DNA of 64,000 nt from Salipiger bermudensis (GTDB lineage Bacteria; Pseudomonadota; Alphaproteobacteria; Rhodobacterales; Rhodobacteraceae). How positions within the stretch are numbered: position 1 is the first letter of the stretch; every line of letters begins with the position of its first letter. Of this stretch, positions 1-64,000 are shown one piece after another. The stretch covers positions 1 to 64,000 of the forward strand of contig NZ_JAHVIA010000007.1 in the NCBI RefSeq assembly GCF_019801965.1. Direction: 5' to 3'. The notes under the pieces are model-generated. The model did not search any database. It saw nothing but the letters and a program-made list of their open reading frames with translations, and was not told the origin of the DNA. Made by a program: the position numbers and the translations under genes.

Positions 1-196
1 GCCTGAACGAGCACCTGTTCGCCAATCTGCGCCACGCCCACGAGTTGATCGCCGGCTGGCGCAACGACTACAACCATCACCGCCCCCACACGAGCCTCGA
101 CGGGCTCACCCCGTGGGAGCATCACCAACGGTCAGTAGAGGACCAAACCCTGAACAGAGCTAACTCATAAACGCGGACTCTATGGGGAGCAGGTCA
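1..196 (+). mobile_element. Right end of an IS3-family insertion sequence
   Basis: The window opens inside an insertion sequence. After the transposase stop at 168-170, the sequence CTCTATGGGGAGCAGGTCA (178-196) matches the type of terminal inverted repeat seen in the IS407-like group of IS3 elements, which begin TGACCTG and end CAGGTCA. The element therefore ends at about 196. The reading frame that continues directly from 196 is an interrupted host gene, so this IS is inserted in a coding sequence. The left end and the target duplication lie outside the window. Confidence 0.75.
3..170 (+). CDS. IS3-family transposase OrfB, C-terminal fragment
   Basis: This is the last 55 codons of a DDE transposase of the IS3 OrfB (rve integrase core) type, cut by the window edge. 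The conserved tail is visible: the segment NDYNHHRPHTSLDG, followed by LTPWEH, is the classic region around and after the catalytic glutamate helix of these enzymes. It normally works with a frameshift-fused OrfA to move the element. The true start lies upstream of the window. Confidence 0.85.
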   Translation: MNEHLFANLRHAHELIAGWRNDYNHHRPHTSLDGLTPWEHHQRSVEDQTLNRANS

Positions 197-588
197 TTCT
201 GAACCCCACCGAAAGCGGTGATATGCAAGTGCTGCGCGAAGGTACCAACGGATGGACGTGCATGTATCCTGGCACAAACCCAATGTGCGCGGATGGAGAG
301 GCCATGAGCTTTCTCCAATCCTGGATGATGAATGAAGACCCTCCGGAAACGCTCGGCTTCGTCTACATGTTGCTGGGCGACGAAGGCGCGAGCAACACCG
401 ATCCGTACGCCGAGAGCGAGACTTCTGATAACCATTGGGTCGTTACCGGGCCTCACGTTATGCTTCTTGGCTCCGGTGCAAAGCCACTGCTAGACAGCTA
501 TCCGACGGAAGTCCCGGAGAACGCGGGCGAGCCTTGGGTCATGTGGCCGGGTACACCTTATGCCCATCTGATGATGCCAACGAACTGA
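197..588 (+). pseudogene. 3' remnant of an uncharacterized gene cut by the IS
   Basis: The frame is open from the IS end (197) through to TGA at 586-588. Its codons upstream of the first ATG (223) read as plausible protein (ILNPTESGD), so the coding sequence began upstream and was split by the IS. The remaining 121 residues from ATG223 contain GTNGWTC, Asp/Glu-rich stretches, and segments such as HWVVTGPHVMLLG and YPTEVPENAGEPWVMWPGTPYAHLM. The family is unrecognised; related proteins are probably small secreted proteins. With no promoter or start of its own it is most likely inactive, although ATG223 could allow a short product. Confidence 0.6.
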
Positions 589-672
589 TCCCGAGGATCG
601 CTTCAAAGACTTTTTCAGGTCCGACCCAATCGGAAGTTCCACTTCGAGCAACAGCAGAAGCTTAATCCCTTA

Positions 673-702
673 AGCTCGGGCCGCGCTTGCCGCGCCCCGA
701 GC
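673..702. terminator. Weak candidate hairpin terminator
   Basis: GCTCGGG (674-680) pairs with CCCGAGC (696-702) between the truncated gene and the convergent GYD gene. There is no clear T-run, so a terminator role is only a guess from position. Confidence 0.3.
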
Positions 703-720
703 GGAAGCGATGAGCCGGAC

Positions 721-1050
721 TCAGGCCGGCGAAGAATAGGCCGTCACAAGGTCGCCAGCCTTCTTTTGCATTGCTAGAAGTTCCTCCGACGTGAAGGCGC
801 GTTGCGTCTGTAGATTGCGGGCCGCGCCGGAGGCCCCGGCGACAATCAAAGACGCGATAATGTCGGTGACGTCATCGGCAGTCGCAATGATAGTGAAGTC
901 GTTCAGGCCAGTGGTGGCGTAGAAGACCTCCATTGTGCCGCCAGCGGCCTCGACTAGCGCGCCAGTAGCCGCACCGCGGTCGCTTGGATGGGCCAACATC
1001 CCATTTGCGGCGGCCTGCGTGTAGTTACCGGTAGTTATGTAGCGTGGCAT
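721..1050 (-). CDS. GYD domain-containing protein
   Basis: A 109-residue protein that covers a full GYD domain: the N-terminal MPRYITTGNYTQ strand, a central GGTMEVFYATTGLNDF block and the C-terminal GASGAARNLQTQRAFTSEE block are the usual pattern. The domain is a small ferredoxin-like fold widespread in bacteria and has no proven biochemical role. The gene is monocistronic here, with about 275 bases to the next gene on the same strand (hisI), which it follows. The start is the ATG at 1050, with a purine-rich GAGGAT upstream. Confidence 0.8.
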   Translation of the reverse strand: MPRYITTGNYTQAAANGMLAHPSDRGAATGALVEAAGGTMEVFYATTGLNDFTIIATADDVTDIIASLIVAGASGAARNLQTQRAFTSEELLAMQKKAGDLVTAYSSPA

Positions 1051-1325
1051 CCGTATCCTCCCCGAAAAAGGGGACCCGATGCTTTACCCGCACCATGCGG
1101 AACACTTGACGCCCTTAGTCCCACAGGGTGAGATTAGCACAGCCTCGATGACGTGAGGTAAGGTCAGTTTGTGGCCGGGCGCCCAGCCAACCGCGACGAC
1201 CTGTGGGGAAGGGAAGCTCGAACGGCGGGATTGCAGCGAACGGACGCCCAGTGCAATCAACAGCCGGGCAGCGCCCCCAAACCCCTCCTCACCCGACATA
1301 CCGCCGGGCAATCAGCGCTGCGCGG

Positions 1326-1688
1326 TCACTCCGCCATCGGCGCCATGATCTCCACCTCGTCCCCGTCCCGCAGCGCGGTATAGAAGCACGAGCGGCGATT
1401 GGTGTGGCAGGCCGGCCCGGTCTGACGCACCAGCGCCAGGAGGCAATCGCGGTCGCAGTCGACCCGCAGTTCCACCAGTTCCTGCACGTGGCCCGAGCTC
1501 TCACCCTTGACCCAGAACGAAGACCGCGAGCGCGACCAGTAGGTCACCCGGCCGCTCTCCAGCGTGCGCGCCACCGCGTCGGCGTTCATCCAGGCCATCA
1601 TCAGCACCTCGCCGGTCTCCGCCTCCTGCGCGATGCAGGGAATGAGGCCCTTGGCATCGTAGACCAAAGTCTCGGGATCGAAGCTCAT
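1326..1688 (-). CDS. hisI: Phosphoribosyl-AMP cyclohydrolase
   Basis: This enzyme catalyses the third step of histidine synthesis, opening the purine ring of phosphoribosyl-AMP, as a cytosolic zinc/magnesium-dependent homodimer. The 120-residue length is that of a free-standing HisI without the HisE domain. Family signatures are clear: LMMAWMNADAVARTLESG, the WSRSRSSFWVKGESSGH stretch, the metal-binding VDCDRDCLLALV, and TGPACHTNRRSCFY near the end. It is divergent from the scaffold gene at 1758 with about 70 bases between the starts, so the two promoters must share that gap. Confidence 0.97.
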   Translation of the reverse strand: MSFDPETLVYDAKGLIPCIAQEAETGEVLMMAWMNADAVARTLESGRVTYWSRSRSSFWVKGESSGHVQELVELRVDCDRDCLLALVRQTGPACHTNRRSCFYTALRDGDEVEIMAPMAE

Positions 1689-1757
1689 GGGGCAAAAATC
1701 CTTTTGCAGCCGGGAAATCAGCCCCTATCTAGGAGACAAGACCGGAAAGGGAAAGCC

Positions 1758-2210
1758 ATGTCCGCCGAGACCGACCTCATCAAGCTCTATTCGCAGCGCA
1801 TCCTCGCCCTCGCGGCGGACATCCCGCGCACCGGCCGGCTCGAAGCGCCCGATGCCAGCGTCAAGAAACGCTCGCCGCTCTGTGGCTCCACCGTGACGGT
1901 CGATCTGAAGATGAGCGATGGCGTGGTGTCGGACTACGCGCAGGACGTGAAGGCCTGCGCCCTCGGCCAGGCCTCCGCCGCGGTGGTGGGCGATGCCATC
2001 ATCGGCCGCAGCCCGACCGAGATCGCCGCGGCGCGCGACGCGCTGCGCGCCATGCTGAAGGAGGATGGCCCGCCCCCGCCGGCGCCGTTCGAAGAGCTCG
2101 AGGTGCTGCGTCCGGCACAGGCCTACAAAAACCGCCACGCCTCGATCCTTCTGGCGCTCGACGCCGCCACCGAGGCCGCGACCCAGGCCGCCGAGGCCCA
2201 AAGCGCCTGA
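1758..2210 (+). CDS. IscU/NifU-like iron-sulfur cluster scaffold protein
   Basis: A 150-residue protein of the NifU N-terminal (IscU-like) family, in which conserved cysteines hold a nascent Fe-S cluster. Two are visible, C42 in SPLCGS and C67 in VKACALGQAS. The third family cysteine near residue 105-110 is absent: that region reads AYKNRHASILLALDA. This lack of the third ligand is the odd feature. It is compatible with the variant found in this bacterial group, whose role in cluster assembly is less certain than that of IscU. The start ATG at 1758 follows AAAGGGAAA as a ribosome site. No isc or suf genes are nearby. Confidence 0.85.
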   Translation: MSAETDLIKLYSQRILALAADIPRTGRLEAPDASVKKRSPLCGSTVTVDLKMSDGVVSDYAQDVKACALGQASAAVVGDAIIGRSPTEIAAARDALRAMLKEDGPPPPAPFEELEVLRPAQAYKNRHASILLALDAATEAATQAAEAQSA

Positions 2211-2270
2211 AGCCCTCGCGCCTTAGGCCGGCGGGGGCAGTCTCGCCCCTTCTCTCCCCCTCGAAAAAGA

Positions 2271-2308
2271 AAAAACCGCCGCGCTCCGGGGGACATGGAG
2301 GCGGCGGT
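2271..2308 (-). terminator. Rho-independent terminator for the small SOS-type gene
   Basis: On the minus strand ACCGCCGC (2308-2301) pairs with GCGGCGGT (2282-2275), with an inner CTCC/GGAG pairing. The hairpin is followed by TTTTTTC and more T-rich sequence (2274 down to about 2263). It lies about 135 bases after the stop of the 39-residue protein gene, so it probably ends that transcript. Confidence 0.8.
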
Positions 2309-2443
2309 CAGTGGCGTGTCTTATCGAGGGTCGGACCGGCCATCGCTCCCAGGCAGTAGAGCATCAGGCGGGGACAGCCGCCGCGCATCGGGGACAGATG
2401 ACACGCGGACCGGGCCGACCGGAAAGACCGCAGGCAGAAACTG

Positions 2444-2563
2444 TCAGAAACCGGGCAGGTGCAGCGCCCCCATCAGGATGACGACTAGGGAAACGCCGCC
2501 GATCATGTCATGGATCAGCGTGTTGTCGGTGCGCGAAAGAACCTTGCGAAGCGTATCAATCAT
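2444..2563 (-). CDS. Small membrane protein, probably SOS-induced
   Basis: A 39-residue protein beginning MIDTLRKVLSR with a basic amphipathic start, then DMIGGVSLVVILMGALHLPGF, one hydrophobic segment reaching the C-terminus. A longer in-frame reading to 2719 exists, but the ATG at 2563 has AGGGA at a proper distance and the longer form would run through the LexA-type boxes. No family is recognised. A single-pass tiny protein behind SOS boxes is the layout of SOS-induced division inhibitors such as SidA of Caulobacter, so a checkpoint role is possible but unproven. A strong terminator follows it. Confidence 0.7.
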   Translation of the reverse strand: MIDTLRKVLSRTDNTLIHDMIGGVSLVVILMGALHLPGF

Positions 2564-2626
2564 GGTCTCGATCCCTGTTCTCAATCTTGTTGCCACTTTG
2601 TTCTCATACGCGAAACGTTCTGTAAA

Positions 2627-2641
2627 GAACTTTCTGAGAAC
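2627..2641. promoter_or_regulatory. LexA (SOS) box, alphaproteobacterial type
   Basis: GAAC-TTTCTGA-GAAC: an exact GAAC-N7-GAAC direct repeat, which is the known LexA recognition pattern of Alphaproteobacteria (GTTC-N7-GTTC on the other strand). It lies 64-78 bases upstream of the ATG at 2563, a fitting place for promoter repression of the 39-residue membrane protein gene. Confidence 0.75.
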
Positions 2642-2713
2642 ATTTGTGAACATCAGGCGGAACACCCCGGGATATATCAGGTAAGCCCTTGATATTCCGC
2701 GAGACGGAGGATT

Positions 2714-2728
2714 GAACAAAATGAGAAC
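2714..2728. promoter_or_regulatory. Second LexA (SOS) box
   Basis: GAAC-AAAATGA-GAAC is another exact GAAC-N7-GAAC repeat, about 87 bases further upstream than the first box. It sits between the recG stop (2748) and the small membrane gene. Two exact boxes in one 180-base gap are unlikely by chance. A third, imperfect copy (GAAC-N7-CAAC) occurs nearer the gene. Confidence 0.75.
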
Positions 2729-2747
2729 ATCGGCGAGCAGCGCGGCC

Positions 2748-4838
2748 CTACCCGACCGAGATCAGCCGGATCGCCTCGTCCTGCCGCATCAGCCAGAGCA
2801 GCATCTTCGCGGCCCGCCCGCGCGGGCTCTCCAGCGTCGGATCCTCGGCCAGCAGCGTGCGCGCATCGCTCTGCGCCATCGCCATCAGTCCGGACTGATG
2901 TTCGAGATCGGCCACCTTGAAGCGCGGAAGGCCCGATTGCGCCGTGCCGATCAGGTCACCCGCGCCGCGCATCTCGAGATCGACCTCCGAGATCCGGAAG
3001 CCGTCCTCGGTCTCGCGCAGTGTCTTGAGCCGCTTCATGCCGGCCTCGCCCAGAGGGGGCTGGTACATCAGCAGGCAGGTGCTGTCGCCCTCGCCCCGGC
3101 CCACGCGCCCGCGCAGCTGGTGCAGCTGCGCCAGCCCGAACCACTCGGCGCGTTCGATCACCATGATCGTGGCGTTGGGCACGTTGACCCCGACCTCGAT
3201 CACCGTGGTCGCCACCAGAACCAGCGTCTCGCCGGCCACGAAGCGCGCCATCGCCGCGTCCTTCTCCGCCGGCGGCATCTGGCCATGCACGAGGCCCACC
3301 ACGCCCTCACCCAGCACCGCGCGCAACCGCTTGAAGCGCTCCTCGGCGGCGGTCAGATCGACCACCTCGCTCTCCTCGACCAGCGGACAGACCCAATAGG
3401 CCTGCCGCCCCTCGGCCACCGCTTGCACGAGATGCTCGACCACCTCCTGCATGCGCTCGGCCGAGACCAGCGCGGTGCGGATCGGCTTGCGCCCGGGCGG
3501 CTTCTCGTCGAGCACCGAGACATCCATGTCGCCATATTGCGCCAGCGAGAGGCTGCGCGGGATCGGCGTCGCCGTCATCACCAGGACATCCGCGCCGGCC
3601 CCCTTGCGGCCGAGCTCCAGCCGCTGCCGCACGCCGAAGCGATGCTGCTCGTCGACGATCGCGAGCCGCAGGTCGCGGAAGGCGACGTCGGCCTGGAAGA
3701 CCGCATGGGTGCCCACGAGGATCTGGATATCGCCGCGCTCCAGCGCCGCGAGCTTGGCTTTGCGCTCCGAGCCCTTGTCGCGCCCGGTGAGGATCTCGAC
3801 CACCACACCGGCGCTCTCGGCCAAGGGCCGCAGCCCCTCGAGATGCTGCCGCGCAAGGATCTCGGTCGGCGCCATCATCACGCCCTGCCCGCCAGCCTCG
3901 ACGGCGACCAGCAGCGCCATGAAGGCCACCAGCGTCTTGCCGGCCCCCACATCGCCCTGCAGCAGCCGGTTCATCCGCTCCGCGCCCGCCATGTCCTCGG
4001 CGATTTCGTCCATCGCGCGCATCTGCGCACCGGTCGGACGAAACGGCAGCGCCGCCAGGACCTTGCGCCGCAATGCCCCATCGCCGCGCGTGACCCGCCC
4101 CTTGCCCTTGCGGCGATGCACCCGCGCCAGCCCCAGGGTCAGCTGATGCGCCAGCAACTCGTCATAGGCCAGCCGCGCCCGCGCCGGTGCCGCCGGCGAC
4201 AGCGCCCCGGCCCCTTCCGGCGCATGCGCCGCCTCCAGCGCCGCGCGCCAGTCGGGCCAGCCCTCGCGCGCCTTCAGGGGCCCGTCGATCCACTCGTCGA
4301 GCTCCGGCGCCTTGGCGAGCGCATCGGCGCTGGCCCGCGCCATGAGCTTCTGCGTCACGCCCGCGGTGAGCGGGTAGACCGGCTCGAAGGAGGGCAGGCT
4401 CGCGGCCTCCTCGGGCGGCAGGATGTGGTCCGGGTGGACCATCTGGGCCATCCCGTCGAAGAGCTCGACCCGGCCCGAGACGATGCGTCGCGATCCCTCC
4501 GGAAGCACCCGCCCGAGATAGTCCGATCGGCCGTGGAAGAAGATCAGCTGGAAGCTCGTCTGCGCATCCTCCACGTGGATGCGATAGGGCCGGCCCTTCT
4601 GCGCCGGCTTCATGTGGCGCCCGACGGTGACCTCGACGGTGACCACCCCCGGCAGGTTCGCGCCCTCGACCGTTTCGCGCGGGCGCCGGTCGATGACCCC
4701 GTGCGGCAGGGTGAAGAGCAGGTCGCGCGGCGCCACGATGTCGAGCCCCTCAAGCGCCTGCGCGGTCTTCGGCCCGACCCCGTCCAGCGTCTTGAGCTCG
4801 GCGAAGAGCGCCCAGAGGGCTTCGGGCCTCTGGCTCAT
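2748..4838 (-). CDS. recG: ATP-dependent DNA helicase RecG
   Basis: A full-length (696-residue) RecG, the superfamily 2 translocase that drives branch migration and reverses stalled replication forks. The N-terminal wedge/OB region (about 1-250) precedes the helicase core: Walker A GDVGAGKT at 295-302, DEQH box at 396-399, and the C-terminal GRVGRG motif before the RecG tail. The start ATG at 4838 lies four bases after the ligA stop (4843), so the two are almost certainly one transcript, ligA first. Confidence 0.97.
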   Translation of the reverse strand: MSQRPEALWALFAELKTLDGVGPKTAQALEGLDIVAPRDLLFTLPHGVIDRRPRETVEGANLPGVVTVEVTVGRHMKPAQKGRPYRIHVEDAQTSFQLIFFHGRSDYLGRVLPEGSRRIVSGRVELFDGMAQMVHPDHILPPEEAASLPSFEPVYPLTAGVTQKLMARASADALAKAPELDEWIDGPLKAREGWPDWRAALEAAHAPEGAGALSPAAPARARLAYDELLAHQLTLGLARVHRRKGKGRVTRGDGALRRKVLAALPFRPTGAQMRAMDEIAEDMAGAERMNRLLQGDVGAGKTLVAFMALLVAVEAGGQGVMMAPTEILARQHLEGLRPLAESAGVVVEILTGRDKGSERKAKLAALERGDIQILVGTHAVFQADVAFRDLRLAIVDEQHRFGVRQRLELGRKGAGADVLVMTATPIPRSLSLAQYGDMDVSVLDEKPPGRKPIRTALVSAERMQEVVEHLVQAVAEGRQAYWVCPLVEESEVVDLTAAEERFKRLRAVLGEGVVGLVHGQMPPAEKDAAMARFVAGETLVLVATTVIEVGVNVPNATIMVIERAEWFGLAQLHQLRGRVGRGEGDSTCLLMYQPPLGEAGMKRLKTLRETEDGFRISEVDLEMRGAGDLIGTAQSGLPRFKVADLEHQSGLMAMAQSDARTLLAEDPTLESPRGRAAKMLLWLMRQDEAIRLISVG

Positions 4839-4842
4839 CGGC

Positions 4843-7155
<2,313 letters not shown>

Positions 7156-7186
7156 TTAGGGCGCGAGACCGGCGGCGTCCAGCCGC

Positions 7187-7383
7187 TCAGGCGGAGGCGG
7201 CCATGGCGGGCGGCTCTTCGGATCGTGGCTCGGGATCGCGCAGCACGTAGCCCCGGCCCCAGACCGTTTCGATATAGTTCTCGTCGCCCGTGGCCTCGCT
7301 CAGCTTCTTGCGGAGTTTGCAGATGAACACGTCGATGATCTTGAGCTCAGGTTCGTCCATGCCGCCATAGAGGTGGTTGAGGA
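7187..7383 (-). pseudogene. ctrA: ctrA 3' fragment (C-terminal DNA-binding half), separated by prophage
   Basis: These codons encode the end of Ctr[27 protein letters not shown] (recognition-helix region) and [15 protein letters not shown], ending with TGA at 7187-7189. They continue exactly the CtrA sequence that stops at 47142-47148, so an intact gene would encode 238 residues. Upstream, the frame runs into phage DNA and reaches a stop codon without passing a start codon, so the fragment is not expected to be translated as a hybrid. Excision of the phage would restore ctrA. Confidence 0.95.
7377..7383. other. attL core (left prophage-host junction)
   Basis: TTGAGGA is the seven-base identity shared with 47142-47148. 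Host ctrA sequence lies to the left and phage sequence to the right. The flanking bases are partly alike (ATAGAGGTGG here, ATATAGATGC on the right), as expected for an imperfect crossover region of a tyrosine integrase. The core falls in CtrA codons for Leu175-Asn176. Confidence 0.85.
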
Positions 7384-7625
7384 TAGTCTGGAAAATGCCA
7401 ATAGAATCAACGGAACTAGGCCAAACGTTTCAACGGACAAAGCGAAAACGCATCGTGAATCTTGAAACGGCTGTTTTCAGACGTGGCGCACCCGATAGGT
7501 CTCCTCGAACGCCGAGATTCCAACCGCATGCGCTGGAAACGCACCCTGCCGCGCCGCACTGAGATTCAATGCGTTACATCCGACTTTGGAAACTGAGAAA
7601 AACCTCAACTAGCCCCGGAGGCACC
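7384..7625. other. Left phage end: att arm region without a gene
   Basis: No convincing gene lies in these 242 bases. Two copies of TTGAAACG occur in opposite orientation (CGTTTCAA at 7426-7433; TTGAAACG at 7462-7469), and TCAACGGA occurs twice about 22 bases apart (near 7407 and 7430). Similar TTGAAAC/TGAAACG words lie beside the right junction, so these may be integrase arm-binding sites. Confidence 0.4.
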
Positions 7626-7931
7626 ATGGCAGAGCAAATGGATAGCACATACCCCGCCGTTAAAGCGTTCCTTGACCGACACATCATTCAGCAGATGGCG
7701 GAAAGCGGCGGCAGCTTCGGCCCGCTCGAAACCTGCTGGGGGCTTTCGTGGTTCACCAACGACTGGATCACCAAAGACATGGCGCGGGCCCTTCTTCGCG
7801 ACCTGACCGATCGAGGCTTCTGCTATTTCAGCAGGGGCCTGTTCAATGAGGATGGGCAAGTGGCAGGAGCCGGATACGGCCTGACCAAGAAGGGCCTAGA
7901 ATATTATGACCAGCTCTGCCCGGACATTTGA
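7626..7931 (+). CDS. Phage-end hypothetical protein (possible moron)
   Basis: A 101-residue protein starting MAEQMDSTYPAVKAFLD and ending YGLTKKGLEYYDQLCPDI. ATG 7626 is chosen because CGGAGG precedes it by six bases. The pattern 'GPLETCWGLSWFTNDWITKDMARALLRDL ... GYGLTKKGLEYY' resembles a small winged-helix-like fold, but no family is recognised. It is transcribed towards, and ends five bases from, the last gene of the oppositely oriented late operon. That position at the phage edge is typical of lysogeny-expressed accessory genes. Confidence 0.6.
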   Translation: MAEQMDSTYPAVKAFLDRHIIQQMAESGGSFGPLETCWGLSWFTNDWITKDMARALLRDLTDRGFCYFSRGLFNEDGQVAGAGYGLTKKGLEYYDQLCPDI

Positions 7932-7936
7932 TCCAC

Positions 7937-8149
7937 CTAACCCCTCTCAGGCATCCCCGCCGACCATCCAAATCGCACTTCAGCGGGACGCCCTACCCGC
8001 CCGCAGGTTGAGCACCTGAGGCGTGCCAAGGCGTGGTCGGTCATCACCCAGCCTGTCGCGTCCCTGTCGGAGCGCGGCAGGTCGGCCATTATCAGGACCG
8101 TGTGTCGCCCGCAGGCGCATGTGAGGTAGGCAAAGTGTCCTCGGCGCAT
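7937..8149 (-). CDS. Small zinc-ribbon-like phage protein
   Basis: A 70-residue protein with CAC near the start (YLTCACGRH) and CSTCG later (LRCSTCGRVGRPAEV), a spacing that would suit one zinc ion. It is the last gene of the late operon and overlaps the preceding gene's 3' end by 58 bases. The start at 8149 lacks a strong ribosome site, so the start is uncertain. Function unknown. Confidence 0.55.
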   Translation of the reverse strand: MRRGHFAYLTCACGRHTVLIMADLPRSDRDATGWVMTDHALARLRCSTCGRVGRPAEVRFGWSAGMPERG

Positions 8150-8460
8150 GGCATGGCATTACCGCCCGCCTGCGGCATCGTCCAGCCGTGCGGCCACGTC
8201 ACGCTGTAACCGATACCGTATGCCGTGCGGATCATCACCGGCCAGCCAGCGCGAGCGATCACCGACCGTGCGCGCCTGACAGCGATCCGCATCGCGTCCA
8301 TGCTGGGGTCTTTCCCCGTCGCCTCGTAGATGTGATCTGAGACGGCGCTATGCGGGTAAACGGCCCCATTGCGGCGCAGGAATAGCACCAGCACGAGAAG
8401 TGTCATCCGGGGAGCGTCCACAGCCAGACGCTCCCTCATTAGCGCAGCGTCCTCGATCAC
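8092..8460 (-). CDS. Stand-alone winged-helix protein, OmpR-type DNA-binding domain
   Basis: A 122-residue protein read from a GTG at 8460 that overlaps the TGA of the upstream spike gene. The middle part fits the OmpR/PhoB effector domain: a helical stretch from about residue 19 with a TLLVLVLFLRRNGAVYPHS core, a recognition-helix-like AMRIAVRRARSVIARAG, and the wing IRTAYGIGYSV, which corresponds to the 'TVWGRGYVL' wing of CtrA. There is no receiver domain. It presumably binds DNA on its own. Targets are unknown; late-operon position suggests action late in infection. Confidence 0.65.
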   Translation of the reverse strand: MIEDAALMRERLAVDAPRMTLLVLVLFLRRNGAVYPHSAVSDHIYEATGKDPSMDAMRIAVRRARSVIARAGWPVMIRTAYGIGYSVTWPHGWTMPQAGGNAMPCAEDTLPTSHAPAGDTRS

Positions 8461-11246
8461 GGGGCGAAGGCCGTCAGGAGATCGCCGTAGATCGTCGCCA
8501 GCGACGTGAGCTCTGCCGCCGAGAGCGCGGAGTTAGCGGCCCCTGCCCCGAAGATCTGAGCATCCGAGTAAGTGCCGTATCGGTTGCCGATGTGCAGCTT
8601 GTTCTCTGCCGTTGTCGCAGACGCGGTTGTTGCGCTGTGGATCTCCGTACCGTCAGCGCCGTGCAGGGCAATTGCCGACGCTCCACTACGAACAATAGCC
8701 CGCATTCCCACATCAGTAGGAAGCGTGCCAGAGGTCACGGATGTGTTGCCGCCGGAGTTGAGGCGATACCGCGCCGCGCCGTTGTTCACGATGCGCAGGA
8801 ATAGCTCAGAGCCGCTTACCTCTGTCGTACTGTTGGCAGCGTTCAACTCGGTCTGCGTACCGGAGGCAAGTGCCGAGTAGAACACCATGACCGTGGCGTC
8901 ATTCTGCGGAAGCTCGGTGGACGGGTTCACTCGCATATCGAGGCCACCGGTTGCACCCACACCAGCCCCTCCGCCGCCGGTCCAGCCGCTTGCCGCAGAC
9001 CAAACCCATTCGTCGCCGGGGTCGGCGAAGTCATCGAGCAGGCTCAGGCTTTGGCCCTTTAGGTCGAGGCGCGAAGCCACCTCATCCCCCAGGCGGGGAT
9101 AGAGCTTGATGACCTTCGACCACCACGTCGTCGCCTTCGCCGCCACGTAGAAGTCGTTGAGCGCGGTCGCATCAGCACCGGCAATCGTTCCGCCACCGTT
9201 GGCCGACACCTGATCAATGAAGGCCTGCGTCTCAGCCTCGAACGACGGCGCGCTGGCATAGGTTGTGACTGTCCAAGTGTCCGACACTCCGCCGATCGTT
9301 ACCGTCGCAGAGGTCGCGGTGCTGGTGCTCCCGGAAGCGGTCTGTCGGATCTGGATTTTCTGGAACTTGTCCACAAAGCCCGATGTGGCCCAATCGCTCA
9401 CCACGCTGTCGCCGTTCAGGCTGTTAAGCGTGCGGAACTCGCCGCCGGATACCGTGACCGCCGACCGACGTTCAATGCCTCCGATAAGGAGCGCGTTGGA
9501 TAGGATCACGCTTGAGGGTGTCACGTCCGTCTGATCGGTGAAGGTGAAGGCGTTCGGCGTGGTATCCGTGATCGCGCCGTAGGTTGCGTCGTATGTGCCA
9601 GCCACCGCCGCGTAGCTGCGCAGGCCCATGCCCTCCGTCCACGGCTCCGCCGGGTGGATCAGCCCGAAGTTTGACGGGATGAAGTCGGTGTCGATCGTGG
9701 TGGCGTTGCCGTCAGCAATCGGCACGGCGATCTGCGCCTCTCGGATTGTCCAGGCGCGCGGCCAGCCCGCCTCGGTGGTCACGCCATCGCCAGCATCATA
9801 TCCAAGCGGGCGGATGCGCTGCACGATGACGAACGCCGAGCTTGTGACGCGCGAGCGCAGCGCCGTGAACCACGCGGTGAAGTTGGTGTTGTAGCTATCT
9901 GCCGCCGTTCCGTCCCCGCTCGGGCCTGCGCCGACATTCGCGTCGGCCTCGCCTTGGTTCCAGATCAGGTACTCGTCGCCGAAGCCAGCCGGGACAAGTG
10001 CGCGTGCCCGCGCTGCCTTGGCCTCCAGGTAGTCGAACTTGTCGTTGCTGGTGGCCGGATTCCACTGTTCGAACAGGTTCTGACCGTTCACGGCCTCCTT
10101 GACCACGTAGACCGTCCGCGTCTCGCCAGCCTGCCGCAGCTGGTAGATGAACTCGGCCTCCGAGCCCCACGCGGTAAGCGTGTTGTCAGGGTCAGCATTC
10201 GAGGTCACATCGTAGGTCTGGAATGTCGCTGCGGCGATCTGCTCCATCACCGTGCCGGTCTCATCGCGCACGAGGATCTGCACATTGCCGAGCGAGCCGT
10301 CTGTGTATTTTGTCGGCGGCGTTGCAGAGCTGTTGCCCGCAACACGAGCGTTGGATTGACCCGCCACGAACAGGAGGATGTTGTCACCCGCCGGAGCCTC
10401 AGCATTCACGGTCACGCTGAACGCGCTGCTGTCAGAGCCGCCGGAGTTGGCGTAGGCCACGGTGACAGTAACAGCCGAGAGCGTGGCGCTTGTCGGGATC
10501 GAGACCACGCCAGACTGATCGATGCTTGCGCTTGCGCCGCTGACCGACCATGTGCCGCCAACCGAGCCGGTAAAGTCGCCGGAGGCATCAACGGTCTGAA
10601 CGCCGGTGTTCTGGTCATATGTGCGATCTGGCAGCGCGCCAGAGGCCACAGGCGCAGCGTAGGTCACAGCAACCGCGACAGCATCAGCCGGAACCGTGGT
10701 GAACCCATCATCAGCCGTGACAGTGCATCCGATATCCGCCCCATCATCGGCGGCAACGAGCGTGTAGGTGTTCGCCGTCGCGCCGTCGATGTTTGCGCCG
10801 TCTCGCGTCCACTGGTAGCCGTAGGTGCGCGATGCCGATCCGGTCCACGTTCCATCTGACACGCTGAGCGTCTGGCCAATCTCAGGTGTCCCACTGATGG
10901 CCGGAACAACGCTGTTCGCCAGCGCGACAGAGGGCGTCACGACAACGGAGCCCGTCGAGAACACGCGCTCGTTCGCCGCGCTGTCGGTCACGGTCTCGGT
11001 CGCGGAAACCACGTCACCTGCTGTCAGGTCGAACGTGCCGGCCTGCGGTGAGCCGTTGACGAGATACGCCACCACAGCCGAGGAAATTGTGCCCTCGCTC
11101 GATTGGTAGCTGCCAGCCGTGAATCCGTCCGATGGCGTCTGGCTATCATCCAGCGCGGCCATAGTCGGCGCGGAGGTTGCCGTGATTACGGGCGGCTCGC
11201 CAGCCGATCCCGTGCCAGTGATGCCAAGCCCAAGCCCGATTTTCAT
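8457..11246 (-). CDS. Phage receptor-binding/tail spike with SGNH esterase domain
   Basis: A 929-residue virion protein. The first 285 residues are Ser/Thr/Gly-rich beta repeats including an Ig-like module with YGYQWTRDGANIDGATANTY. A sialate-O-acetylesterase-like SGNH hydrolase follows, with the nucleophile in GQSN (S298), a QGEAD block at 431-435 and LIHP with H531. The C-terminal third is again beta-rich with a LamG-like look. Such proteins bind and trim acetylated surface sugars on the host. The ATG at 11246 overlaps the spanin stop (ATGA). A GTG three codons upstream is the alternative. It sits downstream of the lysis genes, far from the other spike gene. Confidence 0.8.
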   Translation of the reverse strand: MKIGLGLGITGTGSAGEPPVITATSAPTMAALDDSQTPSDGFTAGSYQSSEGTISSAVVAYLVNGSPQAGTFDLTAGDVVSATETVTDSAANERVFSTGSVVVTPSVALANSVVPAISGTPEIGQTLSVSDGTWTGSASRTYGYQWTRDGANIDGATANTYTLVAADDGADIGCTVTADDGFTTVPADAVAVAVTYAAPVASGALPDRTYDQNTGVQTVDASGDFTGSVGGTWSVSGASASIDQSGVVSIPTSATLSAVTVTVAYANSGGSDSSAFSVTVNAEAPAGDNILLFVAGQSNARVAGNSSATPPTKYTDGSLGNVQILVRDETGTVMEQIAAATFQTYDVTSNADPDNTLTAWGSEAEFIYQLRQAGETRTVYVVKEAVNGQNLFEQWNPATSNDKFDYLEAKAARARALVPAGFGDEYLIWNQGEADANVGAGPSGDGTAADSYNTNFTAWFTALRSRVTSSAFVIVQRIRPLGYDAGDGVTTEAGWPRAWTIREAQIAVPIADGNATTIDTDFIPSNFGLIHPAEPWTEGMGLRSYAAVAGTYDATYGAITDTTPNAFTFTDQTDVTPSSVILSNALLIGGIERRSAVTVSGGEFRTLNSLNGDSVVSDWATSGFVDKFQKIQIRQTASGSTSTATSATVTIGGVSDTWTVTTYASAPSFEAETQAFIDQVSANGGGTIAGADATALNDFYVAAKATTWWSKVIKLYPRLGDEVASRLDLKGQSLSLLDDFADPGDEWVWSAASGWTGGGGAGVGATGGLDMRVNPSTELPQNDATVMVFYSALASGTQTELNAANSTTEVSGSELFLRIVNNGAARYRLNSGGNTSVTSGTLPTDVGMRAIVRSGASAIALHGADGTEIHSATTASATTAENKLHIGNRYGTYSDAQIFGAGAANSALSAAELTSLATIYGDLLTAFAP

Positions 11247-11446
11247 TTCACACACCCAAATTCATCGCAGAGGCGATCTTGATAGATAACCCAGCGCCCA
11301 AAGGCCGGGTCGGCTTTCAGAGCGGAGACAGTTTCAGCCCGCGCATCTGGCGGGCGCTGGCTCACATCCTTAAACAAGGCGTCACTCCCCAGAGGAGCGC
11401 AGGCGGTCATCAAGCTCACGACCAAGACTGTCATCATCAAGCGCAT
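11243..11446 (-). CDS. Rz1-like outer-membrane spanin lipoprotein
   Basis: A 67-residue protein starting MRLMMTVLVVSLMTACAPLG, a short signal with lipobox LMTAC, predicted to be lipidated at C19. After cleavage it would be an outer-membrane lipoprotein that joins the inner-membrane partner to fuse the membranes at lysis. Its start (11446) lies inside the neighbouring Rz-like gene in another frame, the classic embedded Rz/Rz1 layout. Two further cysteines near the C-terminus (CDEFGC) are unusual for Rz1. Confidence 0.75.
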   Translation of the reverse strand: MRLMMTVLVVSLMTACAPLGSDALFKDVSQRPPDARAETVSALKADPAFGRWVIYQDRLCDEFGCVK

Positions 11447-11612
11447 CGGTTTCGCTCCTGATCTCGTTTCCGGTTTCGATATTCTCGAAGCGATCCTCTG
11501 CGGATTTCGCCTTGATGCTTTGGCGCTCTTTCCACTGCCCGGCGAGGAACGCGGCTGCGATGAGTGCGGCGACGGAAAGCGTCCAGCGCGCCCACCTTGG
11601 GACGGCAATCAT
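11382..11612 (-). CDS. Rz-like inner-membrane spanin
   Basis: A 76-residue protein with one N-terminal membrane segment (WTLSVAALIAAAFLAGQW) and a charged, probably helical periplasmic tail. Size, topology, position after the holin, and a lipoprotein gene overlapping its 3' half identify it as the inner-membrane spanin of the lysis cassette. The start overlaps the holin stop (ATGA). Confidence 0.75.
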   Translation of the reverse strand: MIAVPRWARWTLSVAALIAAAFLAGQWKERQSIKAKSAEDRFENIETGNEIRSETDALDDDSLGRELDDRLRSSGE

Positions 11613-11791
11613 TGCTTCTTCTCCGGCGCGGTGACGCTGAGCCAGAATCCCAGAAGCGCCATGAAGATGCCGACCACGCCCTGCCAGTAAGCGTCGGTCG
11701 TGATGCCGTGCGCAGCGAGCAGCGGCCCCATGCTCGTCAGGAGGTGCCGAAGCGCGCCCTGCACTTGCGGCTTTCGGATGATCTCGATCAT
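11609..11791 (-). CDS. Phage holin (Pam3-gp28-like)
   Basis: A 60-residue protein starting MIEIIRKPQVQGALRHLL, with one clear membrane segment (WQGVVGIFMALLGFWLSV) and a Lys/Glu tail, of the type annotated as Pam3-gp28-family holin. It would make lesions in the inner membrane at lysis time. Both ends overlap neighbours by four bases (lysozyme upstream, spanin downstream), giving an uninterrupted lysis cassette. Confidence 0.75.
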   Translation of the reverse strand: MIEIIRKPQVQGALRHLLTSMGPLLAAHGITTDAYWQGVVGIFMALLGFWLSVTAPEKKQ

Positions 11792-12432
11792 GCCTTGTCC
11801 TTTCGGAAGATGCTGAGAAGCGCCGAGATAATCGCGGCGAACGCGCCAGACGTGGCCGGAGGGGTGACAGGCTTTGCCGCCGCAGGGGCGTCGTAGATCT
11901 CCGCCAGCGCTGGCCGGATATCGACGCGCTGCGCGCTGGACCAAACCGGCGTGTAGGATGCCGTGACCCGGGTGTATTCGGTCACATGGCCGTCGCCAGA
12001 CCACTTGCCATTGAAGAACAGGTCACGCTCTGCCTGCCTGCGCGGGATGATCTCGGCGGGCTTCTTCCAGTTCATGAACGCCTTGCGCGCGCCTGCAATA
12101 TCACCAGCCTTCCAGCGCTCGACCCACGAGGCGCGCCCGATGGCCCCGGTGTTGTAGTGGAAGCTGAGAGCGGCGGCGAATTGCGCCTCGGTCAGTTCAT
12201 GGCCGGAGAAGGCGCGCAGAACATCGTCGGCGTATTTCTCGAGAACCCATACCCACACCTCAAGGCAGCGCTTCATCGGCTGCGGGTTGTTGATGTAGCG
12301 CGACACCTCGTGACCGATGGCGGCGGTGATGCCGATCGACCAGGTCCACACGGCTACGGAATCCTTGTAGGCTTGGCGCACAAGCCCTTCGTGAGCCGCA
12401 ACCTCAGCCGCGACCCGTGCAGTGATCTGCAT
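11788..12432 (-). CDS. Phage lysozyme/endolysin (GH24-like)
   Basis: A 214-residue muramidase-type endolysin. The segment AAHEGLVRQAYKDSVAVWTW followed by SIGIT carries the E-x8-D-x5-T catalytic arrangement of T4-type lysozymes (E at about 15), and ALSFHYNTGAIG is a further family block. The C-terminus ends in a hydrophobic stretch (AFAAIISALLSIF) and a lysine-rich tail, which may tether it to the membrane. ATG 12432 is used: a longer in-frame reading runs through the tRNA gene and is spurious. It cleaves peptidoglycan once the holin opens the membrane. Confidence 0.85.
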   Translation of the reverse strand: MQITARVAAEVAAHEGLVRQAYKDSVAVWTWSIGITAAIGHEVSRYINNPQPMKRCLEVWVWVLEKYADDVLRAFSGHELTEAQFAAALSFHYNTGAIGRASWVERWKAGDIAGARKAFMNWKKPAEIIPRRQAERDLFFNGKWSGDGHVTEYTRVTASYTPVWSSAQRVDIRPALAEIYDAPAAAKPVTPPATSGAFAAIISALLSIFRKDKA

Positions 12433-12819
12433 TGGCCTTACTCCTGTGATGTGGTAGAACAGACGTGTTGCGGCGCTGCGAAAGCATCCGCATAGAGCGC
12501 GGAGCGCCGGGTCAAAGGTGGGTAGCCACGCGGGCGACAATCTCCGGGACGCGCTAACGATTGTCAGGGTGGAGCAGTCAGGTAGCTCGCCAGGCTCATA
12601 ACCTGGAGGTCGCGGGTTCGAATCCCGCCCCTGCAACCAACCGCCTTCTGGTGGGTGCATTTAGGTCAGGGCGCGCATACTGGCCGGGGCGATATGTCCG
12701 GTGCATCCTCCCGAGCGCGGCGGCGTGGAAAGCAGACACGCGAAAATTCGGGATATGGGGCAGGTACGAACGCCGCCCGGCCAATCCGCCCCGCAGCCGG
12801 AGTAGCGACCGGCCCGCGC
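12433..12819. other. Protein-free stretch holding the phage tRNA
   Basis: About 390 bases between two late genes with no convincing protein gene. The only supported feature is the tRNA on the plus strand. Open frames on both strands here are translations of the tRNA or of GC-rich DNA. Confidence 0.6.
12563..12639 (+). tRNA. tRNA with CAT anticodon (Met, or Ile if lysidine-modified)
   Basis: A 77-base cloverleaf with encoded CCA. D arm GAGC/GCTC, anticodon arm CCAGG-CTCATAA-CCTGG, five-base variable loop, T arm GCGGG-TTCGAAT-CCCGC. The acceptor stem is poor at its tip: GTCAGGG against CCCTGCA pairs only at the inner five positions, with mismatches at 1:72 and 2:71. It lies on the strand opposite to the late operon, between the lysozyme gene and a small membrane-associated gene. 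It could be a working phage tRNA, an initiator-like form, or a decaying copy. Confidence 0.8.
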
Positions 12820-13017
12820 TCACTTCCTGCACCGCTCAAAGCTGGCGCGGCAGTGATCCGCCTCATACCAACCGAGCAGCGCGTCCCAGACGATCACCCA
12901 GACAGCCCAGAACCAGTGCTCTCGATGCTGCCATGCTCTCGCGCAGAGGCTCATGCGCCGATCACCGTAAAGCGCTCCATGAATGCCGCAGGACAGCCAT
13001 TCGAGCGCGATACGCAT
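12820..13017 (-). CDS. Small phage protein, unknown function
   Basis: A 65-residue protein starting MRIALEWLSCGIHGALYG, rich in aromatic residues (HWFWAVWVIVWDALLGWYE), so probably membrane-associated. It begins two bases after the stop of the gene before it (13019), in the same operon. No recognised domain. Confidence 0.55.
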   Translation of the reverse strand: MRIALEWLSCGIHGALYGDRRMSLCARAWQHREHWFWAVWVIVWDALLGWYEADHCRASFERCRK

Positions 13018-13018
13018 G

Positions 13019-13408
13019 TTACTTCATCCACCAGCACGGGCCGGGATAGAACGGCGCGGTGAACCAGTTGTACTTGTGACGCTCATCGTCAGGGATGCTG
13101 TAGAAAAGCGCCATGAGGCCAGCCAGTGCAGCGACAGACGCGATCATGTTCATCCCGGAATTGATCAGTGTGCCGTCGAGGCTTTGCAGGCCTCCGGTCT
13201 GGTACGATCGCCACAGATCCCAATAGGCCATCCGGATCACGCCTTTCACGTCAACCAGCATCACCATGCCAAGCATGGCGGCTAGGGCTCGGTCTTTCTG
13301 CGCGTCGGTCTTCCACAGTCGCCACATGTGCGGCCAGAACCCCCGGAAGCACAGTAGCAGGAGCGGAACAGCGATAAGCGCCGTCAGCTCGTTCAGGTAG
13401 TAAATCAC
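13019..13408 (-). CDS. Phage membrane protein, unknown function
   Basis: A 129-residue protein with three likely membrane segments (LTALIAVPLLLLCF, ALAAMLGMVMLV, MIASVAALAGLMALFY). A GTG start at 13408 overlaps the stop of the gene before it (GTGA). It sits in a run of small membrane proteins between spike and lysis genes. Confidence 0.65.
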   Translation of the reverse strand: MIYYLNELTALIAVPLLLLCFRGFWPHMWRLWKTDAQKDRALAAMLGMVMLVDVKGVIRMAYWDLWRSYQTGGLQSLDGTLINSGMNMIASVAALAGLMALFYSIPDDERHKYNWFTAPFYPGPCWWMK

Positions 13409-13617
13409 TTTCCGTTCGTCCCTTCCCGGCGCGGCACCATAGCGCGCAGCAAGTCTTCACGATGCGCCATAGCCTCAAGCCTCTGGCGCAGTTCCTCTGC
13501 ATGGCTGCTGGTCTGGTTCGCACTGTCCCGTGCGGCGCGCGCAAGACGCCGCATCTCCTCAAGCTCCTCTGCAACCTGAGACGGGGTCTTGTGGCGAAAG
13601 GGCCACCATCTAGCCAT
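13405..13617 (-). CDS. Small coiled-coil phage protein
   Basis: A 70-residue protein starting MARWWPFRHKTPSQ, followed by a long charged helix (AEELEEMRRLARAAR ... EELRQRLEAM). ATG 13617 is preferred because GGAGG lies ten bases upstream. It overlaps the preceding gene by eight bases. Function unknown. Confidence 0.6.
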   Translation of the reverse strand: MARWWPFRHKTPSQVAEELEEMRRLARAARDSANQTSSHAEELRQRLEAMAHREDLLRAMVPRREGTNGK

Positions 13618-13852
13618 TGCGCGTTGCCTCCAAAACATCGAGAGCCTTTTGCAGTGTCTTGATGTTCTCTGCCGTCTGCTCTTGATGGCGGGCGGCGTCT
13701 TCCAGGCGCTCTTTGTAGTGCGCTCTCATATCCGAGAGCCTAGCATCCGATACCGCGATAAACATCGCGTGCAGCTTGACGATGGCATAGCCAAGCGCCA
13801 AAACGCCGACACCCAATGGACCGTAAACGCTCAGAACGGGCTCTAGATCCAT
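13610..13852 (-). CDS. Small phage protein with one membrane segment and a coiled coil
   Basis: Eighty residues starting MDLEPVLSVYGPLG. A membrane segment (VGVLALGYAIVKLHAMFI) is followed by a charged helix (HYKERLEDAARHQEQTAEN). This topology resembles small holin-associated or spanin-like accessory proteins, but the lysis genes lie further on and the role is unknown. Confidence 0.55.
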   Translation of the reverse strand: MDLEPVLSVYGPLGVGVLALGYAIVKLHAMFIAVSDARLSDMRAHYKERLEDAARHQEQTAENIKTLQKALDVLEATRNG

Positions 13853-14262
13853 TGCTTCACCCTCTTGCCAACCCGGAACCCAAGGGCCACAGCCCAGACG
13901 CAGAAGATCCACGCCAAGATCGAATGGTTGAAGGTGAGCAGCGTGAGGTTTCCGTGAATACCCGCCTCTTTCAGCGGAAACAGCACGCCCGCGCTGCCGA
14001 GCGACACCATCAGCCAGTCGAACCAGCTATCCCCCGGCTTCCACCCTTGGATCTTCGCCTCGATCAGTACCGCGTAGACGCCGCTCACCGTGCCGAAGAC
14101 GACAACCCGATACGGCATCTCCCCGGAGATCTCGCGATAAGCGCAGATGATCAGGAGGCTGGAAAGAAGCCCCAGCATCGTATGGCCAAGCTGGTTCGTT
14201 AGCTCGCCGTATGGATCGCGCGCGAAGTCGTCCGGCGCGACGAGAACATCCCAGAACCTCAT
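13843..14262 (-). CDS. Phage polytopic membrane protein
   Basis: A 139-residue protein (from MRFWDVLVAPDDF; an ATG at 14283 would add seven residues) with about four membrane segments: MLGLLSSLLIICAY, VVVFGTVSGVYAVLIEA, WLMVSLGSAGVLF and LAWIFCVWAVALGF. It overlaps the next gene by ten bases. No known family. Confidence 0.6.
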   Translation of the reverse strand: MRFWDVLVAPDDFARDPYGELTNQLGHTMLGLLSSLLIICAYREISGEMPYRVVVFGTVSGVYAVLIEAKIQGWKPGDSWFDWLMVSLGSAGVLFPLKEAGIHGNLTLLTFNHSILAWIFCVWAVALGFRVGKRVKQWI

Positions 14263-14392
14263 AGCTGACACAAAACCGAACATTGCGGACGCTGCTTGGC
14301 GTCACGAAATATGAGTTTACCCATCGTCAGGCCCTCCTATGGCCGGTCAGTGGTAGCCGTCGCCCATGTTCCAGCACGGGCGGCGGCGCTGC

Positions 14393-16711
14393 TTATGACG
14401 TGCCTTTCGCGCTGACATGCGCAGCCCAGCGGACAGACATGGTGTTCTCTGCCGAGACGATCAGCGCGAGCCGGTTGGCGTTGATAGCCCCGAGGTAGAG
14501 GAAGCGCGTCGTGCCATCGAGGAGAGCGGCACCAGATGTGTGCGTCGGGGCGGTTGCCGATGCGCCAGTGACCGTGATGACGAGGTAGACGTTCCCCGCA
14601 TTGGTCACGAGATCGCCAACGGTGTAGGTCTGCGCACTCCACGCGGTGCCGTTCAGCATGACCACGTCAACCGGACGCTGGTTGTTGCTGATGGTGTCCA
14701 CGCCGACCACCTGCGTTTTTGCCACGACAGCCGATGTACCGGACGCATTGCGGCGCGCCAGCACGCGGTACTCATACTGGAAGTAGTTGTTCCCGCCGCT
14801 GGTGTCGGTCCCTACAATCTCGGTGTTCAGCGTCACAGCTTGGTTGTTTCCGCTGAAATCATAGGTGAATATCTGGTTCGCCGAGTAGTTGCTGGTGAGC
14901 GCGGTGTACGTCTGGTCGATCGACACGCCATTTCCGCCCGCGAGGATGTTTCCGAACACCGACAGATTGTCCGTCGATAGCCCGGTGACTTCCCAGGCGC
15001 GCTGCGAATAGGTCGAACGGCTAAAGTCGTTACCCGAGATGATGGCGGATTGCTTCTCCGCATCGGTCAGGTTGATCAGCGCGGTTCTGCCAGGGGCCGA
15101 GATCTCCGCGCCGAACTCATTCCCAGACACCATGACAGACGTGCAATCCAGAGAGATGACATTCGTCGCCCCGTCATTCTCTCGGAAATCGCTGTTCTGA
15201 ATGTGCATGCCGATGACCGGTACCTTGCTGGTTGAGGCCCCCGCCACGGAAATCGCTGCGGTGTTGTGCTGTCGGAATTTGCAGGCGTTGATCTTCAGGC
15301 CCTCAATTCCGCCCTGCGATGACACAAAGCCGCCAGCGTCGGTGACGGACATGAGAATGCCATAGGCCCCGATGAAGCCAGCCCGGAACAGGCATTGGTC
15401 AAACTCGATATCCTGATACAGACCGTTGCCAGCCCCCGCCACGCTGCCGGTGATCTGAACGTTTCGGTCGCAGACGCCATCCATGTAGCACTGTGCAACC
15501 TTGATATCCGTCACCTTGTTGTTCTGCGTCGTGCCGTCCGGCGCGATCAGGAATTCGCTCTGTGCGCGGATCAGGTGGCAGAAATCGACGTAGAGGCCAT
15601 CCGAACTGTTGACCTCGATACAGGAGCTCAAGAGCGTGTGGTCAGACGCAAGGCCGATGAACTCGCACTGCTGGATGAAGTTGCCGCCGCCCGGAAGAGT
15701 GTCGCCGCCCTCATTGACGCCCTGGAAGCGCACGAAGGTCCGCGCCGAGCCTGTCTTGCTCTTGAGCCAGAAGCGCGAGTTGTTCAGCCGCAGATTGCTG
15801 CTGCGGTGCAGATCAAGCGTGGTGTAGAAGTCGATGAAGTGGCAGCGCTCAATATACCAGTCGTTCGCCTTGCCTGCCGTGATGCAGCGGCTCGACGTGC
15901 TGGCAACATTGGTATTCTGGAACGTGAAGTCGGTGAACTTCGTGCCAGAGACGAAGGTGGACCCAGCCACATCGCCGCCGAGCGTGATGTAGCTTTCATT
16001 GATGCGGATCATCGGGTTTGAGTTGTCTGTGACAAGCCGTGCGCCGTGGCCGACAAAGTGAATGGCGCTCTTGCCTTCCTCCAAGATGAAGGTGCTGGCG
16101 AGGTAATACGTCGAGCCAGCCATGAAGTGGACTTCGGCGGTCGGGGTTGCCCCGTAGTCGGTCGTCTCGCCGGTCAGGGAAATCACGTAGTCAGCCGCCG
16201 AGTTGATGGCTGCCGTCATGTTCGTGGTGCCCGGCGTGGCGTTCTCCGCGAAATGATCCGGGTACACATCACCAGCCGGAACAACATTCGCGATATCGCT
16301 GATGACCGTCGCGCCGTCCTGCACCTGAAACGGCAGAGTACCGAGCCAGATGATTGCGCCATCTTCAAGCTGAAGCGCTCTCGCTGCGACTTCTTCGCGC
16401 GTCCGAGCCGTGACGGCATAAGCGCTGAACGGAATCGGGAGGTAGTCCTTAGGAAAGCCGGGAAGGCTCGCACCCTCATCGTCCGTCAGATCGACCTTGT
16501 AGACACCGACCGGGACGTAGATCTCCGGGAAGGCTCCGTTCGCATTGGCTGGGACCGGGAACGTCTGCGGGGTCGTCAGTCCGTTGTCGCTGTAGGTCGT
16601 GACCGGCGTGGTCGTCCCGGCATCGTAGACGTAGCAGAGCGCGCCAGACACAGTGAAGCCGTTCGCGTCGAAAGCGCGGAGCCCGAGGTCCGCGAGAGAG
16701 ATTTGCACCAT
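14393..16711 (-). CDS. Phage tailspike with right-handed beta-helix
   Basis: A 772-residue spike. The first 110 residues form a virion-binding region with AGTTTPVTTYSDNGLTT and IYVPVGVYKVDLTDDEG, seen at the N-terminus of many tailspikes. A short joint leads into a long parallel beta-helix from about residue 130 to 600 with repeated right-handed strands (for example IERCHFIDFY, LRLNNSRFWL, IQQCEFIGL, INACKFRQ). It probably binds and may cleave surface polysaccharide. ATG 16711 follows AAGAAGG; a longer frame upstream is rejected. It lies 13 bases after the preceding gene. Confidence 0.85.
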   Translation of the reverse strand: MVQISLADLGLRAFDANGFTVSGALCYVYDAGTTTPVTTYSDNGLTTPQTFPVPANANGAFPEIYVPVGVYKVDLTDDEGASLPGFPKDYLPIPFSAYAVTARTREEVAARALQLEDGAIIWLGTLPFQVQDGATVISDIANVVPAGDVYPDHFAENATPGTTNMTAAINSAADYVISLTGETTDYGATPTAEVHFMAGSTYYLASTFILEEGKSAIHFVGHGARLVTDNSNPMIRINESYITLGGDVAGSTFVSGTKFTDFTFQNTNVASTSSRCITAGKANDWYIERCHFIDFYTTLDLHRSSNLRLNNSRFWLKSKTGSARTFVRFQGVNEGGDTLPGGGNFIQQCEFIGLASDHTLLSSCIEVNSSDGLYVDFCHLIRAQSEFLIAPDGTTQNNKVTDIKVAQCYMDGVCDRNVQITGSVAGAGNGLYQDIEFDQCLFRAGFIGAYGILMSVTDAGGFVSSQGGIEGLKINACKFRQHNTAAISVAGASTSKVPVIGMHIQNSDFRENDGATNVISLDCTSVMVSGNEFGAEISAPGRTALINLTDAEKQSAIISGNDFSRSTYSQRAWEVTGLSTDNLSVFGNILAGGNGVSIDQTYTALTSNYSANQIFTYDFSGNNQAVTLNTEIVGTDTSGGNNYFQYEYRVLARRNASGTSAVVAKTQVVGVDTISNNQRPVDVVMLNGTAWSAQTYTVGDLVTNAGNVYLVITVTGASATAPTHTSGAALLDGTTRFLYLGAINANRLALIVSAENTMSVRWAAHVSAKGTS

Positions 16712-16724
16712 GTGAGAAGCCTTC

Positions 16725-17402
16725 TTAGAGCCCGAGGTATGCCAGAGCGTCGAAAGATTGATCGGAGGATGACCCGAGCAGACGTTCGGCGTTTCGACGG
16801 TGGCCAGCCATCTGGCTCTCCACCTTGTCGCGCACGGTCCCCGGCGCGCCGCCATTGTTCGCATCGGATCGATTGTAGAGACCCGGTGCGCCCGCGTTGA
16901 TCGTGCTGTAGATATCGAGAAGGCCCATGCCTGGGGTCACGCCATTCTCGCGCAGGTAGCGCGCTACGGCCCCGTCAGCGCCAAGCTGAGAGCCGACTGG
17001 GTTGTCCCAATCGACGCCGTACTGTTCGGCCTGTGGCTCGCCAAACTGGATCAGGCCGCGATGCTGACCCCACTGTGTGGTCGGGCCGGCTTTGGTTGGG
17101 TCGAACGTTCCGGCTGTCTCGTATGAGATGGCCGTCGCAAGGTCGATCGGGTCCACCCCGAGGGCCGATGCCGTGTCGATGATCCCCGCCGCAACATCGT
17201 TGCCGCCATAGCTTGCCGCCGCCGCGCGCGTCGGCCCGCCATAGGTCGCAAGGGCATTGTTTCGCGCTTGCGTGTTGCCCGCGCCCTGCTGAGTGCCCAT
17301 ATTGGCGAGACGGTTGCGGAATTCTTCCTGCCGCTTCGCCGCGATAGGCGCAGCAATGGACAGCACGTTGAAACCCGAACCCGAGGGAACAGTGTTGAAC
17401 AT
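16725..17402 (-). CDS. Virion peptidoglycan hydrolase / lytic transglycosylase-like protein
   Basis: A 225-residue protein whose middle reads like a lysozyme-fold muralytic domain: LGVDPIDLATAISYETAGTF holds the catalytic-type glutamate of the transglycosylase 'S-E-T/S' region, followed by QWGQHRGLIQFGEPQA. The C-terminal part contains MGLLDIYSTINAG, also common in such domains. Located between the ejection proteins and the tailspike, it probably opens the wall during DNA entry. Confidence 0.7.
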   Translation of the reverse strand: MFNTVPSGSGFNVLSIAAPIAAKRQEEFRNRLANMGTQQGAGNTQARNNALATYGGPTRAAAASYGGNDVAAGIIDTASALGVDPIDLATAISYETAGTFDPTKAGPTTQWGQHRGLIQFGEPQAEQYGVDWDNPVGSQLGADGAVARYLRENGVTPGMGLLDIYSTINAGAPGLYNRSDANNGGAPGTVRDKVESQMAGHRRNAERLLGSSSDQSFDALAYLGL

Positions 17403-17468
17403 GGGAGGCCCCGTGAATTTTTGTGAGATGGTCTAGCGGCTAACCATAGGCGTGGTTATCTTGAGCGA

Positions 17469-17771
17469 ATGAACCAAGTAGACCCCTACCTAGCCGCTCC
17501 TGTGGCGGTTCTCGCCACCCTTGTCGTCTTGTCAGTGATTGCTATCGGTCGGCGTGTTGGCAGGATCGAAACGGAAACCGGTCGCACTGGCCCTTCATAC
17601 CTGTTCCTGAGTGTCGTCTGGATTTCAGGACTGCTGCTCTATCTGGGCAGGGATATTTCGCCGTTTCTAACGCTGCTCATGTGCATGCTTGGAGGCGCGC
17701 TCGCTGCTTTCGGTTTCGCTATCTTTGCAGTCCACGTTTGGCACTCTCTATTGCGGGCGCTGCGCCTGTAA
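17469..17771 (+). CDS. Small membrane protein on the opposite strand (candidate moron)
   Basis: A 100-residue protein with three likely membrane segments (LAAPVAVLATLVVLSVIAI, LFLSVVWISGLLLYL, LLMCMLGGALAAFGFAIFAV). It is the only plus-strand protein gene inside the late operon, and its last 53 bases overlap the 3' end of the ejection protein gene on the other strand. A ribosome site GAGCGA precedes ATG 17469. Such inserts are often expressed in the lysogen and may affect superinfection, but nothing here shows the function. Confidence 0.6.
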   Translation: MNQVDPYLAAPVAVLATLVVLSVIAIGRRVGRIETETGRTGPSYLFLSVVWISGLLLYLGRDISPFLTLLMCMLGGALAAFGFAIFAVHVWHSLLRALRL

Positions 17772-19218
17772 TAAGACCCGCCTGCGTTCTGGTGAGCTGA
17801 GGCGCGGCGGGATTCGCCGGGCGATATCCGGAAACCACATCCAGAATGTTATCAGCACCGCGCTGAACGCCACGATCTGCTGCCGCTTTCGACATTGCCC
17901 CGACGCCCATCAGAGGCAAGGTGGCGCCCCCAGAGGACATGCCCCCGACGATGTGAAGCGCCATCATGAGGCCATTCCCACTTGGCGACAGCTTCCCGAC
18001 GAGGCGCTGAATGTTCTCGGTCTTAGAGCCTTCGACAAACCGGCGCATCACCCCGATTTCCTCATCACTGAAGAACTTCGACTTCCTCTTGTCGTTGATG
18101 ATGCTCGTTACCGCCTGCCGGTACTTATTCAGGATATTCCCACCGGACCCTGTTGCGCTGGTCTGATCGCGGGCTTTTTGAAAGGCGTCCTCGAGAAGCT
18201 GTGCTTTTGCAAATCGCGAATTCGCCGCGCGGGCGGCGCTCATCAAGTTGGACGCCCCCTCCTTGCTTGCAACAAGCTCATCGATCTGCCCGATCGCATC
18301 TAGAATGCGCGGCTGATCCTTCGCCCCGCTGTATCGGGACCAAAGGTTCTTTCGGATATTGTCGAGTTGAGAAAGCGTTGTCGGCGTTCCTTGCCGACGA
18401 TCAAGGATCTTAAGAACAGCCCGACTCGCGTTGTCCGTTTCCTCGACGTAATTTTGGGCGTCAAACGCATCGCTGACCCGCTGGTATAGCGCCTGCATAT
18501 CGTCAGGTTGAAAGGTAAAGCCGCTCTGGTCTACCGCATCATACGCCGCATTCTTTGCTGCTTTCAAAGACCCGACAGACGGGCGCTGCTGAGAGTTGTC
18601 AAACAGCCGAGACACACGCTTTGGCAGCCCCTGAACCGCGTCGGAAATCTTGGGGGCCGCTGCGCCGAACAAGCCACCGAGAGCGAAGCCCGTAGCCGCA
18701 GACTTGGCGCGCTCCTGAGCACCCCCCTCACCCTCCATGAAGCCATAAAGACCGCCCGCCCCAGCTCCAAGTCCGGCGCCAGCACCCACACGGCCCACAA
18801 CCTTGCCAGCTTTCGCGGCGAGGCCCGCGGCCCCAGCACCGGGGACAAACGCTGGCGCTACATCAACGGCGAAAGCTGTCTTCGGGTTCTCCTCCCGAAA
18901 CTGCTGCTGATCCGCTCTGTATTTCTCGCGCCGACCCTCGTAATCGCCCCGCCCGATAGCGGCGTCAAAGGCTGCGTTTGCCTCGTCTCCAACCAATCCC
19001 AGAGAGAGCGCCTCGGCAAAAGAGTTCAGCCCTGTCGCGACCTTCTCCCCAACCGACATTACACCATCATCAACGCCAACCACGTTGTCTTTCAAACGCC
19101 CCATGAGCGACATATCAGCCTGAGGCGCCGCCTGCTGCTGGGCCTTCGCAGACACGCGATTGGCCTTCTCCCGCTTAGCTCGCTCAAGAAGAGCTGCTTT
19201 TAGTGCATCATTGGCCAT
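17719..19218 (-). CDS. Phage ejection/internal virion protein
   Basis: A 499-residue protein, largely helical, with a Gly/Ala-rich hydrophobic centre (VPGAGAAGLAAKAGKVVG ... GLGAGAGGLYGF). Position and composition fit the third of the P22-type ejection (DNA transfer) proteins, which leave the capsid and help form the conduit through the envelope. ATG 19218 (MANDALKAALLERAKREK) overlaps the preceding gene by 11 bases. Confidence 0.65.
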   Translation of the reverse strand: MANDALKAALLERAKREKANRVSAKAQQQAAPQADMSLMGRLKDNVVGVDDGVMSVGEKVATGLNSFAEALSLGLVGDEANAAFDAAIGRGDYEGRREKYRADQQQFREENPKTAFAVDVAPAFVPGAGAAGLAAKAGKVVGRVGAGAGLGAGAGGLYGFMEGEGGAQERAKSAATGFALGGLFGAAAPKISDAVQGLPKRVSRLFDNSQQRPSVGSLKAAKNAAYDAVDQSGFTFQPDDMQALYQRVSDAFDAQNYVEETDNASRAVLKILDRRQGTPTTLSQLDNIRKNLWSRYSGAKDQPRILDAIGQIDELVASKEGASNLMSAARAANSRFAKAQLLEDAFQKARDQTSATGSGGNILNKYRQAVTSIINDKRKSKFFSDEEIGVMRRFVEGSKTENIQRLVGKLSPSGNGLMMALHIVGGMSSGGATLPLMGVGAMSKAAADRGVQRGADNILDVVSGYRPANPAAPQLTRTQAGLITGAAPAIESAKRGLQR

Positions 19219-20431
19219 TTTCTGCAATCCATGCGTCAAGCTCTTCGTCTGTCATGCCGCCGAAATCAGGAATTTCGATTGTAGGCTTTTCAGGTTGGCC
19301 GCTGTCGCCGCCCTGCGTCTCCCGCTGATCAACGTAGTCAGCGCCGCCGCCAGAACCCAACTTGATACCTTCGATCGCATTGATGCGGTTGCGGCGCTTT
19401 TGCTCCATCACGTCCGGGCTATCTCCCGGAACAGGGAAATACTGCTGTTCAGCGTTTGCGAATTCTTCCACAGAAATGACGGCACCAGATTCCCGACGCA
19501 GAAGCGCATTGATGAAGTCTCGGCGTGCTTGGTCGAACTTCTGATATTCCGGTGTGCGCACGAAATTCCCGAGACCGCCGGGAAGGTTCCCAGCCATCCC
19601 CTGCCAGAAGTCGAGACCTTGGCTATCAAACTGATCGAGGATCTCGTTTGAATCCTGCATTCTGATGTAGAAGCCGGTGTTCTTTCCTTGCTCGACGTTC
19701 AGTTCCGGTGCGCCCCCACCGAAGCTTTCGTCAATAGTCACGCTGCCATCCGGCCCAACAGAGGTCCGCGTCGTTTTCTGTCCAGCGCGCTTATAGTCGA
19801 TCCTCGACATGGGCGTACGACCTGCGGCCTCTTCCTCCGCTACATACCTTCCGTATTCATCAGCAGGCTTGGCAGGTCCCGGAACCAGCGTCTCCGCCAT
19901 CTCGAACGCTTCAGCCGCACCGGTCAGGCCAGCCGCGATCACCGGGAACGTCTCGTAGGTGACTTGCGACGGGTCGATGCCAGCGCCTTGGATCGCCTGC
20001 GCGTTCTGCTGGACAAACTGCCCGAAGGCGTCCGGGCCCTGACGATAGGCGACAGCGGCTTGCGATAGGCTCTGGCGAATGCCTTGAGCCTCCTGCGCGC
20101 GCTGGTACTCGGTCATCTTCGCAGCGTGCTCTTCCGCCGCCCGCTTGCCGCGCGCCTTGAGCTCGTCCAGCTGCGCCCGGTCCACCTGCATGCCCATGTC
20201 GAACTGCTGCTGAGCCCGCGCGTCCGCCGCGCTCTGCCGCCGCATGTCAAACGCCGCCATCGGGTCAATCTGAGCCAGCTTCGCCAGCGCATTCGGATCG
20301 CCAGACGCGATGCCTGCGCCTTCCGTGCGGTAGAGGTCCGCGAGGCTGTTCTGCTGGCGGATCGCCTGCATGTTCTGCCCAAGCTGCATCCCGCGACCGA
20401 CAGAGCCGCCGAGGTCGAAAACGTTGGCCAT
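19208..20431 (-). CDS. Phage ejection/DNA transfer protein
   Basis: A 407-residue protein starting MANVFDLGGSVGRGMQLGQN, Gln/Ala-rich and helical in its first half, then mixed. The segment FDQARRDFINALLRRESGAV is recurrent in phage proteins of this position and is followed by YFPVPGDSP. The C-terminus has GMTDEELDAWIAENGQ. It sits between two other ejection-type proteins in the usual P22-like order. No enzymatic motif is seen. Confidence 0.7.
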   Translation of the reverse strand: MANVFDLGGSVGRGMQLGQNMQAIRQQNSLADLYRTEGAGIASGDPNALAKLAQIDPMAAFDMRRQSAADARAQQQFDMGMQVDRAQLDELKARGKRAAEEHAAKMTEYQRAQEAQGIRQSLSQAAVAYRQGPDAFGQFVQQNAQAIQGAGIDPSQVTYETFPVIAAGLTGAAEAFEMAETLVPGPAKPADEYGRYVAEEEAAGRTPMSRIDYKRAGQKTTRTSVGPDGSVTIDESFGGGAPELNVEQGKNTGFYIRMQDSNEILDQFDSQGLDFWQGMAGNLPGGLGNFVRTPEYQKFDQARRDFINALLRRESGAVISVEEFANAEQQYFPVPGDSPDVMEQKRRNRINAIEGIKLGSGGGADYVDQRETQGGDSGQPEKPTIEIPDFGGMTDEELDAWIAENGQ

Positions 20432-20440
20432 GTCGTGTCC

Positions 20441-21331
20441 TTATCCGAAGTAACCAGCTCTCGACATGCCGTAGATAGTGCCGAGGTTGTTGAACGTGCC
20501 TTGCAGCGCGTTGTTGACGCCTTGGTAGCCGCTTGCCCGAGCCTGACCTGCGGCCATCATGTTTTGCCCCGCCTGATTGGCGTAGTTCGTGCCATATGCG
20601 GCGGTTTGAGAGGCCGAGCTCTGCCCCTGCCCTGCCAGACCGGCGATGCGGTTTAGCCAGTTGTTGTATTCTTGGTTCTGCCGCCCCTGTGCGTCAGTCG
20701 CGAGAGCGTTGAGCGTTGCCCCGCTGAGACGCATTCCGCGCGCCGCTGCGTTGCGGTTGATCGCCTCCTGCGACTGGTCGAGGGCGTACTGAAACCCGGG
20801 CGTCTCCTGAAAGCCTTGATACTCGTAGCCCGCCGCGTTGTTTGCTGCGCGCTGCGCCTCGCCCATCGTGTTGTAGGTCTTTCCACCGACGCTGTAGGTC
20901 GTGGTTGCTGCCTGTGCTGCTGCCGGGCCACTATCGAAAAGCGGTTGGCGCCCGGTAGCGGCCCTAAGCTTTTCCGCCGCTTGGAAGAGTGGAAAGTTGC
21001 GGGCGATATATCTGGCCGGGTGCGTATCAGGAGACCAAACGCCTTGCGTTCCGCTTTGCGCCGTTTGTGGTGCTGGCGTGGTCGTTTGCGAAATCACCGG
21101 CTGGATATCGTTCGGGTTCGCGCCAAGGCCGAGCTCGTAGTTCAGAGCGGCAAGCGCATTGGTCCCGGCATCGTACCACGGCTTTTGCAGGTCGATGTTG
21201 TTGTAATAGATTTCGCGCTGGAGTTCCGTCGAATCCTCAGCCGCATCAGCCTGTGCATCTGCTGCTTTGCTGGCGGATCGCGAACCAATCAGACCGCTTG
21301 CGATGCTGCCGACTGCTGCACCTATTGCCAT
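20441..21331 (-). CDS. Phage DNA ejection/transfer protein
   Basis: A 296-residue protein starting MAIGAAVGSIASGLIGSRSA, a short hydrophobic glycine-rich start followed by helical Asn/Ala/Gln-rich sequence (GFQETPGFQYALDQSQEAIN, YNNWLNRIAGLAGQGQ). Proteins of this pattern are common in P22-like phages after the neck genes and are thought to enter the cell with the DNA. ATG 21331 with AAGGA upstream is chosen over ATG 21340. Confidence 0.7.
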   Translation of the reverse strand: MAIGAAVGSIASGLIGSRSASKAADAQADAAEDSTELQREIYYNNIDLQKPWYDAGTNALAALNYELGLGANPNDIQPVISQTTTPAPQTAQSGTQGVWSPDTHPARYIARNFPLFQAAEKLRAATGRQPLFDSGPAAAQAATTTYSVGGKTYNTMGEAQRAANNAAGYEYQGFQETPGFQYALDQSQEAINRNAAARGMRLSGATLNALATDAQGRQNQEYNNWLNRIAGLAGQGQSSASQTAAYGTNYANQAGQNMMAAGQARASGYQGVNNALQGTFNNLGTIYGMSRAGYFG

Positions 21332-21714
21332 GGCGTCCATCCTTGCATGATGAGATTGCCGGAACCGAGTGGCATGGTTCCATCCTTTACGAAGCCGAGA
21401 CGGCGCGCGAACGCGATCGCAGCCCTATTGCTTTCCGGCGTCCAGCCGATGATGCGCTCGCACTCGTGAGCGTCCCAGAACGCCCTGAGGATGCGCTTTG
21501 CTGGCTCAGTCGACCTGCCCCAGCCTTCTGGCTTGACCCCGTAGTGGCCGCCCCAGACGCCCGGCCAGGGCATCTTGTGGAACACCCCGCAGACATGCTG
21601 ATCAGCCCAATACTCAAAGCCCTCTTCGGGCAGCGCATACGGGTCGAGGTCAAAAAGCCGCTGCGACTTGTGCTCGAAGAACGGCGCGGCCTCGATCGCG
21701 GTGAGTTGCCTCAC
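21322..21714 (-). CDS. GNAT-family acetyltransferase (phage)
   Basis: A 130-residue protein with acetyl-CoA-binding features: a catalytic-core strand FHKMPWPGVWGGHYGVKPEG, then RILRAFWDAHECERIIGWTP and NRAAIAFARRLGFVKDGTMP, the usual C-terminal GNAT motif. The start is a GTG at 21714 that overlaps the stop of the gene before it. Phage-encoded GNAT proteins of this kind lie among structural genes; the substrate is unknown. Confidence 0.8.
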   Translation of the reverse strand: MRQLTAIEAAPFFEHKSQRLFDLDPYALPEEGFEYWADQHVCGVFHKMPWPGVWGGHYGVKPEGWGRSTEPAKRILRAFWDAHECERIIGWTPESNRAAIAFARRLGFVKDGTMPLGSGNLIMQGWTPWQ

Positions 21715-21914
21715 GGCAGGAGAGCCGCCTCTAGTGTTCCAAGCGGCGTAACGCTGTGCTCGCCGCACCACCCGTCATTGCTCATGATCGGGAAGTTATT
21801 CAGGCCGATATCCTCGCGCTCCCAGAGGCGCGCGGGCGGGTATCTACGGCAATACACCGTGTCGTCATCGCGCGGATAAGACATCTCGCAATTGCTGCAA
21901 ACTCTCGCCGTCAT
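21711..21914 (-). CDS. Small four-cysteine protein
   Basis: Sixty-seven residues starting MTARVCSNCEMSYPRDDD, with CSNC, a later C in DTVYCRRYPP and one in GWCGEHS, enough for a zinc site. Both ends overlap neighbours by four bases. It may be an accessory partner of the next gene's acetyltransferase; function unknown. Confidence 0.6.
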   Translation of the reverse strand: MTARVCSNCEMSYPRDDDTVYCRRYPPARLWEREDIGLNNFPIMSNDGWCGEHSVTPLGTLEAALLP

Positions 21915-22780
21915 TGGAGGTCTTCCTCGTACCAAATGAGGGTAAGAGCCACTCGCGCCGCATTCGAGAGAGAGCCACCCGCGCCCCCGATCTGGTAGGC
22001 AAAGCTCTGGCCGGGCTCGATGATGCGATTCACGTCAATGCGAAACTGCACGCCGTCCACCGGGAGGATCTGCCCGAGCGCTGGCGTGCCAAGGCTCGTC
22101 CCGTTGACCGCGTATTCAAAATCCGCCGCCGATGACGCCGCACCCGGCTTGAGGTTGTTCGGTGTTACCGACGTCCCACCTGTCAGGGCTGTCGAGTATG
22201 TCGGGAAGAACTCAAGCTCCAGGTTGGTTTGCCCGGAGGCCCTGTTGTTGGAGATCAGGCGCTGCGTCAGGAAGTAGCGCTTGTCGGTGCTGTCATTCTG
22301 AAAGCGCGCCTGAAGGTAGTTGGACGCCGTCACGGATTGAGTGCTTGTCCCGACAGAGTATGCCCGCCCTGCGCGCTGCGCCTCCTCGAAGGCATCGTGC
22401 ACAGGTCCGATGACGAACACCGTGTTTGGCGCGGCATGCGCGACGATCTCGATATCAACGGACCCGCTGGTCCACGCCGTCGCCTCAACCTTCGCGACGG
22501 AGCCGCCAGCAACGAACCGATATTCCCGGCTTACCGCCGACCCCGTACCAACAATCTGGTTCGTGCCGATCGACCCGACACCAGATTGAAAGAGAAGCCG
22601 TCCGCCTTCCGCCGTGCTGGTCGAGGTCGCCAGCCCGGTCACTGTGAGCGTCCCGGTGAACGTTCCTGTGACAGTGATGATGCCTGAGGCGCAGTTGTTG
22701 ATATCCAGCTCAACCGTCTCGTTCAGCGCGTCGATCGTTCCGCTGGTCGCGATGTTCGTTGGCGGCGGGACATAGGTCAT
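21911..22780 (-). CDS. Phage structural protein, beta-rich
   Basis: A 289-residue protein with Thr/Gly/Val-rich beta sequence at the start (ASGIITVTGTFTGTLTVTG) and a mixed second half. It sits between the fibre-like protein and the acetyltransferase, and overlaps both neighbours by four bases. Probably a virion component; family not recognised. Confidence 0.6.
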   Translation of the reverse strand: MTYVPPPTNIATSGTIDALNETVELDINNCASGIITVTGTFTGTLTVTGLATSTSTAEGGRLLFQSGVGSIGTNQIVGTGSAVSREYRFVAGGSVAKVEATAWTSGSVDIEIVAHAAPNTVFVIGPVHDAFEEAQRAGRAYSVGTSTQSVTASNYLQARFQNDSTDKRYFLTQRLISNNRASGQTNLELEFFPTYSTALTGGTSVTPNNLKPGAASSAADFEYAVNGTSLGTPALGQILPVDGVQFRIDVNRIIEPGQSFAYQIGGAGGSLSNAARVALTLIWYEEDLQ

Positions 22781-23373
22781 ACGATAAACCAGTTCGTTCC
22801 GTCGCAGTGGACGGTCAGGGACATTCCGCTAAGCGTGATCGGCGCGGTGGCGCTGCCCTCCACGGTGCCAGTCGCTGGCGTGAGGGTGACAGCATTTGTC
22901 GTGCTGTCGGTTTTCTTGATGTTCAGCACACGGCCATCCTCTGCGGTGAGGTTGACCACGATCGCGCCTGAGCTCGCATCGCAAAGAACGGTCGTCACGT
23001 CGCCAGGGTTGTGCGGGCTATCCGCGAAGGTGATGCTTTCCATCTCCTTGACGGTGACGCTCTCAAGATCCGTCCTTAGCAGCGCGATCGCCGCGACGTT
23101 GGCCGCGATAGCAGCCGTGTTCGTCGCGATGTTCCCAGCGTTCAGGGCGATGTTGCCGGTGTTTGTCGCGATCTGCGTTGCGTTGGCCGCAATATCGATC
23201 GTGTTCTGCTCGATCTGCGTCTGTTGCTCTTCGCTGAGCTCGACAACCGTATCGACGGAGGGCCTCAGGCTTAGATCGAGCCACCGCAGAAAGGCCGGAG
23301 TTGCGATAAGACGACCCGTCTGGTCCCGAACCGCGATCTCCTGCCGAGGCGCAAAGGACGGCAGCTTAGCCAT
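22777..23373 (-). CDS. Fibre-like phage protein with Ala/Asn heptad repeats
   Basis: A 198-residue protein with three parts. The N-terminus reads FAPRQEIAVRDQTGRLIATPAF. From about residue 50 to 100 lies a run of short repeats of the IATNTGNIA / IAANVAAIA type, expected to form a trimeric coiled coil. A beta C-terminal domain ends CDGTNWFIV, a common end of phage fibre and needle proteins. It may be the tail needle or a short fibre (P22 gp26-like role), judged by its place after the gp10-like gene. Confidence 0.65.
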   Translation of the reverse strand: MAKLPSFAPRQEIAVRDQTGRLIATPAFLRWLDLSLRPSVDTVVELSEEQQTQIEQNTIDIAANATQIATNTGNIALNAGNIATNTAAIAANVAAIALLRTDLESVTVKEMESITFADSPHNPGDVTTVLCDASSGAIVVNLTAEDGRVLNIKKTDSTTNAVTLTPATGTVEGSATAPITLSGMSLTVHCDGTNWFIV

Positions 23374-24718
23374 AGTCTACCGCCACCCCAACGATGTTGC
23401 GCGGCACGTTGTCCGTGATGCGAAGACGCGCCTTACCGACCTCAAACAAGCCTAGGGCATTCCACTGCGCGCGCTTGGCGTACTGGCCGAGCCCGCCCAT
23501 CTCGCGCCACATCTCCGGCCCCCACGAATAGCCGTCGCGACTGGTTTGCAGCATCACCTCCGGCGCGCGCCCGAGACCACCCGTTCCGCCCTCCACGTCG
23601 AGATAGAAGCGCGTGACACGGAAGTAGCGGCCACCTCGGGCCACCAGCGGCGCAACAGCCTCAGCCTGCATCGTCTCCCCGAAGTCAGAGAAATCGCTCT
23701 CGCTGACCGTGGCAATCTTGCCGTTGCTGCACCCGAAATACTGCTCACCTTGGAACAGGAGCGCGGCCTCGGCCAGCCAGGGGCCATAGCTCAGCCCGGA
23801 CGACCGCTCGTGCCACAGGCCGGTCACAAGGTCGAAGACAAGCGTTGTGCCGCCCTCTCGCGTGATGGCGTAGAATTCGTGCCCCTGATCCGAGAAGGTA
23901 AACCCGCCGGTCACGGTTGACCGCTCAAGCTCGTCCTTGATTTCCGGCGTGCTGATCCACTGAGGATCTGCGCCGAGCACGCGGGCCACCTTCTTGTCAG
24001 GCGTCACCCAGAAGAGCGAGTTGTCGGCCTCTGCGACGGTCTTGCCGCTGATGGTGCCGATCTCGATGATTGCACCCTGGTTTCGCGTGAAGGGAAAGTC
24101 AGTAGCGCCCGAGTTGTAAAACCGCTCCACCGTCTCGGAGCCGAGGAAATACACCTCGCCGTGGTCGAAGTACGCCGCGAGCAGCGGGTCGGCATTGTAT
24201 TCCGCCGCCACGAAGTCAGCCGCGTCAAAGGTCGTCGCATCGTCCAGCGCGGAAAGCTGGATGAGGTCGTCGACACCCGCTCCCGTGCCGATGACGATCA
24301 TGTAGCCGTCAGCGCTCGTCACGCCCACAGGCGTATCAACAGCGCCCGTGCTGTAGCTCGCGGTCGTCAGGCCGTTGCAGACGTAGTAGACGCCGCCAAC
24401 CACGATCGCCACCTGAGTGCGGTTGGCAGCCATGTAGGTCTCGCCGTCCGTGATCGTGCCGACATTCGACACCACGCCAGCCGCCGTGATCTTCCAGACG
24501 ATCCCGCCAGATGCGACGAACATGTTGCCGCCCATCTGGATCATCGAACGAACCGGATCGCCCGTGCCGGTATCCGCAAACTCTGAAAGCCCGCCCGTGC
24601 CAACCAGCACGATCTGCGACACGCCCTCAGAAGGGCGCGCGAAGTAGTTCACCACCCGCTCGCCGCTATAGCTGCGGCTGCCGGGCTTGGACTGGCGAGC
24701 GAACGGGTTGAAACTCAC
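23366..24718 (-). CDS. Packaged DNA stabilization protein (P22 gp10-like)
   Basis: A 450-residue protein with the beta-propeller-like pattern of the P22 gp10 tail-hub family: starts with NPFARQSKPGSRSYSGERVVN, has repeated glycine-rich blades (GGNMFVASGGIVWKI, GYMIVIGTGAGVDDLIQLS), and ends NALGLFEVGKARLRI with NIVGVAVDYG. It closes the portal after packaging together with the gp4-like protein encoded just before it. The start overlaps the gp4-like stop. Confidence 0.85.
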   Translation of the reverse strand: MSFNPFARQSKPGSRSYSGERVVNYFARPSEGVSQIVLVGTGGLSEFADTGTGDPVRSMIQMGGNMFVASGGIVWKITAAGVVSNVGTITDGETYMAANRTQVAIVVGGVYYVCNGLTTASYSTGAVDTPVGVTSADGYMIVIGTGAGVDDLIQLSALDDATTFDAADFVAAEYNADPLLAAYFDHGEVYFLGSETVERFYNSGATDFPFTRNQGAIIEIGTISGKTVAEADNSLFWVTPDKKVARVLGADPQWISTPEIKDELERSTVTGGFTFSDQGHEFYAITREGGTTLVFDLVTGLWHERSSGLSYGPWLAEAALLFQGEQYFGCSNGKIATVSESDFSDFGETMQAEAVAPLVARGGRYFRVTRFYLDVEGGTGGLGRAPEVMLQTSRDGYSWGPEMWREMGGLGQYAKRAQWNALGLFEVGKARLRITDNVPRNIVGVAVDYG

Positions 24719-25113
24719 GTGGTGGTCAGCGGCAAATTGCCGTCCCTGTCTTCACGCGACGGCGGGCGCAGGAGCGCCGCGTCAACTGTGAGCGTCGGAA
24801 TCTCCACATACGCGGCTTGCAGCGTGCGGAACCAGTCGTCAGCATCGAAGCTCGGCGGCACGGTGAAGTCCGACGACATGCGCCCCGCGAGCAGGTAGAC
24901 CGTGCCCTCGATGAACTCATTCCCAAGGGGGAACGTGTCACTCATCGTGAGCTCAACGTGCTCGGTATCCACCGAACGCGCCTTCCACCCGTACATCATG
25001 GCGTTGAGCGCAAAGAGCGCCTCGTCAGCCTCATCAGCGCTCGGCTCTTGCCCGATGCCGACCACGCCGATCTTGGTGAGCGCCGCCTTGATGATATCGC
25101 GCGCGGTGGTCAC
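24715..25113 (-). CDS. Tail accessory factor (P22 gp4-like)
   Basis: A 132-residue protein starting from a GTG at 25113 (MTTARDIIKAALTKIGVV). The pattern 'I..AL.kIGV...G..psa.e...AL..LN.M...W' is that of the P22 gp4 head-completion family, which binds the portal and starts tail assembly. It overlaps the TGA of the gene before it (GTGA). Confidence 0.85.
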   Translation of the reverse strand: MTTARDIIKAALTKIGVVGIGQEPSADEADEALFALNAMMYGWKARSVDTEHVELTMSDTFPLGNEFIEGTVYLLAGRMSSDFTVPPSFDADDWFRTLQAAYVEIPTLTVDAALLRPPSREDRDGNLPLTTT

Positions 25114-25259
25114 TTCTCGGCCTTCTCGATCTTCTCAGCCATGCCAGCGGGCGTGTCAGCCCAACCGCGCGGCGGACGTCCTTCCGGGAACAGCTTGGCT
25201 TCGATCTTGCCGTCCGCGATGCGATAGCCCCACTCGGGGGGATTCTTCTTCTCGGCCAT
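25110..25259 (-). CDS. Short phage protein in the head-tail region
   Basis: A 49-residue protein: MAEKKNPPEWGYRIADGKIE with KLFPEGRPPRGWADTPAGM and a lysine/glutamate tail. Its stop overlaps the next start, and a GGAGGGCGAC sequence precedes the ATG, so it is a real small gene of the operon. Function unknown. Confidence 0.65.
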   Translation of the reverse strand: MAEKKNPPEWGYRIADGKIEAKLFPEGRPPRGWADTPAGMAEKIEKAEK

Positions 25260-25271
25260 GTCGCCCTCCAT

Positions 25272-25844
25272 CTACAGATGCTTCCACACCCGTCTGTTTC
25301 GAATGTCTGAAATCTGCGTCGTAGATACGCCGAACCGCTTAGACAGATTTACGCCTGTGTCTGCGCTAGCACGAATTTCTAAGACTTGCGCGGCTGTGAG
25401 CTTAGAGCAGCCGTGAGCCTCTCCCTTCGAGGTGCCGTAGACGTGGCGTCCTCGGCTCATCTTATCCGCCATATTGTCGTCGTGAGTTCCGAGGCGCAGA
25501 TGGCTAGGTCTCACGCACCCGGGGTTGTCGCATGAGTGAAGCACATGCTTCGGACCTGGGTCCTCACCGTGCGCTAATCGCCAAGAAACCCTATGGGCCA
25601 AATTAGGCGTTTCCTTGATTGCAAACCGCCCATAGCCGTTGGGGTCCTTGCCAGCCGTCCACTCCCAGCACCCCTCGGAAACAGAGACGTTCATCCAGAA
25701 GCGCTCGAACTCGCACAGGCCGTGAGCCTGATTTTGCCTGACGACCGTTGGGTCTCCGTACTTTCGCCACTTGGCGTAGTGTTTAGAGCACCAGCCTCTA
25801 CCGAATTTCGGCTTATTGCAGCCTTCAATCTTGCAGGTCTTCAT
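25272..25844 (-). CDS. HNH homing-type endonuclease
   Basis: A 190-residue free-standing HNH endonuclease. The N-terminus has a zinc-binding CKIEGCNKPKFGRGWC block, and the nuclease centre is HVLHSCDNPGCVRPSHLRLGT (about 100-120; split by its Cys/His ligands). The C-terminal part carries a helix-turn-helix segment (VNLSKRFGVSTTQISDIRNR) that would read DNA. It sits between the coat and neck genes, where such elements invade phage genomes. Its ribosome site lies in a perfect hairpin, suggesting tight translational control. Confidence 0.88.
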   Translation of the reverse strand: MKTCKIEGCNKPKFGRGWCSKHYAKWRKYGDPTVVRQNQAHGLCEFERFWMNVSVSEGCWEWTAGKDPNGYGRFAIKETPNLAHRVSWRLAHGEDPGPKHVLHSCDNPGCVRPSHLRLGTHDDNMADKMSRGRHVYGTSKGEAHGCSKLTAAQVLEIRASADTGVNLSKRFGVSTTQISDIRNRRVWKHL

Positions 25845-25845
25845 G

Positions 25846-25876
25846 CATCACCTCCGGAACCAATCCGGAGGTGATG
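25846..25876 (-). promoter_or_regulatory. Hairpin covering the ribosome site of the HNH gene
   Basis: CATCACCTCCGG (25846-25857) and CCGGAGGTGATG (25865-25876) form a perfect 12-bp stem with a 7-base loop. On the minus strand the second arm contains GGAGGTG, the ribosome site for ATG 25844, so folding hides it. There is no T-run, which argues against a terminator. Confidence 0.75.
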
Positions 25877-25902
25877 TTATCATGGGTTCAAGACTTATGC
25901 CA

Positions 25903-27144
25903 TTACCCCCAAAGGCGCGTCATGAGGTCGGGATAAATGGCGCGACAGCCGTACAAAATGTCGAGACGAATGATGTCCTCGTCGGTGTCGATGTCGTAGT
26001 CCTTGATGACACGAACCGAGAGGCCGTTGTCGCTCTCACGCGCCTTGAAGGCAGCGCCATCCGGCATTTGCAGCGGCACGGTGACCAGAGCCAGGGCGTT
26101 CTTGTGGAAGCCGAGGTTCTGGGGGTAGGCAGTGCCGCCGGTGCCGAGCACGGTGATCGCCGCGTTGTCCGCCGGAGCCGCCGAAACGGTCTGGAACGGA
26201 CCCGAGGTGATGATCGCCGGTGAGATGGTCAGCGTTGCCGGACCGGTCGAAGCGCCGGAGTCGGCGTCGGCCAGCACGGTGAACTGCTGAAGGTACGGCA
26301 GGACAGTCTTTCCAGTGGTGCCTTCGCCCGGAACCGGGTTGACTGCGTACACGCCAGCGATGGTGAACACGTCACCAGCCTTGAGGATGCCCGTGGTCGA
26401 GTTGGTCCAGCCGTCAGTCACGAGCGTCTGCGAGTTCGCACCAGTCGAGGCCGCGTAGGTCACATCCTGGTTCGCGCCATTGACCAGCGGCGTGCCGGTT
26501 GCAACGCCAACGGTGTGGCTCTGCACGTTCTGCGTCGAGAAGGTGTCGAAGCCAGCGACGTAGCCGACCTGCGCCCGCTCATAGGCAGACTTGCCCATCG
26601 CGCCCACCGAGTCCAGCGTGAGCTGGTTGCCGGCGATGGCGTAGTGCGCTGCCGGGTTCATCACCATCGAACGCATGTCGGAGGGAACCGCCATTTCGTC
26701 CATGCGCTGAGCCGCAGCCGCCACGGCGGCGAAGTTCGCCGGGGTGGTGCCGGGGGTGCCGACGCTGTTCCAGCCGGTGGTGTACAGGCCGTGCAGCGAA
26801 CGGTCCACGGTGTTGGCGAGCGTGATCATCGCGGGCTTGATGTACCGCTCAGAATATTGCTCGATCGACAGGGTCAGATCCTCGGTCGAGAACTTCCACG
26901 ACACGTGCTTGCGCTGGTCGATGGTGATCGAGGTGGTCTTCTCCTCCACGTCCTGGTTGACGCGGGTTGCACCGTCTGCGGTGTAGAACTTCACGGGCTT
27001 GCGGATCGACACGGTGTCGCCCTGGCCGCCGGTGAATTCCTTCTTGTACTCGCGGTGGACGCGGTTGCCCATGACGAGGTTGTTTTCGAGCTGGATCAGC
27101 GCTTCTTTCGCGATCAGGCTCGGAGTGACAAGGGTGTTAGCCAT
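25903..27144 (-). CDS. Major capsid protein, P22 coat family
   Basis: A 413-residue coat protein of the P22 gp5 family. The start MANTLVTPSLIAKEALIQLEN and the next block NRVHREYKKEFTGGQGDTVSI, followed by RKP, are the family hallmark. It also contains a 'I-domain'-like insertion between about 220 and 330 and a C-terminal DEDIIRLDILYGCRAIYPDL. It forms the icosahedral shell on the scaffold encoded just upstream in the operon. Confidence 0.93.
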   Translation of the reverse strand: MANTLVTPSLIAKEALIQLENNLVMGNRVHREYKKEFTGGQGDTVSIRKPVKFYTADGATRVNQDVEEKTTSITIDQRKHVSWKFSTEDLTLSIEQYSERYIKPAMITLANTVDRSLHGLYTTGWNSVGTPGTTPANFAAVAAAAQRMDEMAVPSDMRSMVMNPAAHYAIAGNQLTLDSVGAMGKSAYERAQVGYVAGFDTFSTQNVQSHTVGVATGTPLVNGANQDVTYAASTGANSQTLVTDGWTNSTTGILKAGDVFTIAGVYAVNPVPGEGTTGKTVLPYLQQFTVLADADSGASTGPATLTISPAIITSGPFQTVSAAPADNAAITVLGTGGTAYPQNLGFHKNALALVTVPLQMPDGAAFKARESDNGLSVRVIKDYDIDTDEDIIRLDILYGCRAIYPDLMTRLWG

Positions 27145-27160
27145 CTGTCAGTTCTCCTGG

Positions 27161-27976
27161 TTAGGCCTGGCCGGCGCGCCATTTCCGATATTCGCTGATA
27201 GACATTTTCGACGGGTCTTTTTGCGTCGATGCCTTCGGGCGAACCGGCTTGACGGGCTCGGGGGCCTGCGTTGCTGTGCGGGGTTTGGGGGCTGAAACGC
27301 GAGCCTCCATCCGTCCAAGCTCCATCGCCGCTTCCATGGGCGACAGAGACGAGATCCGGCGGGCCTCTGCTGGATTCAGTCCGAGTTGGTAGGCCACATC
27401 AGCGCCAGCATCCATGCCAGCGATCATCTGTGCGACCTGATCCGAGATCGGGGCTTTGAAGGCAACCTGCTCGAAATCTGCGTAGCGTTCGCGCGCTTCC
27501 GTCACCTGGGCAGCCCATCCTTGGGCAACCTCTTGGTTCCGTTCCTGCTCGATGCGCTGCATCTCCTGCTGGTAGGCCTGCGCCTCGCGCTCGGCTTCTT
27601 GCTTGGTTCTGCCGTCCATCATACGCATGGCGTGATGGGCGCTGAGAGCCGCTTGGTATTCCTCGTAAGAGGCGAAATCGCCCTCTTTCGGGGGCTGAGA
27701 GGTGCCAGCCGCTTCTTCGAGCCGCTTCAGCCGCTCTTGAACGGCCTCATACTTGCGGTTCGCCTCTTCGGCCTCCTGCCGGTATCGCTCCATCTGCTCC
27801 TTGCGGCGCTGGTGTCGCGATTTCGGCTTGTCGTCGCCCTCGGTGCTTTCCGGCTGCTCGCCCTCTTCACCTTCGGTCGCCTCCTCGGCCTGCTGGTCTT
27901 CCTCTTGCGTGGCCTCTTCAGTCACGCCTTCCTCGGTCGCCTCCTGTTCAGGGGCAACGCCAGTCTCTTCGCTCAT
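27161..27976 (-). CDS. Capsid scaffolding protein
   Basis: A 271-residue acidic, helical protein: a Glu/Gln-rich first 60 residues, a long charged helix region (HQRRKEQMERYRQEAEEANR) and a basic C-terminal end (MSISEYRKWRAGQA), which in P22-type scaffolds is the coat-binding part. The place between portal and coat is the standard scaffold position. Confidence 0.85.
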   Translation of the reverse strand: MSEETGVAPEQEATEEGVTEEATQEEDQQAEEATEGEEGEQPESTEGDDKPKSRHQRRKEQMERYRQEAEEANRKYEAVQERLKRLEEAAGTSQPPKEGDFASYEEYQAALSAHHAMRMMDGRTKQEAEREAQAYQQEMQRIEQERNQEVAQGWAAQVTEARERYADFEQVAFKAPISDQVAQMIAGMDAGADVAYQLGLNPAEARRISSLSPMEAAMELGRMEARVSAPKPRTATQAPEPVKPVRPKASTQKDPSKMSISEYRKWRAGQA

Positions 27977-27986
27977 GGTCCTTTTC

Positions 27987-29984
27987 CTACGCTGGGAATT
28001 GCCCTTGTGGGGCGGGCGTGCTCATCAGCACACGGGCGACCTGCTGCTGCACCGCAGCCGCGATCGCCTCGTTCAGTGCGCCCGAGCTCATCAGGAGCTC
28101 AAGCTGCTTCTCTGCGGCCTCGTATCGGGCTTGCTCAGCCTCGGAACCTGCCTTGACCGCATCAGCCTCGGCCTCTGTGGCCTCCGCTGCGTTCTTACGC
28201 ATCTCGATCGCCATGGCGGCTTGCTGCTGCTGAGCCTGCTCGGCCTGCTGCATCTGCGCGGCTTGCGCCGCCTGCTGTTCTTCCGGCGACAGGTCCTCGA
28301 TGCTGCGCATGCCCGGCGGAAGCGCCTTGGCGAGCCGGTCCGCGATCTTGTCAGCGTCGGGCCAGTCCATCGCCTTCGCCACGAGATCGCCAATGATCTG
28401 AGCCGCACCAGGAACAGCGCGGATAAACTCGATCATGCCCTCCTGCGTCTCTTGGCGGCGCGTCGAGTAGTTCGGGCCGGTGCTCACGCGCAGGTCATAG
28501 CTGCCGATCGACAGGTCATTGACCGGGACGGCATAGCCCTCCTGCATCACGGTCGTGTTGATGCGGATATCCTTGATTGCGTCATCTTCCCCGAGGATCT
28601 TCACCACGCGCTCGGTGTCGTAGATCTTGGGGATCATCGAAATCAGGATACGGCCACAGGTCGCGATCGCCTTGGCCATGTTGTCGGTGTAGATCGACGT
28701 GGAAACGTCGCTCTCCATCTGGCGCTGGCGGATTGCAACGCCGCTGGCCTCGTTCGACCGGTTGCCAAGAGCCGCGTCATAGATGCCGGTGGTGGCCTTC
28801 ATGTCCTCTGCGGCGGTCATCGCCTCGGAGGAAAGCCCCTGCGAGGCGAGCGGAGGCGTTTCACGCTGCGGACGCCCCGGAGCCTTCTCATCCGGGTTGT
28901 AAGGCAGGAACGAGTAGTTCGAGCTGTTGGCGTTCTGCCAGTAGCGCTCAAGCCCCTGAAACTGCTTGATCGTCCCGATATATGGAGCCTTCGGCTGCAA
29001 TTGCACGACTTCCGCCGACGAGGAGCGGAAGAAGTTGTACATCTGCTGGCTGTCCTTCGCGAAGCGGATCACGCTGGAGCGATAGACTTCCTCGCCAACG
29101 TGCCATTCCTCACCGACGACGGCGACGACCGGGATGTACTTGCACGGCACCTCCTGCGGGCCTTCAAGCACCTCGTTTCCGGTGATCTTCGCCCACATGA
29201 TCTTGTGGGTGTCCACCTCGCGCTCACGCAGGATCAGCGCCTCGGGCACTTCTTGCTCAGCCTCGTCCTTGAACAGCGTGGAGCCGTCTTGCAGCATCAG
29301 AAGCGTGCGCGTGACGGGTTGCTTCCAGTAGTATTCCGCGACAGTCACCTTGCCGTCGCTGTGCCAATGCTCAAGTCCATCCGTCTCGGCGTCGTAGGCT
29401 ACATCAGAGGCCTTCTTTCCGGGGTAGGCCTTCTCGAAGTCAGCCTCTCGCATGGTCTCGGTGATGAAGATGTAGCCGGCATCCTCGCGCGTGCTCTCTT
29501 GCGCCGCCGGATCGCAGTAGACGGAGAAGCTGTTGCGGATGCGCTGGATGCGGATCTCCTGGTCGAAGCTGTCTTCGCGCTCCCACTCGTTGATCACCCG
29601 AAACCAGCCGATCGAGCACGCCGCTGCCGTCTCTGCCGTCTGCTCATAGACCGTGCTGGCATCGCTGCGCTGCTCGATATTGCGGATCAGCCCCTCGTAG
29701 ATCTCCGCGACCTCTTCCGTCGCCTTGTTGTCGCTCGGGCCGACCTTGATCGCCGGATTCATCTTGCGAATATCGCCAGTCACCTGCCGGACAAACTGCG
29801 GCAGCCGGTTGATGGTGAGGCACGGCTTCCCGTCTGCCTCGCGCTGGCGGCGGATCTTGTCAGGCCACTGCTCACCGATCAGCTTCTGGAGGTCATCCAT
29901 GTCGCGGCCACGGTTCTCGCGGTCTGCGTCAATGGCCTCCTCCATGCGCGTCCGGGCGGCTTCGAGGATGTCTTCGTTTTTCAT
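27987..29984 (-). CDS. Portal protein, P22 family
   Basis: A 665-residue portal starting MKNEDILEAARTRMEEAIDA. Conserved P22-portal segments include PDKIRRQREADGKPCLTINR and VRQVTGDIRKMNPAIKVGP near the start, and a C-terminal Gln/Ala helix (barrel-like) around residues 570-640. It forms the dodecameric DNA gate. ATG 29984 overlaps the terminase stop (ATGA), so the longer reading upstream is rejected. Confidence 0.92.
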   Translation of the reverse strand: MKNEDILEAARTRMEEAIDADRENRGRDMDDLQKLIGEQWPDKIRRQREADGKPCLTINRLPQFVRQVTGDIRKMNPAIKVGPSDNKATEEVAEIYEGLIRNIEQRSDASTVYEQTAETAAACSIGWFRVINEWEREDSFDQEIRIQRIRNSFSVYCDPAAQESTREDAGYIFITETMREADFEKAYPGKKASDVAYDAETDGLEHWHSDGKVTVAEYYWKQPVTRTLLMLQDGSTLFKDEAEQEVPEALILREREVDTHKIMWAKITGNEVLEGPQEVPCKYIPVVAVVGEEWHVGEEVYRSSVIRFAKDSQQMYNFFRSSSAEVVQLQPKAPYIGTIKQFQGLERYWQNANSSNYSFLPYNPDEKAPGRPQRETPPLASQGLSSEAMTAAEDMKATTGIYDAALGNRSNEASGVAIRQRQMESDVSTSIYTDNMAKAIATCGRILISMIPKIYDTERVVKILGEDDAIKDIRINTTVMQEGYAVPVNDLSIGSYDLRVSTGPNYSTRRQETQEGMIEFIRAVPGAAQIIGDLVAKAMDWPDADKIADRLAKALPPGMRSIEDLSPEEQQAAQAAQMQQAEQAQQQQAAMAIEMRKNAAEATEAEADAVKAGSEAEQARYEAAEKQLELLMSSGALNEAIAAAVQQQVARVLMSTPAPQGQFPA

Positions 29985-31309
29985 GCCATCCATCCGCGCC
30001 CTGAGGGCGTCAGCTTGAAGTTCGATGCGTCGGGCACGGTGTCCACCATGTCGGGGAACAGCTCTGTGAGCGCCCAAACGAGAGCGTCGGCGCGGTCTGG
30101 TGACCCGTCGCCATGGTAGCCCTCGTTCGTGAATTGCGTCATCTGGTTTTCGAGCTCGGGGAATTGACCGACGTGACGCACGCGGCCTTGTGCGTAGAGA
30201 GCCGCCACCGGCTCTGCCCTCACATGCTTGCCTCGGCTCGCCCTGACCTCGATCACGTTGACGTTCGGCGCGATGGCTCTGATCGTATGAGCCACCATGT
30301 CGCCGCCGTTGTTCACCTCAGCCACGATCGCGTCAGCGCCGTACTTGTGATACATGGCGATGGACTCGCGCGCCCAATCCATCGGGCTTCCGCTGATGCT
30401 CGCATCTTCCAGCACATACCCAGCCTGATCTTCCGCAGCGCCAGCAACGATGATCCCGTGCTGGTCGCTTTCCTCGGTGTTCGTCACCGCAGGGTCGAGA
30501 GAAACGACCGTGCGCACCATGTCGGGAGCGGTGTTGATCCGGTAGCTGTCTATCACGCTTTGCGACCATAGAGCGCCGGGAAGGTCTGCGAGGATCTCGG
30601 CGTTGAGTTCCTGACGGCCTAGACGCGTCCCGCTGTAGCGCTCGTAAACCTTACGGATGAAGCTGCCAGCGAGGTTTGCCTTGTTGTCGAGGGTTGAGCC
30701 CCGGGTGACATGCACCTTGCCTTCTTGCCCAGCGACGATGGCCTTGATGATCTCGGTTGCCCTCGGTGTCGTCGTCACCAGCGTTCGGGGATGGTTGCCG
30801 CGCCGCATGCCGAATTGCAGCATGTCCCACGTCTCGCGGGCGTATCGGTATTTCGCAAGCTCATCGACCCATGCGGTGTCAAACTCCGGGCCGCGCAGCT
30901 GGTTCGGCTCCGTGCCGTTGTAGCCCATCGCCATCGCGCCATTTGGCCACGACACGCGCACCGGTTTGAACCTCACGCTGATATCGGGGCAGATCTTTTG
31001 CAGGCGCGCGACCATGACTTCCTCAAGGTCTTTCTGCGTCTCTGCCACCAGGGCAATGCTTTTCGCCCCGGCCTCTACTTGCTCCTTGATCCAGCGTGCG
31101 CCAGTCTCCGTTTTTCCCCAGCCCCTCCCGGCCAAGCACATCCATACATCCCACTCGCCATCCGGCGCGATCTGGTCTGGTCGTGCGAGGAAGTTGCGCC
31201 AGTCGCAAAGAAGGGCCTCGGCCTCCGCATCGGTAAGCTGCGAGAGAAACGCGGCCCTCTCATCAGGCGGAAGGCTCGCCAGTCTCTCCGCTCCGCTCTG
31301 CGATGCCAT
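29981..31309 (-). CDS. Terminase large subunit
   Basis: A 442-residue packaging motor. The ATPase has Walker A GRGWGKT (61-67) and Walker B WVDE (147-150). The RNase H-like nuclease follows, with aspartates in VVSLDPAV and in GSPDRADALVWAL near the C-terminus. It packages concatemers into proheads with the small subunit encoded directly before it, which it overlaps by 47 bases. Confidence 0.93.
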   Translation of the reverse strand: MASQSGAERLASLPPDERAAFLSQLTDAEAEALLCDWRNFLARPDQIAPDGEWDVWMCLAGRGWGKTETGARWIKEQVEAGAKSIALVAETQKDLEEVMVARLQKICPDISVRFKPVRVSWPNGAMAMGYNGTEPNQLRGPEFDTAWVDELAKYRYARETWDMLQFGMRRGNHPRTLVTTTPRATEIIKAIVAGQEGKVHVTRGSTLDNKANLAGSFIRKVYERYSGTRLGRQELNAEILADLPGALWSQSVIDSYRINTAPDMVRTVVSLDPAVTNTEESDQHGIIVAGAAEDQAGYVLEDASISGSPMDWARESIAMYHKYGADAIVAEVNNGGDMVAHTIRAIAPNVNVIEVRASRGKHVRAEPVAALYAQGRVRHVGQFPELENQMTQFTNEGYHGDGSPDRADALVWALTELFPDMVDTVPDASNFKLTPSGRGWMA

Positions 31310-31604
31310 TCAGGAACTCCGCCAGTTTGGTTGCGCCCTTGCCGACCTCCTCGGTCTTGAAGGTCTCGCCGTCAGGGTTGGCGACCTGCACGGGGATGAG
31401 CTTGGGATAGATGGTTGCCCAGAAGGCGCGCTCGTTTGCCGGATCTTCTTGCGCCCATGCGACCATTCGCTTTGCGCCGCCGAGCTTATCAGCGGCCTCC
31501 TCGATCATCGCTTTGGCAGTCGCTGTTGTCTTGTTTGGGCTGCCTTTCGGCCTGCCACGGCCCCGACGAGTAAGATTTTTCTCGCCCTCTATTTTATTTC
31601 CCAT
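31263..31604 (-). CDS. Probable terminase small subunit
   Basis: A 113-residue protein with a basic start (RRGRGRPKGSPNKTTATAKA, DNA-binding-like) and a helical C-terminal part. Position immediately before the large subunit with overlapping ends supports the small-subunit role. The RGRPKGSPNK start occurs in many phage proteins annotated this way or as unknown. Confidence 0.7.
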   Translation of the reverse strand: MGNKIEGEKNLTRRGRGRPKGSPNKTTATAKAMIEEAADKLGGAKRMVAWAQEDPANERAFWATIYPKLIPVQVANPDGETFKTEEVGKGATKLAEFLNGIAERSGETGEPSA

Positions 31605-31650
31605 GCTCGATCGCGCCGCACTAGGGGCACGCCTCTCGCTGTTGGTGGGG

Positions 31651-31938
31651 TTAGGCCTCAATCCCCGAGATGATCGAACCATCCTTGAGCGGGCCGAGCT
31701 CGATGGTGGTGCCGACTGCGACGTAGTAGCCGGTCGTTGCGGATGCGGTAACGTCTGCCGAGACGTAGAGCGCCGCATCAACCGCTGAGATGCGCGCAAT
31801 CTCTCCACTAAGAGGGAAGAGCGTTGCGCTCGCCGCTGTGCCGCTTGTGGTGACGGCCTCAGCCGCGCGAGGGTGCGTTGCGAAGACCGGGGCGCCGGCC
31901 TGGACAGCCTCGCCGATGGTGACGTGCATGGTGGACAT
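31651..31938 (-). CDS. Small beta-rich phage protein, first late gene
   Basis: A 95-residue protein starting MSTMHVTIGEAVQAG with an even mix of beta residues (ISAVDAALYVSADVTASATT, YYVAVGTTIELGPLKDGS). It is preceded by a good ribosome site (AGGGG, six bases from ATG). Being first after the structured leader, it may be made early in the late phase; a head-decoration role is possible but not shown. Confidence 0.6.
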   Translation of the reverse strand: MSTMHVTIGEAVQAGAPVFATHPRAAEAVTTSGTAASATLFPLSGEIARISAVDAALYVSADVTASATTGYYVAVGTTIELGPLKDGSIISGIEA

Positions 31939-32086
31939 GGCTTGCCCCTGATGTTCTGGAAATGCGAAAGGCCCGCGAGTTTCCTACGGGCGCAGTCAGA
32001 GCGCCAGTCTTCGGGCGTAAAACCCGAAGCCGCCGCTCACCCTTCCGGCAGTGTTGCCCGCGTGGCGGGGTCTTACCGGCGTAGAG
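31939..32086 (-). ncRNA. Structured leader of the late operon
   Basis: Transcribed leftwards, this gap folds into a series of hairpins. CCGGTA/TGCCGG (plus-strand 32074-32079 with 32045-32050) encloses CCCGC-CAC-GCGGG (32057-32069). CTTCGGG/CCCGAAG follows (32009-32029), then GGCGC/GCGCC (31989-32005). A further stem GCCCG/CGGGC (31971-31991) shares bases with the last one, so the two exclude each other. This is what one expects of an antitermination or attenuation leader; no known riboswitch is recognised. Confidence 0.55.
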
Positions 32087-32092
32087 CTTATA
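32087..32092 (-). promoter_or_regulatory. Candidate late promoter -10 element
   Basis: TATAAG on the minus strand sits between the NusG-like gene stop (32102) and the structured leader. The -35 region is poor (CACAAG-like), which would suit a promoter needing an activator, or no promoter at all if transcription simply reads through from the early operon. Confidence 0.35.
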
Positions 32093-32101
32093 TCTCGCAG
32101 G

Positions 32102-32686
32102 CTACCCCAGCTTGTGTAGGCGGTCAACATCTGCCTCTGCCGAGATATCTGCACCAAACATATGGAGCTTGAACCGTGCTTTTCCAGCACGCAACTCGAT
32201 GACTTCGACCTCTTGTCCCTCACCCATGAGGCCGGATAGGACGCGAACCCGATCACCTTTTCGGATGCGCTTGGCCTCTTCAACCTGGGCTTTCTGCGCT
32301 TCGTCCACGGATCGCATCGCGTGCAGCTTACGGATATCGTTCGGCCTGATAATGCCCCAGTGGCCGCTCTGCATTGTGAGCGCACCGGTGATGAACGGGC
32401 TGTCGAGAATCCGAGAGTAGATCGCCGGCCCCTTGAAGAGCGCGAACACAAACCCCGGCAGATAGCGGCTCTCCCGCTCGATGCGCTTGCCGCGAATGAC
32501 GGTGGTGCGGCGCGTGACTGGGTGGAAGGCGTAAACGTCCCGAAGTTCGAGCCACGCTCCCGCCGCCTGCTCCTTTTGGGGCGCGACAGTGAGGGCGTGC
32601 CATCTGGCGTCGCCGCAGACGTTGACCGCGCGCCGGCCCCATGTGTCGAGGTTGGCGCGCTCGATGCTGCCGATGTGGTATGTCAT
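32102..32686 (-). CDS. NusG/RfaH-like transcription antitermination protein
   Basis: A 194-residue NusG paralogue. The NGN domain (about 27-120) has RWHALTVAPQKEQAAGAWLE and the family block YLPGFVFALFKG. The KOW domain (about 141-190) begins IRKGDRVRVLSGLMGEGQEV. NusG paralogues ride RNA polymerase and prevent pausing or termination. It is the last gene of the leftward early operon and directly precedes the structured leader of the late genes, so it probably switches late transcription on. The start overlaps the gene before it (ATGA). Confidence 0.88.
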   Translation of the reverse strand: MTYHIGSIERANLDTWGRRAVNVCGDARWHALTVAPQKEQAAGAWLELRDVYAFHPVTRRTTVIRGKRIERESRYLPGFVFALFKGPAIYSRILDSPFITGALTMQSGHWGIIRPNDIRKLHAMRSVDEAQKAQVEEAKRIRKGDRVRVLSGLMGEGQEVEVIELRAGKARFKLHMFGADISAEADVDRLHKLG

Positions 32687-32943
32687 TCACCTGCCCTCTT
32701 GCTGCCTGCCTTCGCGCCGCCGAGCGGATGCGCGCACTGCTCCCACATGCACGGCCCGCTCATCCCGCAGGATGGGCACCTCTGGTCAAACGGGAGGTCT
32801 TCCGGCCCGAGGAGCGCTTTGATCCGGTCAATTTCGCGCTGCCATGTCGCCTTGTGCGCCTCTGCCATCTGAAGTTGGCCGCGCAAGTCATCTCGGCGCT
32901 CCGCCATCCACTCATCTGCAGTCATGCCTGTTCGGTAGCTCAC
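32683..32943 (-). CDS. Small phage protein with cysteine cluster
   Basis: An 86-residue protein starting at a GTG (32943, overlapping the stop of the gene before it). The first half is a charged helix (ADEWMAERRDDLRGQLQMAE) and the second has CPSCGMSGPCMWEQCAHP, a likely zinc site. Function unknown. Confidence 0.6.
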   Translation of the reverse strand: MSYRTGMTADEWMAERRDDLRGQLQMAEAHKATWQREIDRIKALLGPEDLPFDQRCPSCGMSGPCMWEQCAHPLGGAKAGSKRAGE

Positions 32944-33218
32944 GCCTTGCCCTCCTTGTCGATGAGGGCGCGGATATCGATCGGGATGTAGTCAAAGACC
33001 GGAACGCCCTTACCTACAGATTTCCAGCCGTTCAGATGCTTCTCCGCGACCTGCGCCGCCTCTTCCAGCGCCTCACGGCGGGCTTGGGCGATGATGTCGG
33101 CGCGGACGTATTCGGTGCAGACCGTCCCGTCTATGATTGGCTCAGTAGAGCAACCGCCCGCATACCACTTTCGGAAATCTGCGTTCGGCCATGCCCAAAT
33201 CTTCTCAGGCGCACTCAT
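32940..33218 (-). CDS. Phage hypothetical protein
   Basis: A 92-residue protein starting MSAPEKIWAWPN, with EYVRADIIAQARREALEEAAQ. This layout, an N-terminal 'KIWAWP...YVRAD' motif then a helix, recurs in small phage early proteins of unknown role. It overlaps both neighbours by four bases. Confidence 0.7.
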   Translation of the reverse strand: MSAPEKIWAWPNADFRKWYAGGCSTEPIIDGTVCTEYVRADIIAQARREALEEAAQVAEKHLNGWKSVGKGVPVFDYIPIDIRALIDKEGKA

Positions 33219-33493
33219 CCCTTCGCCTCCTCGTATGCAGAGAGGGCGGCGCGGGCTTTGTCGCCGCCATCCTTGATGATATCCCCAACTGACATGGAAA
33301 TTCCGTAGTCCGTGATTTCCACATCGTAGCCGTCGAACGATCTGTCGGCGTAGAACTCAAGCGCCTCCACCACGCGGCGCGCTGCGATCAGTTCGCGCGC
33401 CAATGAAGCCGCCATCATCTTGAGAATGCTCTGCGCCTCATCGTTGCAACCCTCGTTTAGCTCCACCAGCCGTTGCAGTTCTTCCGTGGTCAT
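33215..33493 (-). CDS. Phage hypothetical protein
   Basis: A 92-residue protein starting MTTEELQRLVELNEG, helical, ending ALSAYEEAKG with a GGDKARAAL block seen in related early proteins. Overlaps both neighbours by four bases; function unknown. Confidence 0.65.
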   Translation of the reverse strand: MTTEELQRLVELNEGCNDEAQSILKMMAASLARELIAARRVVEALEFYADRSFDGYDVEITDYGISMSVGDIIKDGGDKARAALSAYEEAKG

Positions 33494-33672
33494 CCTTCGC
33501 CCTCCTCGATCTCGTTGAGCCTTGCCATGATGGCGTCGTATCGCTGGGCCTTGGCCTCGTCGCTGAGCCCTGTCGCGTGCGCTGTGGTGGCGTCCTTCAT
33601 CAACTTGCGGATCAAGCGGCGCTTGTCGCCCTCGCGCTGGCGGATCTGGTCTATGCTCGCGCGGGTGGTCAT
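33490..33672 (-). CDS. Small basic phage protein
   Basis: Sixty residues, starting MTTRASIDQIRQREGDKRRL, highly charged helix. Overlaps neighbours by four bases at both ends. Function unknown. Confidence 0.6.
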   Translation of the reverse strand: MTTRASIDQIRQREGDKRRLIRKLMKDATTAHATGLSDEAKAQRYDAIMARLNEIEEGEG

Positions 33673-34019
33673 TGCGCCACCTCGTAGAGATAGGGGTCTA
33701 CCCGGTGAGCTCGCTCTCGGGTCAGGCGTCCTGCGCGGTATTCCATGCCAAGGATGCGAGACACGTAGGCCAGGCTAAATCCGGTCTCGTCGCACACGTC
33801 GCGCGAGGTTGCGCGGCCCCGGTCCTTGATCGCGGCGAAGATCTTCGCACGCATGGTCGCGCTGCTGGTGGTGTGGCCAGCCTCGCCCTTGGCGTTGTCG
33901 CGCATCCGCTTGTTTTCCTCGGCGGCGTACTCTGCCATCGTCTTTGTTGGCGAGGTCATTGGTTGTGCCTTGGGGAAGTGGTGGGCCTTGGGGCGGACTG
34001 ATGCGTTTAGGGTGGTCAT
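33669..34019 (-). CDS. Winged-helix DNA-binding phage protein
   Basis: A 116-residue protein with a helix-turn-helix in its C-terminal half: MRAKIFAAIKDRGRATSRDV, then CDETGFSLAYVSRILGMEY and a wing-like RLTRERAHRVDPYLYEV. GGAGG stands ahead of ATG 34019. It follows the primase gene with a four-base overlap. A regulator or replication accessory role is possible. Confidence 0.65.
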   Translation of the reverse strand: MTTLNASVRPKAHHFPKAQPMTSPTKTMAEYAAEENKRMRDNAKGEAGHTTSSATMRAKIFAAIKDRGRATSRDVCDETGFSLAYVSRILGMEYRAGRLTRERAHRVDPYLYEVAQ

Positions 34020-34945
34020 TTGCTTGCCTCCAAATTGATATCGGCCCAATCGGCCCCGACGCGCGGCGGGATATGCACGCTCACCTCGATCCCCTTCACG
34101 GCCAGCTTGTGAGCGAGAGCCCACGCCGCAGCATGGCCTCCGAATTTCGGGTCGTTGTCTCCGAAGATCGCGACCTCGTTGCAGCCCTCGGGCGGGAGCC
34201 ATTTCGCCATTCCGCCGCTGTTGATCGCTGCCCATACCGGCATGTCGAAAAGCGCCGAGGCTCCGAACGCGGTTTCGATACCCTCAGCGATGCCGAGCGG
34301 CCCGCCTGCCACGTACTCGCTCAGCCGGACGCATGAGCCGTCAGGCAGCTCACCGGGCATGAGCTTGCGAGGCGCGGCCATCTCAGCCTTTCCCGAGCCA
34401 TCAGGCTTGAGGAATGTCCGGTGCATCGTGACCGGCTTTCCGTCCGGGCCGGTGACCATCGCCACCATGCAAGGCCGGATGCCGCCTTCACCGTCCCGCA
34501 GCTTCGGCGCGAACCTGAGCGCATCCGTGTACGTCAGATCGGCAACGCCGCGCACTTCGAGGTAGCGGTGCACCAGATCCCCCGGCTTGACGGCTTCGGT
34601 GGCCTTGTAAGTATTTCGCAGAACATCGCGGCGCGTCTCCTGCGTCATCTCCGGCTTCGGCGCTTCGGCCTTGAGGTTGCCGACCATGCCGTCGATGATG
34701 CTGGCCACCTCGCGGAATGGCTTCCCGGTGTATTCGCAGGCAAGCTTCATCCCATCGCCAGCACCGCAAGAATTGCAGATGTACGTCCCGCGACCCTCTT
34801 TATCGTCAAAGCGAAACCGATCAGTACCGCCGCAGAGAGGGCATGGGCCATGCTTGTCGCGCAGGCTTCGCTCGGGGACGCCGAGCGTCATGAGGATGCC
34901 GCGCCACTTGCCCCTGGCGGCGTGCGTCGTCTTATCGTGAAACAT
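34016..34945 (-). CDS. Phage DNA primase (zinc finger plus TOPRIM)
   Basis: A 309-residue primase. The zinc-binding domain has C35, C38, C57 and C60 in PCPLCGG ... YICNSCG. The TOPRIM core is seen as LGIAEGIETAFGASAL (catalytic glutamate) and AIFGDND (acidic pair). It has no helicase domain, so it must work with the separate helicase encoded before it. ATG 34945 overlaps that gene's stop (TGATG); the longer upstream reading is rejected. Confidence 0.9.
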   Translation of the reverse strand: MFHDKTTHAARGKWRGILMTLGVPERSLRDKHGPCPLCGGTDRFRFDDKEGRGTYICNSCGAGDGMKLACEYTGKPFREVASIIDGMVGNLKAEAPKPEMTQETRRDVLRNTYKATEAVKPGDLVHRYLEVRGVADLTYTDALRFAPKLRDGEGGIRPCMVAMVTGPDGKPVTMHRTFLKPDGSGKAEMAAPRKLMPGELPDGSCVRLSEYVAGGPLGIAEGIETAFGASALFDMPVWAAINSGGMAKWLPPEGCNEVAIFGDNDPKFGGHAAAWALAHKLAVKGIEVSVHIPPRVGADWADINLEASK

Positions 34946-36432
34946 CAGCTCGCCCCCTTCTGCTTGGACTTGGCCCACGCGATGCGGCGGCTCTTCTCCC
35001 AATTCAGGAAGCCTTGATCGGCTGGGCGGCGCTCATCGCTGAGGCCGCGCGGCCATACGCCAAACTTTTCGCGGTACTTGTTCGCCGCCCAGCCGGGCTT
35101 GTATCCTCGCTGGTCAGCCATCCAGAGCGCCATGCTGTAGACTGACTGTTTCTCCTCGCGGGTCGCCTTCTCGGACTTGGCGCGCTTAGGCGTGAGTTCG
35201 ACAAGTTCCCCATCCACGGTTTCAACGCCAGCCACCGGCTTGCGCTCGTGGCCGCAGAACGGGCAGGTCAGGCCTGTGTGAAGGGCGGCGCAGTTGGCGC
35301 ACTCCCTCGGCAGCTTCTCGGACGGCTTGCGCTCCTGGCGCTCACCCGGAGCGGTCTTGTCGAGCGTGTGGTGTTCGATATCCGTCACCAGACCGTTGCG
35401 CAGGCTGTTCCCAGCGTGGTCGAGGATGAGAAGATCCTCGGTTCCGGGGTTCACCCGCAGGCCGCGCCCGATCTTCTGGACGTGCAGCATCTCGGATTTT
35501 GTGGGCGCGGCGTCGATGATGCAGGACACCGGCCAATCGACACCAGTGGTCAGGGTGCGCACGGAACACGCGACTTTCACCTCACCGGAACGGAACCGGC
35601 GTTCGATGATCGAGCGCTCTACCGTGTCGGTGAAGGCGTCAACGTAAGCCGTCGCCACCCCGGCCCGCTCGAACTCTTCCGACAGCGCCTTGGCGTGCGC
35701 CCGGTTCACCCCGAATAGCAGCGTCGGGCGGTTCTGCCCCTTTCCCAGCCACGTATCGACAACCGACGCCATGAGCGCGTTGCCCTGCATCACCTCAGCC
35801 GCATCGCCCTCGGCGTAGTCTCCCTTGCTGACCTTGACGCCGGTCATATCCGGCACGTCCGGCGCGTAGGCCGTGAACTGCGAGAGATATCCGGCTTCAA
35901 TGAGCTCGCCGATGGTGCACGGGATCACCAGATCCTGCCAGCGACGGCCCATGCCTTTCGCCCACGGGGTAGCGCTCAGACCGATGAAGAACACGTCTTC
36001 GCGGCTATCCATCAGCTCTTCGATGACCTTTGCCCGCAGGTGGCACTCGTCAACGATGATGAGCGAGGCCTCGGGGATCTCACGACGGGCAAGGGTCTGC
36101 ACCGATGCCACCTGAACCCTTGCCAGAGCATCGGTGCGGGGATGGTTCGCCTGCATCACGCCGATATCGCGGATGCCCTCGTTTTCGAATGCGCTCACGG
36201 TTTGGTCGATCAGCGAGACAGCCGGGGCAGTGAAGATTACCCGGTTGCCCTTGGCGAGAGCACCCTCGATGACCTTGGCAGCGGTCAGCGTCTTCCCGAA
36301 GCCTGTTGGCCCTTGGCAGACGACACGGCGGTTTCCCTTGCCAAGAGATTGACGGATTGCCTCGATGGCTCTGGCTTGGTGAGGCCGAAGGGTTTTCGGC
36401 TTGGCGCTTTGGCCGGTCAGGAGGTCAAGCAT
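34945..36432 (-). CDS. DEAD/DEAH-box helicase (phage replication)
   Basis: A 495-residue superfamily 2 helicase: Walker A GPTGFGKT (41-48), DECH box in IIVDECHLRAK, SATPW motif III, and motif VI QKIGRGLR. A four-cysteine zinc segment (CANCAALHTGLTCPFCG) follows the core. It is adjacent to the primase, and the pair likely forms the phage replication helicase-primase system. ATG 36432 with GGAGG five bases upstream is preferred; longer readings run through the gene before it. Confidence 0.9.
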   Translation of the reverse strand: MLDLLTGQSAKPKTLRPHQARAIEAIRQSLGKGNRRVVCQGPTGFGKTLTAAKVIEGALAKGNRVIFTAPAVSLIDQTVSAFENEGIRDIGVMQANHPRTDALARVQVASVQTLARREIPEASLIIVDECHLRAKVIEELMDSREDVFFIGLSATPWAKGMGRRWQDLVIPCTIGELIEAGYLSQFTAYAPDVPDMTGVKVSKGDYAEGDAAEVMQGNALMASVVDTWLGKGQNRPTLLFGVNRAHAKALSEEFERAGVATAYVDAFTDTVERSIIERRFRSGEVKVACSVRTLTTGVDWPVSCIIDAAPTKSEMLHVQKIGRGLRVNPGTEDLLILDHAGNSLRNGLVTDIEHHTLDKTAPGERQERKPSEKLPRECANCAALHTGLTCPFCGHERKPVAGVETVDGELVELTPKRAKSEKATREEKQSVYSMALWMADQRGYKPGWAANKYREKFGVWPRGLSDERRPADQGFLNWEKSRRIAWAKSKQKGAS

Positions 36433-36904
36433 TCGAACCTCCTTCGCCATTCTGGCTAGGGTCGCCTTTGACGGGGTATATACCGTGTGCAATTTTTGCA
36501 CGCGACAACCGTGCAATTTCGGGTCCAACAACCGTGCAATCCTGACCCCTTCCGCGCACGAAATCATCGACCCAATCACACCCGCAGAGCACGAAAAGGG
36601 CGTAGGTGTTGACGCTGTAACGGGTGGCCGCACCGTGCCCGCCTTTGAGGTTGGAGACGGGATTTAGAACACCGGCAGCGCGCAACATCGACATGGTGCT
36701 TGCCACCGTTCGAACACTCACGCCGGCCTTCTTGGCGATCTTCTGGCGCCCCGGATGGATCGGTCCCTTAGCCCGGTGGTGGAACCAATGGTTCACCAGT
36801 GCGATAATCACATCGCGCTCACCCTTGGTGAATTCACCCTTCCTGATCGACTGCCGAACGAGGCGGCGGAAGGATTGCTCTTGGCTGTCTTTGAAACTCG
36901 TCAT
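36425..36904 (-). CDS. Winged-HTH phage protein, possible replication initiator
   Basis: A 159-residue protein with a winged helix at about 25-100: GERDVIIALVNHWFHHRAKG, then RQKIAKKAGVSVRTVASTMS and a wing with GGHGAATRYSVNTY. Proteins of this build beside helicase genes often act as origin-binding initiators (lambda O-like role). It overlaps the helicase start by eight bases. Confidence 0.7.
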   Translation of the reverse strand: MTSFKDSQEQSFRRLVRQSIRKGEFTKGERDVIIALVNHWFHHRAKGPIHPGRQKIAKKAGVSVRTVASTMSMLRAAGVLNPVSNLKGGHGAATRYSVNTYALFVLCGCDWVDDFVRGRGQDCTVVGPEIARLSRAKIAHGIYPVKGDPSQNGEGGSNA

Positions 36905-37125
36905 CCCCTCACCGCCTTTCCGGCGATGAGCGCAGCAAGCGCGCCGATGCTCTTCCAATGGGATGTGTTTGCGGAATCACCGCGCGGTGTTATATTGGCC
37001 TTAACAGCCATGCCCGTACCTCCTGAGTTCGGGTTTCGGTTAGGCCCGGCTGGTGTTGGTAGCACCTGTCCGGGCCGCTTCATTTTAGCGGATTCCGCCA
37101 TATTTCTAAAGGCTTTTCCGCTCAT
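36901..37125 (-). CDS. Small phage protein, unknown
   Basis: A 74-residue reading starting MSGKAFRNMAESAKMKRP. The composition is not distinctive, but both ends overlap neighbouring genes by four bases (ATGA), which supports translation. No domain seen. Confidence 0.45.
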   Translation of the reverse strand: MSGKAFRNMAESAKMKRPGQVLPTPAGPNRNPNSGGTGMAVKANITPRGDSANTSHWKSIGALAALIAGKAVRG

Positions 37126-37301
37126 TTCCCCACCTTCGCCAGCGCTTTATCGAGCCGGTCCCTGATGTTCTGTGTTGATGTGCTGACGGTCTCTCCGGCG
37201 CGCATCGGTTGCAGCGCCACGCGGAGAGAATGCACCTGGTCGCGCGGGATGCGGATCACCACCGTGTCGCCGTCCTCGCGGATGCCGTAGCCCTCGCTCA
37301 T
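37122..37301 (-). CDS. Small phage protein
   Basis: Fifty-nine residues starting MSEGYGIREDGDTVVIRIPR. A beta-like first half and a helical second half (TQNIRDRLDKALAKVGK). Overlaps the methylase stop by four bases. Function unknown; size and fold would suit a small DNA- or protein-binding regulator. Confidence 0.6.
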   Translation of the reverse strand: MSEGYGIREDGDTVVIRIPRDQVHSLRVALQPMRAGETVSTSTQNIRDRLDKALAKVGK

Positions 37302-38110
37302 GGCGTCACCTCGAATAGCTGCATCTGCGCGTCGTCGAAGTTCATCCATAGAACCTCAGTTCGCTTTCTCGCCCCATCCGCCAGCGAGGCGCGTTCGATG
37401 CGCCGCCACCCATCTAGGGCGTCGTCATAGGACTGATGCGGGTAACCGGAGAGCACTACACGGCCCGTGAGCGTGCGCAGGAACTCCAGCAAGTCGCGAT
37501 GGTCAGCGTCCGTCATCTCGTGGGCATAGTCGCACCCAGCATCGCGTGTGGCTGCCACGTAGGGCGGATCTACGTAGTGCAGCGTATCTGGCCCGTCGTG
37601 AGCCTCCATAACCTCGCGTGCGTCACGGTTAAGCACCACGACGCCGCGCAGCCGCTCTATCACCCGTGCCAAACTGTCTGGGTAGTTGACCCAATCTCTC
37701 GCAGGCGTTGTGCCGCTGCGGTTGCTGTTTGACCGGAACCCGCTTTTGCGATGGATAGCGTTAGACCCGAACCCCATGAACGACTTGACTACAGTGCGAC
37801 GGGCGCGCTCGAAGTCGTCGCCACCACGCGAATAGGCGTCGAAGAACTCTTGAGCAGCGAATGGTGTCAGCCTCAGGGACTCAACGAGATCTGACGCACT
37901 GTCCGAGCGGAGAACGCGGAACAGGTTCACCACCTCGTCATCCAGATCGTTGTAGACCTCGGCGTAGCTACGCGGCTTGCGCATCAACACAGACGCAGCT
38001 CCGCCGAACGGCTCGACATAGACCCGATGCGAAGGGAAGTGCGAGATAATCCACGGGGCGAGAATCCACTTCCCGCCGTGCCATCTGAGGACCGGCCGTG
38101 ATACCGTCAT
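37298..38110 (-). CDS. Dam-type N6-adenine DNA methyltransferase
   Basis: A 270-residue methylase of the D12 (Dam/DpnM) class. Motif X RWHGGK at the start, motif I YVEPFGGAAS (31-40) for S-adenosylmethionine and motif IV DPPY (181-184) for catalysis are all present, so it should be active. Its sequence target cannot be read from the protein; Dam relatives use GATC. The usual host cell-cycle methylase CcrM belongs to another class (GANTC). Phage methylases often guard against restriction. Confidence 0.9.
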   Translation of the reverse strand: MTVSRPVLRWHGGKWILAPWIISHFPSHRVYVEPFGGAASVLMRKPRSYAEVYNDLDDEVVNLFRVLRSDSASDLVESLRLTPFAAQEFFDAYSRGGDDFERARRTVVKSFMGFGSNAIHRKSGFRSNSNRSGTTPARDWVNYPDSLARVIERLRGVVVLNRDAREVMEAHDGPDTLHYVDPPYVAATRDAGCDYAHEMTDADHRDLLEFLRTLTGRVVLSGYPHQSYDDALDGWRRIERASLADGARKRTEVLWMNFDDAQMQLFEVTP

Positions 38111-38466
38111 GGCGTCACCTCGATCACGACAGCGCCGCCCTTGACCGGCTCGCCCTTTTCAAGCGTGACCGGCCACCAATGCTTGTCATCAACGCCGATA
38201 GCATCTGCCACGGCATCGAAACCGCGCTTGCAGCGTGCTGCCATGTTGTCCCAATCGAAGGCGCGAGGCGCTGCGGCCGGCGGGCAGAAGATCACACGCA
38301 CAGATACGCGCTTGGCGTCGATCGGACGGACCTTCTGAGCCATGCACTCAAGGGCGCAGGTGCGCTTGTACTGCCGACCAGCTTCGGCCTTGCCTCGGAA
38401 GTCGCCTTGCGATCCGTTCAGCGATGATTTCGTGGGCGGCCAGGGTAGAACTATGTTCTGGATCAT
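38107..38466 (-). CDS. RusA-like Holliday junction resolvase
   Basis: A 119-residue endonuclease of the RusA family, with the conserved DWDNMAARCKRGFDAVADAI block holding acidic metal-binding residues and VDDKHWW after it. The start LPWPPTKSSLNGSQG is also typical. It resolves four-way junctions from recombination and late replication before packaging. Overlaps both neighbours by four bases. Confidence 0.88.
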   Translation of the reverse strand: MIQNIVLPWPPTKSSLNGSQGDFRGKAEAGRQYKRTCALECMAQKVRPIDAKRVSVRVIFCPPAAAPRAFDWDNMAARCKRGFDAVADAIGVDDKHWWPVTLEKGEPVKGGAVVIEVTP

Positions 38467-38621
38467 CGCCCCGCCTCCATCGCCAGAACGGCGCTCGTAG
38501 CGGCCCGTGCGCGCTTCTCTGCGGCGCTGATAGCCTGAGTGCAGCCCGAGGCGCGGGCGTGGTGTACCTGCGCTGATGCGATCTCGTGGAGGATCAGGGC
38601 GGAGAGGTAGTCGTCACGCAT
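38463..38621 (-). CDS. Small phage protein
   Basis: Fifty-two residues, MRDDYLSALILHEIASAQVH followed by a helical Ala/Arg-rich end. GGAG precedes the ATG, the stop overlaps the next start, and only three bases separate it from the gene before it, so it is a genuine operon member. Function unknown. Confidence 0.6.
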   Translation of the reverse strand: MRDDYLSALILHEIASAQVHHARASGCTQAISAAEKRARAATSAVLAMEAGR

Positions 38622-38624
38622 GGG

Positions 38625-39062
38625 TTAGCTCCACATCTGCGAGCGGTCCTCGCCACCGGCTGCGCGGATCTTCTTCCCGCCAGCCTGCGCCGACATGCGG
38701 CGGGCGATTTCCTGCTCGTGAAATTGCGCGAGGGTGATACTCTTACCTTTCGAGCCCACAGGGCGCGGCGGCAGTCCGAGACGGGTGCGGCGCTTCTTTA
38801 CGGCCTGCTTGCATCGGTAGCCGAAGAACTCGGCCATCTCGCGCACGTTCACCCCAGCCAGCCACATGCGGCGAAAGGTGTCTTCGTCTGCCTTCGGAAC
38901 GCGCCCGGTGACGCGAGGGGGAATGCCGAGAGTTGACCGCTTCCAGCAAAGAGTGGATCGCTCGATGCCGAGCATGTCGGCCACCTTCTGCGTCGGGATT
39001 CCGCGATTGGCCCAGATCGGCGCAAGCGTCTCGGCGGTGATGTTCGAGGTCTTCCCCATCAC
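38625..39062 (-). CDS. Tandem GcrA-like helix-turn-helix protein
   Basis: A 145-residue protein with two similar DNA-binding units. The first (about 9-50) reads TLAPIWANRGIPTQKVADML, then GIERSTLCWKRSTLGIPPR. The second (about 59-100) reads DTFRRMWLAGVNVREMAEFF, then YRCKQAVKKRRTRLGLPPR. The second resembles the N-terminal domain of GcrA (pattern W..G.s...IA..lg.sr.aV..k..RLGL), the alphaproteobacterial regulator that works at CcrM-methylated promoters. It lacks the C-terminal sigma-binding part of GcrA. The start may be ATG 39062 or 39059. Confidence 0.65.
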   Translation of the reverse strand: MMGKTSNITAETLAPIWANRGIPTQKVADMLGIERSTLCWKRSTLGIPPRVTGRVPKADEDTFRRMWLAGVNVREMAEFFGYRCKQAVKKRRTRLGLPPRPVGSKGKSITLAQFHEQEIARRMSAQAGGKKIRAAGGEDRSQMWS

Positions 39063-39457
39063 GCCACCTCGGAAGAAAAGGCCGAGGCCGAAGCCCCGGC
39101 AGTTGCCAGCGCCCGGGAAGGCGGAATAGCGCTGGTCAGGGAGATACGCGCCCGCCGCGAAGATACCGGCACGGCAAAGAAGCGGCGGGCGATGCGGGCG
39201 GAGTGCCCAGCATTAGGAAATTCGTGGCGTCCGGCGGTCTGGGAGGGGGCTGGAAGAGCCACCGGACGCCGCCCCGGTTCCGTGAGGTTGGTGGGGGCAT
39301 TCTGTTGCGCGGAGAGGCAAAGGGAGGAGGAGAACTCCTCTCCGCGCTTACCGGCGGAGCAGCACGCGCCGGATTTCGTGATTTTCCCGTGAACGCCTTG
39401 AACATCGTTCAGGCGGCACCCATCCTCTTGATACAGGCGGAGAAAAAACATGGTCAT
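39059..39457 (-). CDS. Uncertain phage protein between cro and the GcrA-like gene
   Basis: A 132-residue reading whose composition (Ser/Ala/Arg-rich) is not convincing on its own. However, its ATG overlaps the Cro-like stop (ATGA) and its stop overlaps the next start. The C-terminal half (GHSARIARRFFAVPVSSRRA) looks more protein-like than the rest. If it is not real, about 390 bases here have no gene. Confidence 0.4.
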   Translation of the reverse strand: MTMFFLRLYQEDGCRLNDVQGVHGKITKSGACCSAGKRGEEFSSSLCLSAQQNAPTNLTEPGRRPVALPAPSQTAGRHEFPNAGHSARIARRFFAVPVSSRRARISLTSAIPPSRALATAGASASAFSSEVA

Positions 39458-39684
39458 TTCGAAACAACCTCAAGAGATGCCGCGCCAGACACCGCCAGGT
39501 TTCGTGCCGCGCGCTCCTTCCTGATCGCTCGGCGAATTTGCTTCTCCGTGTCGGGCCAAATGCGGCCACCGTCACGAAGACGCGGGATCAACCGACCATT
39601 CTTCGCAAGAAGGATGCCAACCCGGTGCTCGGAGAGGCCGGAATCTGCCACAAAGGCGTCTAGTTCTGAGAGAAGAGTGTTCAT
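39454..39684 (-). CDS. Cro-like regulator
   Basis: A 76-residue protein starting MNTLLSELDAFVADSGLSEH. The run GLSEHRVGILLAKNGRLIPR followed by LRDGGRIWPDTEKQIRRAI is a small helix-turn-helix of Cro/XRE type. It is divergent from the CI-like gene with an operator palindrome in the gap and heads the leftward early operon, as Cro does in lambda-type switches. Confidence 0.72.
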   Translation of the reverse strand: MNTLLSELDAFVADSGLSEHRVGILLAKNGRLIPRLRDGGRIWPDTEKQIRRAIRKERAARNLAVSGAASLEVVSK

Positions 39685-39698
39685 GGTATGAGTGATAC

Positions 39699-39716
39699 TA
39701 CACGCTTTAGCGTGCA
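39699..39716. promoter_or_regulatory. Operator palindrome between cro and cI
   Basis: TACACGC-TTTA-GCGTGCA: a near-perfect copy of the 18-bp palindrome TGCACGC-N4-GCGTGCA that recurs at 40642 and 40672. Its location in the cro/cI gap makes it the probable switch operator. A weaker half-matching copy follows at 39723-39740. Confidence 0.72.
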
Positions 39717-39759
39717 GGTCAATGCACGCAATAACGTTCGCGATCAACACATTTCCACG

Positions 39760-39775
39760 TGCTACAAACGTAGCA
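39760..39775. repeat. Inverted repeat at the cI start codon
   Basis: TGCTAC-AAAC-GTAGCA, perfect six-base arms with the same four-base spacer as the operators. It covers the region normally used for the ribosome site and reaches the first base of ATG 39775. It may be an operator variant or an RNA hairpin limiting CI translation. Confidence 0.5.
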
Positions 39776-40119
39776 TGAAAGAAGATTGGTTTCAGAGACT
39801 TGAGGAGGTCATCGAAGCAGATGGCCGCAGCCTTCGCAAATTAAGCGAAGATGCGAAGCTCGGGCCGAACTTCGTTCAACAGCTCCTCAAATACCGAAAA
39901 GATCCGCGCGCCAGCCAGCTTTCAAAGCTGCTAGACGCCCTGGGGAAACCGGCAGAGTTCTACGTTCTTACCGGTTCCCGCCTTCAGCCGGTTGACATTG
40001 AGTTCTTAGAGCTCGTGTCTGGTCTTGACGCCGCTGCGGTTCGTGACGTGATGACCGTGGTGCGAAGGTTCTCAGCGCCTGAAGTTCAGCTAGAACGTCA
40101 ATCTGCTGAATGCGATTGA
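39775..40119 (+). CDS. CI-like XRE-family repressor, short form
   Basis: A 114-residue protein starting MKEDWFQRLEEVIEADGRSL, with an HTH at about 18-55 (LRKLSEDAKLGPNFVQQLLK then RKDPRASQLSKLLDALG). The rest, EFLELVSGLDAAAVRDVMTV, could be a dimerization helix. There is no peptidase S24 (LexA/CI cleavage) domain, so it should not be cleaved through RecA. The upstream ATG at 39688 would add 29 residues coded by the operator, which is unlikely. Confidence 0.75.
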   Translation: MKEDWFQRLEEVIEADGRSLRKLSEDAKLGPNFVQQLLKYRKDPRASQLSKLLDALGKPAEFYVLTGSRLQPVDIEFLELVSGLDAAAVRDVMTVVRRFSAPEVQLERQSAECD

Positions 40120-40209
40120 GAGATTTGAACTCCGTAATCAGCTCGATCAACTCTTTATCCAACAACTCTCTCACCCTCCGCCGCAATTCGTTCACGATAT
40201 TCCCCCGGC

Positions 40210-40234
40210 GCGAGTCGGGTCAAGCATGACTCGC
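40210..40234. repeat. Inverted repeat with two GANTC sites at a start codon
   Basis: GCGAGTC (40210-40216) and GACTCGC (40228-40234) with an 11-base spacer. The second arm overlaps ATG 40226. Each arm holds one GANTC, the sequence methylated by CcrM in Alphaproteobacteria. It could be a protein site or an RNA hairpin over the ribosome site. Confidence 0.45.
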
Positions 40235-40567
40235 TTGAATTGGAGAAAAGGCGTTTTTCGTCTGTGGGTTGTAGGTGCGATCCTCTGGGTTGCATGGGCC
40301 GCTCTTAGTACCGATCCAGTGCATGTATGGCAGGAGCGGCGAAATCTGATCGCCGAGGGCCTAGATCTCTCCCAGGCAACCCACGAAACCGAGGCCGAGG
40401 CGAAACGAACGTCGCTCAAGATCATGCAGAATGACGTACGGATAGCGGTCAGGACGCGGCAGTTAAACGGAGCGCTTACTTACATAGCAGCACCGCCGCT
40501 TATCGCGCTCGTTTTTGGCTTGGTTTCGCTTTGGATCGCCTCCGGATTCCGGTCTGGTCGCGACTAA
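40226..40567 (+). CDS. Membrane protein after the repressor (possible exclusion gene)
   Basis: A 113-residue protein with an N-terminal membrane segment (LWVVGAILWVAWAALS), a charged middle and a second segment (YIAAPPLIALVFGLVSLWIA). It lies directly after cI on the same strand and would be expressed in the lysogen. Two-segment proteins in this place sometimes block superinfection, but similar proteins also occur on bacterial chromosomes with no known role. Confidence 0.65.
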   Translation: MTRLNWRKGVFRLWVVGAILWVAWAALSTDPVHVWQERRNLIAEGLDLSQATHETEAEAKRTSLKIMQNDVRIAVRTRQLNGALTYIAAPPLIALVFGLVSLWIASGFRSGRD

Positions 40568-40641
40568 GCGCCCAAGAACACCGAGCTATTCACCTCCAAA
40601 ACCTTAAGTAGGCGCTGAGTCGGACCCTTGCTGGCTCGCAC

Positions 40642-40659
40642 TGCACGCTATCGCGTGTT
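40642..40659. promoter_or_regulatory. Operator palindrome upstream of rightward early operon (1)
   Basis: TGCACGC-TATC-GCGTGTT, one of two copies upstream of the gene at 40760 and the same type as at 39699. Expected CI/Cro binding site controlling the rightward early promoter. Confidence 0.72.
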
Positions 40660-40671
40660 TTTCTCTTGCCA

Positions 40672-40689
40672 TGCACGCAATGGCGTGCA
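40672..40689. promoter_or_regulatory. Operator palindrome upstream of rightward early operon (2)
   Basis: TGCACGC-AATG-GCGTGCA, a perfect palindrome with seven-base arms. Its centre lies 30 bases (about three helical turns) from the neighbouring copy, so two dimers would bind on the same DNA face. Confidence 0.78.
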
Positions 40690-40759
40690 ATTATCTCCCC
40701 ATACACCACCCGCCGAAGACGCCAAGGCTGATCGCGGGCAGAGATGGGAGAGAACACAA

Positions 40760-41146
40760 ATGAGCAAGACGAAAGCATGGGCTATGTCGCGAGCGGCGCG
40801 CCTAGAGGCCGAGGAATACATCGCACTGATCGGCAAGACGACCACTCGTAGCACAGTCGCTGCGAGAGAAGGTGAGCATGTCACCGCCGGATCTCTCACG
40901 AAGCTGGTTGTCCAGACTGAGATCCACTTCCAGCCCTACGATGGCGCGACAAACTACCACAAAAGCAAGGCCTTTGATGAGGCCCTCTCTACCGTCACGC
41001 GGAAACGCTGGTCCGACCTTCAAGCCGAGGCAATGGAGCTTCTGCGCCAGCGGGAGAAGGAGGCTGCGGTAGCAGCCAGGGCCGAGGTCGAAGCGCAACT
41101 AGCCGAGATCAATGAGGCAGAGGCCGAGATCCACAATCCCGCCTGA
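40760..41146 (+). CDS. First gene of the rightward early operon, unknown
   Basis: A 128-residue protein starting MSKTKAWAMSRAARLEAEEY. A beta-type centre (LTKLVVQTEIHFQPYDGATN) is followed by a long charged helix (EKEAAVAARAEVEAQLAEIN). GGGAGAG precedes the ATG. It is controlled by the paired operators just upstream. No family recognised. Confidence 0.65.
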   Translation: MSKTKAWAMSRAARLEAEEYIALIGKTTTRSTVAAREGEHVTAGSLTKLVVQTEIHFQPYDGATNYHKSKAFDEALSTVTRKRWSDLQAEAMELLRQREKEAAVAARAEVEAQLAEINEAEAEIHNPA

Positions 41147-41205
41147 CCCGTCGCCAGCGCCTCCACGCGGGGCGCTGCACCATGGGCCAGAGAAAGGAGC
41201 CTTCC

Positions 41206-41532
41206 ATGTTCCGCGACATTACCAAAGCCCCCGGCCCGCCGCGCCCCGGCATCGTTGAGGAGGCGCTTGCCGCCTTCGACGCCAGCCAGCGCGCGCGCCG
41301 CGCCGCTTTCGAGGGCTTCATCGGCCCCCGCCCGCGTAAGCCCCGCCGCCCCCTCGCCAGCGCTGCTGAGGAGCACCTCAAGGCAGGCGGATGCGGCGGC
41401 GCCATTTGCCGCAGCTGCAATGGTCAGGGCTGGCAGATGGAGGAGTACGACCACGGCAAATGGACCGAGGCGCGCTGCTACTGCTGCAACGGTTCCGGCC
41501 TGCGCTTCAACGTTGTGGAGGCGGCACAATGA
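41206..41532 (+). CDS. DnaJ-type zinc-finger small protein
   Basis: A 108-residue protein ending in CRSCNGQGW ... CYCCNGSGL, two halves of a DnaJ-like CxxCxGxG zinc finger. The first half is Pro/Arg-rich. ATG 41206 has AAAGGAG upstream. Such fingers bind unfolded protein or nucleic acid; the phage role is unknown. Confidence 0.7.
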   Translation: MFRDITKAPGPPRPGIVEEALAAFDASQRARRAAFEGFIGPRPRKPRRPLASAAEEHLKAGGCGGAICRSCNGQGWQMEEYDHGKWTEARCYCCNGSGLRFNVVEAAQ

Positions 41533-41636
41533 GCTTCACCGACTGGCTTTTCTTCGCCGCGTTCAGCCTCGCCACTGGCTGGCTTATCGGCGCGATCATT
41601 CAGGCCGCTAAGGCTATCGAACAGGGGGCAATCTGA
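41529..41636 (+). CDS. Tiny membrane protein
   Basis: Thirty-five residues, MSFTDWLFFAAFSLATGWLI then GAIIQAAKAIEQGAI: one membrane segment with a short polar tail. It overlaps the gene before (ATGA) and the next (TGATG). Function unknown. Confidence 0.6.
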   Translation: MSFTDWLFFAAFSLATGWLIGAIIQAAKAIEQGAI

Positions 41637-41806
41637 TGCGTCAGGTCATCCTCCAATCCCGGCTCAACGAGGCGCTGAACGAGGCCGTTGCGGCATTCCT
41701 CCGCGACTACCCCGACGCCACCACCACCACGATCTGCAACGCCCTGCACGACAGCATCAGCGATGCGCCTGTCGTGGCTCAGAACACACGGAAGGAAGCG
41801 GCATGA
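41636..41806 (+). CDS. Small phage protein
   Basis: Fifty-six residues starting MRQVILQSRLNEALNEAVAA, helical, with LRDYPDATTTTICNALHD. Joined to both neighbours by overlapping start/stop codons. Function unknown. Confidence 0.55.
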   Translation: MRQVILQSRLNEALNEAVAAFLRDYPDATTTTICNALHDSISDAPVVAQNTRKEAA

Positions 41807-41949
41807 CCATGCGCGAATGCTTTCTCGACATGATGCGCCAGCGCCGCCGGTTCCCGCGCGGCTCGGGCGAGTGGGATTGGCGCACAAAGGCCGCCCGCAA
41901 GTACCTCTGGATGCACCTTGGCGTGCCGACAACGAAATGGGTGGAATGA
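41803..41949 (+). CDS. Small phage protein
   Basis: Forty-eight residues: MTMRECFLDMMRQRRRFPRG, then GEWDWRTKAARKYLWMHLGV. It overlaps both neighbours. A short W/R-rich fold like this is common ahead of recombination genes; function unknown. Confidence 0.55.
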   Translation: MTMRECFLDMMRQRRRFPRGSGEWDWRTKAARKYLWMHLGVPTTKWVE

Positions 41950-42581
41950 TGAGCAAGAACGTACACCAGCGCCTCGCGGCAGCTATGGGCGAGGTCTCCT
42001 ACATCCAGAAAGAGCGGAAGAAGGGTATGCAGTACACGATCGTGTCGCATGACGCTGTGACCGCGAAGGTGCGCCCAGTCCTGCTCAAGCATGGCATCGT
42101 CTACTACCCGGTATCTTGCGAGCACCAGCACAATGGCAACCGCGCCGAGTGCGCCATGACCGTGCGTTTCGTCAACATCGATGAGCCGTCCGACTTCTTC
42201 GATGTTCCGACCTTCGGGTATGGGATCGACCCTCAAGACAAAGGCCCTGGCAAGGCCATGTCATACGCCGTGAAATACGCGCTCCTCAAGGCGATGGGCC
42301 TAGAGACCGGCGACGATGCCGATCACGACAGCATCGACCATGACCGCAAAGACCCTGCGTCTGACAGCGTAACGCCCCCTGCCGAGGTGCGCGACCGTAT
42401 CAAGGCCGCTCTACAGCGGGCGAAGGATGTGAAGTCGCTTGACGGCGTGTGGAAGCACAAGGCCACCGAGGAGGCTTTCTCCGTCCTTCCCGAGCCAATG
42501 AAAGGCGAGCTCGCCAAGGTCTACAGGGAGCAGACGGCGCGCGTGTGTCAGGCTCCCGAGAACGGGGCGCAGTACCAATGA
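41946..42581 (+). CDS. ERF-family single-strand annealing protein
   Basis: A 211-residue recombinase of the ERF superfamily (P22 Erf type), which anneals complementary single strands for recombination-dependent replication and circularization. Conserved segments are NVHQRLAAAMGEVSYIQKER, YTIVSHDAVTAKVRPVLLKHG and GPGKAMSYAVKYALLKAMGL with the following ETGDDAD. The C-terminal third is a variable linker. Two in-frame ATGs (41946, 41949) could start it. Confidence 0.92.
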   Translation: MMSKNVHQRLAAAMGEVSYIQKERKKGMQYTIVSHDAVTAKVRPVLLKHGIVYYPVSCEHQHNGNRAECAMTVRFVNIDEPSDFFDVPTFGYGIDPQDKGPGKAMSYAVKYALLKAMGLETGDDADHDSIDHDRKDPASDSVTPPAEVRDRIKAALQRAKDVKSLDGVWKHKATEEAFSVLPEPMKGELAKVYREQTARVCQAPENGAQYQ

Positions 42582-42973
42582 AGGGCGCTCTCCGCATCAT
42601 CCGCCCGCACAACCGCGAAGCCGTGGCAGGGGAGGTCTCACAGCTTCCTGAGGGCTTCGAAGTTGTCATCCGCGAGCCGACGCGCAGCACGTCTCAGAAC
42701 GCGATGCTTTGGGCCTGCCTGAGCGACATTGCCAAGGCAGCGCCGGAAGGGCGTCAGTGGTCAACTGAGGTCTGGAAGTCGGCGTTTTTGCAGGCGCTTG
42801 GCCACGAGATCCGCTGGGTGCAGGGTCTGTCGAATGACCCGCTTCCGGTCGGCTTCCGCTCGTCCAGGCTGAACAAGCGCCAGTTCGCGGATCTGCTGAC
42901 AGTGGTGCTGGAGTACGGCGACCGCCACGGCGTCCAGTGGTCCACGCCCAACCCTTACGAGGTGGCGCAATGA
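42578..42973 (+). CDS. NinB-family recombination protein
   Basis: A 131-residue NinB-type protein (lambda Orf family), which in lambda binds single-stranded DNA and SSB and helps load the annealing protein. The typical features are IREPTRSTSQNAMLWACLSD, SAFLQALGHEIRWVQGLSND and SSRLNKRQFADLLTVVLEYG. Directly follows ERF with a four-base overlap, so the two probably act together. Confidence 0.9.
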   Translation: MKGALRIIRPHNREAVAGEVSQLPEGFEVVIREPTRSTSQNAMLWACLSDIAKAAPEGRQWSTEVWKSAFLQALGHEIRWVQGLSNDPLPVGFRSSRLNKRQFADLLTVVLEYGDRHGVQWSTPNPYEVAQ

Positions 42974-43305
42974 ACCTCATGAGCAAGCCGCCTCTCGGCC
43001 TCAAGCCCGGAAAGGCCAAGCCAGATCGCGCATATCTAGCCGCAGTGCGCGCGCTGCCGTGCTGCATCTGCCACGAGTTCGGAATGCCGCAGAACTCCCC
43101 CACTGAGGCGCACCATTGCATTCACGGTCGATACGGGACGCGGAAGGCTCCAGACGGAATGGCTATCCCGCTCTGTCATGGGCACCATTCCGGCTTTTTC
43201 GACACCACCAAGATCGCCCTGCACCGAGAGCCACTTCGCTGGCGCGCTGCATACGGCGACGACACCGACTGGATTTCATGGACCGAGGAGAGAATTTCGC
43301 AATGA
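42970..43305 (+). CDS. Ref-like HNH-type recombination nuclease
   Basis: A 111-residue protein with CCICHEFG, EAHHCIHGRYGTRKAPDG and IPLCHGHHSGFF, the Cys/His pattern of the phage P1 Ref family (RecA-dependent nuclease fold) and related HNH enzymes. It lies third in the ERF-NinB recombination cluster. Likely nicks or cuts DNA in recombination; RecA dependence cannot be judged from sequence. Confidence 0.82.
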   Translation: MNLMSKPPLGLKPGKAKPDRAYLAAVRALPCCICHEFGMPQNSPTEAHHCIHGRYGTRKAPDGMAIPLCHGHHSGFFDTTKIALHREPLRWRAAYGDDTDWISWTEERISQ

Positions 43306-43472
43306 CCCACGACGACAGCATGACCTACACGAGCGACGTTGCGATTGCGCTGGCGGTTCGCACGTACCTGATCGCGGAGGCCCGCGCGGTGTCTGGCGTG
43401 ATCGAGCGCCGCAAGCCGACGCTCTGCGCGCCTATGCCGGTGCGTGAGACTGAGCGGAGGGCGGAGGGATGA
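43302..43472 (+). CDS. Small phage protein
   Basis: Fifty-six residues starting MTHDDSMTYTSDVAIALAVR, an apparent single domain without motif. Its ATG overlaps the stop of the gene before it. Function unknown. Confidence 0.55.
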   Translation: MTHDDSMTYTSDVAIALAVRTYLIAEARAVSGVIERRKPTLCAPMPVRETERRAEG

Positions 43473-43786
43473 GCTTGATTGACGAGATCCGCGAGAACGC
43501 GAAGAAAGGCACGCCGGGCCCGTGGGACTATCACATCATCAAGAAGGTGTGGCGGTTTGGCCTTACCGGTATGTTTTCGGATGTTGGCGATCCAGCGATT
43601 GTAATTGATTTGCATGACGGAACAGCTGATAGGACAGCCGCCCGCATCGCCGCCGTTCCCCGCATGGAGGCCGCTCTACTGGCTGCGGAGGAAATCGCTG
43701 AGAGTTTCGCAGCGCGGCTTGATGGCGAGGGCGGAACACCGCACGAATACGCCGCACTAGCCGCCTTCCGGGAGGCCTGCAAATGA
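43469..43786 (+). CDS. Phage hypothetical protein
   Basis: A 105-residue protein starting MSLIDEIRENAKKGTPGPWD with TAARIAAVPRMEAALLAAEE, a layout (TPGPW near the start, then 'DARLIAAAPEL') shared by many phage early proteins of unknown role. Overlaps both neighbours by four bases. Confidence 0.7.
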   Translation: MSLIDEIRENAKKGTPGPWDYHIIKKVWRFGLTGMFSDVGDPAIVIDLHDGTADRTAARIAAVPRMEAALLAAEEIAESFAARLDGEGGTPHEYAALAAFREACK

Positions 43787-44019
43787 CCGCGCACCCCTTC
43801 CCGCCTCTGACACCTCCCGACGAAACGCAGGAACCCGGCTCCCGCATCTGGGCTGAGTATCACGAACGCCGACCGCTGCCGTCTGGCTGGTGGGTGCTGC
43901 TGTTCATCACCATCGGGCTTTGCCTGTGGGGCGTTATCGGAATGGCCGTCTGGGCGCTGTTCTGGTCCGTCACCGAGTGGCTTCCGGCGCTCATCATGGC
44001 TGCGGGGTGGAGTGGATGA
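43783..44019 (+). CDS. Small phage membrane protein
   Basis: Seventy-eight residues with a proline-rich cytoplasmic start and a hydrophobic second half (WWVLLFITIGLCLWGVIGMA, then VWALFWSVTEWL), one or two membrane segments. Function unknown. Confidence 0.6.
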   Translation: MTAHPFPPLTPPDETQEPGSRIWAEYHERRPLPSGWWVLLFITIGLCLWGVIGMAVWALFWSVTEWLPALIMAAGWSG

Positions 44020-44339
44020 GCGGGTTTTCACGGCGCGAGATGCGGACGGCTAGAAAGTCGCACGTCTGCCAAATTTGCGGGTGCGATATAGAGCCGAAAG
44101 GCAAATACGTTTTTTGCTCCGGCGTATTCGACGGATCGTGGTGGTCGATAAAGGCACACGAAGACTGCGCCGACATGCACGTACATCACAACGATGGCCG
44201 CGACGAAGACGATCAGTGCGATGATTACTATTTGGACGAATATCGCGGCTTCTGGCCTCACGCCGTCTGCCGGATTGAGTACCGGGCTGAGATGGCGCAG
44301 CGCCGCAGAGAGGCGCGTCGGAAGGAGATCACCCCATGA
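44016..44339 (+). CDS. Zinc-binding phage protein
   Basis: A 107-residue protein with CQICGCDIEPKGKYVFCSG near the start and later HEDCADMHVHHND; the CxxC and His/Cys cluster suggests one or two zinc ions. The pattern 'RKSHVCQICGCDIEPKG..Y' is seen in many phage proteins of unknown role. Confidence 0.68.
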   Translation: MSGFSRREMRTARKSHVCQICGCDIEPKGKYVFCSGVFDGSWWSIKAHEDCADMHVHHNDGRDEDDQCDDYYLDEYRGFWPHAVCRIEYRAEMAQRRREARRKEITP

Positions 44340-44857
44340 CCCACCACACGACAGAGAGCGTGGAGCGGCTGGCGACCGATCTCACGCACAAGGTGGCGCG
44401 CATAATCACGCTAGACCACCTTCAACTACTCGAAGATTTCGATGTTGACGGTGATATCTACCGACAAGACCCGGAATGTTCTGCGTCAGCATACGTGACC
44501 GCCAATGCGATCCTTGAAGTCGTGCTCGCCGCCCAGAGCTACACCTACATCGGCAAGGACGGAAAGCCCGTTCTGGCGCGTGATTTGGAAGACGAGCGAG
44601 ACGCCCTGCGCGCGCGGCTGGATGAGGCGGAGAAGGACGTTGCGAGGATTGACCTAATCCAGTCTGAGTACCTCGACGTGAAATGCTTCCCTATCCCAAC
44701 CGGGGAGGGTGACGCTGACGTTGGCTGGATCGCTGTAAACCACCACGAAGGGACGCCGAGCGAAAAGACAGTCGCGGAGGTGTTCATGGATAACTGCCGC
44801 GCAGCCTTGGACGAGGCCCGCGCCTTCCTTAATGGAGGCGGCAATGGCGGTGTATGA
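44336..44857 (+). CDS. Phage hypothetical protein
   Basis: A 173-residue protein starting MTHHTTESVERLATDLTHKV, with a coiled-coil centre (LEDERDALRARLDEAEKDVA) and a C-terminal helix (DNCRAALDEARAFLNGG). No domain recognised. It overlaps the gene before it by four bases. Confidence 0.62.
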   Translation: MTHHTTESVERLATDLTHKVARIITLDHLQLLEDFDVDGDIYRQDPECSASAYVTANAILEVVLAAQSYTYIGKDGKPVLARDLEDERDALRARLDEAEKDVARIDLIQSEYLDVKCFPIPTGEGDADVGWIAVNHHEGTPSEKTVAEVFMDNCRAALDEARAFLNGGGNGGV

Positions 44858-45014
44858 CGACACAGAGCGCGCGAAGTGCAGCCACTGCGGCTGCGAGCGT
44901 GACGTTCGATCGATGAGCCACATGGCTGGGCGCTGGATTTGCATGGCCTGCTACAACGCCGGGAAGCGTGTTGCGTCCGAGGCGTTCCGCGCCGCACAGG
45001 AGGACAAGGCATGA
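44844..45014 (+). CDS. Small four-cysteine zinc protein
   Basis: Fifty-six residues starting MAVYDDTERAKCSHCGCERD, then RWICMACYNAGKR: two CxxC knuckles, a treble-clef-like zinc site. ATG 44844 with GGAGG upstream is chosen over ATG 44832. Function unknown. Confidence 0.62.
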   Translation: MAVYDDTERAKCSHCGCERDVRSMSHMAGRWICMACYNAGKRVASEAFRAAQEDKA

Positions 45015-45595
45015 CCGAGGCACCGAAGCTGAAACCCTGCCCGTTTTGCGGCGCGTCCGACCCGTCAGACGTATACGTTGACCGCCTGCAATCTGATGGC
45101 CGGAGGTGGGCTGTCCTCTGCACGGCAACCGATTGTCTTGTTGAGGGGCCGCACCGCGCCACGAAGCGCGAGGCCATCGCCGCTTGGAACACCCGAGATG
45201 ACGCCGAGGTGCAGCGCCTTGTCGCAGAAGCGCGGGCGGAGGCTATAGCTGAAATCCTGCGGATAGTGACAGCCTATCGGAAAGAGGCTGGACAGCGCGC
45301 AGATGGAAAAACATTCCAGGCATTGGATGATCTGCGTTGGGACTTGCGAGATCTCGCGGACCAGTCGAACGACGCCCCACCCCGGCAGGTCACGCCGCAG
45401 GAGGCCGACGTCTCTGCCGCGTATCTTCTGGAGTGGATGACGTATCACCACCTGCCGTTGCAGCTTTGGCAAGAGGATGATGGCTCATGGGTGATTGTTG
45501 ATAATTCGACAGGGAGCGTTTTGGGGTCCGGTGAAACCGCCGAGATAGCCCTACGCGCCGCCCTCCGCGCCCTTGCCAATGGAGGTGAAGGATGA
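45011..45595 (+). CDS. Lar-like restriction alleviation protein with extra domain
   Basis: A 194-residue protein. The first 60 residues follow the Lar family pattern (LKPCPFCGASDP ... VLCTATDCLVEGPHRATKRE then AIAAWNTR). Lar of Rac prophage modulates type I restriction to protect DNA. The remaining 130 residues, with QLWQEDDGSWVIVDNSTGSV, form an added domain that most Lar proteins lack. The last ten codons (LRALANGGEG) resemble the end of the next gene. Confidence 0.7.
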   Translation: MTEAPKLKPCPFCGASDPSDVYVDRLQSDGRRWAVLCTATDCLVEGPHRATKREAIAAWNTRDDAEVQRLVAEARAEAIAEILRIVTAYRKEAGQRADGKTFQALDDLRWDLRDLADQSNDAPPRQVTPQEADVSAAYLLEWMTYHHLPLQLWQEDDGSWVIVDNSTGSVLGSGETAEIALRAALRALANGGEG

Positions 45596-45897
45596 GCCGA
45601 GACAAACTACCCACAACGCCACTCCCAGACGACGTGATCGACCGGGTGGCAAGAGAGGTTGCTGAGCAAGTCGCGGAACACATCGAATTCATGTATCCCG
45701 AAGCGGCGAAGGCTGTCGCTTGGAAGAGTGCGTCACGGTCCATCAAAGGTGTGATCCGCAACTGCATGGCAGAGGCCGGGAGGGCGGCTGAATCGGGGCG
45801 CATCGAGGTTGCCCTGAAAGCGATGCGAGAACGGCGATTGAGCCTTCGCGCCACTCGAACCTCCCTACGCGCCCTTGCCAACGGAGGTGACGACTGA
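45592..45897 (+). CDS. Phage hypothetical protein
   Basis: A 101-residue helical protein starting MSRDKLPTTPLPDDVIDRVA. It ends LRALANGGDD, nearly the same end as the gene before it (LRALANGGEG), and the DNA around both ends is alike, hinting at a small duplication. Overlaps both neighbours. Function unknown. Confidence 0.6.
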   Translation: MSRDKLPTTPLPDDVIDRVAREVAEQVAEHIEFMYPEAAKAVAWKSASRSIKGVIRNCMAEAGRAAESGRIEVALKAMRERRLSLRATRTSLRALANGGDD

Positions 45898-46073
45898 TGC
45901 CCGCCGCAGATCCCACCGCGCAGCCCCTTAAGGGCGCGGAGCTTCGCAAGGCTGTTGCTGAGTGGGCCGGGCTGGGCTGCGCGGTCAAGATCGGCTCAGA
46001 CGGCACCATCGAAGTCACTCCGCCCTCGCGCGAAGGCAATGAGCCCGACCTCGTGAATTGGAGCCGCAAGTGA
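45897..46073 (+). CDS. Small protein preceding the integrase
   Basis: Fifty-eight residues starting MPAADPTAQPLKGAELRKAV. It overlaps the integrase start (GTGA) and lies where excisionase genes often lie, but no winged-helix Xis pattern is visible. The stretch AVAEWAGLGCAVKIGSDGTI is seen before integrases in related prophages. Confidence 0.6.
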   Translation: MPAADPTAQPLKGAELRKAVAEWAGLGCAVKIGSDGTIEVTPPSREGNEPDLVNWSRK

Positions 46074-47077
46074 AGCGCTCTCTCCCGGCATATGTCTACG
46101 CTCGCGGGAAGAAGGGGTATCTTTACTTCATCCGCTCCGGCGTCTGCCAGCGCATCCACAGCGAGCCGGGAACGCCGGAATTTGCGGCCGATTACGCCAT
46201 GCTGATGAGGGGCCGGCCTGTTACACCAAAGCGCAACATTGGAAAGCTCATCGAGCTTTTCATGCGTTCGCCTAAGTGGGCCAACTATGCCTACAACACG
46301 CGGCGCGGCTATGAGCGCCACCTCACCTACCTTCGGGAGACTGCCGGGAATATTGACCCAGCTAAGCTGCGCACCGTCCATGTCTATGAGATGCGGGACG
46401 CCTTGGCGGACAAGCCGACCGATGCGAACCGGAAGATCGACACCCTCGTGGCGCTCCTGAACTACGGCATCCAGATCGGCTGGATCGATAGAAACCCTGC
46501 GCACGGCGTCGAGCGCCTGAAGGCGACGGGACGGAAGCGAAAGCCGTGGCCGGTCGATCTGATCGAAGCCTTCCGCGCAGAGGCGGATGGCCGAACGCTG
46601 CTCATTTTTGAAATGCTGCTCGGCACCGGCCAGCGCATCAATGACGTGCTGTCTCTTCGCTGGTCAGACCTAGACGGCGACGGCTTCACCCTCACGCAAG
46701 GCAAGACCAAGACCGAACTATACATCCCTCTGACAGACCGCCTGCGCTCTGTGCTGGCGTCTCAGAAGCGGCGCGGCCTGTTCATCATCTGTCACGATGA
46801 CGGAACCAAGATCAGCTACCAGCTTGCCCACAAGGACGTGATGGCTGTGCGGAAGAAGATTGGCGCGGATGAGTACGACATTCACGCGCTGCGCTACGCC
46901 GCGGCGTCCGAGATCGCCGCAATCCCCGGCATGACCCGCGAACACATCCAGGCAATTACCGGCCATGCTGACGCTGCCATGATCCGCCGCTATGCCGGTG
47001 CCGCCGTTCAGAAGATCAGAGCGACCGAGGCACAGAAGGCGCGTGCGGACAGAACGAATACGAAGCGAGAACCTTGA
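46070..47077 (+). CDS. Tyrosine integrase
   Basis: A 335-residue phage integrase. The catalytic residues are R189 (TGQRINDVL), a lysine near 212-214 (GKTKTE), H272 and R275 (HALR), H299 (ITGHAD) and the nucleophile Y308 (RRYAG). The N-terminal arm-binding part and a core-binding part with KRNIGKLIELFMRSP precede the catalytic domain. It ends 64 bases from the attR core, as usual. GTG 46070 overlapping the TGA of the small gene before is preferred; a TTG at 46058 is the alternative. It carries out integration in ctrA. Confidence 0.93.
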   Translation: MKRSLPAYVYARGKKGYLYFIRSGVCQRIHSEPGTPEFAADYAMLMRGRPVTPKRNIGKLIELFMRSPKWANYAYNTRRGYERHLTYLRETAGNIDPAKLRTVHVYEMRDALADKPTDANRKIDTLVALLNYGIQIGWIDRNPAHGVERLKATGRKRKPWPVDLIEAFRAEADGRTLLIFEMLLGTGQRINDVLSLRWSDLDGDGFTLTQGKTKTELYIPLTDRLRSVLASQKRRGLFIICHDDGTKISYQLAHKDVMAVRKKIGADEYDIHALRYAAASEIAAIPGMTREHIQAITGHADAAMIRRYAGAAVQKIRATEAQKARADRTNTKREP

Positions 47078-47128
47078 AACATCTCTGAAACGCAAAAATA
47101 GTGATGAGCGACTTCAATACCTTACGTG

Positions 47129-47668
47129 CTAATATAGATGCTTGAGGAACATCTCCTTGGTGAGCGTGGTGCCCTTGCGCAGCGAGAGCAGCTCGAGCAT
47201 CTGGTATTCCTTGCCGGTCAGATGCACCGACTTTCCGGCGACCTCGACGGTCTTGGCATCGAGATTAACCGAGATCTTGCCGGTGCGGATCACCGATTGC
47301 GAATGCCCCTTCGAGCGCCGGATGATCGCGTGGATGCGGGCGACCAGCTCGTCGCGGTGGAACGGCTTGGTGAGATAATCGTCGGCGCCGAAGCCGAAGC
47401 CCTTGATCTTGCTCTCGGTATCGTCGGCCCCCGAGAGGATCAGGATCGGCGTGTTGATCCGCGACATGCGCAGCTGGCGCAGCACCTCGTGTCCGTCGAT
47501 GTCGGGCAGATGCAGATCCAGCAGGATCAGGTCGTAATCATAGAGCTTGGCCAGGTCGATCCCCTCTTCCCCGAGATCGGTGGCATAGACGTTGAGATTG
47601 GCATGGGTCAGCATCAGCTCGATGCTCTTCGAGGTCGTCGGATCGTCTTCCACCAGGAGGATTCGCAT
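47129..47668 (-). pseudogene. ctrA: ctrA 5' part: truncated cell-cycle response regulator
   Basis: The first 175 codons of CtrA plus four codons across the junction (KHLY then TAG), giving a 179-residue product instead of 238. The receiver domain (1-119) is intact, with phosphoacceptor D51, acidic pair E7/D8 and K101. The winged helix starts at 140, but its recognition helix and wing are lost. In Rhodobacterales CtrA controls flagella and gene transfer agent genes. The start has CGGAG upstream. Transcription from here now runs antisense into the integrase operon. Confidence 0.95.
47142..47148. other. attR core (right prophage-host junction)
   Basis: TTGAGGA identical to 7377-7383, with phage sequence on the left and ctrA on the right. 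Nearby TTGAAAC (47074-47080) and TGAAACG (47086-47092) match words at the left phage end and may be integrase arm sites. Confidence 0.85.
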
Positions 47669-47720
47669 TGATGGTTCTCCGCTGTTTCTGTCCTGTCGAT
47701 CCGACCCTGCGGCAAATAAG

Positions 47721-47735
47721 TTAACGCTTCTTTAC
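47721..47735. promoter_or_regulatory. Near-consensus CtrA box upstream of ctrA
   Basis: TTAA-CGCTTCT-TTAC differs by one base from the known CtrA site TTAA-N7-TTAA. It lies 53 bases upstream of the ctrA start, which suits autoregulation. In this lysogen no full-length CtrA exists to bind it. Confidence 0.6.
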
Positions 47736-47795
47736 TGTAGACAACCCGAACGGCTTTTCAATTGCCCCCTGCCTACGCCTTGCGCAGGCCCCGGT

Positions 47796-48095
47796 TCAGG
47801 GCTCGGAGGGCTCGGCCCCGGGCGCGCGGAAGCGCTGCACTAGGGTTGCTTTCAGCGCCTCTTCGCCGTGATCGGCGACCGCGCGCACCCATTCGCCAAG
47901 CTCCTCGGAGCTGAGCCCGTAGCGCTCCATGGCCTGGGTTTCGGAGAGCAGGCCGAAGCGGACCGCCTTGACCACCGCCGCCTTGCGGGAGGCCACCCAG
48001 CGCCGGGTTTCGACCGGGGGTAGGTCGGCGCGGGTCATCATGGTGCCGTCGGGGAGGGTTATCGCGCGCGGCCCTTTGATCTTCTTGAGGTACAT
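47796..48095 (-). CDS. sciP: SciP-type CtrA inhibitor (DUF1153 protein)
   Basis: A 99-residue DUF1153 protein starting MYLKKIKGPRAITLPDGTMM with WVASRKAAVVKAVRFGLLSE then ERYGLSSEELGEW, a helix-turn-helix. The Caulobacter member SciP binds CtrA and blocks activation of its targets. It lies 127 bases upstream of ctrA on the same strand, a layout common in this order. Its partner is truncated here, and SciP contacts the CtrA DNA-binding domain, so its action would be changed or lost. Confidence 0.88.
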   Translation of the reverse strand: MYLKKIKGPRAITLPDGTMMTRADLPPVETRRWVASRKAAVVKAVRFGLLSETQAMERYGLSSEELGEWVRAVADHGEEALKATLVQRFRAPGAEPSEP

Positions 48096-48223
48096 CCCAT
48101 TTCTGTCCCGCTCATTCCGGCTGGAGGGTATTTGAGCGCGGCGGATTTAACGCGGTCTAAAAACCGCCCCTTGAGAGTGCAAAGCATTTTCCTATATTCG
48201 CGACCTGTTCCCAGGAGACCGCC

Positions 48224-49366
48224 ATGCCCCTTGATGCCCCGACCCTCAATTCGCTCGGCCTGCCCAAGCCGCCGTCCGAGACGCGTGTCGTGGTCGCCAT
48301 GTCCGGCGGCGTCGACAGCTCGGTTGTCGCCGCGATGCTGGCCGAGGAAGGCTATGACGTCGTCGGCGTGACGCTGCAGCTCTACGATCACGGCGCGGCG
48401 CTGGCCAAGAAAGGCGCCTGCTGCGCCGGCATCGACATCCACGATGCCCGCCGCGTGGCCGAGCAGATGGGCTTCCCGCATTACGTGCTCGACTACGAGA
48501 ACATCTTCCGCGACGCGGTGATCGACGAGTTCGCCGAGAGCTATCTCGGTGGCGCCACGCCGGTGCCCTGCATCCGCTGCAACGAGCGGGTGAAGTTCAA
48601 GGACCTGCTCGAGACCGCCAAGGATCTCGACGCCGATTGCATGGCGACCGGGCATTACATCCAGCGCATGGTGGGCGCGAAGGGCCCCGAGCTGCACTCC
48701 GCGGCTGATGCCAACCGCGACCAGAGCTACTTCCTGTTCTCGACCACGCCCGAGCAGCTCGACTACCTGCGCTTCCCGCTGGGGCATCTCAAGAGCAAGG
48801 CCGAGACCCGGGAGCTGGCGGCGAAATACGGGCTGAGCGTGGCCGACAAGCCCGACAGCCAGGACATCTGCTTCGTCCCCGACGGCAACTATGCGTCGGT
48901 GATCGAGAAGCTGCGCCCCGGTGCGGCGGAGCCGGGCGAGATCGTGCATGCGGACGGCCGGGTGCTGGGCGAGCATCGTGGCGTGATCCACTACACCATC
49001 GGCCAGCGCCGGGGTCTTGGCATCGGCGGGCTGACCGAGCCGCTCTACGTGGTGAAGCTCGATGTCGACACCAAGCGGGTGATCGTCGGCCCCAAGGAGA
49101 TGCTGGCGACCCGCAAGGTGCCGGTGCGCGAGATCAACTGGTTGGGCGACGAGCCCTTCACCTCGCGCGAGGAATGGCATCTCTCTGTCAAGGTGCGCTC
49201 GACGCGGCCGCCGCGCGAGGCCATCGTTCGACCGATCTCCGAGACCGAGGCCGAGGTCGAGCTGGTGGTCGCCGAGGAAGGCATCTCGCCCGGTCAGGCC
49301 TGCGTGTTCTACGATCCCGAGAGCAGCCGGATCTTCGGCGGCGGCTGGATCTGGCGCGGGTATTGA
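48224..49366 (+). CDS. mnmA: tRNA-uridine 2-sulfurtransferase
   Basis: A 380-residue MnmA, which adds sulfur at position 2 of the wobble uridine in Glu, Gln and Lys tRNAs. The PP-loop SGGVDSS (27-33), the catalytic cysteines in CIRCNE and in QDICFV, and the tRNA-binding C-terminal barrel are all present. Divergent from sciP with 128 bases between, so each has its own promoter. Confidence 0.96.
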
Positions 49367-49756
49367 GGGCTCAGGGGAGCGCGATCTAGGCCCCCTCGAC
49401 CTGACCGATCAACGAGACCTATTCAAGCGCCTCTTGCCAGGGGCGCCGCCGCGCATCGTCGGTCCGCGGGTTGGCGATCTTACGGTGGAATCCCTCGATT
49501 TATCCCGGCCACGTCCGGAGGACGTCGAAGCTGTGCGCCCAGCGTCACAATTTCGCCGGCCCGGGGGGCGGGTCATGCCGAAGGCATGCCTCCGGCATGA
49601 CCGATGCGCGGCGGCCTACGGCCTTGATTCCGCGCAGCGGGCTTCGCGCTCGAGCACTTTCCCTTCTGACGCGCTTCCACTGGGTCTTCCTCGAAGCGCG
49701 CTTTCTCGCCCGCAGCGTGGCTCCTTCGAAGCCAGCCGTCTGAGGATGCCCGCCCG
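49367..49756. other. Intergenic region with repeat copy A
   Basis: No gene is supported in these 390 bases between mnmA and the last transporter gene (convergent). It holds the repeat at 49443-49635 and a perfect hairpin GGTCATGCC/GGCATGACC (49571-49579 with 49594-49602) that may end transcription. Confidence 0.55.
49443..49635 (+). repeat. Dispersed intergenic repeat, copy A
   Basis: Shares blocks in the same order with 55250-55420: CGCCGCCGCGC, CCCGCGGG-like, TTTATCC, TCCGGAGGACGTCGA-like, GTCACAATTTCGCC-like, GGCCCGGGGGGCGGG, and the end GCGCGGCGGCCTACGGCC then TTGATTCCGCGC. It contains nested palindromes. Probably a family repeat spread through the genome. Confidence 0.6.
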
Positions 49757-50632
49757 CTACCGCCCCTGCTCGCGCCGGCTGAGGAAGGTGTGCAGCAGCG
49801 CCCCCGCCACGGTCAGCAGGATGATCACCGTGCCGACGGCGTTGATCACCGGCGGGTGGCCGTTGGGGTTGCGCGCCATGGCGCCGATCTCGGTGGCGAA
49901 GGTGCAGGCGCCTCCCTTGGCGAACATGGTGGTGTTGTAGTTCTCCATGCTCGCCATCAGCGCGATCACCGCCGCCGAGGCCAGCGCCGGGGCGAGATAG
50001 GGCAGCGTCAGGCGGCGGAAGACGCGGAACGGCGTCGCGCCGAGATCCAGCGCCGCCTCCTCGAGTTCCACCGGCTGGCGCTGCAGCCGCGCCATCAGGA
50101 TCAGCATCGGGTAGCCGGCGATGAAGGTGGTCTGCGCCATCACGATGGTGAAGAGCCCGGCATCGACCCCCATGCGGCTCCAGAACACCAGCGCCGAGAG
50201 GCCGAGAACGATCCCCGGCGCCAGCATCGGCGACAGCAGCACCCACCACAGCGCGCTGTTGGCACGCGAGCGCCAGCGGGTCAGCAGCACCGCGCCGGAA
50301 AGCCCCAACAGCAGCGACAGCGGCACCACCATGGCGGCGACGTAGAGCGAATTGCCGAAGCAGCTGATGAAGCGGCCCCGGTCGAGGGCGCGCAGCACCG
50401 GGTCGGCCCGCAGCGCCTCGTCGGGCATCCAGAAGAACGCGTACCACTTGGTGGTGAAGCCGCGCCACTCGGTCACCGAGGGCGGCGAGATATCATTGAA
50501 GGACGACAGGATCATCAAGAGCAGCGGCAGGAACATGAACACCAGGAAGGCCCAGGTGTAGGCGGTGAGCAGGCCGTCGGCGGTCAGCAGGCGGAGCCGG
50601 CGGCGCGGGGGCGTGTGGGAGAGATCGGTCAT
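49757..50632 (-). CDS. ABC transporter permease (PotC-like)
   Basis: A 291-residue inner-membrane permease with six membrane segments and the EAA loop (EEAALDLGATPFRVFRRLTL) that docks the ATPase. It belongs to the spermidine/putrescine (PotC) group and ends in RREQGR. It overlaps the other permease by four bases. A longer upstream reading of this frame is spurious. Substrate could be a polyamine or a related amine. Confidence 0.88.
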   Translation of the reverse strand: MTDLSHTPPRRRLRLLTADGLLTAYTWAFLVFMFLPLLLMILSSFNDISPPSVTEWRGFTTKWYAFFWMPDEALRADPVLRALDRGRFISCFGNSLYVAAMVVPLSLLLGLSGAVLLTRWRSRANSALWWVLLSPMLAPGIVLGLSALVFWSRMGVDAGLFTIVMAQTTFIAGYPMLILMARLQRQPVELEEAALDLGATPFRVFRRLTLPYLAPALASAAVIALMASMENYNTTMFAKGGACTFATEIGAMARNPNGHPPVINAVGTVIILLTVAGALLHTFLSRREQGR

Positions 50633-52158
50633 TGCACCCTCGCGAAATCCTTGAGCCGCGTGCGCATCAGCCACATGAACAGCGCCACCAGCAGGAAGCA
50701 GACGATGGTGTAGGCAAAGCTGTAGGCGGCGCCGGCATTGGCGTTGGGGCTCTCGAAGAACTTGTTGTAGATCGTCTGGCTGAACCATTCCGCCTGCAGG
50801 CCGCGGCTGATGATGCGCGGCACCGAGAAGGCGCCGGCGGCGAGCATGAAGGTGGCGATGGTGCCGACCGCGATGCCGGGCTTGGAATGCGGGATGATGA
50901 TGCGGCGATGCACCCGCCACGGGCTCGCGCCGAGATCGCGGGCGGCTTCGATCTGGTTGCGGTCGAGCGTGCTCATGACGTTGTAGATCGGGAACACCAT
51001 GAACAGCACATAGGTGTAGACGATGACGAGGAAGACGGTGCCCGGGAAGCGCTTGAACTGGATCGGCACGTCGATCAGCCCGAGCCATTGCAGCAGCCCG
51101 TTGATCAGCCCAGCATTGTCGATGATCGTGGTCCAGGCATAGATCCGCATCAGCTCGACGATGGCGTAGGGGATGATCAGCCCGAGAAACAGCCAGACCG
51201 CCTGCCGCGGCGGGCTCGCCAGCGCCACCTTGTAGGCGATGGGGTAGCACAGAAGCAGCGCCAGCGCGGTGGCGATCACCGCTTGGATCAGCGTGCGGGT
51301 CAGCGTCACCAGTCCGATGCGGCTGTAGGTCTCGCCGTCGCGCTCGAAGCGCAGCCCGACGAGGCCCATGAGCTTGTTGGAGAGCTTGGCGTTCTCGATG
51401 GCGCGCTGGGAGTCGGATTGCGGGATCAGCCGGGCCTCGAACAGCGTGCCGAAGTTCGACAGCGTGTAGGGCGATGCGCTGGCCTCCGCCTCGCGGATGC
51501 GCACCGAGGCCTCGCGGGCCAGCGCCTCGATCTCCTCGGCGGCGGCGATCTGGTCATCGATGGGCGCGGTGTCGGAGACGGTGAGAAGCGGCAGGCCGTA
51601 GGCCTCGTCGAGCCAGGTCTCGCCGCCGCTGAGCGGCTGGTGGGTGGTGGCGCGCTCGCATTGCAGGATGTAGGGGCGCGTGGGGATGGCCTCCTCGGCC
51701 GCTGGCGCCGCCTCCTCGGCAGCGCCAGCGCCGCCGGTCATCGAGGGGATGGCGAGGCCGCCGGACGGGGCAGGCTCAGATGCGCTGCCGGTCATGGAGG
51801 GGATCGCCAGACCGCCCGAGGGCGCGGGCTCGGGCTCGGAGGCGCCGCCGGACATCGACGGAATGGCCATCCCCCCGGAAGACGCCGCCCCGCCCGACAT
51901 CGACGGGATCGCCATGCCGCCCGTCGCGGCGGCGGGGGCGTCGTCGGTGTCATAGGTCTTCAGCACCGAGATGCAGGTGCGCGCATCCCGCGCCAGACCC
52001 TGCGCCACCGAGCTGTCGAGCGCCCGCGAGGGCGCGGTCAGGGCGCGTTCAACCATGGTGAGCTGCGGCAGCACGATCAGCATCAGCCCCCAGGCCGCCG
52101 CGGCCAGGAAGAAAACCAGCGTCAGGCCCCGGCCATAGCCCTGCAGCAGCCCGCTCAT
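50629..52158 (-). CDS. ABC transporter permease (PotB-like) with Gly-rich repeat insert
   Basis: A 509-residue permease, about 200 longer than PotB. After the first membrane segment (LTLVFFLAAAAWGLMLIVL) comes a periplasmic region of about 230 residues with four repeats of GG(M/L)AIPSM(S/T)G (about 80-145) rich in Pro/Ser/Glu, then a helical part. The transport core (from about 285) has the usual segments and EAA loop (EAARDLGASPWRVHRRIIIP). It overlaps the ATPase gene before it by four bases. Confidence 0.87.
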   Translation of the reverse strand: MSGLLQGYGRGLTLVFFLAAAAWGLMLIVLPQLTMVERALTAPSRALDSSVAQGLARDARTCISVLKTYDTDDAPAAATGGMAIPSMSGGAASSGGMAIPSMSGGASEPEPAPSGGLAIPSMTGSASEPAPSGGLAIPSMTGGAGAAEEAAPAAEEAIPTRPYILQCERATTHQPLSGGETWLDEAYGLPLLTVSDTAPIDDQIAAAEEIEALAREASVRIREAEASASPYTLSNFGTLFEARLIPQSDSQRAIENAKLSNKLMGLVGLRFERDGETYSRIGLVTLTRTLIQAVIATALALLLCYPIAYKVALASPPRQAVWLFLGLIIPYAIVELMRIYAWTTIIDNAGLINGLLQWLGLIDVPIQFKRFPGTVFLVIVYTYVLFMVFPIYNVMSTLDRNQIEAARDLGASPWRVHRRIIIPHSKPGIAVGTIATFMLAAGAFSVPRIISRGLQAEWFSQTIYNKFFESPNANAGAAYSFAYTIVCFLLVALFMWLMRTRLKDFARVQ

Positions 52159-53258
52159 TGCGCCGCCAGCTCCTGCCCGGTGCGCGCCAGCGCGCCGCGC
52201 GGCAGGATCACCGCCTGCTCCGGCGCGAAGCCCAGCCGCATGGCCGCGGCGCCCTGAAGCTCGGGCGCGTGGCCGTCATTGGTCACATGCACCGCGATCT
52301 CGCTGCCCTGCGCGTCGAAGAACAGGTTGAGGAAGGCACCCTCGAGGTCGCGCCGCTGAAGCTGCGCCTCGAGCCCGTTCTCGCCGCCGCCGATCGTCAT
52401 CGCCTCGGGGCGCACGAAGAGCATCGCCTCTGCGCCGGGCGCCAGCTGCTCTGGGTTGCGGGCGCGGAACCGACCCAGCGGGGTCTCGATCTGCGCCATG
52501 CCGTTCTCGACCGCCACGAGGCGCCCGTCGAAACGGTTGGTCTCGCCCACGAAGCTCGCGGCGAAGGCGGTGCGCGGGCGGGAATAGATCTCGTCTCCGG
52601 TCCCCACCTGCTCGATCACGCCGTTGTTCATCACCGCGATGCGGTCGGACATGGTCAGCGCTTCGCCCTGGTCGTGGGTGATGTAGATGAAGGTGACACC
52701 GGTCTTCTTCTGGATCGCACGCAGCTCGGCGCGCATGTGCTGGCGCAGCTTGAGATCGAGCGCCGAGAGCGGCTCGTCGAGCAGAAGCACCGCCGGCTCC
52801 ACCGCCAGCGCCCGGGCGATGGCGACGCGCTGGCGCTGGCCGCCGGAAAGCTCGGAGGGCAGCTTGTCGCCCTGATCGCCGAGCGCCACCAGATCGAGCA
52901 GCTCCTGCGCCTTGGCGCGGCGGGCCTTCTTGCCGACGCCGCGGGCCTCGAGCCCGAAGGCCACGTTTTCCCAGACAGGCATCAGCGGAAACAGCGCGAG
53001 GTTCTGGAAGATCAGCGCCGTGGGCCGGGCGTTGGGGCCGCTGCCGGCCATGTCCTCGCCGCCGATCAGCACCCGGCCCGCGCTTGGCTCGATGAAGCCC
53101 GAGACCGCGCGCAGGATCGTCGTCTTGCCGCAGCCCGAGGGGCCGAGGATCGAGAAGAACTCTCCCGCCTCGATGACGAGATCGGTGGGTTCGACGGCGG
53201 TGAAGCCGTTGGGATAGGTGATGGAGACGCTGTCGAGCGTCACGTCCTTGCCGCGCAT
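52155..53258 (-). CDS. ABC transporter ATP-binding protein (PotA-like)
   Basis: A 367-residue ATPase: Walker A GPSGCGKTT (39-47), signature LSGGQRQRVAIARAL, Walker B LLLDEPLSALD and switch H in YITHDQGEA. The C-terminal TOBE domain (about 270-360) is typical for importers of polyamines, iron or sugars. It powers uptake by the two permeases encoded after it. Confidence 0.95.
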   Translation of the reverse strand: MRGKDVTLDSVSITYPNGFTAVEPTDLVIEAGEFFSILGPSGCGKTTILRAVSGFIEPSAGRVLIGGEDMAGSGPNARPTALIFQNLALFPLMPVWENVAFGLEARGVGKKARRAKAQELLDLVALGDQGDKLPSELSGGQRQRVAIARALAVEPAVLLLDEPLSALDLKLRQHMRAELRAIQKKTGVTFIYITHDQGEALTMSDRIAVMNNGVIEQVGTGDEIYSRPRTAFAASFVGETNRFDGRLVAVENGMAQIETPLGRFRARNPEQLAPGAEAMLFVRPEAMTIGGGENGLEAQLQRRDLEGAFLNLFFDAQGSEIAVHVTNDGHAPELQGAAAMRLGFAPEQAVILPRGALARTGQELAAQ

Positions 53259-53367
53259 GGCCTGCTCCGTGGGGTCTTTCGCCGGGGGCCTAGAGGGCGC
53301 GCCCGATGCGTGCGAAGAGCGGGCCCTGCGGCCCGCCCTCCCTGTCGTTCAGGATCACCAGGGCCGG

Positions 53368-54492
53368 TCAGGCGTTGGTGATGATCTCGACATACTCGTT
53401 GCGGATCGGATCGAAGAACGGCGTCGAGGCCTGCCACCACCACATGTTGCCGAGCACCTCGTCGGTATAGACCTCGTTGAACTGGCGCTTGAACTCCTCG
53501 CTGGCAAAGTCGGCGGCACCGATCACCGCCGAGTTGTAGCCGGTGTTGTTGGCGAACATGCCGCCCACTTCCGGGGTCAGCATGAAGTTGATGAAGGCCA
53601 CCGCCTGCTCCGGGTTCGGCGCGTTGCGCAGGATGCCCATGGTGTCCATCCAGGTGATGATGCCTTCCTTGGGCGCGCGGTAGACGTAGTCCGGGTTCTC
53701 GCGGTTGAGCAGCAGGCCGGTGGTGTCCCAGGTCTGGCCGATGACGCAGCCGGCATCCTTGAAGGCGGCGGTGGCCTCGGTGGCGTTGTTCCAGAAGGCG
53801 CCGAAGTTCTCCTTGTTGGAGAGGATCCATTCCGTCACGGCCTTCCAGACCCGGTGCGCGTCCTCTTCCGACTTGTAGACATCGAGCATGCGGTTCGAGG
53901 GCACCTCGCCGGTGGCGTCGAGGTAGAGCCCGGCGCCGATGATCACTGATTTCTGGCGGAAGGCGGCGGCCCCCTGGGCGGCGTCCTGCAGGAACAGGTC
54001 GCCGAAGGAGAGATCGGCGTCCGAGATCGGCAGCGCGGCGCGGTTGAGGGTGATGCCCTCGGTGCCCCAGTCATGCGGCAGCAGGATCTGCGCGCCATTG
54101 TGCGAGGCGCCGAGCGCCACGCTGTCGCGCAGGAAGCTGGGATAGATCGCGTCCATGTTGACGTCTGCCGGCACCGGCGCGAAGTAGCTTTCGCCGTCCT
54201 CGTCGAGATAGTTCACCGCGGTGTCGATCGAGGGGAAGACCACGTCGAAATCGCCGCCATTGGAAGCGCGCACGATCGACTGCGCCTCGTCGTTGGAACC
54301 GTAGGTGGTGATCTCGAGCTTGATGCCGGTCTCGGCCTCGAACTTCTCGGCGATGTTGGGCTGTACGTAATCCTGCCAGGTCAGCACCTTGACGGTGCCC
54401 GAGGCGGCGAGCGCATCATGCGCGCGCAGCACGGCGGGAGCCGCGACCGCGGTCGCGGTCATCTTCATCGCGGAACGACGGGTGATCTTCAT
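53368..54492 (-). CDS. Periplasmic substrate-binding protein (PotD/PotF-like)
   Basis: A 374-residue binding protein with a twin-arginine-like signal (KITRRSAMKMTATAVAAPAV, cut after ALA near residue 29). The mature part begins TVKVLTWQDYVQPNIAEKFE and contains TWDTTGLLL and GMFANNTGYNS, matching the polyamine-binding group. First gene of the operon; AGAAGGGA stands ahead of ATG 54492. The ligand is not certain; related members also bind other amines. Confidence 0.9.
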   Translation of the reverse strand: MKITRRSAMKMTATAVAAPAVLRAHDALAASGTVKVLTWQDYVQPNIAEKFEAETGIKLEITTYGSNDEAQSIVRASNGGDFDVVFPSIDTAVNYLDEDGESYFAPVPADVNMDAIYPSFLRDSVALGASHNGAQILLPHDWGTEGITLNRAALPISDADLSFGDLFLQDAAQGAAAFRQKSVIIGAGLYLDATGEVPSNRMLDVYKSEEDAHRVWKAVTEWILSNKENFGAFWNNATEATAAFKDAGCVIGQTWDTTGLLLNRENPDYVYRAPKEGIITWMDTMGILRNAPNPEQAVAFINFMLTPEVGGMFANNTGYNSAVIGAADFASEEFKRQFNEVYTDEVLGNMWWWQASTPFFDPIRNEYVEIITNA

Positions 54493-54767
54493 CTCTTAAT
54501 CCCTTCTGTTGGAAATCGCGGGCTCTTCGGGCCCGGATGGATCGCCGGTTAATCCGGTTCGTATTCATAGCTGTGACGAAGTTGTAACAAGCGGATGACA
54601 GCTGGCAATGGGTCAATCCACCTATGGGCGATCCTGACCCAACGTCGCCTTGGCGGGCCCAGGCTGGAATGCCACGGCTTTCGGCGCTGTCGGTGCCTAA
54701 GTTCGGCAAGGCTGGCCCCGGCGCGCGATCCGGTCCATGACTTGCGCGCAACTGCCGGAGTGCCGCC

Positions 54768-55109
54768 ATGACCGCCGCCATGACCTACGTGATCCTCGCC
54801 TTCGCCGTGCTTGCCGAAACTATCGGCACCGCCGCGCTGCAGGCCAGCCAGCAATTCACCCGGCCCCTGCCCTCGGTGCTGGTGGTGATCTCCTACGCAC
54901 TGGCGTTCTGGCTGCTGTCGATCGTGCTGCGCAGCCTGCCGGTGGGCATCGCCTATGCGCTGTGGTCGGGGCTCGGCATCGTGTTCATCGCCATCATCGG
55001 ACTGGTGGTCTTCGGGCAGCGGCTCGACTGGCCGGCGGTGCTCGGGATTGCGCTGATCCTCGCGGGCATCCTGGTGATCAACCTGTTCTCCGCGACGACG
55101 GGGCATTGA
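54768..55109 (+). CDS. Small multidrug resistance (SMR) efflux protein
   Basis: A 113-residue SMR protein with four membrane helices. The essential proton/drug-binding glutamate is E17 in LAETIGT, and WSGLGIVFIAIIGLVVFGQ is the conserved third-helix region. EmrE/QacE-like rather than guanidinium-type, judging by the first helix. GGAG precedes ATG 54768. Divergent from the transporter operon. Confidence 0.92.
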   Translation: MTAAMTYVILAFAVLAETIGTAALQASQQFTRPLPSVLVVISYALAFWLLSIVLRSLPVGIAYALWSGLGIVFIAIIGLVVFGQRLDWPAVLGIALILAGILVINLFSATTGH

Positions 55110-55621
55110 GGGGGGGGGCGAGACGGCCAGCCCCGCCAGCAGGGCGCGCGACTGTGCGCCGTAGACATTGGGGGGCCTTCGATCCTGCTCGACCAAGCCT
55201 CAATTCCAACGCTCTCACCAGGGCCCCAGAAACTCACGAGCAAGCTCGGGACGCCGCCGCGCCATCGCCGGCCCGCGGGATGGCGACACAGCACTTTGAG
55301 CCTCTTGTTTTATCCGGCTCAAATCCGAAGGACCTCGACACTCAGTGCGGGCGTCACCAAATCGCCAGCCCGGGGGGCGGGCCGGCGATGGCGCGGCGGC
55401 CTGCGGCCTTGATTCCGCGCTCGAGCTCCGTTCGACCCTCCGCATCGGCGCTATCGTCAGGCAAGGCGTTTCCGACACCCGCTTTCCTCTACGCCCCGCC
55501 CAAACCCGCGCCCAAGCGGAAACGCAGAGCCAGTATATGAAGGCGCAACGGGCAAGCGGCTTGCCTTTTGCGGCGGTCCCCGGTAGGGGGCGCGCAACCC
55601 TCCCCTTTAAAGGCTCACCCC
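55110..55621. other. Intergenic region with repeat copy B
   Basis: No gene is supported in about 510 bases before typA. It starts with a run of G directly after the SMR stop and contains the repeat at 55250-55420. The last 60 bases before the typA ATG are the likely promoter/leader; the start is preceded by CCCTTTAAAGGC. Confidence 0.5.
55250..55420 (+). repeat. Dispersed intergenic repeat, copy B
   Basis: Partner of the copy at 49443-49635, in the same orientation. The best-kept parts are ACGCCGCCGCGC, GCCCGCGGG, the AGCCCGGGGGGCGGG block and GCGCGGCGGCCTGCGGCC with TTGATTCCGCGC. The middle has diverged strongly. Confidence 0.6.
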
Positions 55622-57439
55622 ATGGACCTGCGCAATATCGCAATCATCGCTCACGTGGACCACGGCAAGACCACGCTTGTCGACGAATTGCTGAAACAAT
55701 CCGGCGCATTCCGCGAAAACCAGGCCGTCGCCGAGCGCGCGATGGACAGCAACGACCTCGAGCGCGAGCGCGGCATCACCATCTTCGCCAAGCCCACCTC
55801 GGTCGAGTGGAAGAACACCCGCATCAACATCGTCGACACCCCCGGCCACGCCGATTTCGGCGGCGAGGTGGAGCGTATCCTGAGCATGGTCGACGGTGTC
55901 GTGCTGCTGGTCGACGCCGCCGAAGGCCCGATGCCTCAGACCAAGTTCGTGACCTCCAAGGCGCTGGCGCTGGGCCTGCGCCCGATCGTGGTGCTCAACA
56001 AGGTCGACAAGCCCGACGCCGAGCCCGATCGCGCGCTCGACGAATGCTTCGACCTCTTCGCCTCGCTCGACGCCGACGAAGACCAGCTCGACTTCCCGCA
56101 CATGTATGCCTCGGGCCGCAACGGCTGGGCCGACAGCGAGCTCGACGGTCCGCGCAAGGATCTCTCGGCGCTGTTCAACCTGATCGTCAACCACGTCCCG
56201 GCGCCGAAGCAGATCAAGCACCAGGACGAAGATTTCCGCATGCTGGCCACCACGCTGGGCTCCGACCCCTTCGTCGGCCGCCTGCTGACCGGCCGCATCG
56301 AGACCGGCCGCGTCAAGGTCGGCCAGACGGTGCAGGCGATCAGCCGCATCGGCCAGAAGATCGAGCAGTTCCGCGTCACCCGCGTGCAGGCCTTCCGTGG
56401 CCTCGCGCAGGCCGATATCGAGGAAGGCCTCGCGGGCGACATCGTCTCGCTTGCCGGCATGACCAAGGCCACCGTGGCCGACACGATCTGCGCCCTGGCC
56501 GTCGACGAGCCGCTCGACGCGCAGCCGATCGACCCGCCGACCATCACCGTGACCTTCGGCATCAACGACAGCCCGCTGGCGGGCCGCGACGGCAAGAAGG
56601 TGCAGTCGCGGGTGATCCGCGAGCGGCTGATGAAGGAAGCCGAGGGCAACGTCGCGATCAAGATCAAGGACACCCCCGGCGGCGAGGCCTTCGAGGTCTC
56701 GGGCCGCGGCGAACTGCAGATGGGCGTGCTGATCGAAAACATGCGCCGCGAGGGCTTCGAGCTCAGCATCTCGCGCCCGCAGGTGATCATGAAGGAAGAA
56801 GACGGCCAGCTCATGGAGCCGGTCGAGGAAGCCACCATCGACGTCGATGACGAGTACTCGGGCGCGGTGATCGAGAAGCTCACCGGCAACCGCAAGGGCG
56901 AGCTGGTCGAAATGCGCCCGGCCGGCGCCGGCAAGACGCGCATCATCGCGCATGTGCCGTCGCGCGGCCTGATCGGCTATCACGGCGAGTTCCTCACCGA
57001 CACCCGCGGCACCGGCGTTCTGAACCGCGTGTTCCACGGCTGGACCCCGCATAAGGGCCCGATCCCGGGCCGTCGCGCCGGCGTGCTGATCTCGATGGAG
57101 AACGGCGAGGCGGTGGCCTACGCGCTGTGGAACCTCGAGGATCGCGGCAAGATGTTCCTCGGCGCCCAGGCCCCGGTCTATACCGGCATGATCATCGGCG
57201 AGCACTCGCGCGACAACGATCTCGAGGTCAACCCGCTCAAGGGCAAGAAGCTCACCAACGTGCGGGCCTCCGGCACCGACGAAGCGGTGCGCCTGACCAC
57301 CCCGGTGACGCTGAGCCTTGAAGAGGCGATCGCCTATATCAACGACGACGAGCTCGTCGAGGTGACGCCGAACGCCATCCGCCTGCGCAAGCGCTACCTC
57401 GATCCGCACGAGCGCAAGCGCATGTCGAAGACCCAGTAA
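55622..57439 (+). CDS. typA: Translational GTPase TypA/BipA
   Basis: A 605-residue ribosome-associated GTPase with G1 AHVDHGKTT near residue 9, G3 DTPGHADF (71-78), G4 NKVDKPD, then EF-G-like domains III and V and the TypA-specific C-terminal domain (from about 480). It aids ribosome assembly and growth under stress and cold. The full length matches the family. Confidence 0.97.
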
Positions 57440-57451
57440 GCAAGAAATCCC

Positions 57452-57484
57452 GGGCGGGCCCATCGCGGCCCGCCCTTTTTCTTT
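57452..57484 (+). terminator. Terminator of typA
   Basis: GGGCGGGCC (57452-57460) pairs with GGCCCGCCC (57467-57475) with a six-base loop, followed by TTTTTCTTTC. A standard rho-independent terminator 12 bases after the stop. Confidence 0.9.
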
Positions 57485-57521
57485 CGCGCCCGGAGCAGGC
57501 CCGCTGTGCTAGGCTCCGAAC

Positions 57522-58178
57522 ATGCGCCTGCCGTTTCCGCTCCTCGCCCTGGTCCTCGCCCTGCCCGCCTCCGCCGAGACGCTCTGCGAAGGCACGCCGG
57601 TCCGCATGACCGCGCCGCCCGCGCAGGCCGAAACGCTCTGCACCGCCGTTCAGCAGGCCCTGCCCCGGCTCGCCGCCTGCGGGCTCGCGCTCGAGACGCC
57701 GGTCTCGATCACCCTGACCGACAGCCTGCCCGGCGACTGCCTCGGGCTCTACCATTGCGGCGAGCAGCGCATCGAGCTGCTGGCCCCGGAGGCCCTCTCC
57801 GAGCAGCGCCGCACCGACGGCGTCTTCGCCGCCCTTCCCGACGCGCGCTATTTCGACAGCATCGTGATGCACGAGCTGGCCCATGCCGCCCACGATGCCC
57901 GCCCCTGTCCGAGCGGCCTCTGCCTCGCCACGAGCGAATACCTGGCCTACAATTTCCAGATCCTCGGCCTCGCGCCGGAAGACCGCGCCCGCGTCGAGGC
58001 ATCGCTCGACATGCAGAGCCCGGTCTCGCACGATGCCGTCAACAAGATCGTCCTGCTTTTCGCGCCGGATGCCTTCGCCGCCCGCGCCTGGGCCCATCTC
58101 AACCAGCGCGACGATCCCTGCGCCTACCTGCGCCACGTCGCCGCCGGCGATTTCACCTTCGACCGCCCCGCCCGCTGA
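57522..58178 (+). CDS. Secreted protein with HExxH zinc-protease motif
   Basis: A 218-residue protein with a signal peptide (MRLPFPLLALVLALPASA, cut near residue 18). HELAHAAH at 117-124 is the HExxHxxH-type zinc-binding motif of metallopeptidases. Seven or more cysteines suggest disulfides in the periplasm. It belongs to an uncharacterized family common in this bacterial group. Substrate unknown; activity is inferred only from the motif. Confidence 0.75.
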   Translation: MRLPFPLLALVLALPASAETLCEGTPVRMTAPPAQAETLCTAVQQALPRLAACGLALETPVSITLTDSLPGDCLGLYHCGEQRIELLAPEALSEQRRTDGVFAALPDARYFDSIVMHELAHAAHDARPCPSGLCLATSEYLAYNFQILGLAPEDRARVEASLDMQSPVSHDAVNKIVLLFAPDAFAARAWAHLNQRDDPCAYLRHVAAGDFTFDRPAR

Positions 58179-58252
58179 GCCCCGAAGCGCTCCGCCCCCG
58201 GCCAGCCAGCGCCCCGCCCGCTCTTCTCTGGTTCTAAAATACCTCGGGGAGC

Positions 58253-58297
58253 GCGAGGGGCAGCGCCCCTCGCATCCGGCGACGGCCCGAAGGGCCG
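58253..58297. terminator. Paired hairpins between convergent genes
   Basis: GCGAGGGGC-AGC-GCCCCTCGC (58253-58273) and CGGCCC-GAA-GGGCCG (58283-58297) lie between two convergent genes. There are no strong T-runs. They may act as two-way terminators or as an intergenic palindromic repeat. Confidence 0.45.
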
Positions 58298-58326
58298 GCG
58301 CAATCCCTCAGGTCAAGGGCGCGGCC

Positions 58327-58992
58327 TCAGAACCCGCACTTGTCGCGCAGGAACGCCAGCGACACAGACAGCCCGTCCGGCGCGATGCCGTGGCCGGTGC
58401 CCTTCTGGATATGGGCGAAGACCTCTCTCCAGCCCGCGCCCTGCAGCGCCTCGGCGGCGGCAGGCAGCGACTCGGGCGGCACAACGTCGTCCATGTCGCC
58501 ATGCACCAGCAGCACCGGCGGGCGTGAGACCACCTCGTCCTCGAGCAGCTCCGGCTGCAGCAGCCGGCCCGAGAAGGCCACGATGCCGGCGAACTCGTCC
58601 TCGCGGCGCGGCGCCACGTGCAGCGCCATCATGGTGCCCTGCGAAAACCCGAACAGCGCCACCTGCTCCGGCAGCAGGTCCTCGTCGACCATCAGCGCCT
58701 CGAGAAAGGCGTTGAGATCCTCGACCGCGCGGGCCATGCCCTGCATGGCCTCCTCCTCGGAGGAGCCGTCGATCCACGGGATCGGGAACCATTGGAAGCC
58801 CATCGGCGCGCCGACGCAGGCCTCGGGCGCGTCGGGCGCCACGAAGAGCGTGTCCGGCAGGTGCTCGCCGAGCGGATCGGCCAGTCCCAGGAGGTCGGCC
58901 CCGTTGGCGCCGTAGCCGTGCAGGAACACGACGCAGGAGCGTTTTTCGCCCGAGACGGGCTCCTTGCGGCCGGTTTGCAGAACACGCGTCAT
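58327..58992 (-). CDS. Phospholipase/carboxylesterase-family hydrolase
   Basis: A 221-residue alpha/beta hydrolase of the phospholipase/carboxylesterase (YpfH/EstB-like) family. The triad is S117 in GFSQG, an aspartate in HGDMDDVVP (about 167) and H201 in GTGHGI. The oxyanion segment is FLHGYGANG. No signal peptide, so cytosolic. ATG 58992 overlaps the glycosylase gene stop, forming a two-gene operon; longer readings are rejected. Confidence 0.9.
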   Translation of the reverse strand: MTRVLQTGRKEPVSGEKRSCVVFLHGYGANGADLLGLADPLGEHLPDTLFVAPDAPEACVGAPMGFQWFPIPWIDGSSEEEAMQGMARAVEDLNAFLEALMVDEDLLPEQVALFGFSQGTMMALHVAPRREDEFAGIVAFSGRLLQPELLEDEVVSRPPVLLVHGDMDDVVPPESLPAAAEALQGAGWREVFAHIQKGTGHGIAPDGLSVSLAFLRDKCGF

Positions 58993-59618
58993 GCGATCCC
59001 CTCTCGCTGTTTTGCCACATGGTAGTAGGCCCAGAGCGCCCGGGCCGCAACCGATCTCCACGGGCTCCAGGCCTCGGCCATGCGGCGAAGCTCGCGCTCC
59101 TTGGGCCGTGCCTCGAGCCCGAAGAGCAGCCGCGCCGCCTCCTGCAGCGCGAGATCGCCCGGCGCGAAGACATCCGCCCGCCCGAGCGAGAACATCGCAT
59201 AGATCTCCGCCGTCCAGATGCCGATGCCCTTCACCGCCACCAGCGTCTTGACCACCTCCTCGGTGGGGGCGCTGCGCAGCGCGTCGAAATCGATCCCCGC
59301 CTCGGCCAGCGCCAGCGCATAGCTCGCCTTCTGGCGCGACAGCCCAAGCGCCCGCAGCCCCTCTTCATCGCTGCCGAGGATGGCCTCGGGCGTGGTCATC
59401 CCCGCTGCTTCGAGCCGGGCCCAGATCGCCCGCGCCGAGGCCACGCTGACCTGCTGGCTGACGATCGCCGACAGGAGCTGGCCGAACCCGTCGGGCCGCA
59501 GGCGCAGCGGCAGCGGCCCGGTCAGGTCCAGTGCCTCGGCAAAGCGCGGCTCAGCGCCGCAGAGCCAGTCCGCGCCCTCGGCCACGCAGGCCTCCGTCTC
59601 GATGATCCGTCCGACCAT
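58989..59618 (-). CDS. DNA-3-methyladenine glycosylase (AlkA-like)
   Basis: A 209-residue HhH-GPD glycosylase that removes alkylated purines. The helix-hairpin-helix is VKGIGIWTA (129-137) and the catalytic aspartate is D155 in FAPGDLALQ. QLLSAIVSQQVSVASARAIW is a typical AlkA core helix. It lacks the N-terminal beta domain of E. coli AlkA and the iron-sulfur cluster of EndoIII. Confidence 0.92.
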   Translation of the reverse strand: MVGRIIETEACVAEGADWLCGAEPRFAEALDLTGPLPLRLRPDGFGQLLSAIVSQQVSVASARAIWARLEAAGMTTPEAILGSDEEGLRALGLSRQKASYALALAEAGIDFDALRSAPTEEVVKTLVAVKGIGIWTAEIYAMFSLGRADVFAPGDLALQEAARLLFGLEARPKERELRRMAEAWSPWRSVAARALWAYYHVAKQREGIA

Positions 59619-59707
59619 GTGCCCCTCCTTCGTTCCGGCGGCAGCGCCAACCTGCCACAGCCCGCCCCCCTTGCTCTAGCAGCCAATCCCGCCTACCGCT
59701 ATGGCGC

Positions 59708-60922
59708 ATGGACACCGCTCACGACAGCCGCGCGAAGCGCAATGTGATCGTGCTGGTGATGGCGCAGGCCATCCTCGGCGCGCAGATGCCGATGATCTTC
59801 ACCATCGGCGGGCTCGCCGGCCAGTCGCTGGCCAGCAATGTCTGCTTCGCGACGCTGCCGATCTCGCTGATCGTGCTCGGCTCGATGTGCGCCGCGACCC
59901 CGGTTTCGGCCTTCATGCAGCGCTTCGGACGCCGCGCCGGCTTCATGCTCGGCACGCTGGGCGGCGCGCTCGGCGGCGCGGTCGGCGCCTACGGGCTCTA
60001 CACAGCCTCCTTCCCGATCTTCCTCGCCGGCAGCTTCCTCACCGGCATCTACATGTCGGCGCAGGGCTTCTACCGCTTCGCCGCCGCCGACACCGCCTCC
60101 GAGGCGTTCCGCCCCAAGGCGATCTCCTATGTCATGGCGGGCGGGCTGCTGGCGGCGGTGCTGGGGCCGCAGCTCGTCAAGTGGACGGCGGATGCCTTCG
60201 TGATCCCGTTCCTCGGCACCTATGCCGCGGTCATCGCGATCAACCTCGTGGGCGCGCTGGTCTTCCTGTTCCTCGACATTCCCAAGCCCCCGGTGCCCTC
60301 CGAGGACGCCCCCAGGGGCCGCAGCCGGCGCGAGCTTCTGGCCACCCCGCGCATTGCCGTGGCGGTGATCTGCGCCGCGGTGAGCTACGCGCTGATGAAC
60401 CTGGTGATGACCTCGACGCCGCTCGCCGTGGTGGGCTGCGGCTTCGAGACGGCGGATGCCGCCAACATCGTCACCGCGCACGTGCTGGCGATGTACATTC
60501 CGTCCTTCTTCACCGGACACATGATCGCCCGTTTCGGAGTCGAGAAGGTCATGGCGCTGGGTCTGGCGATCCTCGCCGCAGCCGGTGGCGTCGCGCTGAC
60601 CGGCGTCGAGCTCGAGCAGTTCTTCGTCGCGCTGGTGCTGCTGGGGGTGGGCTGGAATTTCGGCTTCATCGGCGCCACAACCATGCTCGCCGGAGCCCAT
60701 GAGCCGCATGAGCGCGGCCGGATGCAGGGGCTCAACGACCTGCTGGTCTTCGGCGCGGTGACCACCGCCTCGCTGGCCTCGGGCGGGCTGATGAACTGCT
60801 CGGGCGGCAACCCGCAGGAGGGCTGGACGGCGGTCAACATGGCGATGGCGCCGTTCCTGATGCTCGCGGGCGGCGCGCTGATCTGGCTGATGCTCAGCCC
60901 GCGCGCGCAGGCTGCCGAGTAG
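59708..60922 (+). CDS. MFS transporter
   Basis: A 404-residue major facilitator protein with 12 membrane segments. The intracellular loop between segments 2 and 3 reads FGRRAGFMLGTLGGAL, the family signature, and a second, weaker one (ARFGVEKVMALGL) marks the second half. The substrate cannot be inferred. Monocistronic, about 90 bases from the divergent glycosylase gene. Confidence 0.9.
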   Translation: MDTAHDSRAKRNVIVLVMAQAILGAQMPMIFTIGGLAGQSLASNVCFATLPISLIVLGSMCAATPVSAFMQRFGRRAGFMLGTLGGALGGAVGAYGLYTASFPIFLAGSFLTGIYMSAQGFYRFAAADTASEAFRPKAISYVMAGGLLAAVLGPQLVKWTADAFVIPFLGTYAAVIAINLVGALVFLFLDIPKPPVPSEDAPRGRSRRELLATPRIAVAVICAAVSYALMNLVMTSTPLAVVGCGFETADAANIVTAHVLAMYIPSFFTGHMIARFGVEKVMALGLAILAAAGGVALTGVELEQFFVALVLLGVGWNFGFIGATTMLAGAHEPHERGRMQGLNDLLVFGAVTTASLASGGLMNCSGGNPQEGWTAVNMAMAPFLMLAGGALIWLMLSPRAQAAE

Positions 60923-60979
60923 GTCCGCTGCGCAGACCGGCCGATTAGAGCGGTCGGGCTTGCCTGAAGTGGCCCCGCC

Positions 60980-61765
60980 TCAGATCCGTCCGGACAGCGC
61001 CGCTGCCATCAGCCCGCTGCGGCGACGGAACTCCGAGAGCTGAAGCGTCCCCTCGGCGACCCGCTGCGGCGCCTGCACCGCCTGTTTCAGAAGCGGCCCC
61101 GCCTGCCATCCCGCGAGCAACGCCGCCCGCGCGGGACGGTCCACCTCCCCGAGCCGCGCCCTTGCCCGCTTGAGCCGGTCGAGACCGCCCCGCGCCAACG
61201 CGACCACCGCCTCCGCGCGCCCATCGACCAGCGGCACCCGGCCCTTGGCCTCGAGCTCCGGCACCGCGCGTAGGAACTGCGCCAGACCCGCCGCATATCC
61301 CGCATCGAGCGCCACCGCCTCGGGCATGGTCCCGAGCGCACGCCCCGCCGCCAGCACCAGCTCGCCAGAGGTCTCCTCGATATAGCGGGTGAAATGCGCC
61401 TCGTCCTCGAAGGCATCGCGGTAGATGTCCCAGCGCCGCGCGCCCACCAGACGGTCAAGCCGTTCGGCGCTCTGCGCATCGAGCACATGCGCCAGCGGCG
61501 TCACCACCTCGTGCCGGCGCACAAGGCCGCCCCCCCGGATCTCCTCCAGCGCATCGCGCCACCATTGCAGTCGCATTTCGGCGATCATGCTCTCCTGCGT
61601 CAGCCAGGGCGCGCGTGCCACCTCGAGATTGAAGGCATAGAGCGGGAAAAGCACGGCGCGCGCGCGGACCGGCGCCGCCATCGCGGCGGCGAAGCGGTCG
61701 GGGTCGCCGCGCTCCACGAGACGGGCGCAGGCGGTGAGATCGTCATCGAAGTCCATGTCGCTCAC
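60980..61765 (-). CDS. Squalene/phytoene synthase-family protein
   Basis: A 261-residue protein of the trans-isoprenyl diphosphate synthase head-to-head family, with RARAVLFPLYAFNLEVARAP, RLQWWRDALEEI and the region YIEETSGELVLAAGRAL. The second aspartate-rich motif of true synthases (DxxxD) is not clearly kept. It looks closer to the NDUFAF6-like branch than to carotenoid enzymes. Role in this cell is unknown. Confidence 0.82.
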   Translation of the reverse strand: MSDMDFDDDLTACARLVERGDPDRFAAAMAAPVRARAVLFPLYAFNLEVARAPWLTQESMIAEMRLQWWRDALEEIRGGGLVRRHEVVTPLAHVLDAQSAERLDRLVGARRWDIYRDAFEDEAHFTRYIEETSGELVLAAGRALGTMPEAVALDAGYAAGLAQFLRAVPELEAKGRVPLVDGRAEAVVALARGGLDRLKRARARLGEVDRPARAALLAGWQAGPLLKQAVQAPQRVAEGTLQLSEFRRRSGLMAAALSGRI

Positions 61766-61794
61766 CTAGGCCGCCCGAAGCGGAAAGGAAAGCC

Positions 61795-62511
61795 TCAGTC
61801 GGGCCGCGCCAGCACCAGCTCGTAGGCGATGCGCTCGGGCGCCTCTTGCCAGAGCTCGACCTCGCGCGCGCTATTGTCGAGCACCGCGGTCATCGCCGGG
61901 CTTGCGCCCTCGCGCAGCGCCGCGATCTCGCGCGCCACGCTGCCGTAATAGGCCGCCCACGGCGCGCCCACCAAAAGCCGTGTGTCGAGGATCTCGTAGC
62001 CCGCCTCCGCCACCTGCGCGCGCAGCCCCTCGCGGTCGGTGAGCCCCGGCTCCGGCGCCCAGAAGTCGCGCACCGCCTGCGGCTCATCGCCGCCAAGGAA
62101 GACCCCTTGCGAGAACGCCACCACGCCACCGGGCGCCAGCGCCGCACGCCACGCCCGGAGCCCCTCGGTCACGCCGAGGAAATAGATTGCCCCCGCCGAC
62201 CAGATCAGATCATACGGCCCCTCGAGCGCGCCCATGTCGCCGACCCGCAGCGCGGCATTCGGCAACCCCGCCACCCGTGCCTGCCCGGCCTCGATGAAGG
62301 CGGCGACCGCGTCGATCCCCTCCACCTGCGCCTCCGGCAAGGCCTCGGCCAGCGTGACCGTGTCGGCCCCGGTGCCGCACCCCGCGTCGCAGACCCGCAG
62401 CGCGCCCGTGAGCCCCAGCCGCCCCAGCGCCCAGGTCACATCCTCGGGCAGCCCCGGCCCCTGCCGGTCGAGCCGGCTGTAGAGCGTCAGGAATTCAGGC
62501 GGCAGATCCAC
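61795..62511 (-). CDS. Class I SAM-dependent methyltransferase
   Basis: A 238-residue methyltransferase with motif I VCDAGCGTGADTVTLAE, an acidic end of strand 2 (VEGIDAVAAF) and motif IV-like DLIWSAGAIYFLG. The substrate is unknown. GTG 62511 (MDLPPEFLTLYSRLDRQGPG) with GAGAGGA upstream is preferred; GTG 62529 is possible. The start overlaps the 3' end of the citramalate synthase gene. Confidence 0.82.
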   Translation of the reverse strand: MDLPPEFLTLYSRLDRQGPGLPEDVTWALGRLGLTGALRVCDAGCGTGADTVTLAEALPEAQVEGIDAVAAFIEAGQARVAGLPNAALRVGDMGALEGPYDLIWSAGAIYFLGVTEGLRAWRAALAPGGVVAFSQGVFLGGDEPQAVRDFWAPEPGLTDREGLRAQVAEAGYEILDTRLLVGAPWAAYYGSVAREIAALREGASPAMTAVLDNSAREVELWQEAPERIAYELVLARPD

Positions 62512-64000
62512 GGCGTCCGTCCTCTCCACAATCGCGAATGAGCTTCCAGCGCACCGCGTCGAGCAGCGCTTCGAAGGAGGCATCGACTATGTTGGCGCTC
62601 ACCCCCACAGTCTGCCAGCGCCGGCCCGAACCGTCCTGGCTGTCGATGATGACCCGTGTCACCGCCTCGGTGCCGCCCTGGGTGATGCGCACCTTGAAAT
62701 CGACCAGCCGCAGGTCGTCGATCACCGACTGGTACGGCCCGAGGTCCTTGGCCAGCGCCTTGGCGAGCGCGTTGACAGGGCCACGGTCGAAGCCGGCATT
62801 GTCGAGGCTGTCGGAAACCGACAGCTTCTTCTCGCCATCGACCTTGACGACCACCACCGCCTCCGAGAGCGAGACCATCTGGTCATACTTGTTCTTGCGC
62901 CGCTCGATGGTGACCCGGTAGCGCTTGACCTCGAAGAATTCCGGGCAGCGGCCCAGCTCTTCGCGGGCCAGCATCTCGAAGCTCGCCTGCGCGGTGTCGT
63001 AGGTGTAACCCTCGGCCTCGCGCGCCTTGATGCGCTCGAGGATGCGCGCCAGCGCCGGATCGCCTTTCTCGACCTCGAGACCCGCCTCGGCCAGGCGCCG
63101 GCGCAGGTTCGACTGCCCGGCCTGGTTCGACATCGGGATCACCCGGCGATTGCCGACCTGTCCGGGCTCGATATGTTCGTAGGTCGAGGGGTCCTTGAGG
63201 ATCGCGCTGGCATGCAGCCCCGCCTTGTGGGCAAAGGCCGAGGAGCCCACATAAGGCGCCTGCCGCATCGGCACGCGGTTCAATATTTCGTCGAGCATCC
63301 GGCTGGTCTGGGTCAGCCCCTCGAGCCCCTCGCGGCTGACGCCGATGTCATAGGCGCTGGCATAGGGCTCCTTCAGCAGCAGCGTCGGAATCAGCGAGGT
63401 CAGGTTGGCATTGCCACAGCGCTCGCCGAGGCCGTTGAGCGTGCCCTGGATCTGCCGCGCGCCCGCATCCACCGCCGCAAGCGTGGTGGCGACGGCGGTC
63501 TCGGTGTCGTTATGGGTGTGGATGCCCAGCCGTTCGCCCGGAATGCCGCCCTCGATCACCGCGCGCACGATGCCATGCGCCTCGTGCGGCAGCGTGCCGC
63601 CATTGGTGTCGCACAGCACGATCCAGCGCGCCCCGGCCCCGAGCGCCGCCTGCAGGCACTCCAGCGCATAGGACGGGTTGGCCTTCCAACCATCGAAGAA
63701 ATGCTCCGCGTCGAACAGCGCCTCGCGGCCCTGGCCGACGATATGCGCCACCGAGGCGCGGATGTTCTCGACATTCTCCTCGAGCGTGATCCCCAGCGCC
63801 GCAGTGACGTGATAGTCATGCGTCTTGCCCACCAGACACACCGCCTGCGTCCCGGCATTTAGCACCGCCGCCAGCACGTCGTCATTCTCCGCCGAGCGCC
63901 CGGCCCGCTTGGTCATGCCGAAGGCGGTCATCACGGCCCGCGTCGCCCCGACCTCCTCGAAGAAGGCCGAATCCGTCGGGTTCGCCCCCGGCCAGCCGCC
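62495..64000 (-). CDS. cimA: Citramalate synthase, 3' portion
   Basis: The frame is open from the window edge to the stop at 62495. It encodes a DRE-TIM metallolyase-type enzyme lacking its first residues. Seen are the TIM-barrel pieces FFDGWKANPSYALECLQAAL, VLCDTNGGTLPHEA and the metal-binding HTHNDTETAVA, then NGLGERCGNANLTSLIP, a linker and a C-terminal LeuA-type regulatory domain. The GWKANP and AGLHASAI segments point to the citramalate synthase branch (pyruvate plus acetyl-CoA, isoleucine route) rather than LeuA. Confidence 0.88.
   Translation of the reverse strand, partial: GGWPGANPTDSAFFEEVGATRAVMTAFGMTKRAGRSAENDDVLAAVLNAGTQAVCLVGKTHDYHVTAALGITLEENVENIRASVAHIVGQGREALFDAEHFFDGWKANPSYALECLQAALGAGARWIVLCDTNGGTLPHEAHGIVRAVIEGGIPGERLGIHTHNDTETAVATTLAAVDAGARQIQGTLNGLGERCGNANLTSLIPTLLLKEPYASAYDIGVSREGLEGLTQTSRMLDEILNRVPMRQAPYVGSSAFAHKAGLHASAILKDPSTYEHIEPGQVGNRRVIPMSNQAGQSNLRRRLAEAGLEVEKGDPALARILERIKAREAEGYTYDTAQASFEMLAREELGRCPEFFEVKRYRVTIERRKNKYDQMVSLSEAVVVVKVDGEKKLSVSDSLDNAGFDRGPVNALAKALAKDLGPYQSVIDDLRLVDFKVRITQGGTEAVTRVIIDSQDGSGRRWQTVGVSANIVDASFEALLDAVRWKLIRDCGEDGRRGSAA

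Follow-up and report, generated by a model that had tools for sequence, protein, structure and literature searches.

As judged from sequence comparison, ctrA is targeted again and again by a single integrase clade whose carrier phages are for the most part different, and this matters more than the one split gene noted on first reading. In the 64,000-nucleotide stretch of Salipiger bermudensis DNA that was analysed (hereafter the window), a 39.8 kb prophage with P22-like head genes interrupts ctrA at codons 174-176. Congruent with the initial annotation, which had placed two ctrA halves far apart, joined to phage DNA at identical cores and with a tyrosine integrase beside one of them, the following features were recovered:

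47142..47668, minus strand: 5' part of ctrA (N half), codons 1-175 and two bases of codon 176, with the receiver domain including Asp51 and the beginning of the DNA-binding part
7187..7383, minus strand: 3' part of ctrA (C half), with recognition helix, wing and C-terminal tail (PF00486 profile positions 40-77)
7377..7383: attL core, TTGAGGA
47142..47148: attR core, TTGAGGA
46058..47077, plus strand: tyrosine integrase of the ctrA-site clade (PHROG integrase, 1.6e-40; PF00589), ending 64 bases before the core
47721..47735: upstream of ctrA, a CtrA-box-like site, TTAACGCTTCTTTAC, that departs from TTAA-N7-TTAA at one position
47796..48095, minus strand: intact DUF1153 protein adjoining ctrA (PF06627, 2.3e-36)

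The cores are spaced by 39,765 bp, and joining the flanks at the core restores the reading frame and reproduces the single, complete 238-residue CtrA that had been proposed; a direct-repeat core, a prophage within the gene and a frame-restoring join are hence all present at ctrA. The N half matches PF00072 with 97.4 bits and PF00486 at profile positions 1-34 only, and its open reading frame reads through into the phage until it meets a stop at 47129, yielding 179 residues that end in MFLKHLY. A second intact ctrA, named in the initial annotation as counter-evidence, was sought in the 4.83 Mb S. bermudensis genome (99.97% complete) and was not found there, the runner-up match displaying 33% identity. 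The CtrA-box-like site makes autoregulation of ctrA possible, and the DUF1153 protein goes by the name SciP.

The insertion is not confined to this strain. Among 20 Salipiger genomes, four, including the present one, carry an integrase-bearing insert exactly at the ctrA core, so that further integrase-flanked insertions at the same codons, which the initial annotation had proposed to look for, do exist; ctrA is intact in 15 genomes and frameshifted there in one. Both halves and the insert reside on a single contig in G000, G007 and G019, while the fourth lysogen, S. thiooxidans (G001), is known as two contig ends, with its halves on different contigs, and none of the four tested ORFs of its C-side contig matched a PHROG. 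A fifth candidate, G009, was rejected and left out of the phage count, since its ctrA break is a one-base frameshift in a G run at nearby codons. Beyond Salipiger, integrases of this clade occupy ctrA, or are directed at it, in Pseudooceanicola marinus, in four IMG/VR records and in Paracoccus phage Pkon1; the integrase sits on the C-half side in record G439 and on the opposite side in the other records.

The integrase of the window is matched at 94-96% identity in two S. bermudensis genomes, at 86% in S. thiooxidans, at 75% in P. marinus and at 55% in Pkon1. All 10 ctrA-site integrases fall within one 18-row group (support 100/100) of a tree that is midpoint-rooted only, the eight other rows being six trimmed at the integrase, L169, which has a ctrA-like attP, and L175. 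Conversely, in the part of the matches covered, family integrases at 36-50% identity were not beside ctrA at 28 loci (flanks of at most 1.5 kb), and all 28 are placed outside the group. The attP arms match ctrA codons, with the core at codons F-L-N/K. The H-L codons that follow the core are kept in all seven N-side junctions examined, the tails beyond H-L vary from phage to phage, and for the Pkon1 arm the reading would be H-V-F.

When 12 sequences or pieces from 10 phages were compared all against all, the integrase was the sole gene of the window prophage matched in all nine others. Phage pairs share between 0 and 9 ORFs, the integrase counted; 9 of the 20 ORFs of the N-side piece of the S. 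thiooxidans insert match the prophage of HTCC2601. The best terminase and portal families differ among the three typed prophages, with two of the terminases sharing a secondary match to phrog_2. The inserts are mosaic and mostly represent different phages at one site, and what is conserved appears to be the integrase module and not the phage as such.

The remaining genes identified in the window prophage are listed below:

8092..8460, minus strand: phage-encoded stand-alone OmpR-type winged helix (PF00486, 28.6 bits); the HTCC2601 prophage has a relative at 51%
8457..11255, minus strand: SASA carbohydrate-esterase domain protein, tail or spike candidate
11609..12004, minus strand: holin candidate (PF23987)
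11788..12660, minus strand: endolysin (phrog_7), its ORF overlapping a tRNA gene antisense
20441..21340, minus strand: DNA ejection protein (phrog_598)
23366..24718, minus strand: head closure protein Hc3 (phrog_578, 2.3e-86)
25903..27144, minus strand: P22-type coat protein (phrog_283, 8.1e-106)
27161..27976, minus strand: head scaffolding protein (PHROG match)
27987..30077, minus strand: portal protein (phrog_156, 9.9e-146)
29981..31309, minus strand: terminase large subunit (phrog_979)
34016..35002, minus strand: DNA primase (PHROG/Pfam)
34945..36633, minus strand: DNA helicase (PHROG/Pfam)
37298..38110, minus strand: D12-type adenine DNA methyltransferase (PHROG/Pfam)
39688..40119, plus strand: repressor candidate (weak HTH_3, below cut-off; no match at E 0.001)
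41688..42581, plus strand: ERF superfamily recombination protein
45897..46073, plus strand: 58-aa ORF immediately preceding the integrase, with 86-88% identity in two other ctrA prophages

The head genes of P22 run in the order portal, scaffold, coat, head closure and ejection, and the corresponding genes of the window are arranged as in such a module. The earlier designation as P22-like holds for the head module. The coat protein shares 41% identity over 99% with a Vibrio phage protein whose record carries the annotation 'P22 coat protein'. For the SASA-domain protein at the tail end, PHROG matches are weak and partial only, the prophage being known from its genes alone. The true endolysin start probably lies inside the listed ORF, and the 58-aa ORF, for which no Pfam match was found, may at a guess be an excisionase, going by its position. 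PADLOC, applied to the phage ORFs, returned methyltransferase-type matches only (1/10 ORFs). The phage winged helix was also considered as a substitute for the lost DNA-binding domain of CtrA, but the proposal is weak: when the two sequences were compared, identity was 23% across 70 residues at E 0.001.

What would the insertion mean for the host? The sequence shows that a temperate phage, P22-like in its head genes, has entered the only ctrA found through site-specific recombination by its tyrosine integrase, at the 7-bp core in codons 174-176. The phage arm happens to supply codons K-H-L-Y there, so that translation of CtrA should stop at the end of helix alpha-2. The CtrA model, which is uneven (best of five with mean pLDDT 80.5, the others 50-66; pTM 0.51; block 181-190 at 61), places helices at 171-179 and 184-205 and strands at 211-214 and 218-221. 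The lysogen would hence be left with a receiver-only CtrA that keeps Asp51 and lacks the recognition helix and wing, and since these are missing according to the predicted fold, the truncated form should be unable to act as the transcription factor. With the DNA-binding part lost, Salipiger lysogens should therefore resemble a ctrA null mutant. In Phaeobacter inhibens, mutation of ctrA silences flagellar genes and leaves the cluster of the gene transfer agent (GTA) unexpressed (PMC12363192), the Rhodobacter capsulatus mutant makes no RcGTA (PMC6363796), and that of Ruegeria KLH11 is viable without migrating on swim plates (PMC3692519). Because published ctrA mutants of relatives lose both traits, the lysogen is predicted to be non-motile and to produce no GTA; it would also be spared GTA lysis and display altered surface receptors. 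Precise excision should, as the in-frame join indicates, give ctrA back in Salipiger. We consider this explanation as a whole, with the only ctrA found being split, the lysogen ctrA-null, the gene restored by excision and the integrase module conserved, to be probable.

Less clear is why ctrA is targeted. It may be a matter of convenience, a reading we hold at slightly below an even chance: the integrase would exploit ctrA only for its highly conserved DNA, as is done with tRNA genes, and loss of a dispensable CtrA would be a tolerated side effect. The site pattern, allowing up to three mismatches, is found in 365 of 394 family genomes, a figure that is no tally of intact ctrA, because of the mismatches allowed and because the split G000 is matched; G000 and G007, the two genomes of this sample in which the gene is known to be split, are a lower bound. 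Among the 28 other genomes without the pattern, one has a full CtrA, one a piece of 78 residues, and 26 distant paralogues only. Congruent with dispensability, ctrA is non-essential in Ruegeria KLH11 (PMC3692519) and is disrupted in other ways too, by the frameshift of G009 and by foreign sequence that follows residue 157 in G446 and residue 78 in G199. However, ctrA phages leave the gene broken, unlike three tRNA-site phages (PMC6536676), and several mostly different phages bear the module, a distribution that the shuffling of integrases could also yield by itself. We tentatively propose instead, while granting this somewhat lower odds, that the clade is specialised on ctrA and passes among temperate phages since shutting off CtrA pays the lysogen: no GTA lysis or packaging of the prophage and no CtrA-dependent receptors for competitors, with excision restoring a motile, GTA-competent cell.

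A related but rather doubtful alternative is that of a reversible switch, or active lysogeny, where excision without lysis, confined to certain conditions, would restore ctrA, motility and GTA production. The exact in-frame join fits this, as does the release of Pkon1 by mitomycin C (PMC6536676), and flagellin, ChpT and GTA genes are retained in all four lysogens. Moreover, the C halves are undecayed, with residues 176-226 equal to the majority at 51/51 positions in three lysogens and 50/51 in the fourth, yet this is equally expected from recent insertion. In a nucleotide-level pN/pS comparison of the halves, pN of the C halves was 0.0213 between lysogens and intact genes versus 0.0094 among intact genes, though the proteins are nearly identical; we suspect multi-step codon paths behind the raised value, and place weight on protein identity alone.

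Improbable, in our view, is that the receiver-only CtrA has a function of its own, such as taking phosphate out of the CckA-ChpT relay or forming dimers with newly made CtrA. The Asp51 receiver is intact and in frame, and H-L follows the core at every N-side junction examined, but the tails thereafter differ, the Pkon1 arm would depart already at the second codon, and the kept codons are explained by being part of the core-binding arm of the integrase. Finally, an assembly artefact or a permanent gene loss in one strain has next to no probability: the assemblies are mostly draft, but three lysogens hold both halves and the insert on one contig, and recurrence of the same junction with other inserts in other genomes makes both chance and assembly error, the second objection foreseen in the initial annotation, very unlikely.

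If the proposed specialisation on ctrA is true, it would be phages that control whether motility and gene transfer are on or off in a family of marine bacteria. CtrA governs both traits in the studied Rhodobacterales, and a recurrent ctrA prophage site would therefore tie them to lysogeny. Such prophages could account for strains that differ in how motile they are and how much GTA they release, and a prophage may lie behind the CtrA-dependent traits of isolates such as the bermudensis type strain HTCC2601; the site also represents a direct test of phage-GTA competition. In the open-access literature searched, no title or abstract opening linked prophages to ctrA as integration site.

In Listeria, the comK prophage likewise splits a functional host gene, as phiSa3int does with hlb in Staphylococcus aureus, and precise excision would restore the gene. 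The ctrA-site phages differ from these in that the target is the alphaproteobacterial CtrA and in that several different phages share the site. A close described case is Pkon1 (vB_PkoS_Pkon1, MK291442), which is induced by mitomycin C and integrates into an 'OmpR family' regulator (PMC6536676); its integrase belongs to the clade of the window, while the Salipiger phages are otherwise different. The reported attB, GTTTCTCAA(G/C)CAT (PMC6536676), fits ctrA codons F-L-N/K-H, which suggests that the 'OmpR regulator' site is ctrA. That paper and the Pkon1 record both name the target an OmpR family regulator; 'ctrA' does not occur in the main text of the paper, whose passages on the target draw no consequence from the disruption. 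There, too, a siphovirus and a podovirus (Pkon1 and vB_PpaP_PD15) carry recombinases that are 92.7% identical, at the OmpR-family gene (PMC6536676); PD15, known here from the paper only, may or may not be record G438. Phages of the 'lytic deferment' type (PMC9437464) are also alphaproteobacterial and tied to CtrA, but read it via TTAA-N7-TTAA sites, whereas the ctrA-site phages disrupt the gene itself. Exact sites of this kind were found in none of the 12 sequences or pieces of ctrA-site phages, and one-mismatch sites numbered 0-2 per sequence versus 0.05-2.55 expected (20 simulated sequences each), leaving such reading of CtrA unsupported. Phage Jorvik of R. capsulatus (PMC10589892) represents yet another relation, with no predicted integrase, probable use of the XerCD of the host, a site in the RuBisCO operon and a need for CtrA; a ctrA deletion strain is resistant to it, so host CtrA affects phage success.

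We located both parts of ctrA and the adjoining phage elements in the window as follows.

47668-47129, minus strand: N part of ctrA, a 179-aa ORF that encodes CtrA for 175 codons and then continues into phage DNA
7383-7187, minus strand: C-terminal piece of ctrA, separate from the N part
7377-7383 and 47142-47148: two copies of the 7-base core TTGAGGA
46058-47077: integrase of the prophage in ctrA

The insert between the halves spans 39,765 bp and a 238-aa CtrA is encoded once the flanks are joined, congruent with the initial annotation of a prophage splitting ctrA at identical TTGAGGA cores. A second intact ctrA, named there as an argument against this reading, was not found in the window's own genome (4.83 Mb, 99.97% complete), where the next match is 33% identical. 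The integrase has a single further match in this genome, at 27% identity.

Recurrence within the genus was investigated by searching 20 Salipiger genomes, followed by reading of the junctions. CtrA is full-length in 15, and the alignment ends at residue 179-182 in five: four harbor inserts (the window, S. thiooxidans DSM 10146 and S. bermudensis AmN7-7 and HTCC2601), and the fifth, G009, was excluded as a phage insert, its junction displaying a single-base frameshift in a G run. This one-base insertion (L052, C125 near 123794) adjoins the phage core codons, and may represent phase variation, decay or sequencing error. In DSM 10146 the ctrA halves reside on different contigs, with the integrase on the N-side piece; all four ORFs tested on the C-side contig lacked a PHROG match.

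In the genus of Pseudooceanicola marinus, CtrA is full-length in 19 of 22 genomes. P. marinus LMG 23705 has a split ctrA with halves on two contigs, adjoining a clade integrase (75% identity), while foreign sequence breaks ctrA after residue 157 in G446 (L203, C13:1-521), and the CtrA search gave no match in G458. Another member of the family, G199 (L204, C131), has ctrA broken by foreign sequence after residue 78. Loss of ctrA hence recurs by several routes. IMG/VR supplied four more ctrA-site phage records: the N half adjoins the integrase in G436 and G437, and the C half lies at the far end in G438. In G439 (L130/L158) the integrase adjoins the C half, unlike in the other records of readable side. 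Integrase-flanked insertions in other ctrA genes, which the initial annotation suggested looking for, were recovered in DSM 10146, AmN7-7, HTCC2601, LMG 23705 and IMG/VR records. One further locus, L169, has the stretch F-L-N-H-L-Y downstream of its integrase, which by sequence looks like an attP. Another, L165 (IMGVR_UViG_2615840719_000007), holds a second clade integrase (79%) that shares its IMG genome number with the 86% one; the two may reflect a tandem or second prophage.

Twelve sequences or pieces from 10 phages were compared all-against-all, counting ORFs of at least 100 aa. Among the genes of the window prophage, only the integrase has a match in all nine other phages; phage pairs have 0 to 9 matched ORFs, integrase included, and the window prophage has 1-7 in each other phage. 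The DSM 10146 N-side piece has 9 of its 20 ORFs in common with the HTCC2601 prophage. The window coat, portal and terminase had no match in the available sequence of the three other Salipiger inserts. The best terminase and portal families of the HTCC2601 prophage differ from those of the window, and a J-type tail fibre is present; the AmN7-7 prophage, also with a J-type fibre, represents a third terminase and portal family, with phrog_2 being additionally matched by both the window and AmN7-7 terminases. A maximum-likelihood tree built from 51 integrases, midpoint-rooted for drawing only, places all 10 ctrA-site integrases within one 18-row group (support 100/100), where they do not make up a single continuous sub-group (four label changes). 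The other eight rows comprise six trimmed at the integrase, L169 with its ctrA-like attP, and L175. Judged from sequence, phages of a common integrase clade have recurrently disrupted ctrA in a site-specific manner.

The window prophage matches coat, scaffold, portal, head closure, ejection, terminase, primase, helicase, D12 methylase, ERF, holin and endolysin. Since the head module is matched and the coat is 41% identical over 99% to a Vibrio phage VvAW1 protein annotated as P22 coat protein, the earlier label 'P22-like' holds for this module and is less certain for the tail end. Further prophage features are a tRNA-Met (CAT) gene (12562-12639, plus strand; ARAGORN, Rfam), which lies on the strand opposite the endolysin ORF and overlaps its 5' end, and, near attL, a stand-alone OmpR-type winged-helix protein (8092-8460, minus strand), with a 51% relative in the HTCC2601 prophage and just 23% identity to the CtrA DNA-binding domain. 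A 145-aa HTH protein (38625-39062, minus strand), with a GcrA match below threshold (E 0.022), has an 84% identical counterpart in the AmN7-7 prophage; this protein and the adenine methylase (37298-38110) together are reminiscent of the GcrA/CcrM circuit. A NusG-like protein (PF02357; 32102-32686, minus strand), 44% like one in the DSM 10146 insert, is a possible antiterminator.

AlphaFold models of intact Salipiger CtrA gave a best of five with mean pLDDT 80.5 and pTM 0.51 (other four 50-66), displaying a helix at 171-179, a long helix at 184-205 and strands at 211-214 and 218-221, which, going by the known OmpR-family winged helices, would correspond to alpha-2, the recognition helix and the wing. 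Following insertion, residues 1-175 would remain and the phage arm would add K/N-H-L-Y, completing or nearly completing alpha-2 before a stop or foreign tail. Two records have H-L-S and H-L-H, and the arm of Paracoccus phage vB_PkoS_Pkon1 (Pkon1) would read H-V-F. As modeled, truncated CtrA should lose DNA binding and retain Asp51. The conserved phage-side H-L codons are best read as the core-binding arm of the integrase.

Several reports link CtrA to traits of relatives: in Ruegeria KLH11 it is non-essential, yet required for swimming (PMC3692519); in P. inhibens it controls flagellar genes, and the gene transfer agent (GTA) cluster is not expressed in mutants (PMC12363192); in R. capsulatus, gafA, GTA maturation and lysis are under its control (PMC6363796); and ctrA deletion gives resistance to phage Jorvik (PMC10589892). 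Matches across the genus (Flagellin_N 20/20, ChpT 20/20, GTA_TIM 19/20) include all four lysogens, and lysogeny should therefore change these traits; we strongly expect lysogens to behave as ctrA-null. The C-half proteins show no decay, as would be the case if insertion were recent or if excision occurred repeatedly. No exact CtrA box was found in the compared phages, sensible because these destroy CtrA. A reversible ctrA switch by the prophage, and a phage benefit from GTA silencing or receptor removal, may exist as hypothetical, testable possibilities. The P. inhibens text also places a 35.6 kb prophage region among the most strongly repressed in CtrA phosphorelay mutants (PMC12363192), another CtrA-prophage link.

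Titles and abstract starts of the open-access literature searched included none naming ctrA as a prophage site. According to passages of PMC6536676, Pkon1 is induced by mitomycin C and disrupts a putative OmpR regulator at attB GTTTCTCAA(G/C)CAT, and the Paracoccus prophage vB_PpaP_PD15, with a 92.7% identical recombinase, resides at an OmpR-family gene; the word ctrA is absent from the main text of PMC6536676. We read the core of the Pkon1 record (MK291442) as the ctrA codons F-L-N-H.
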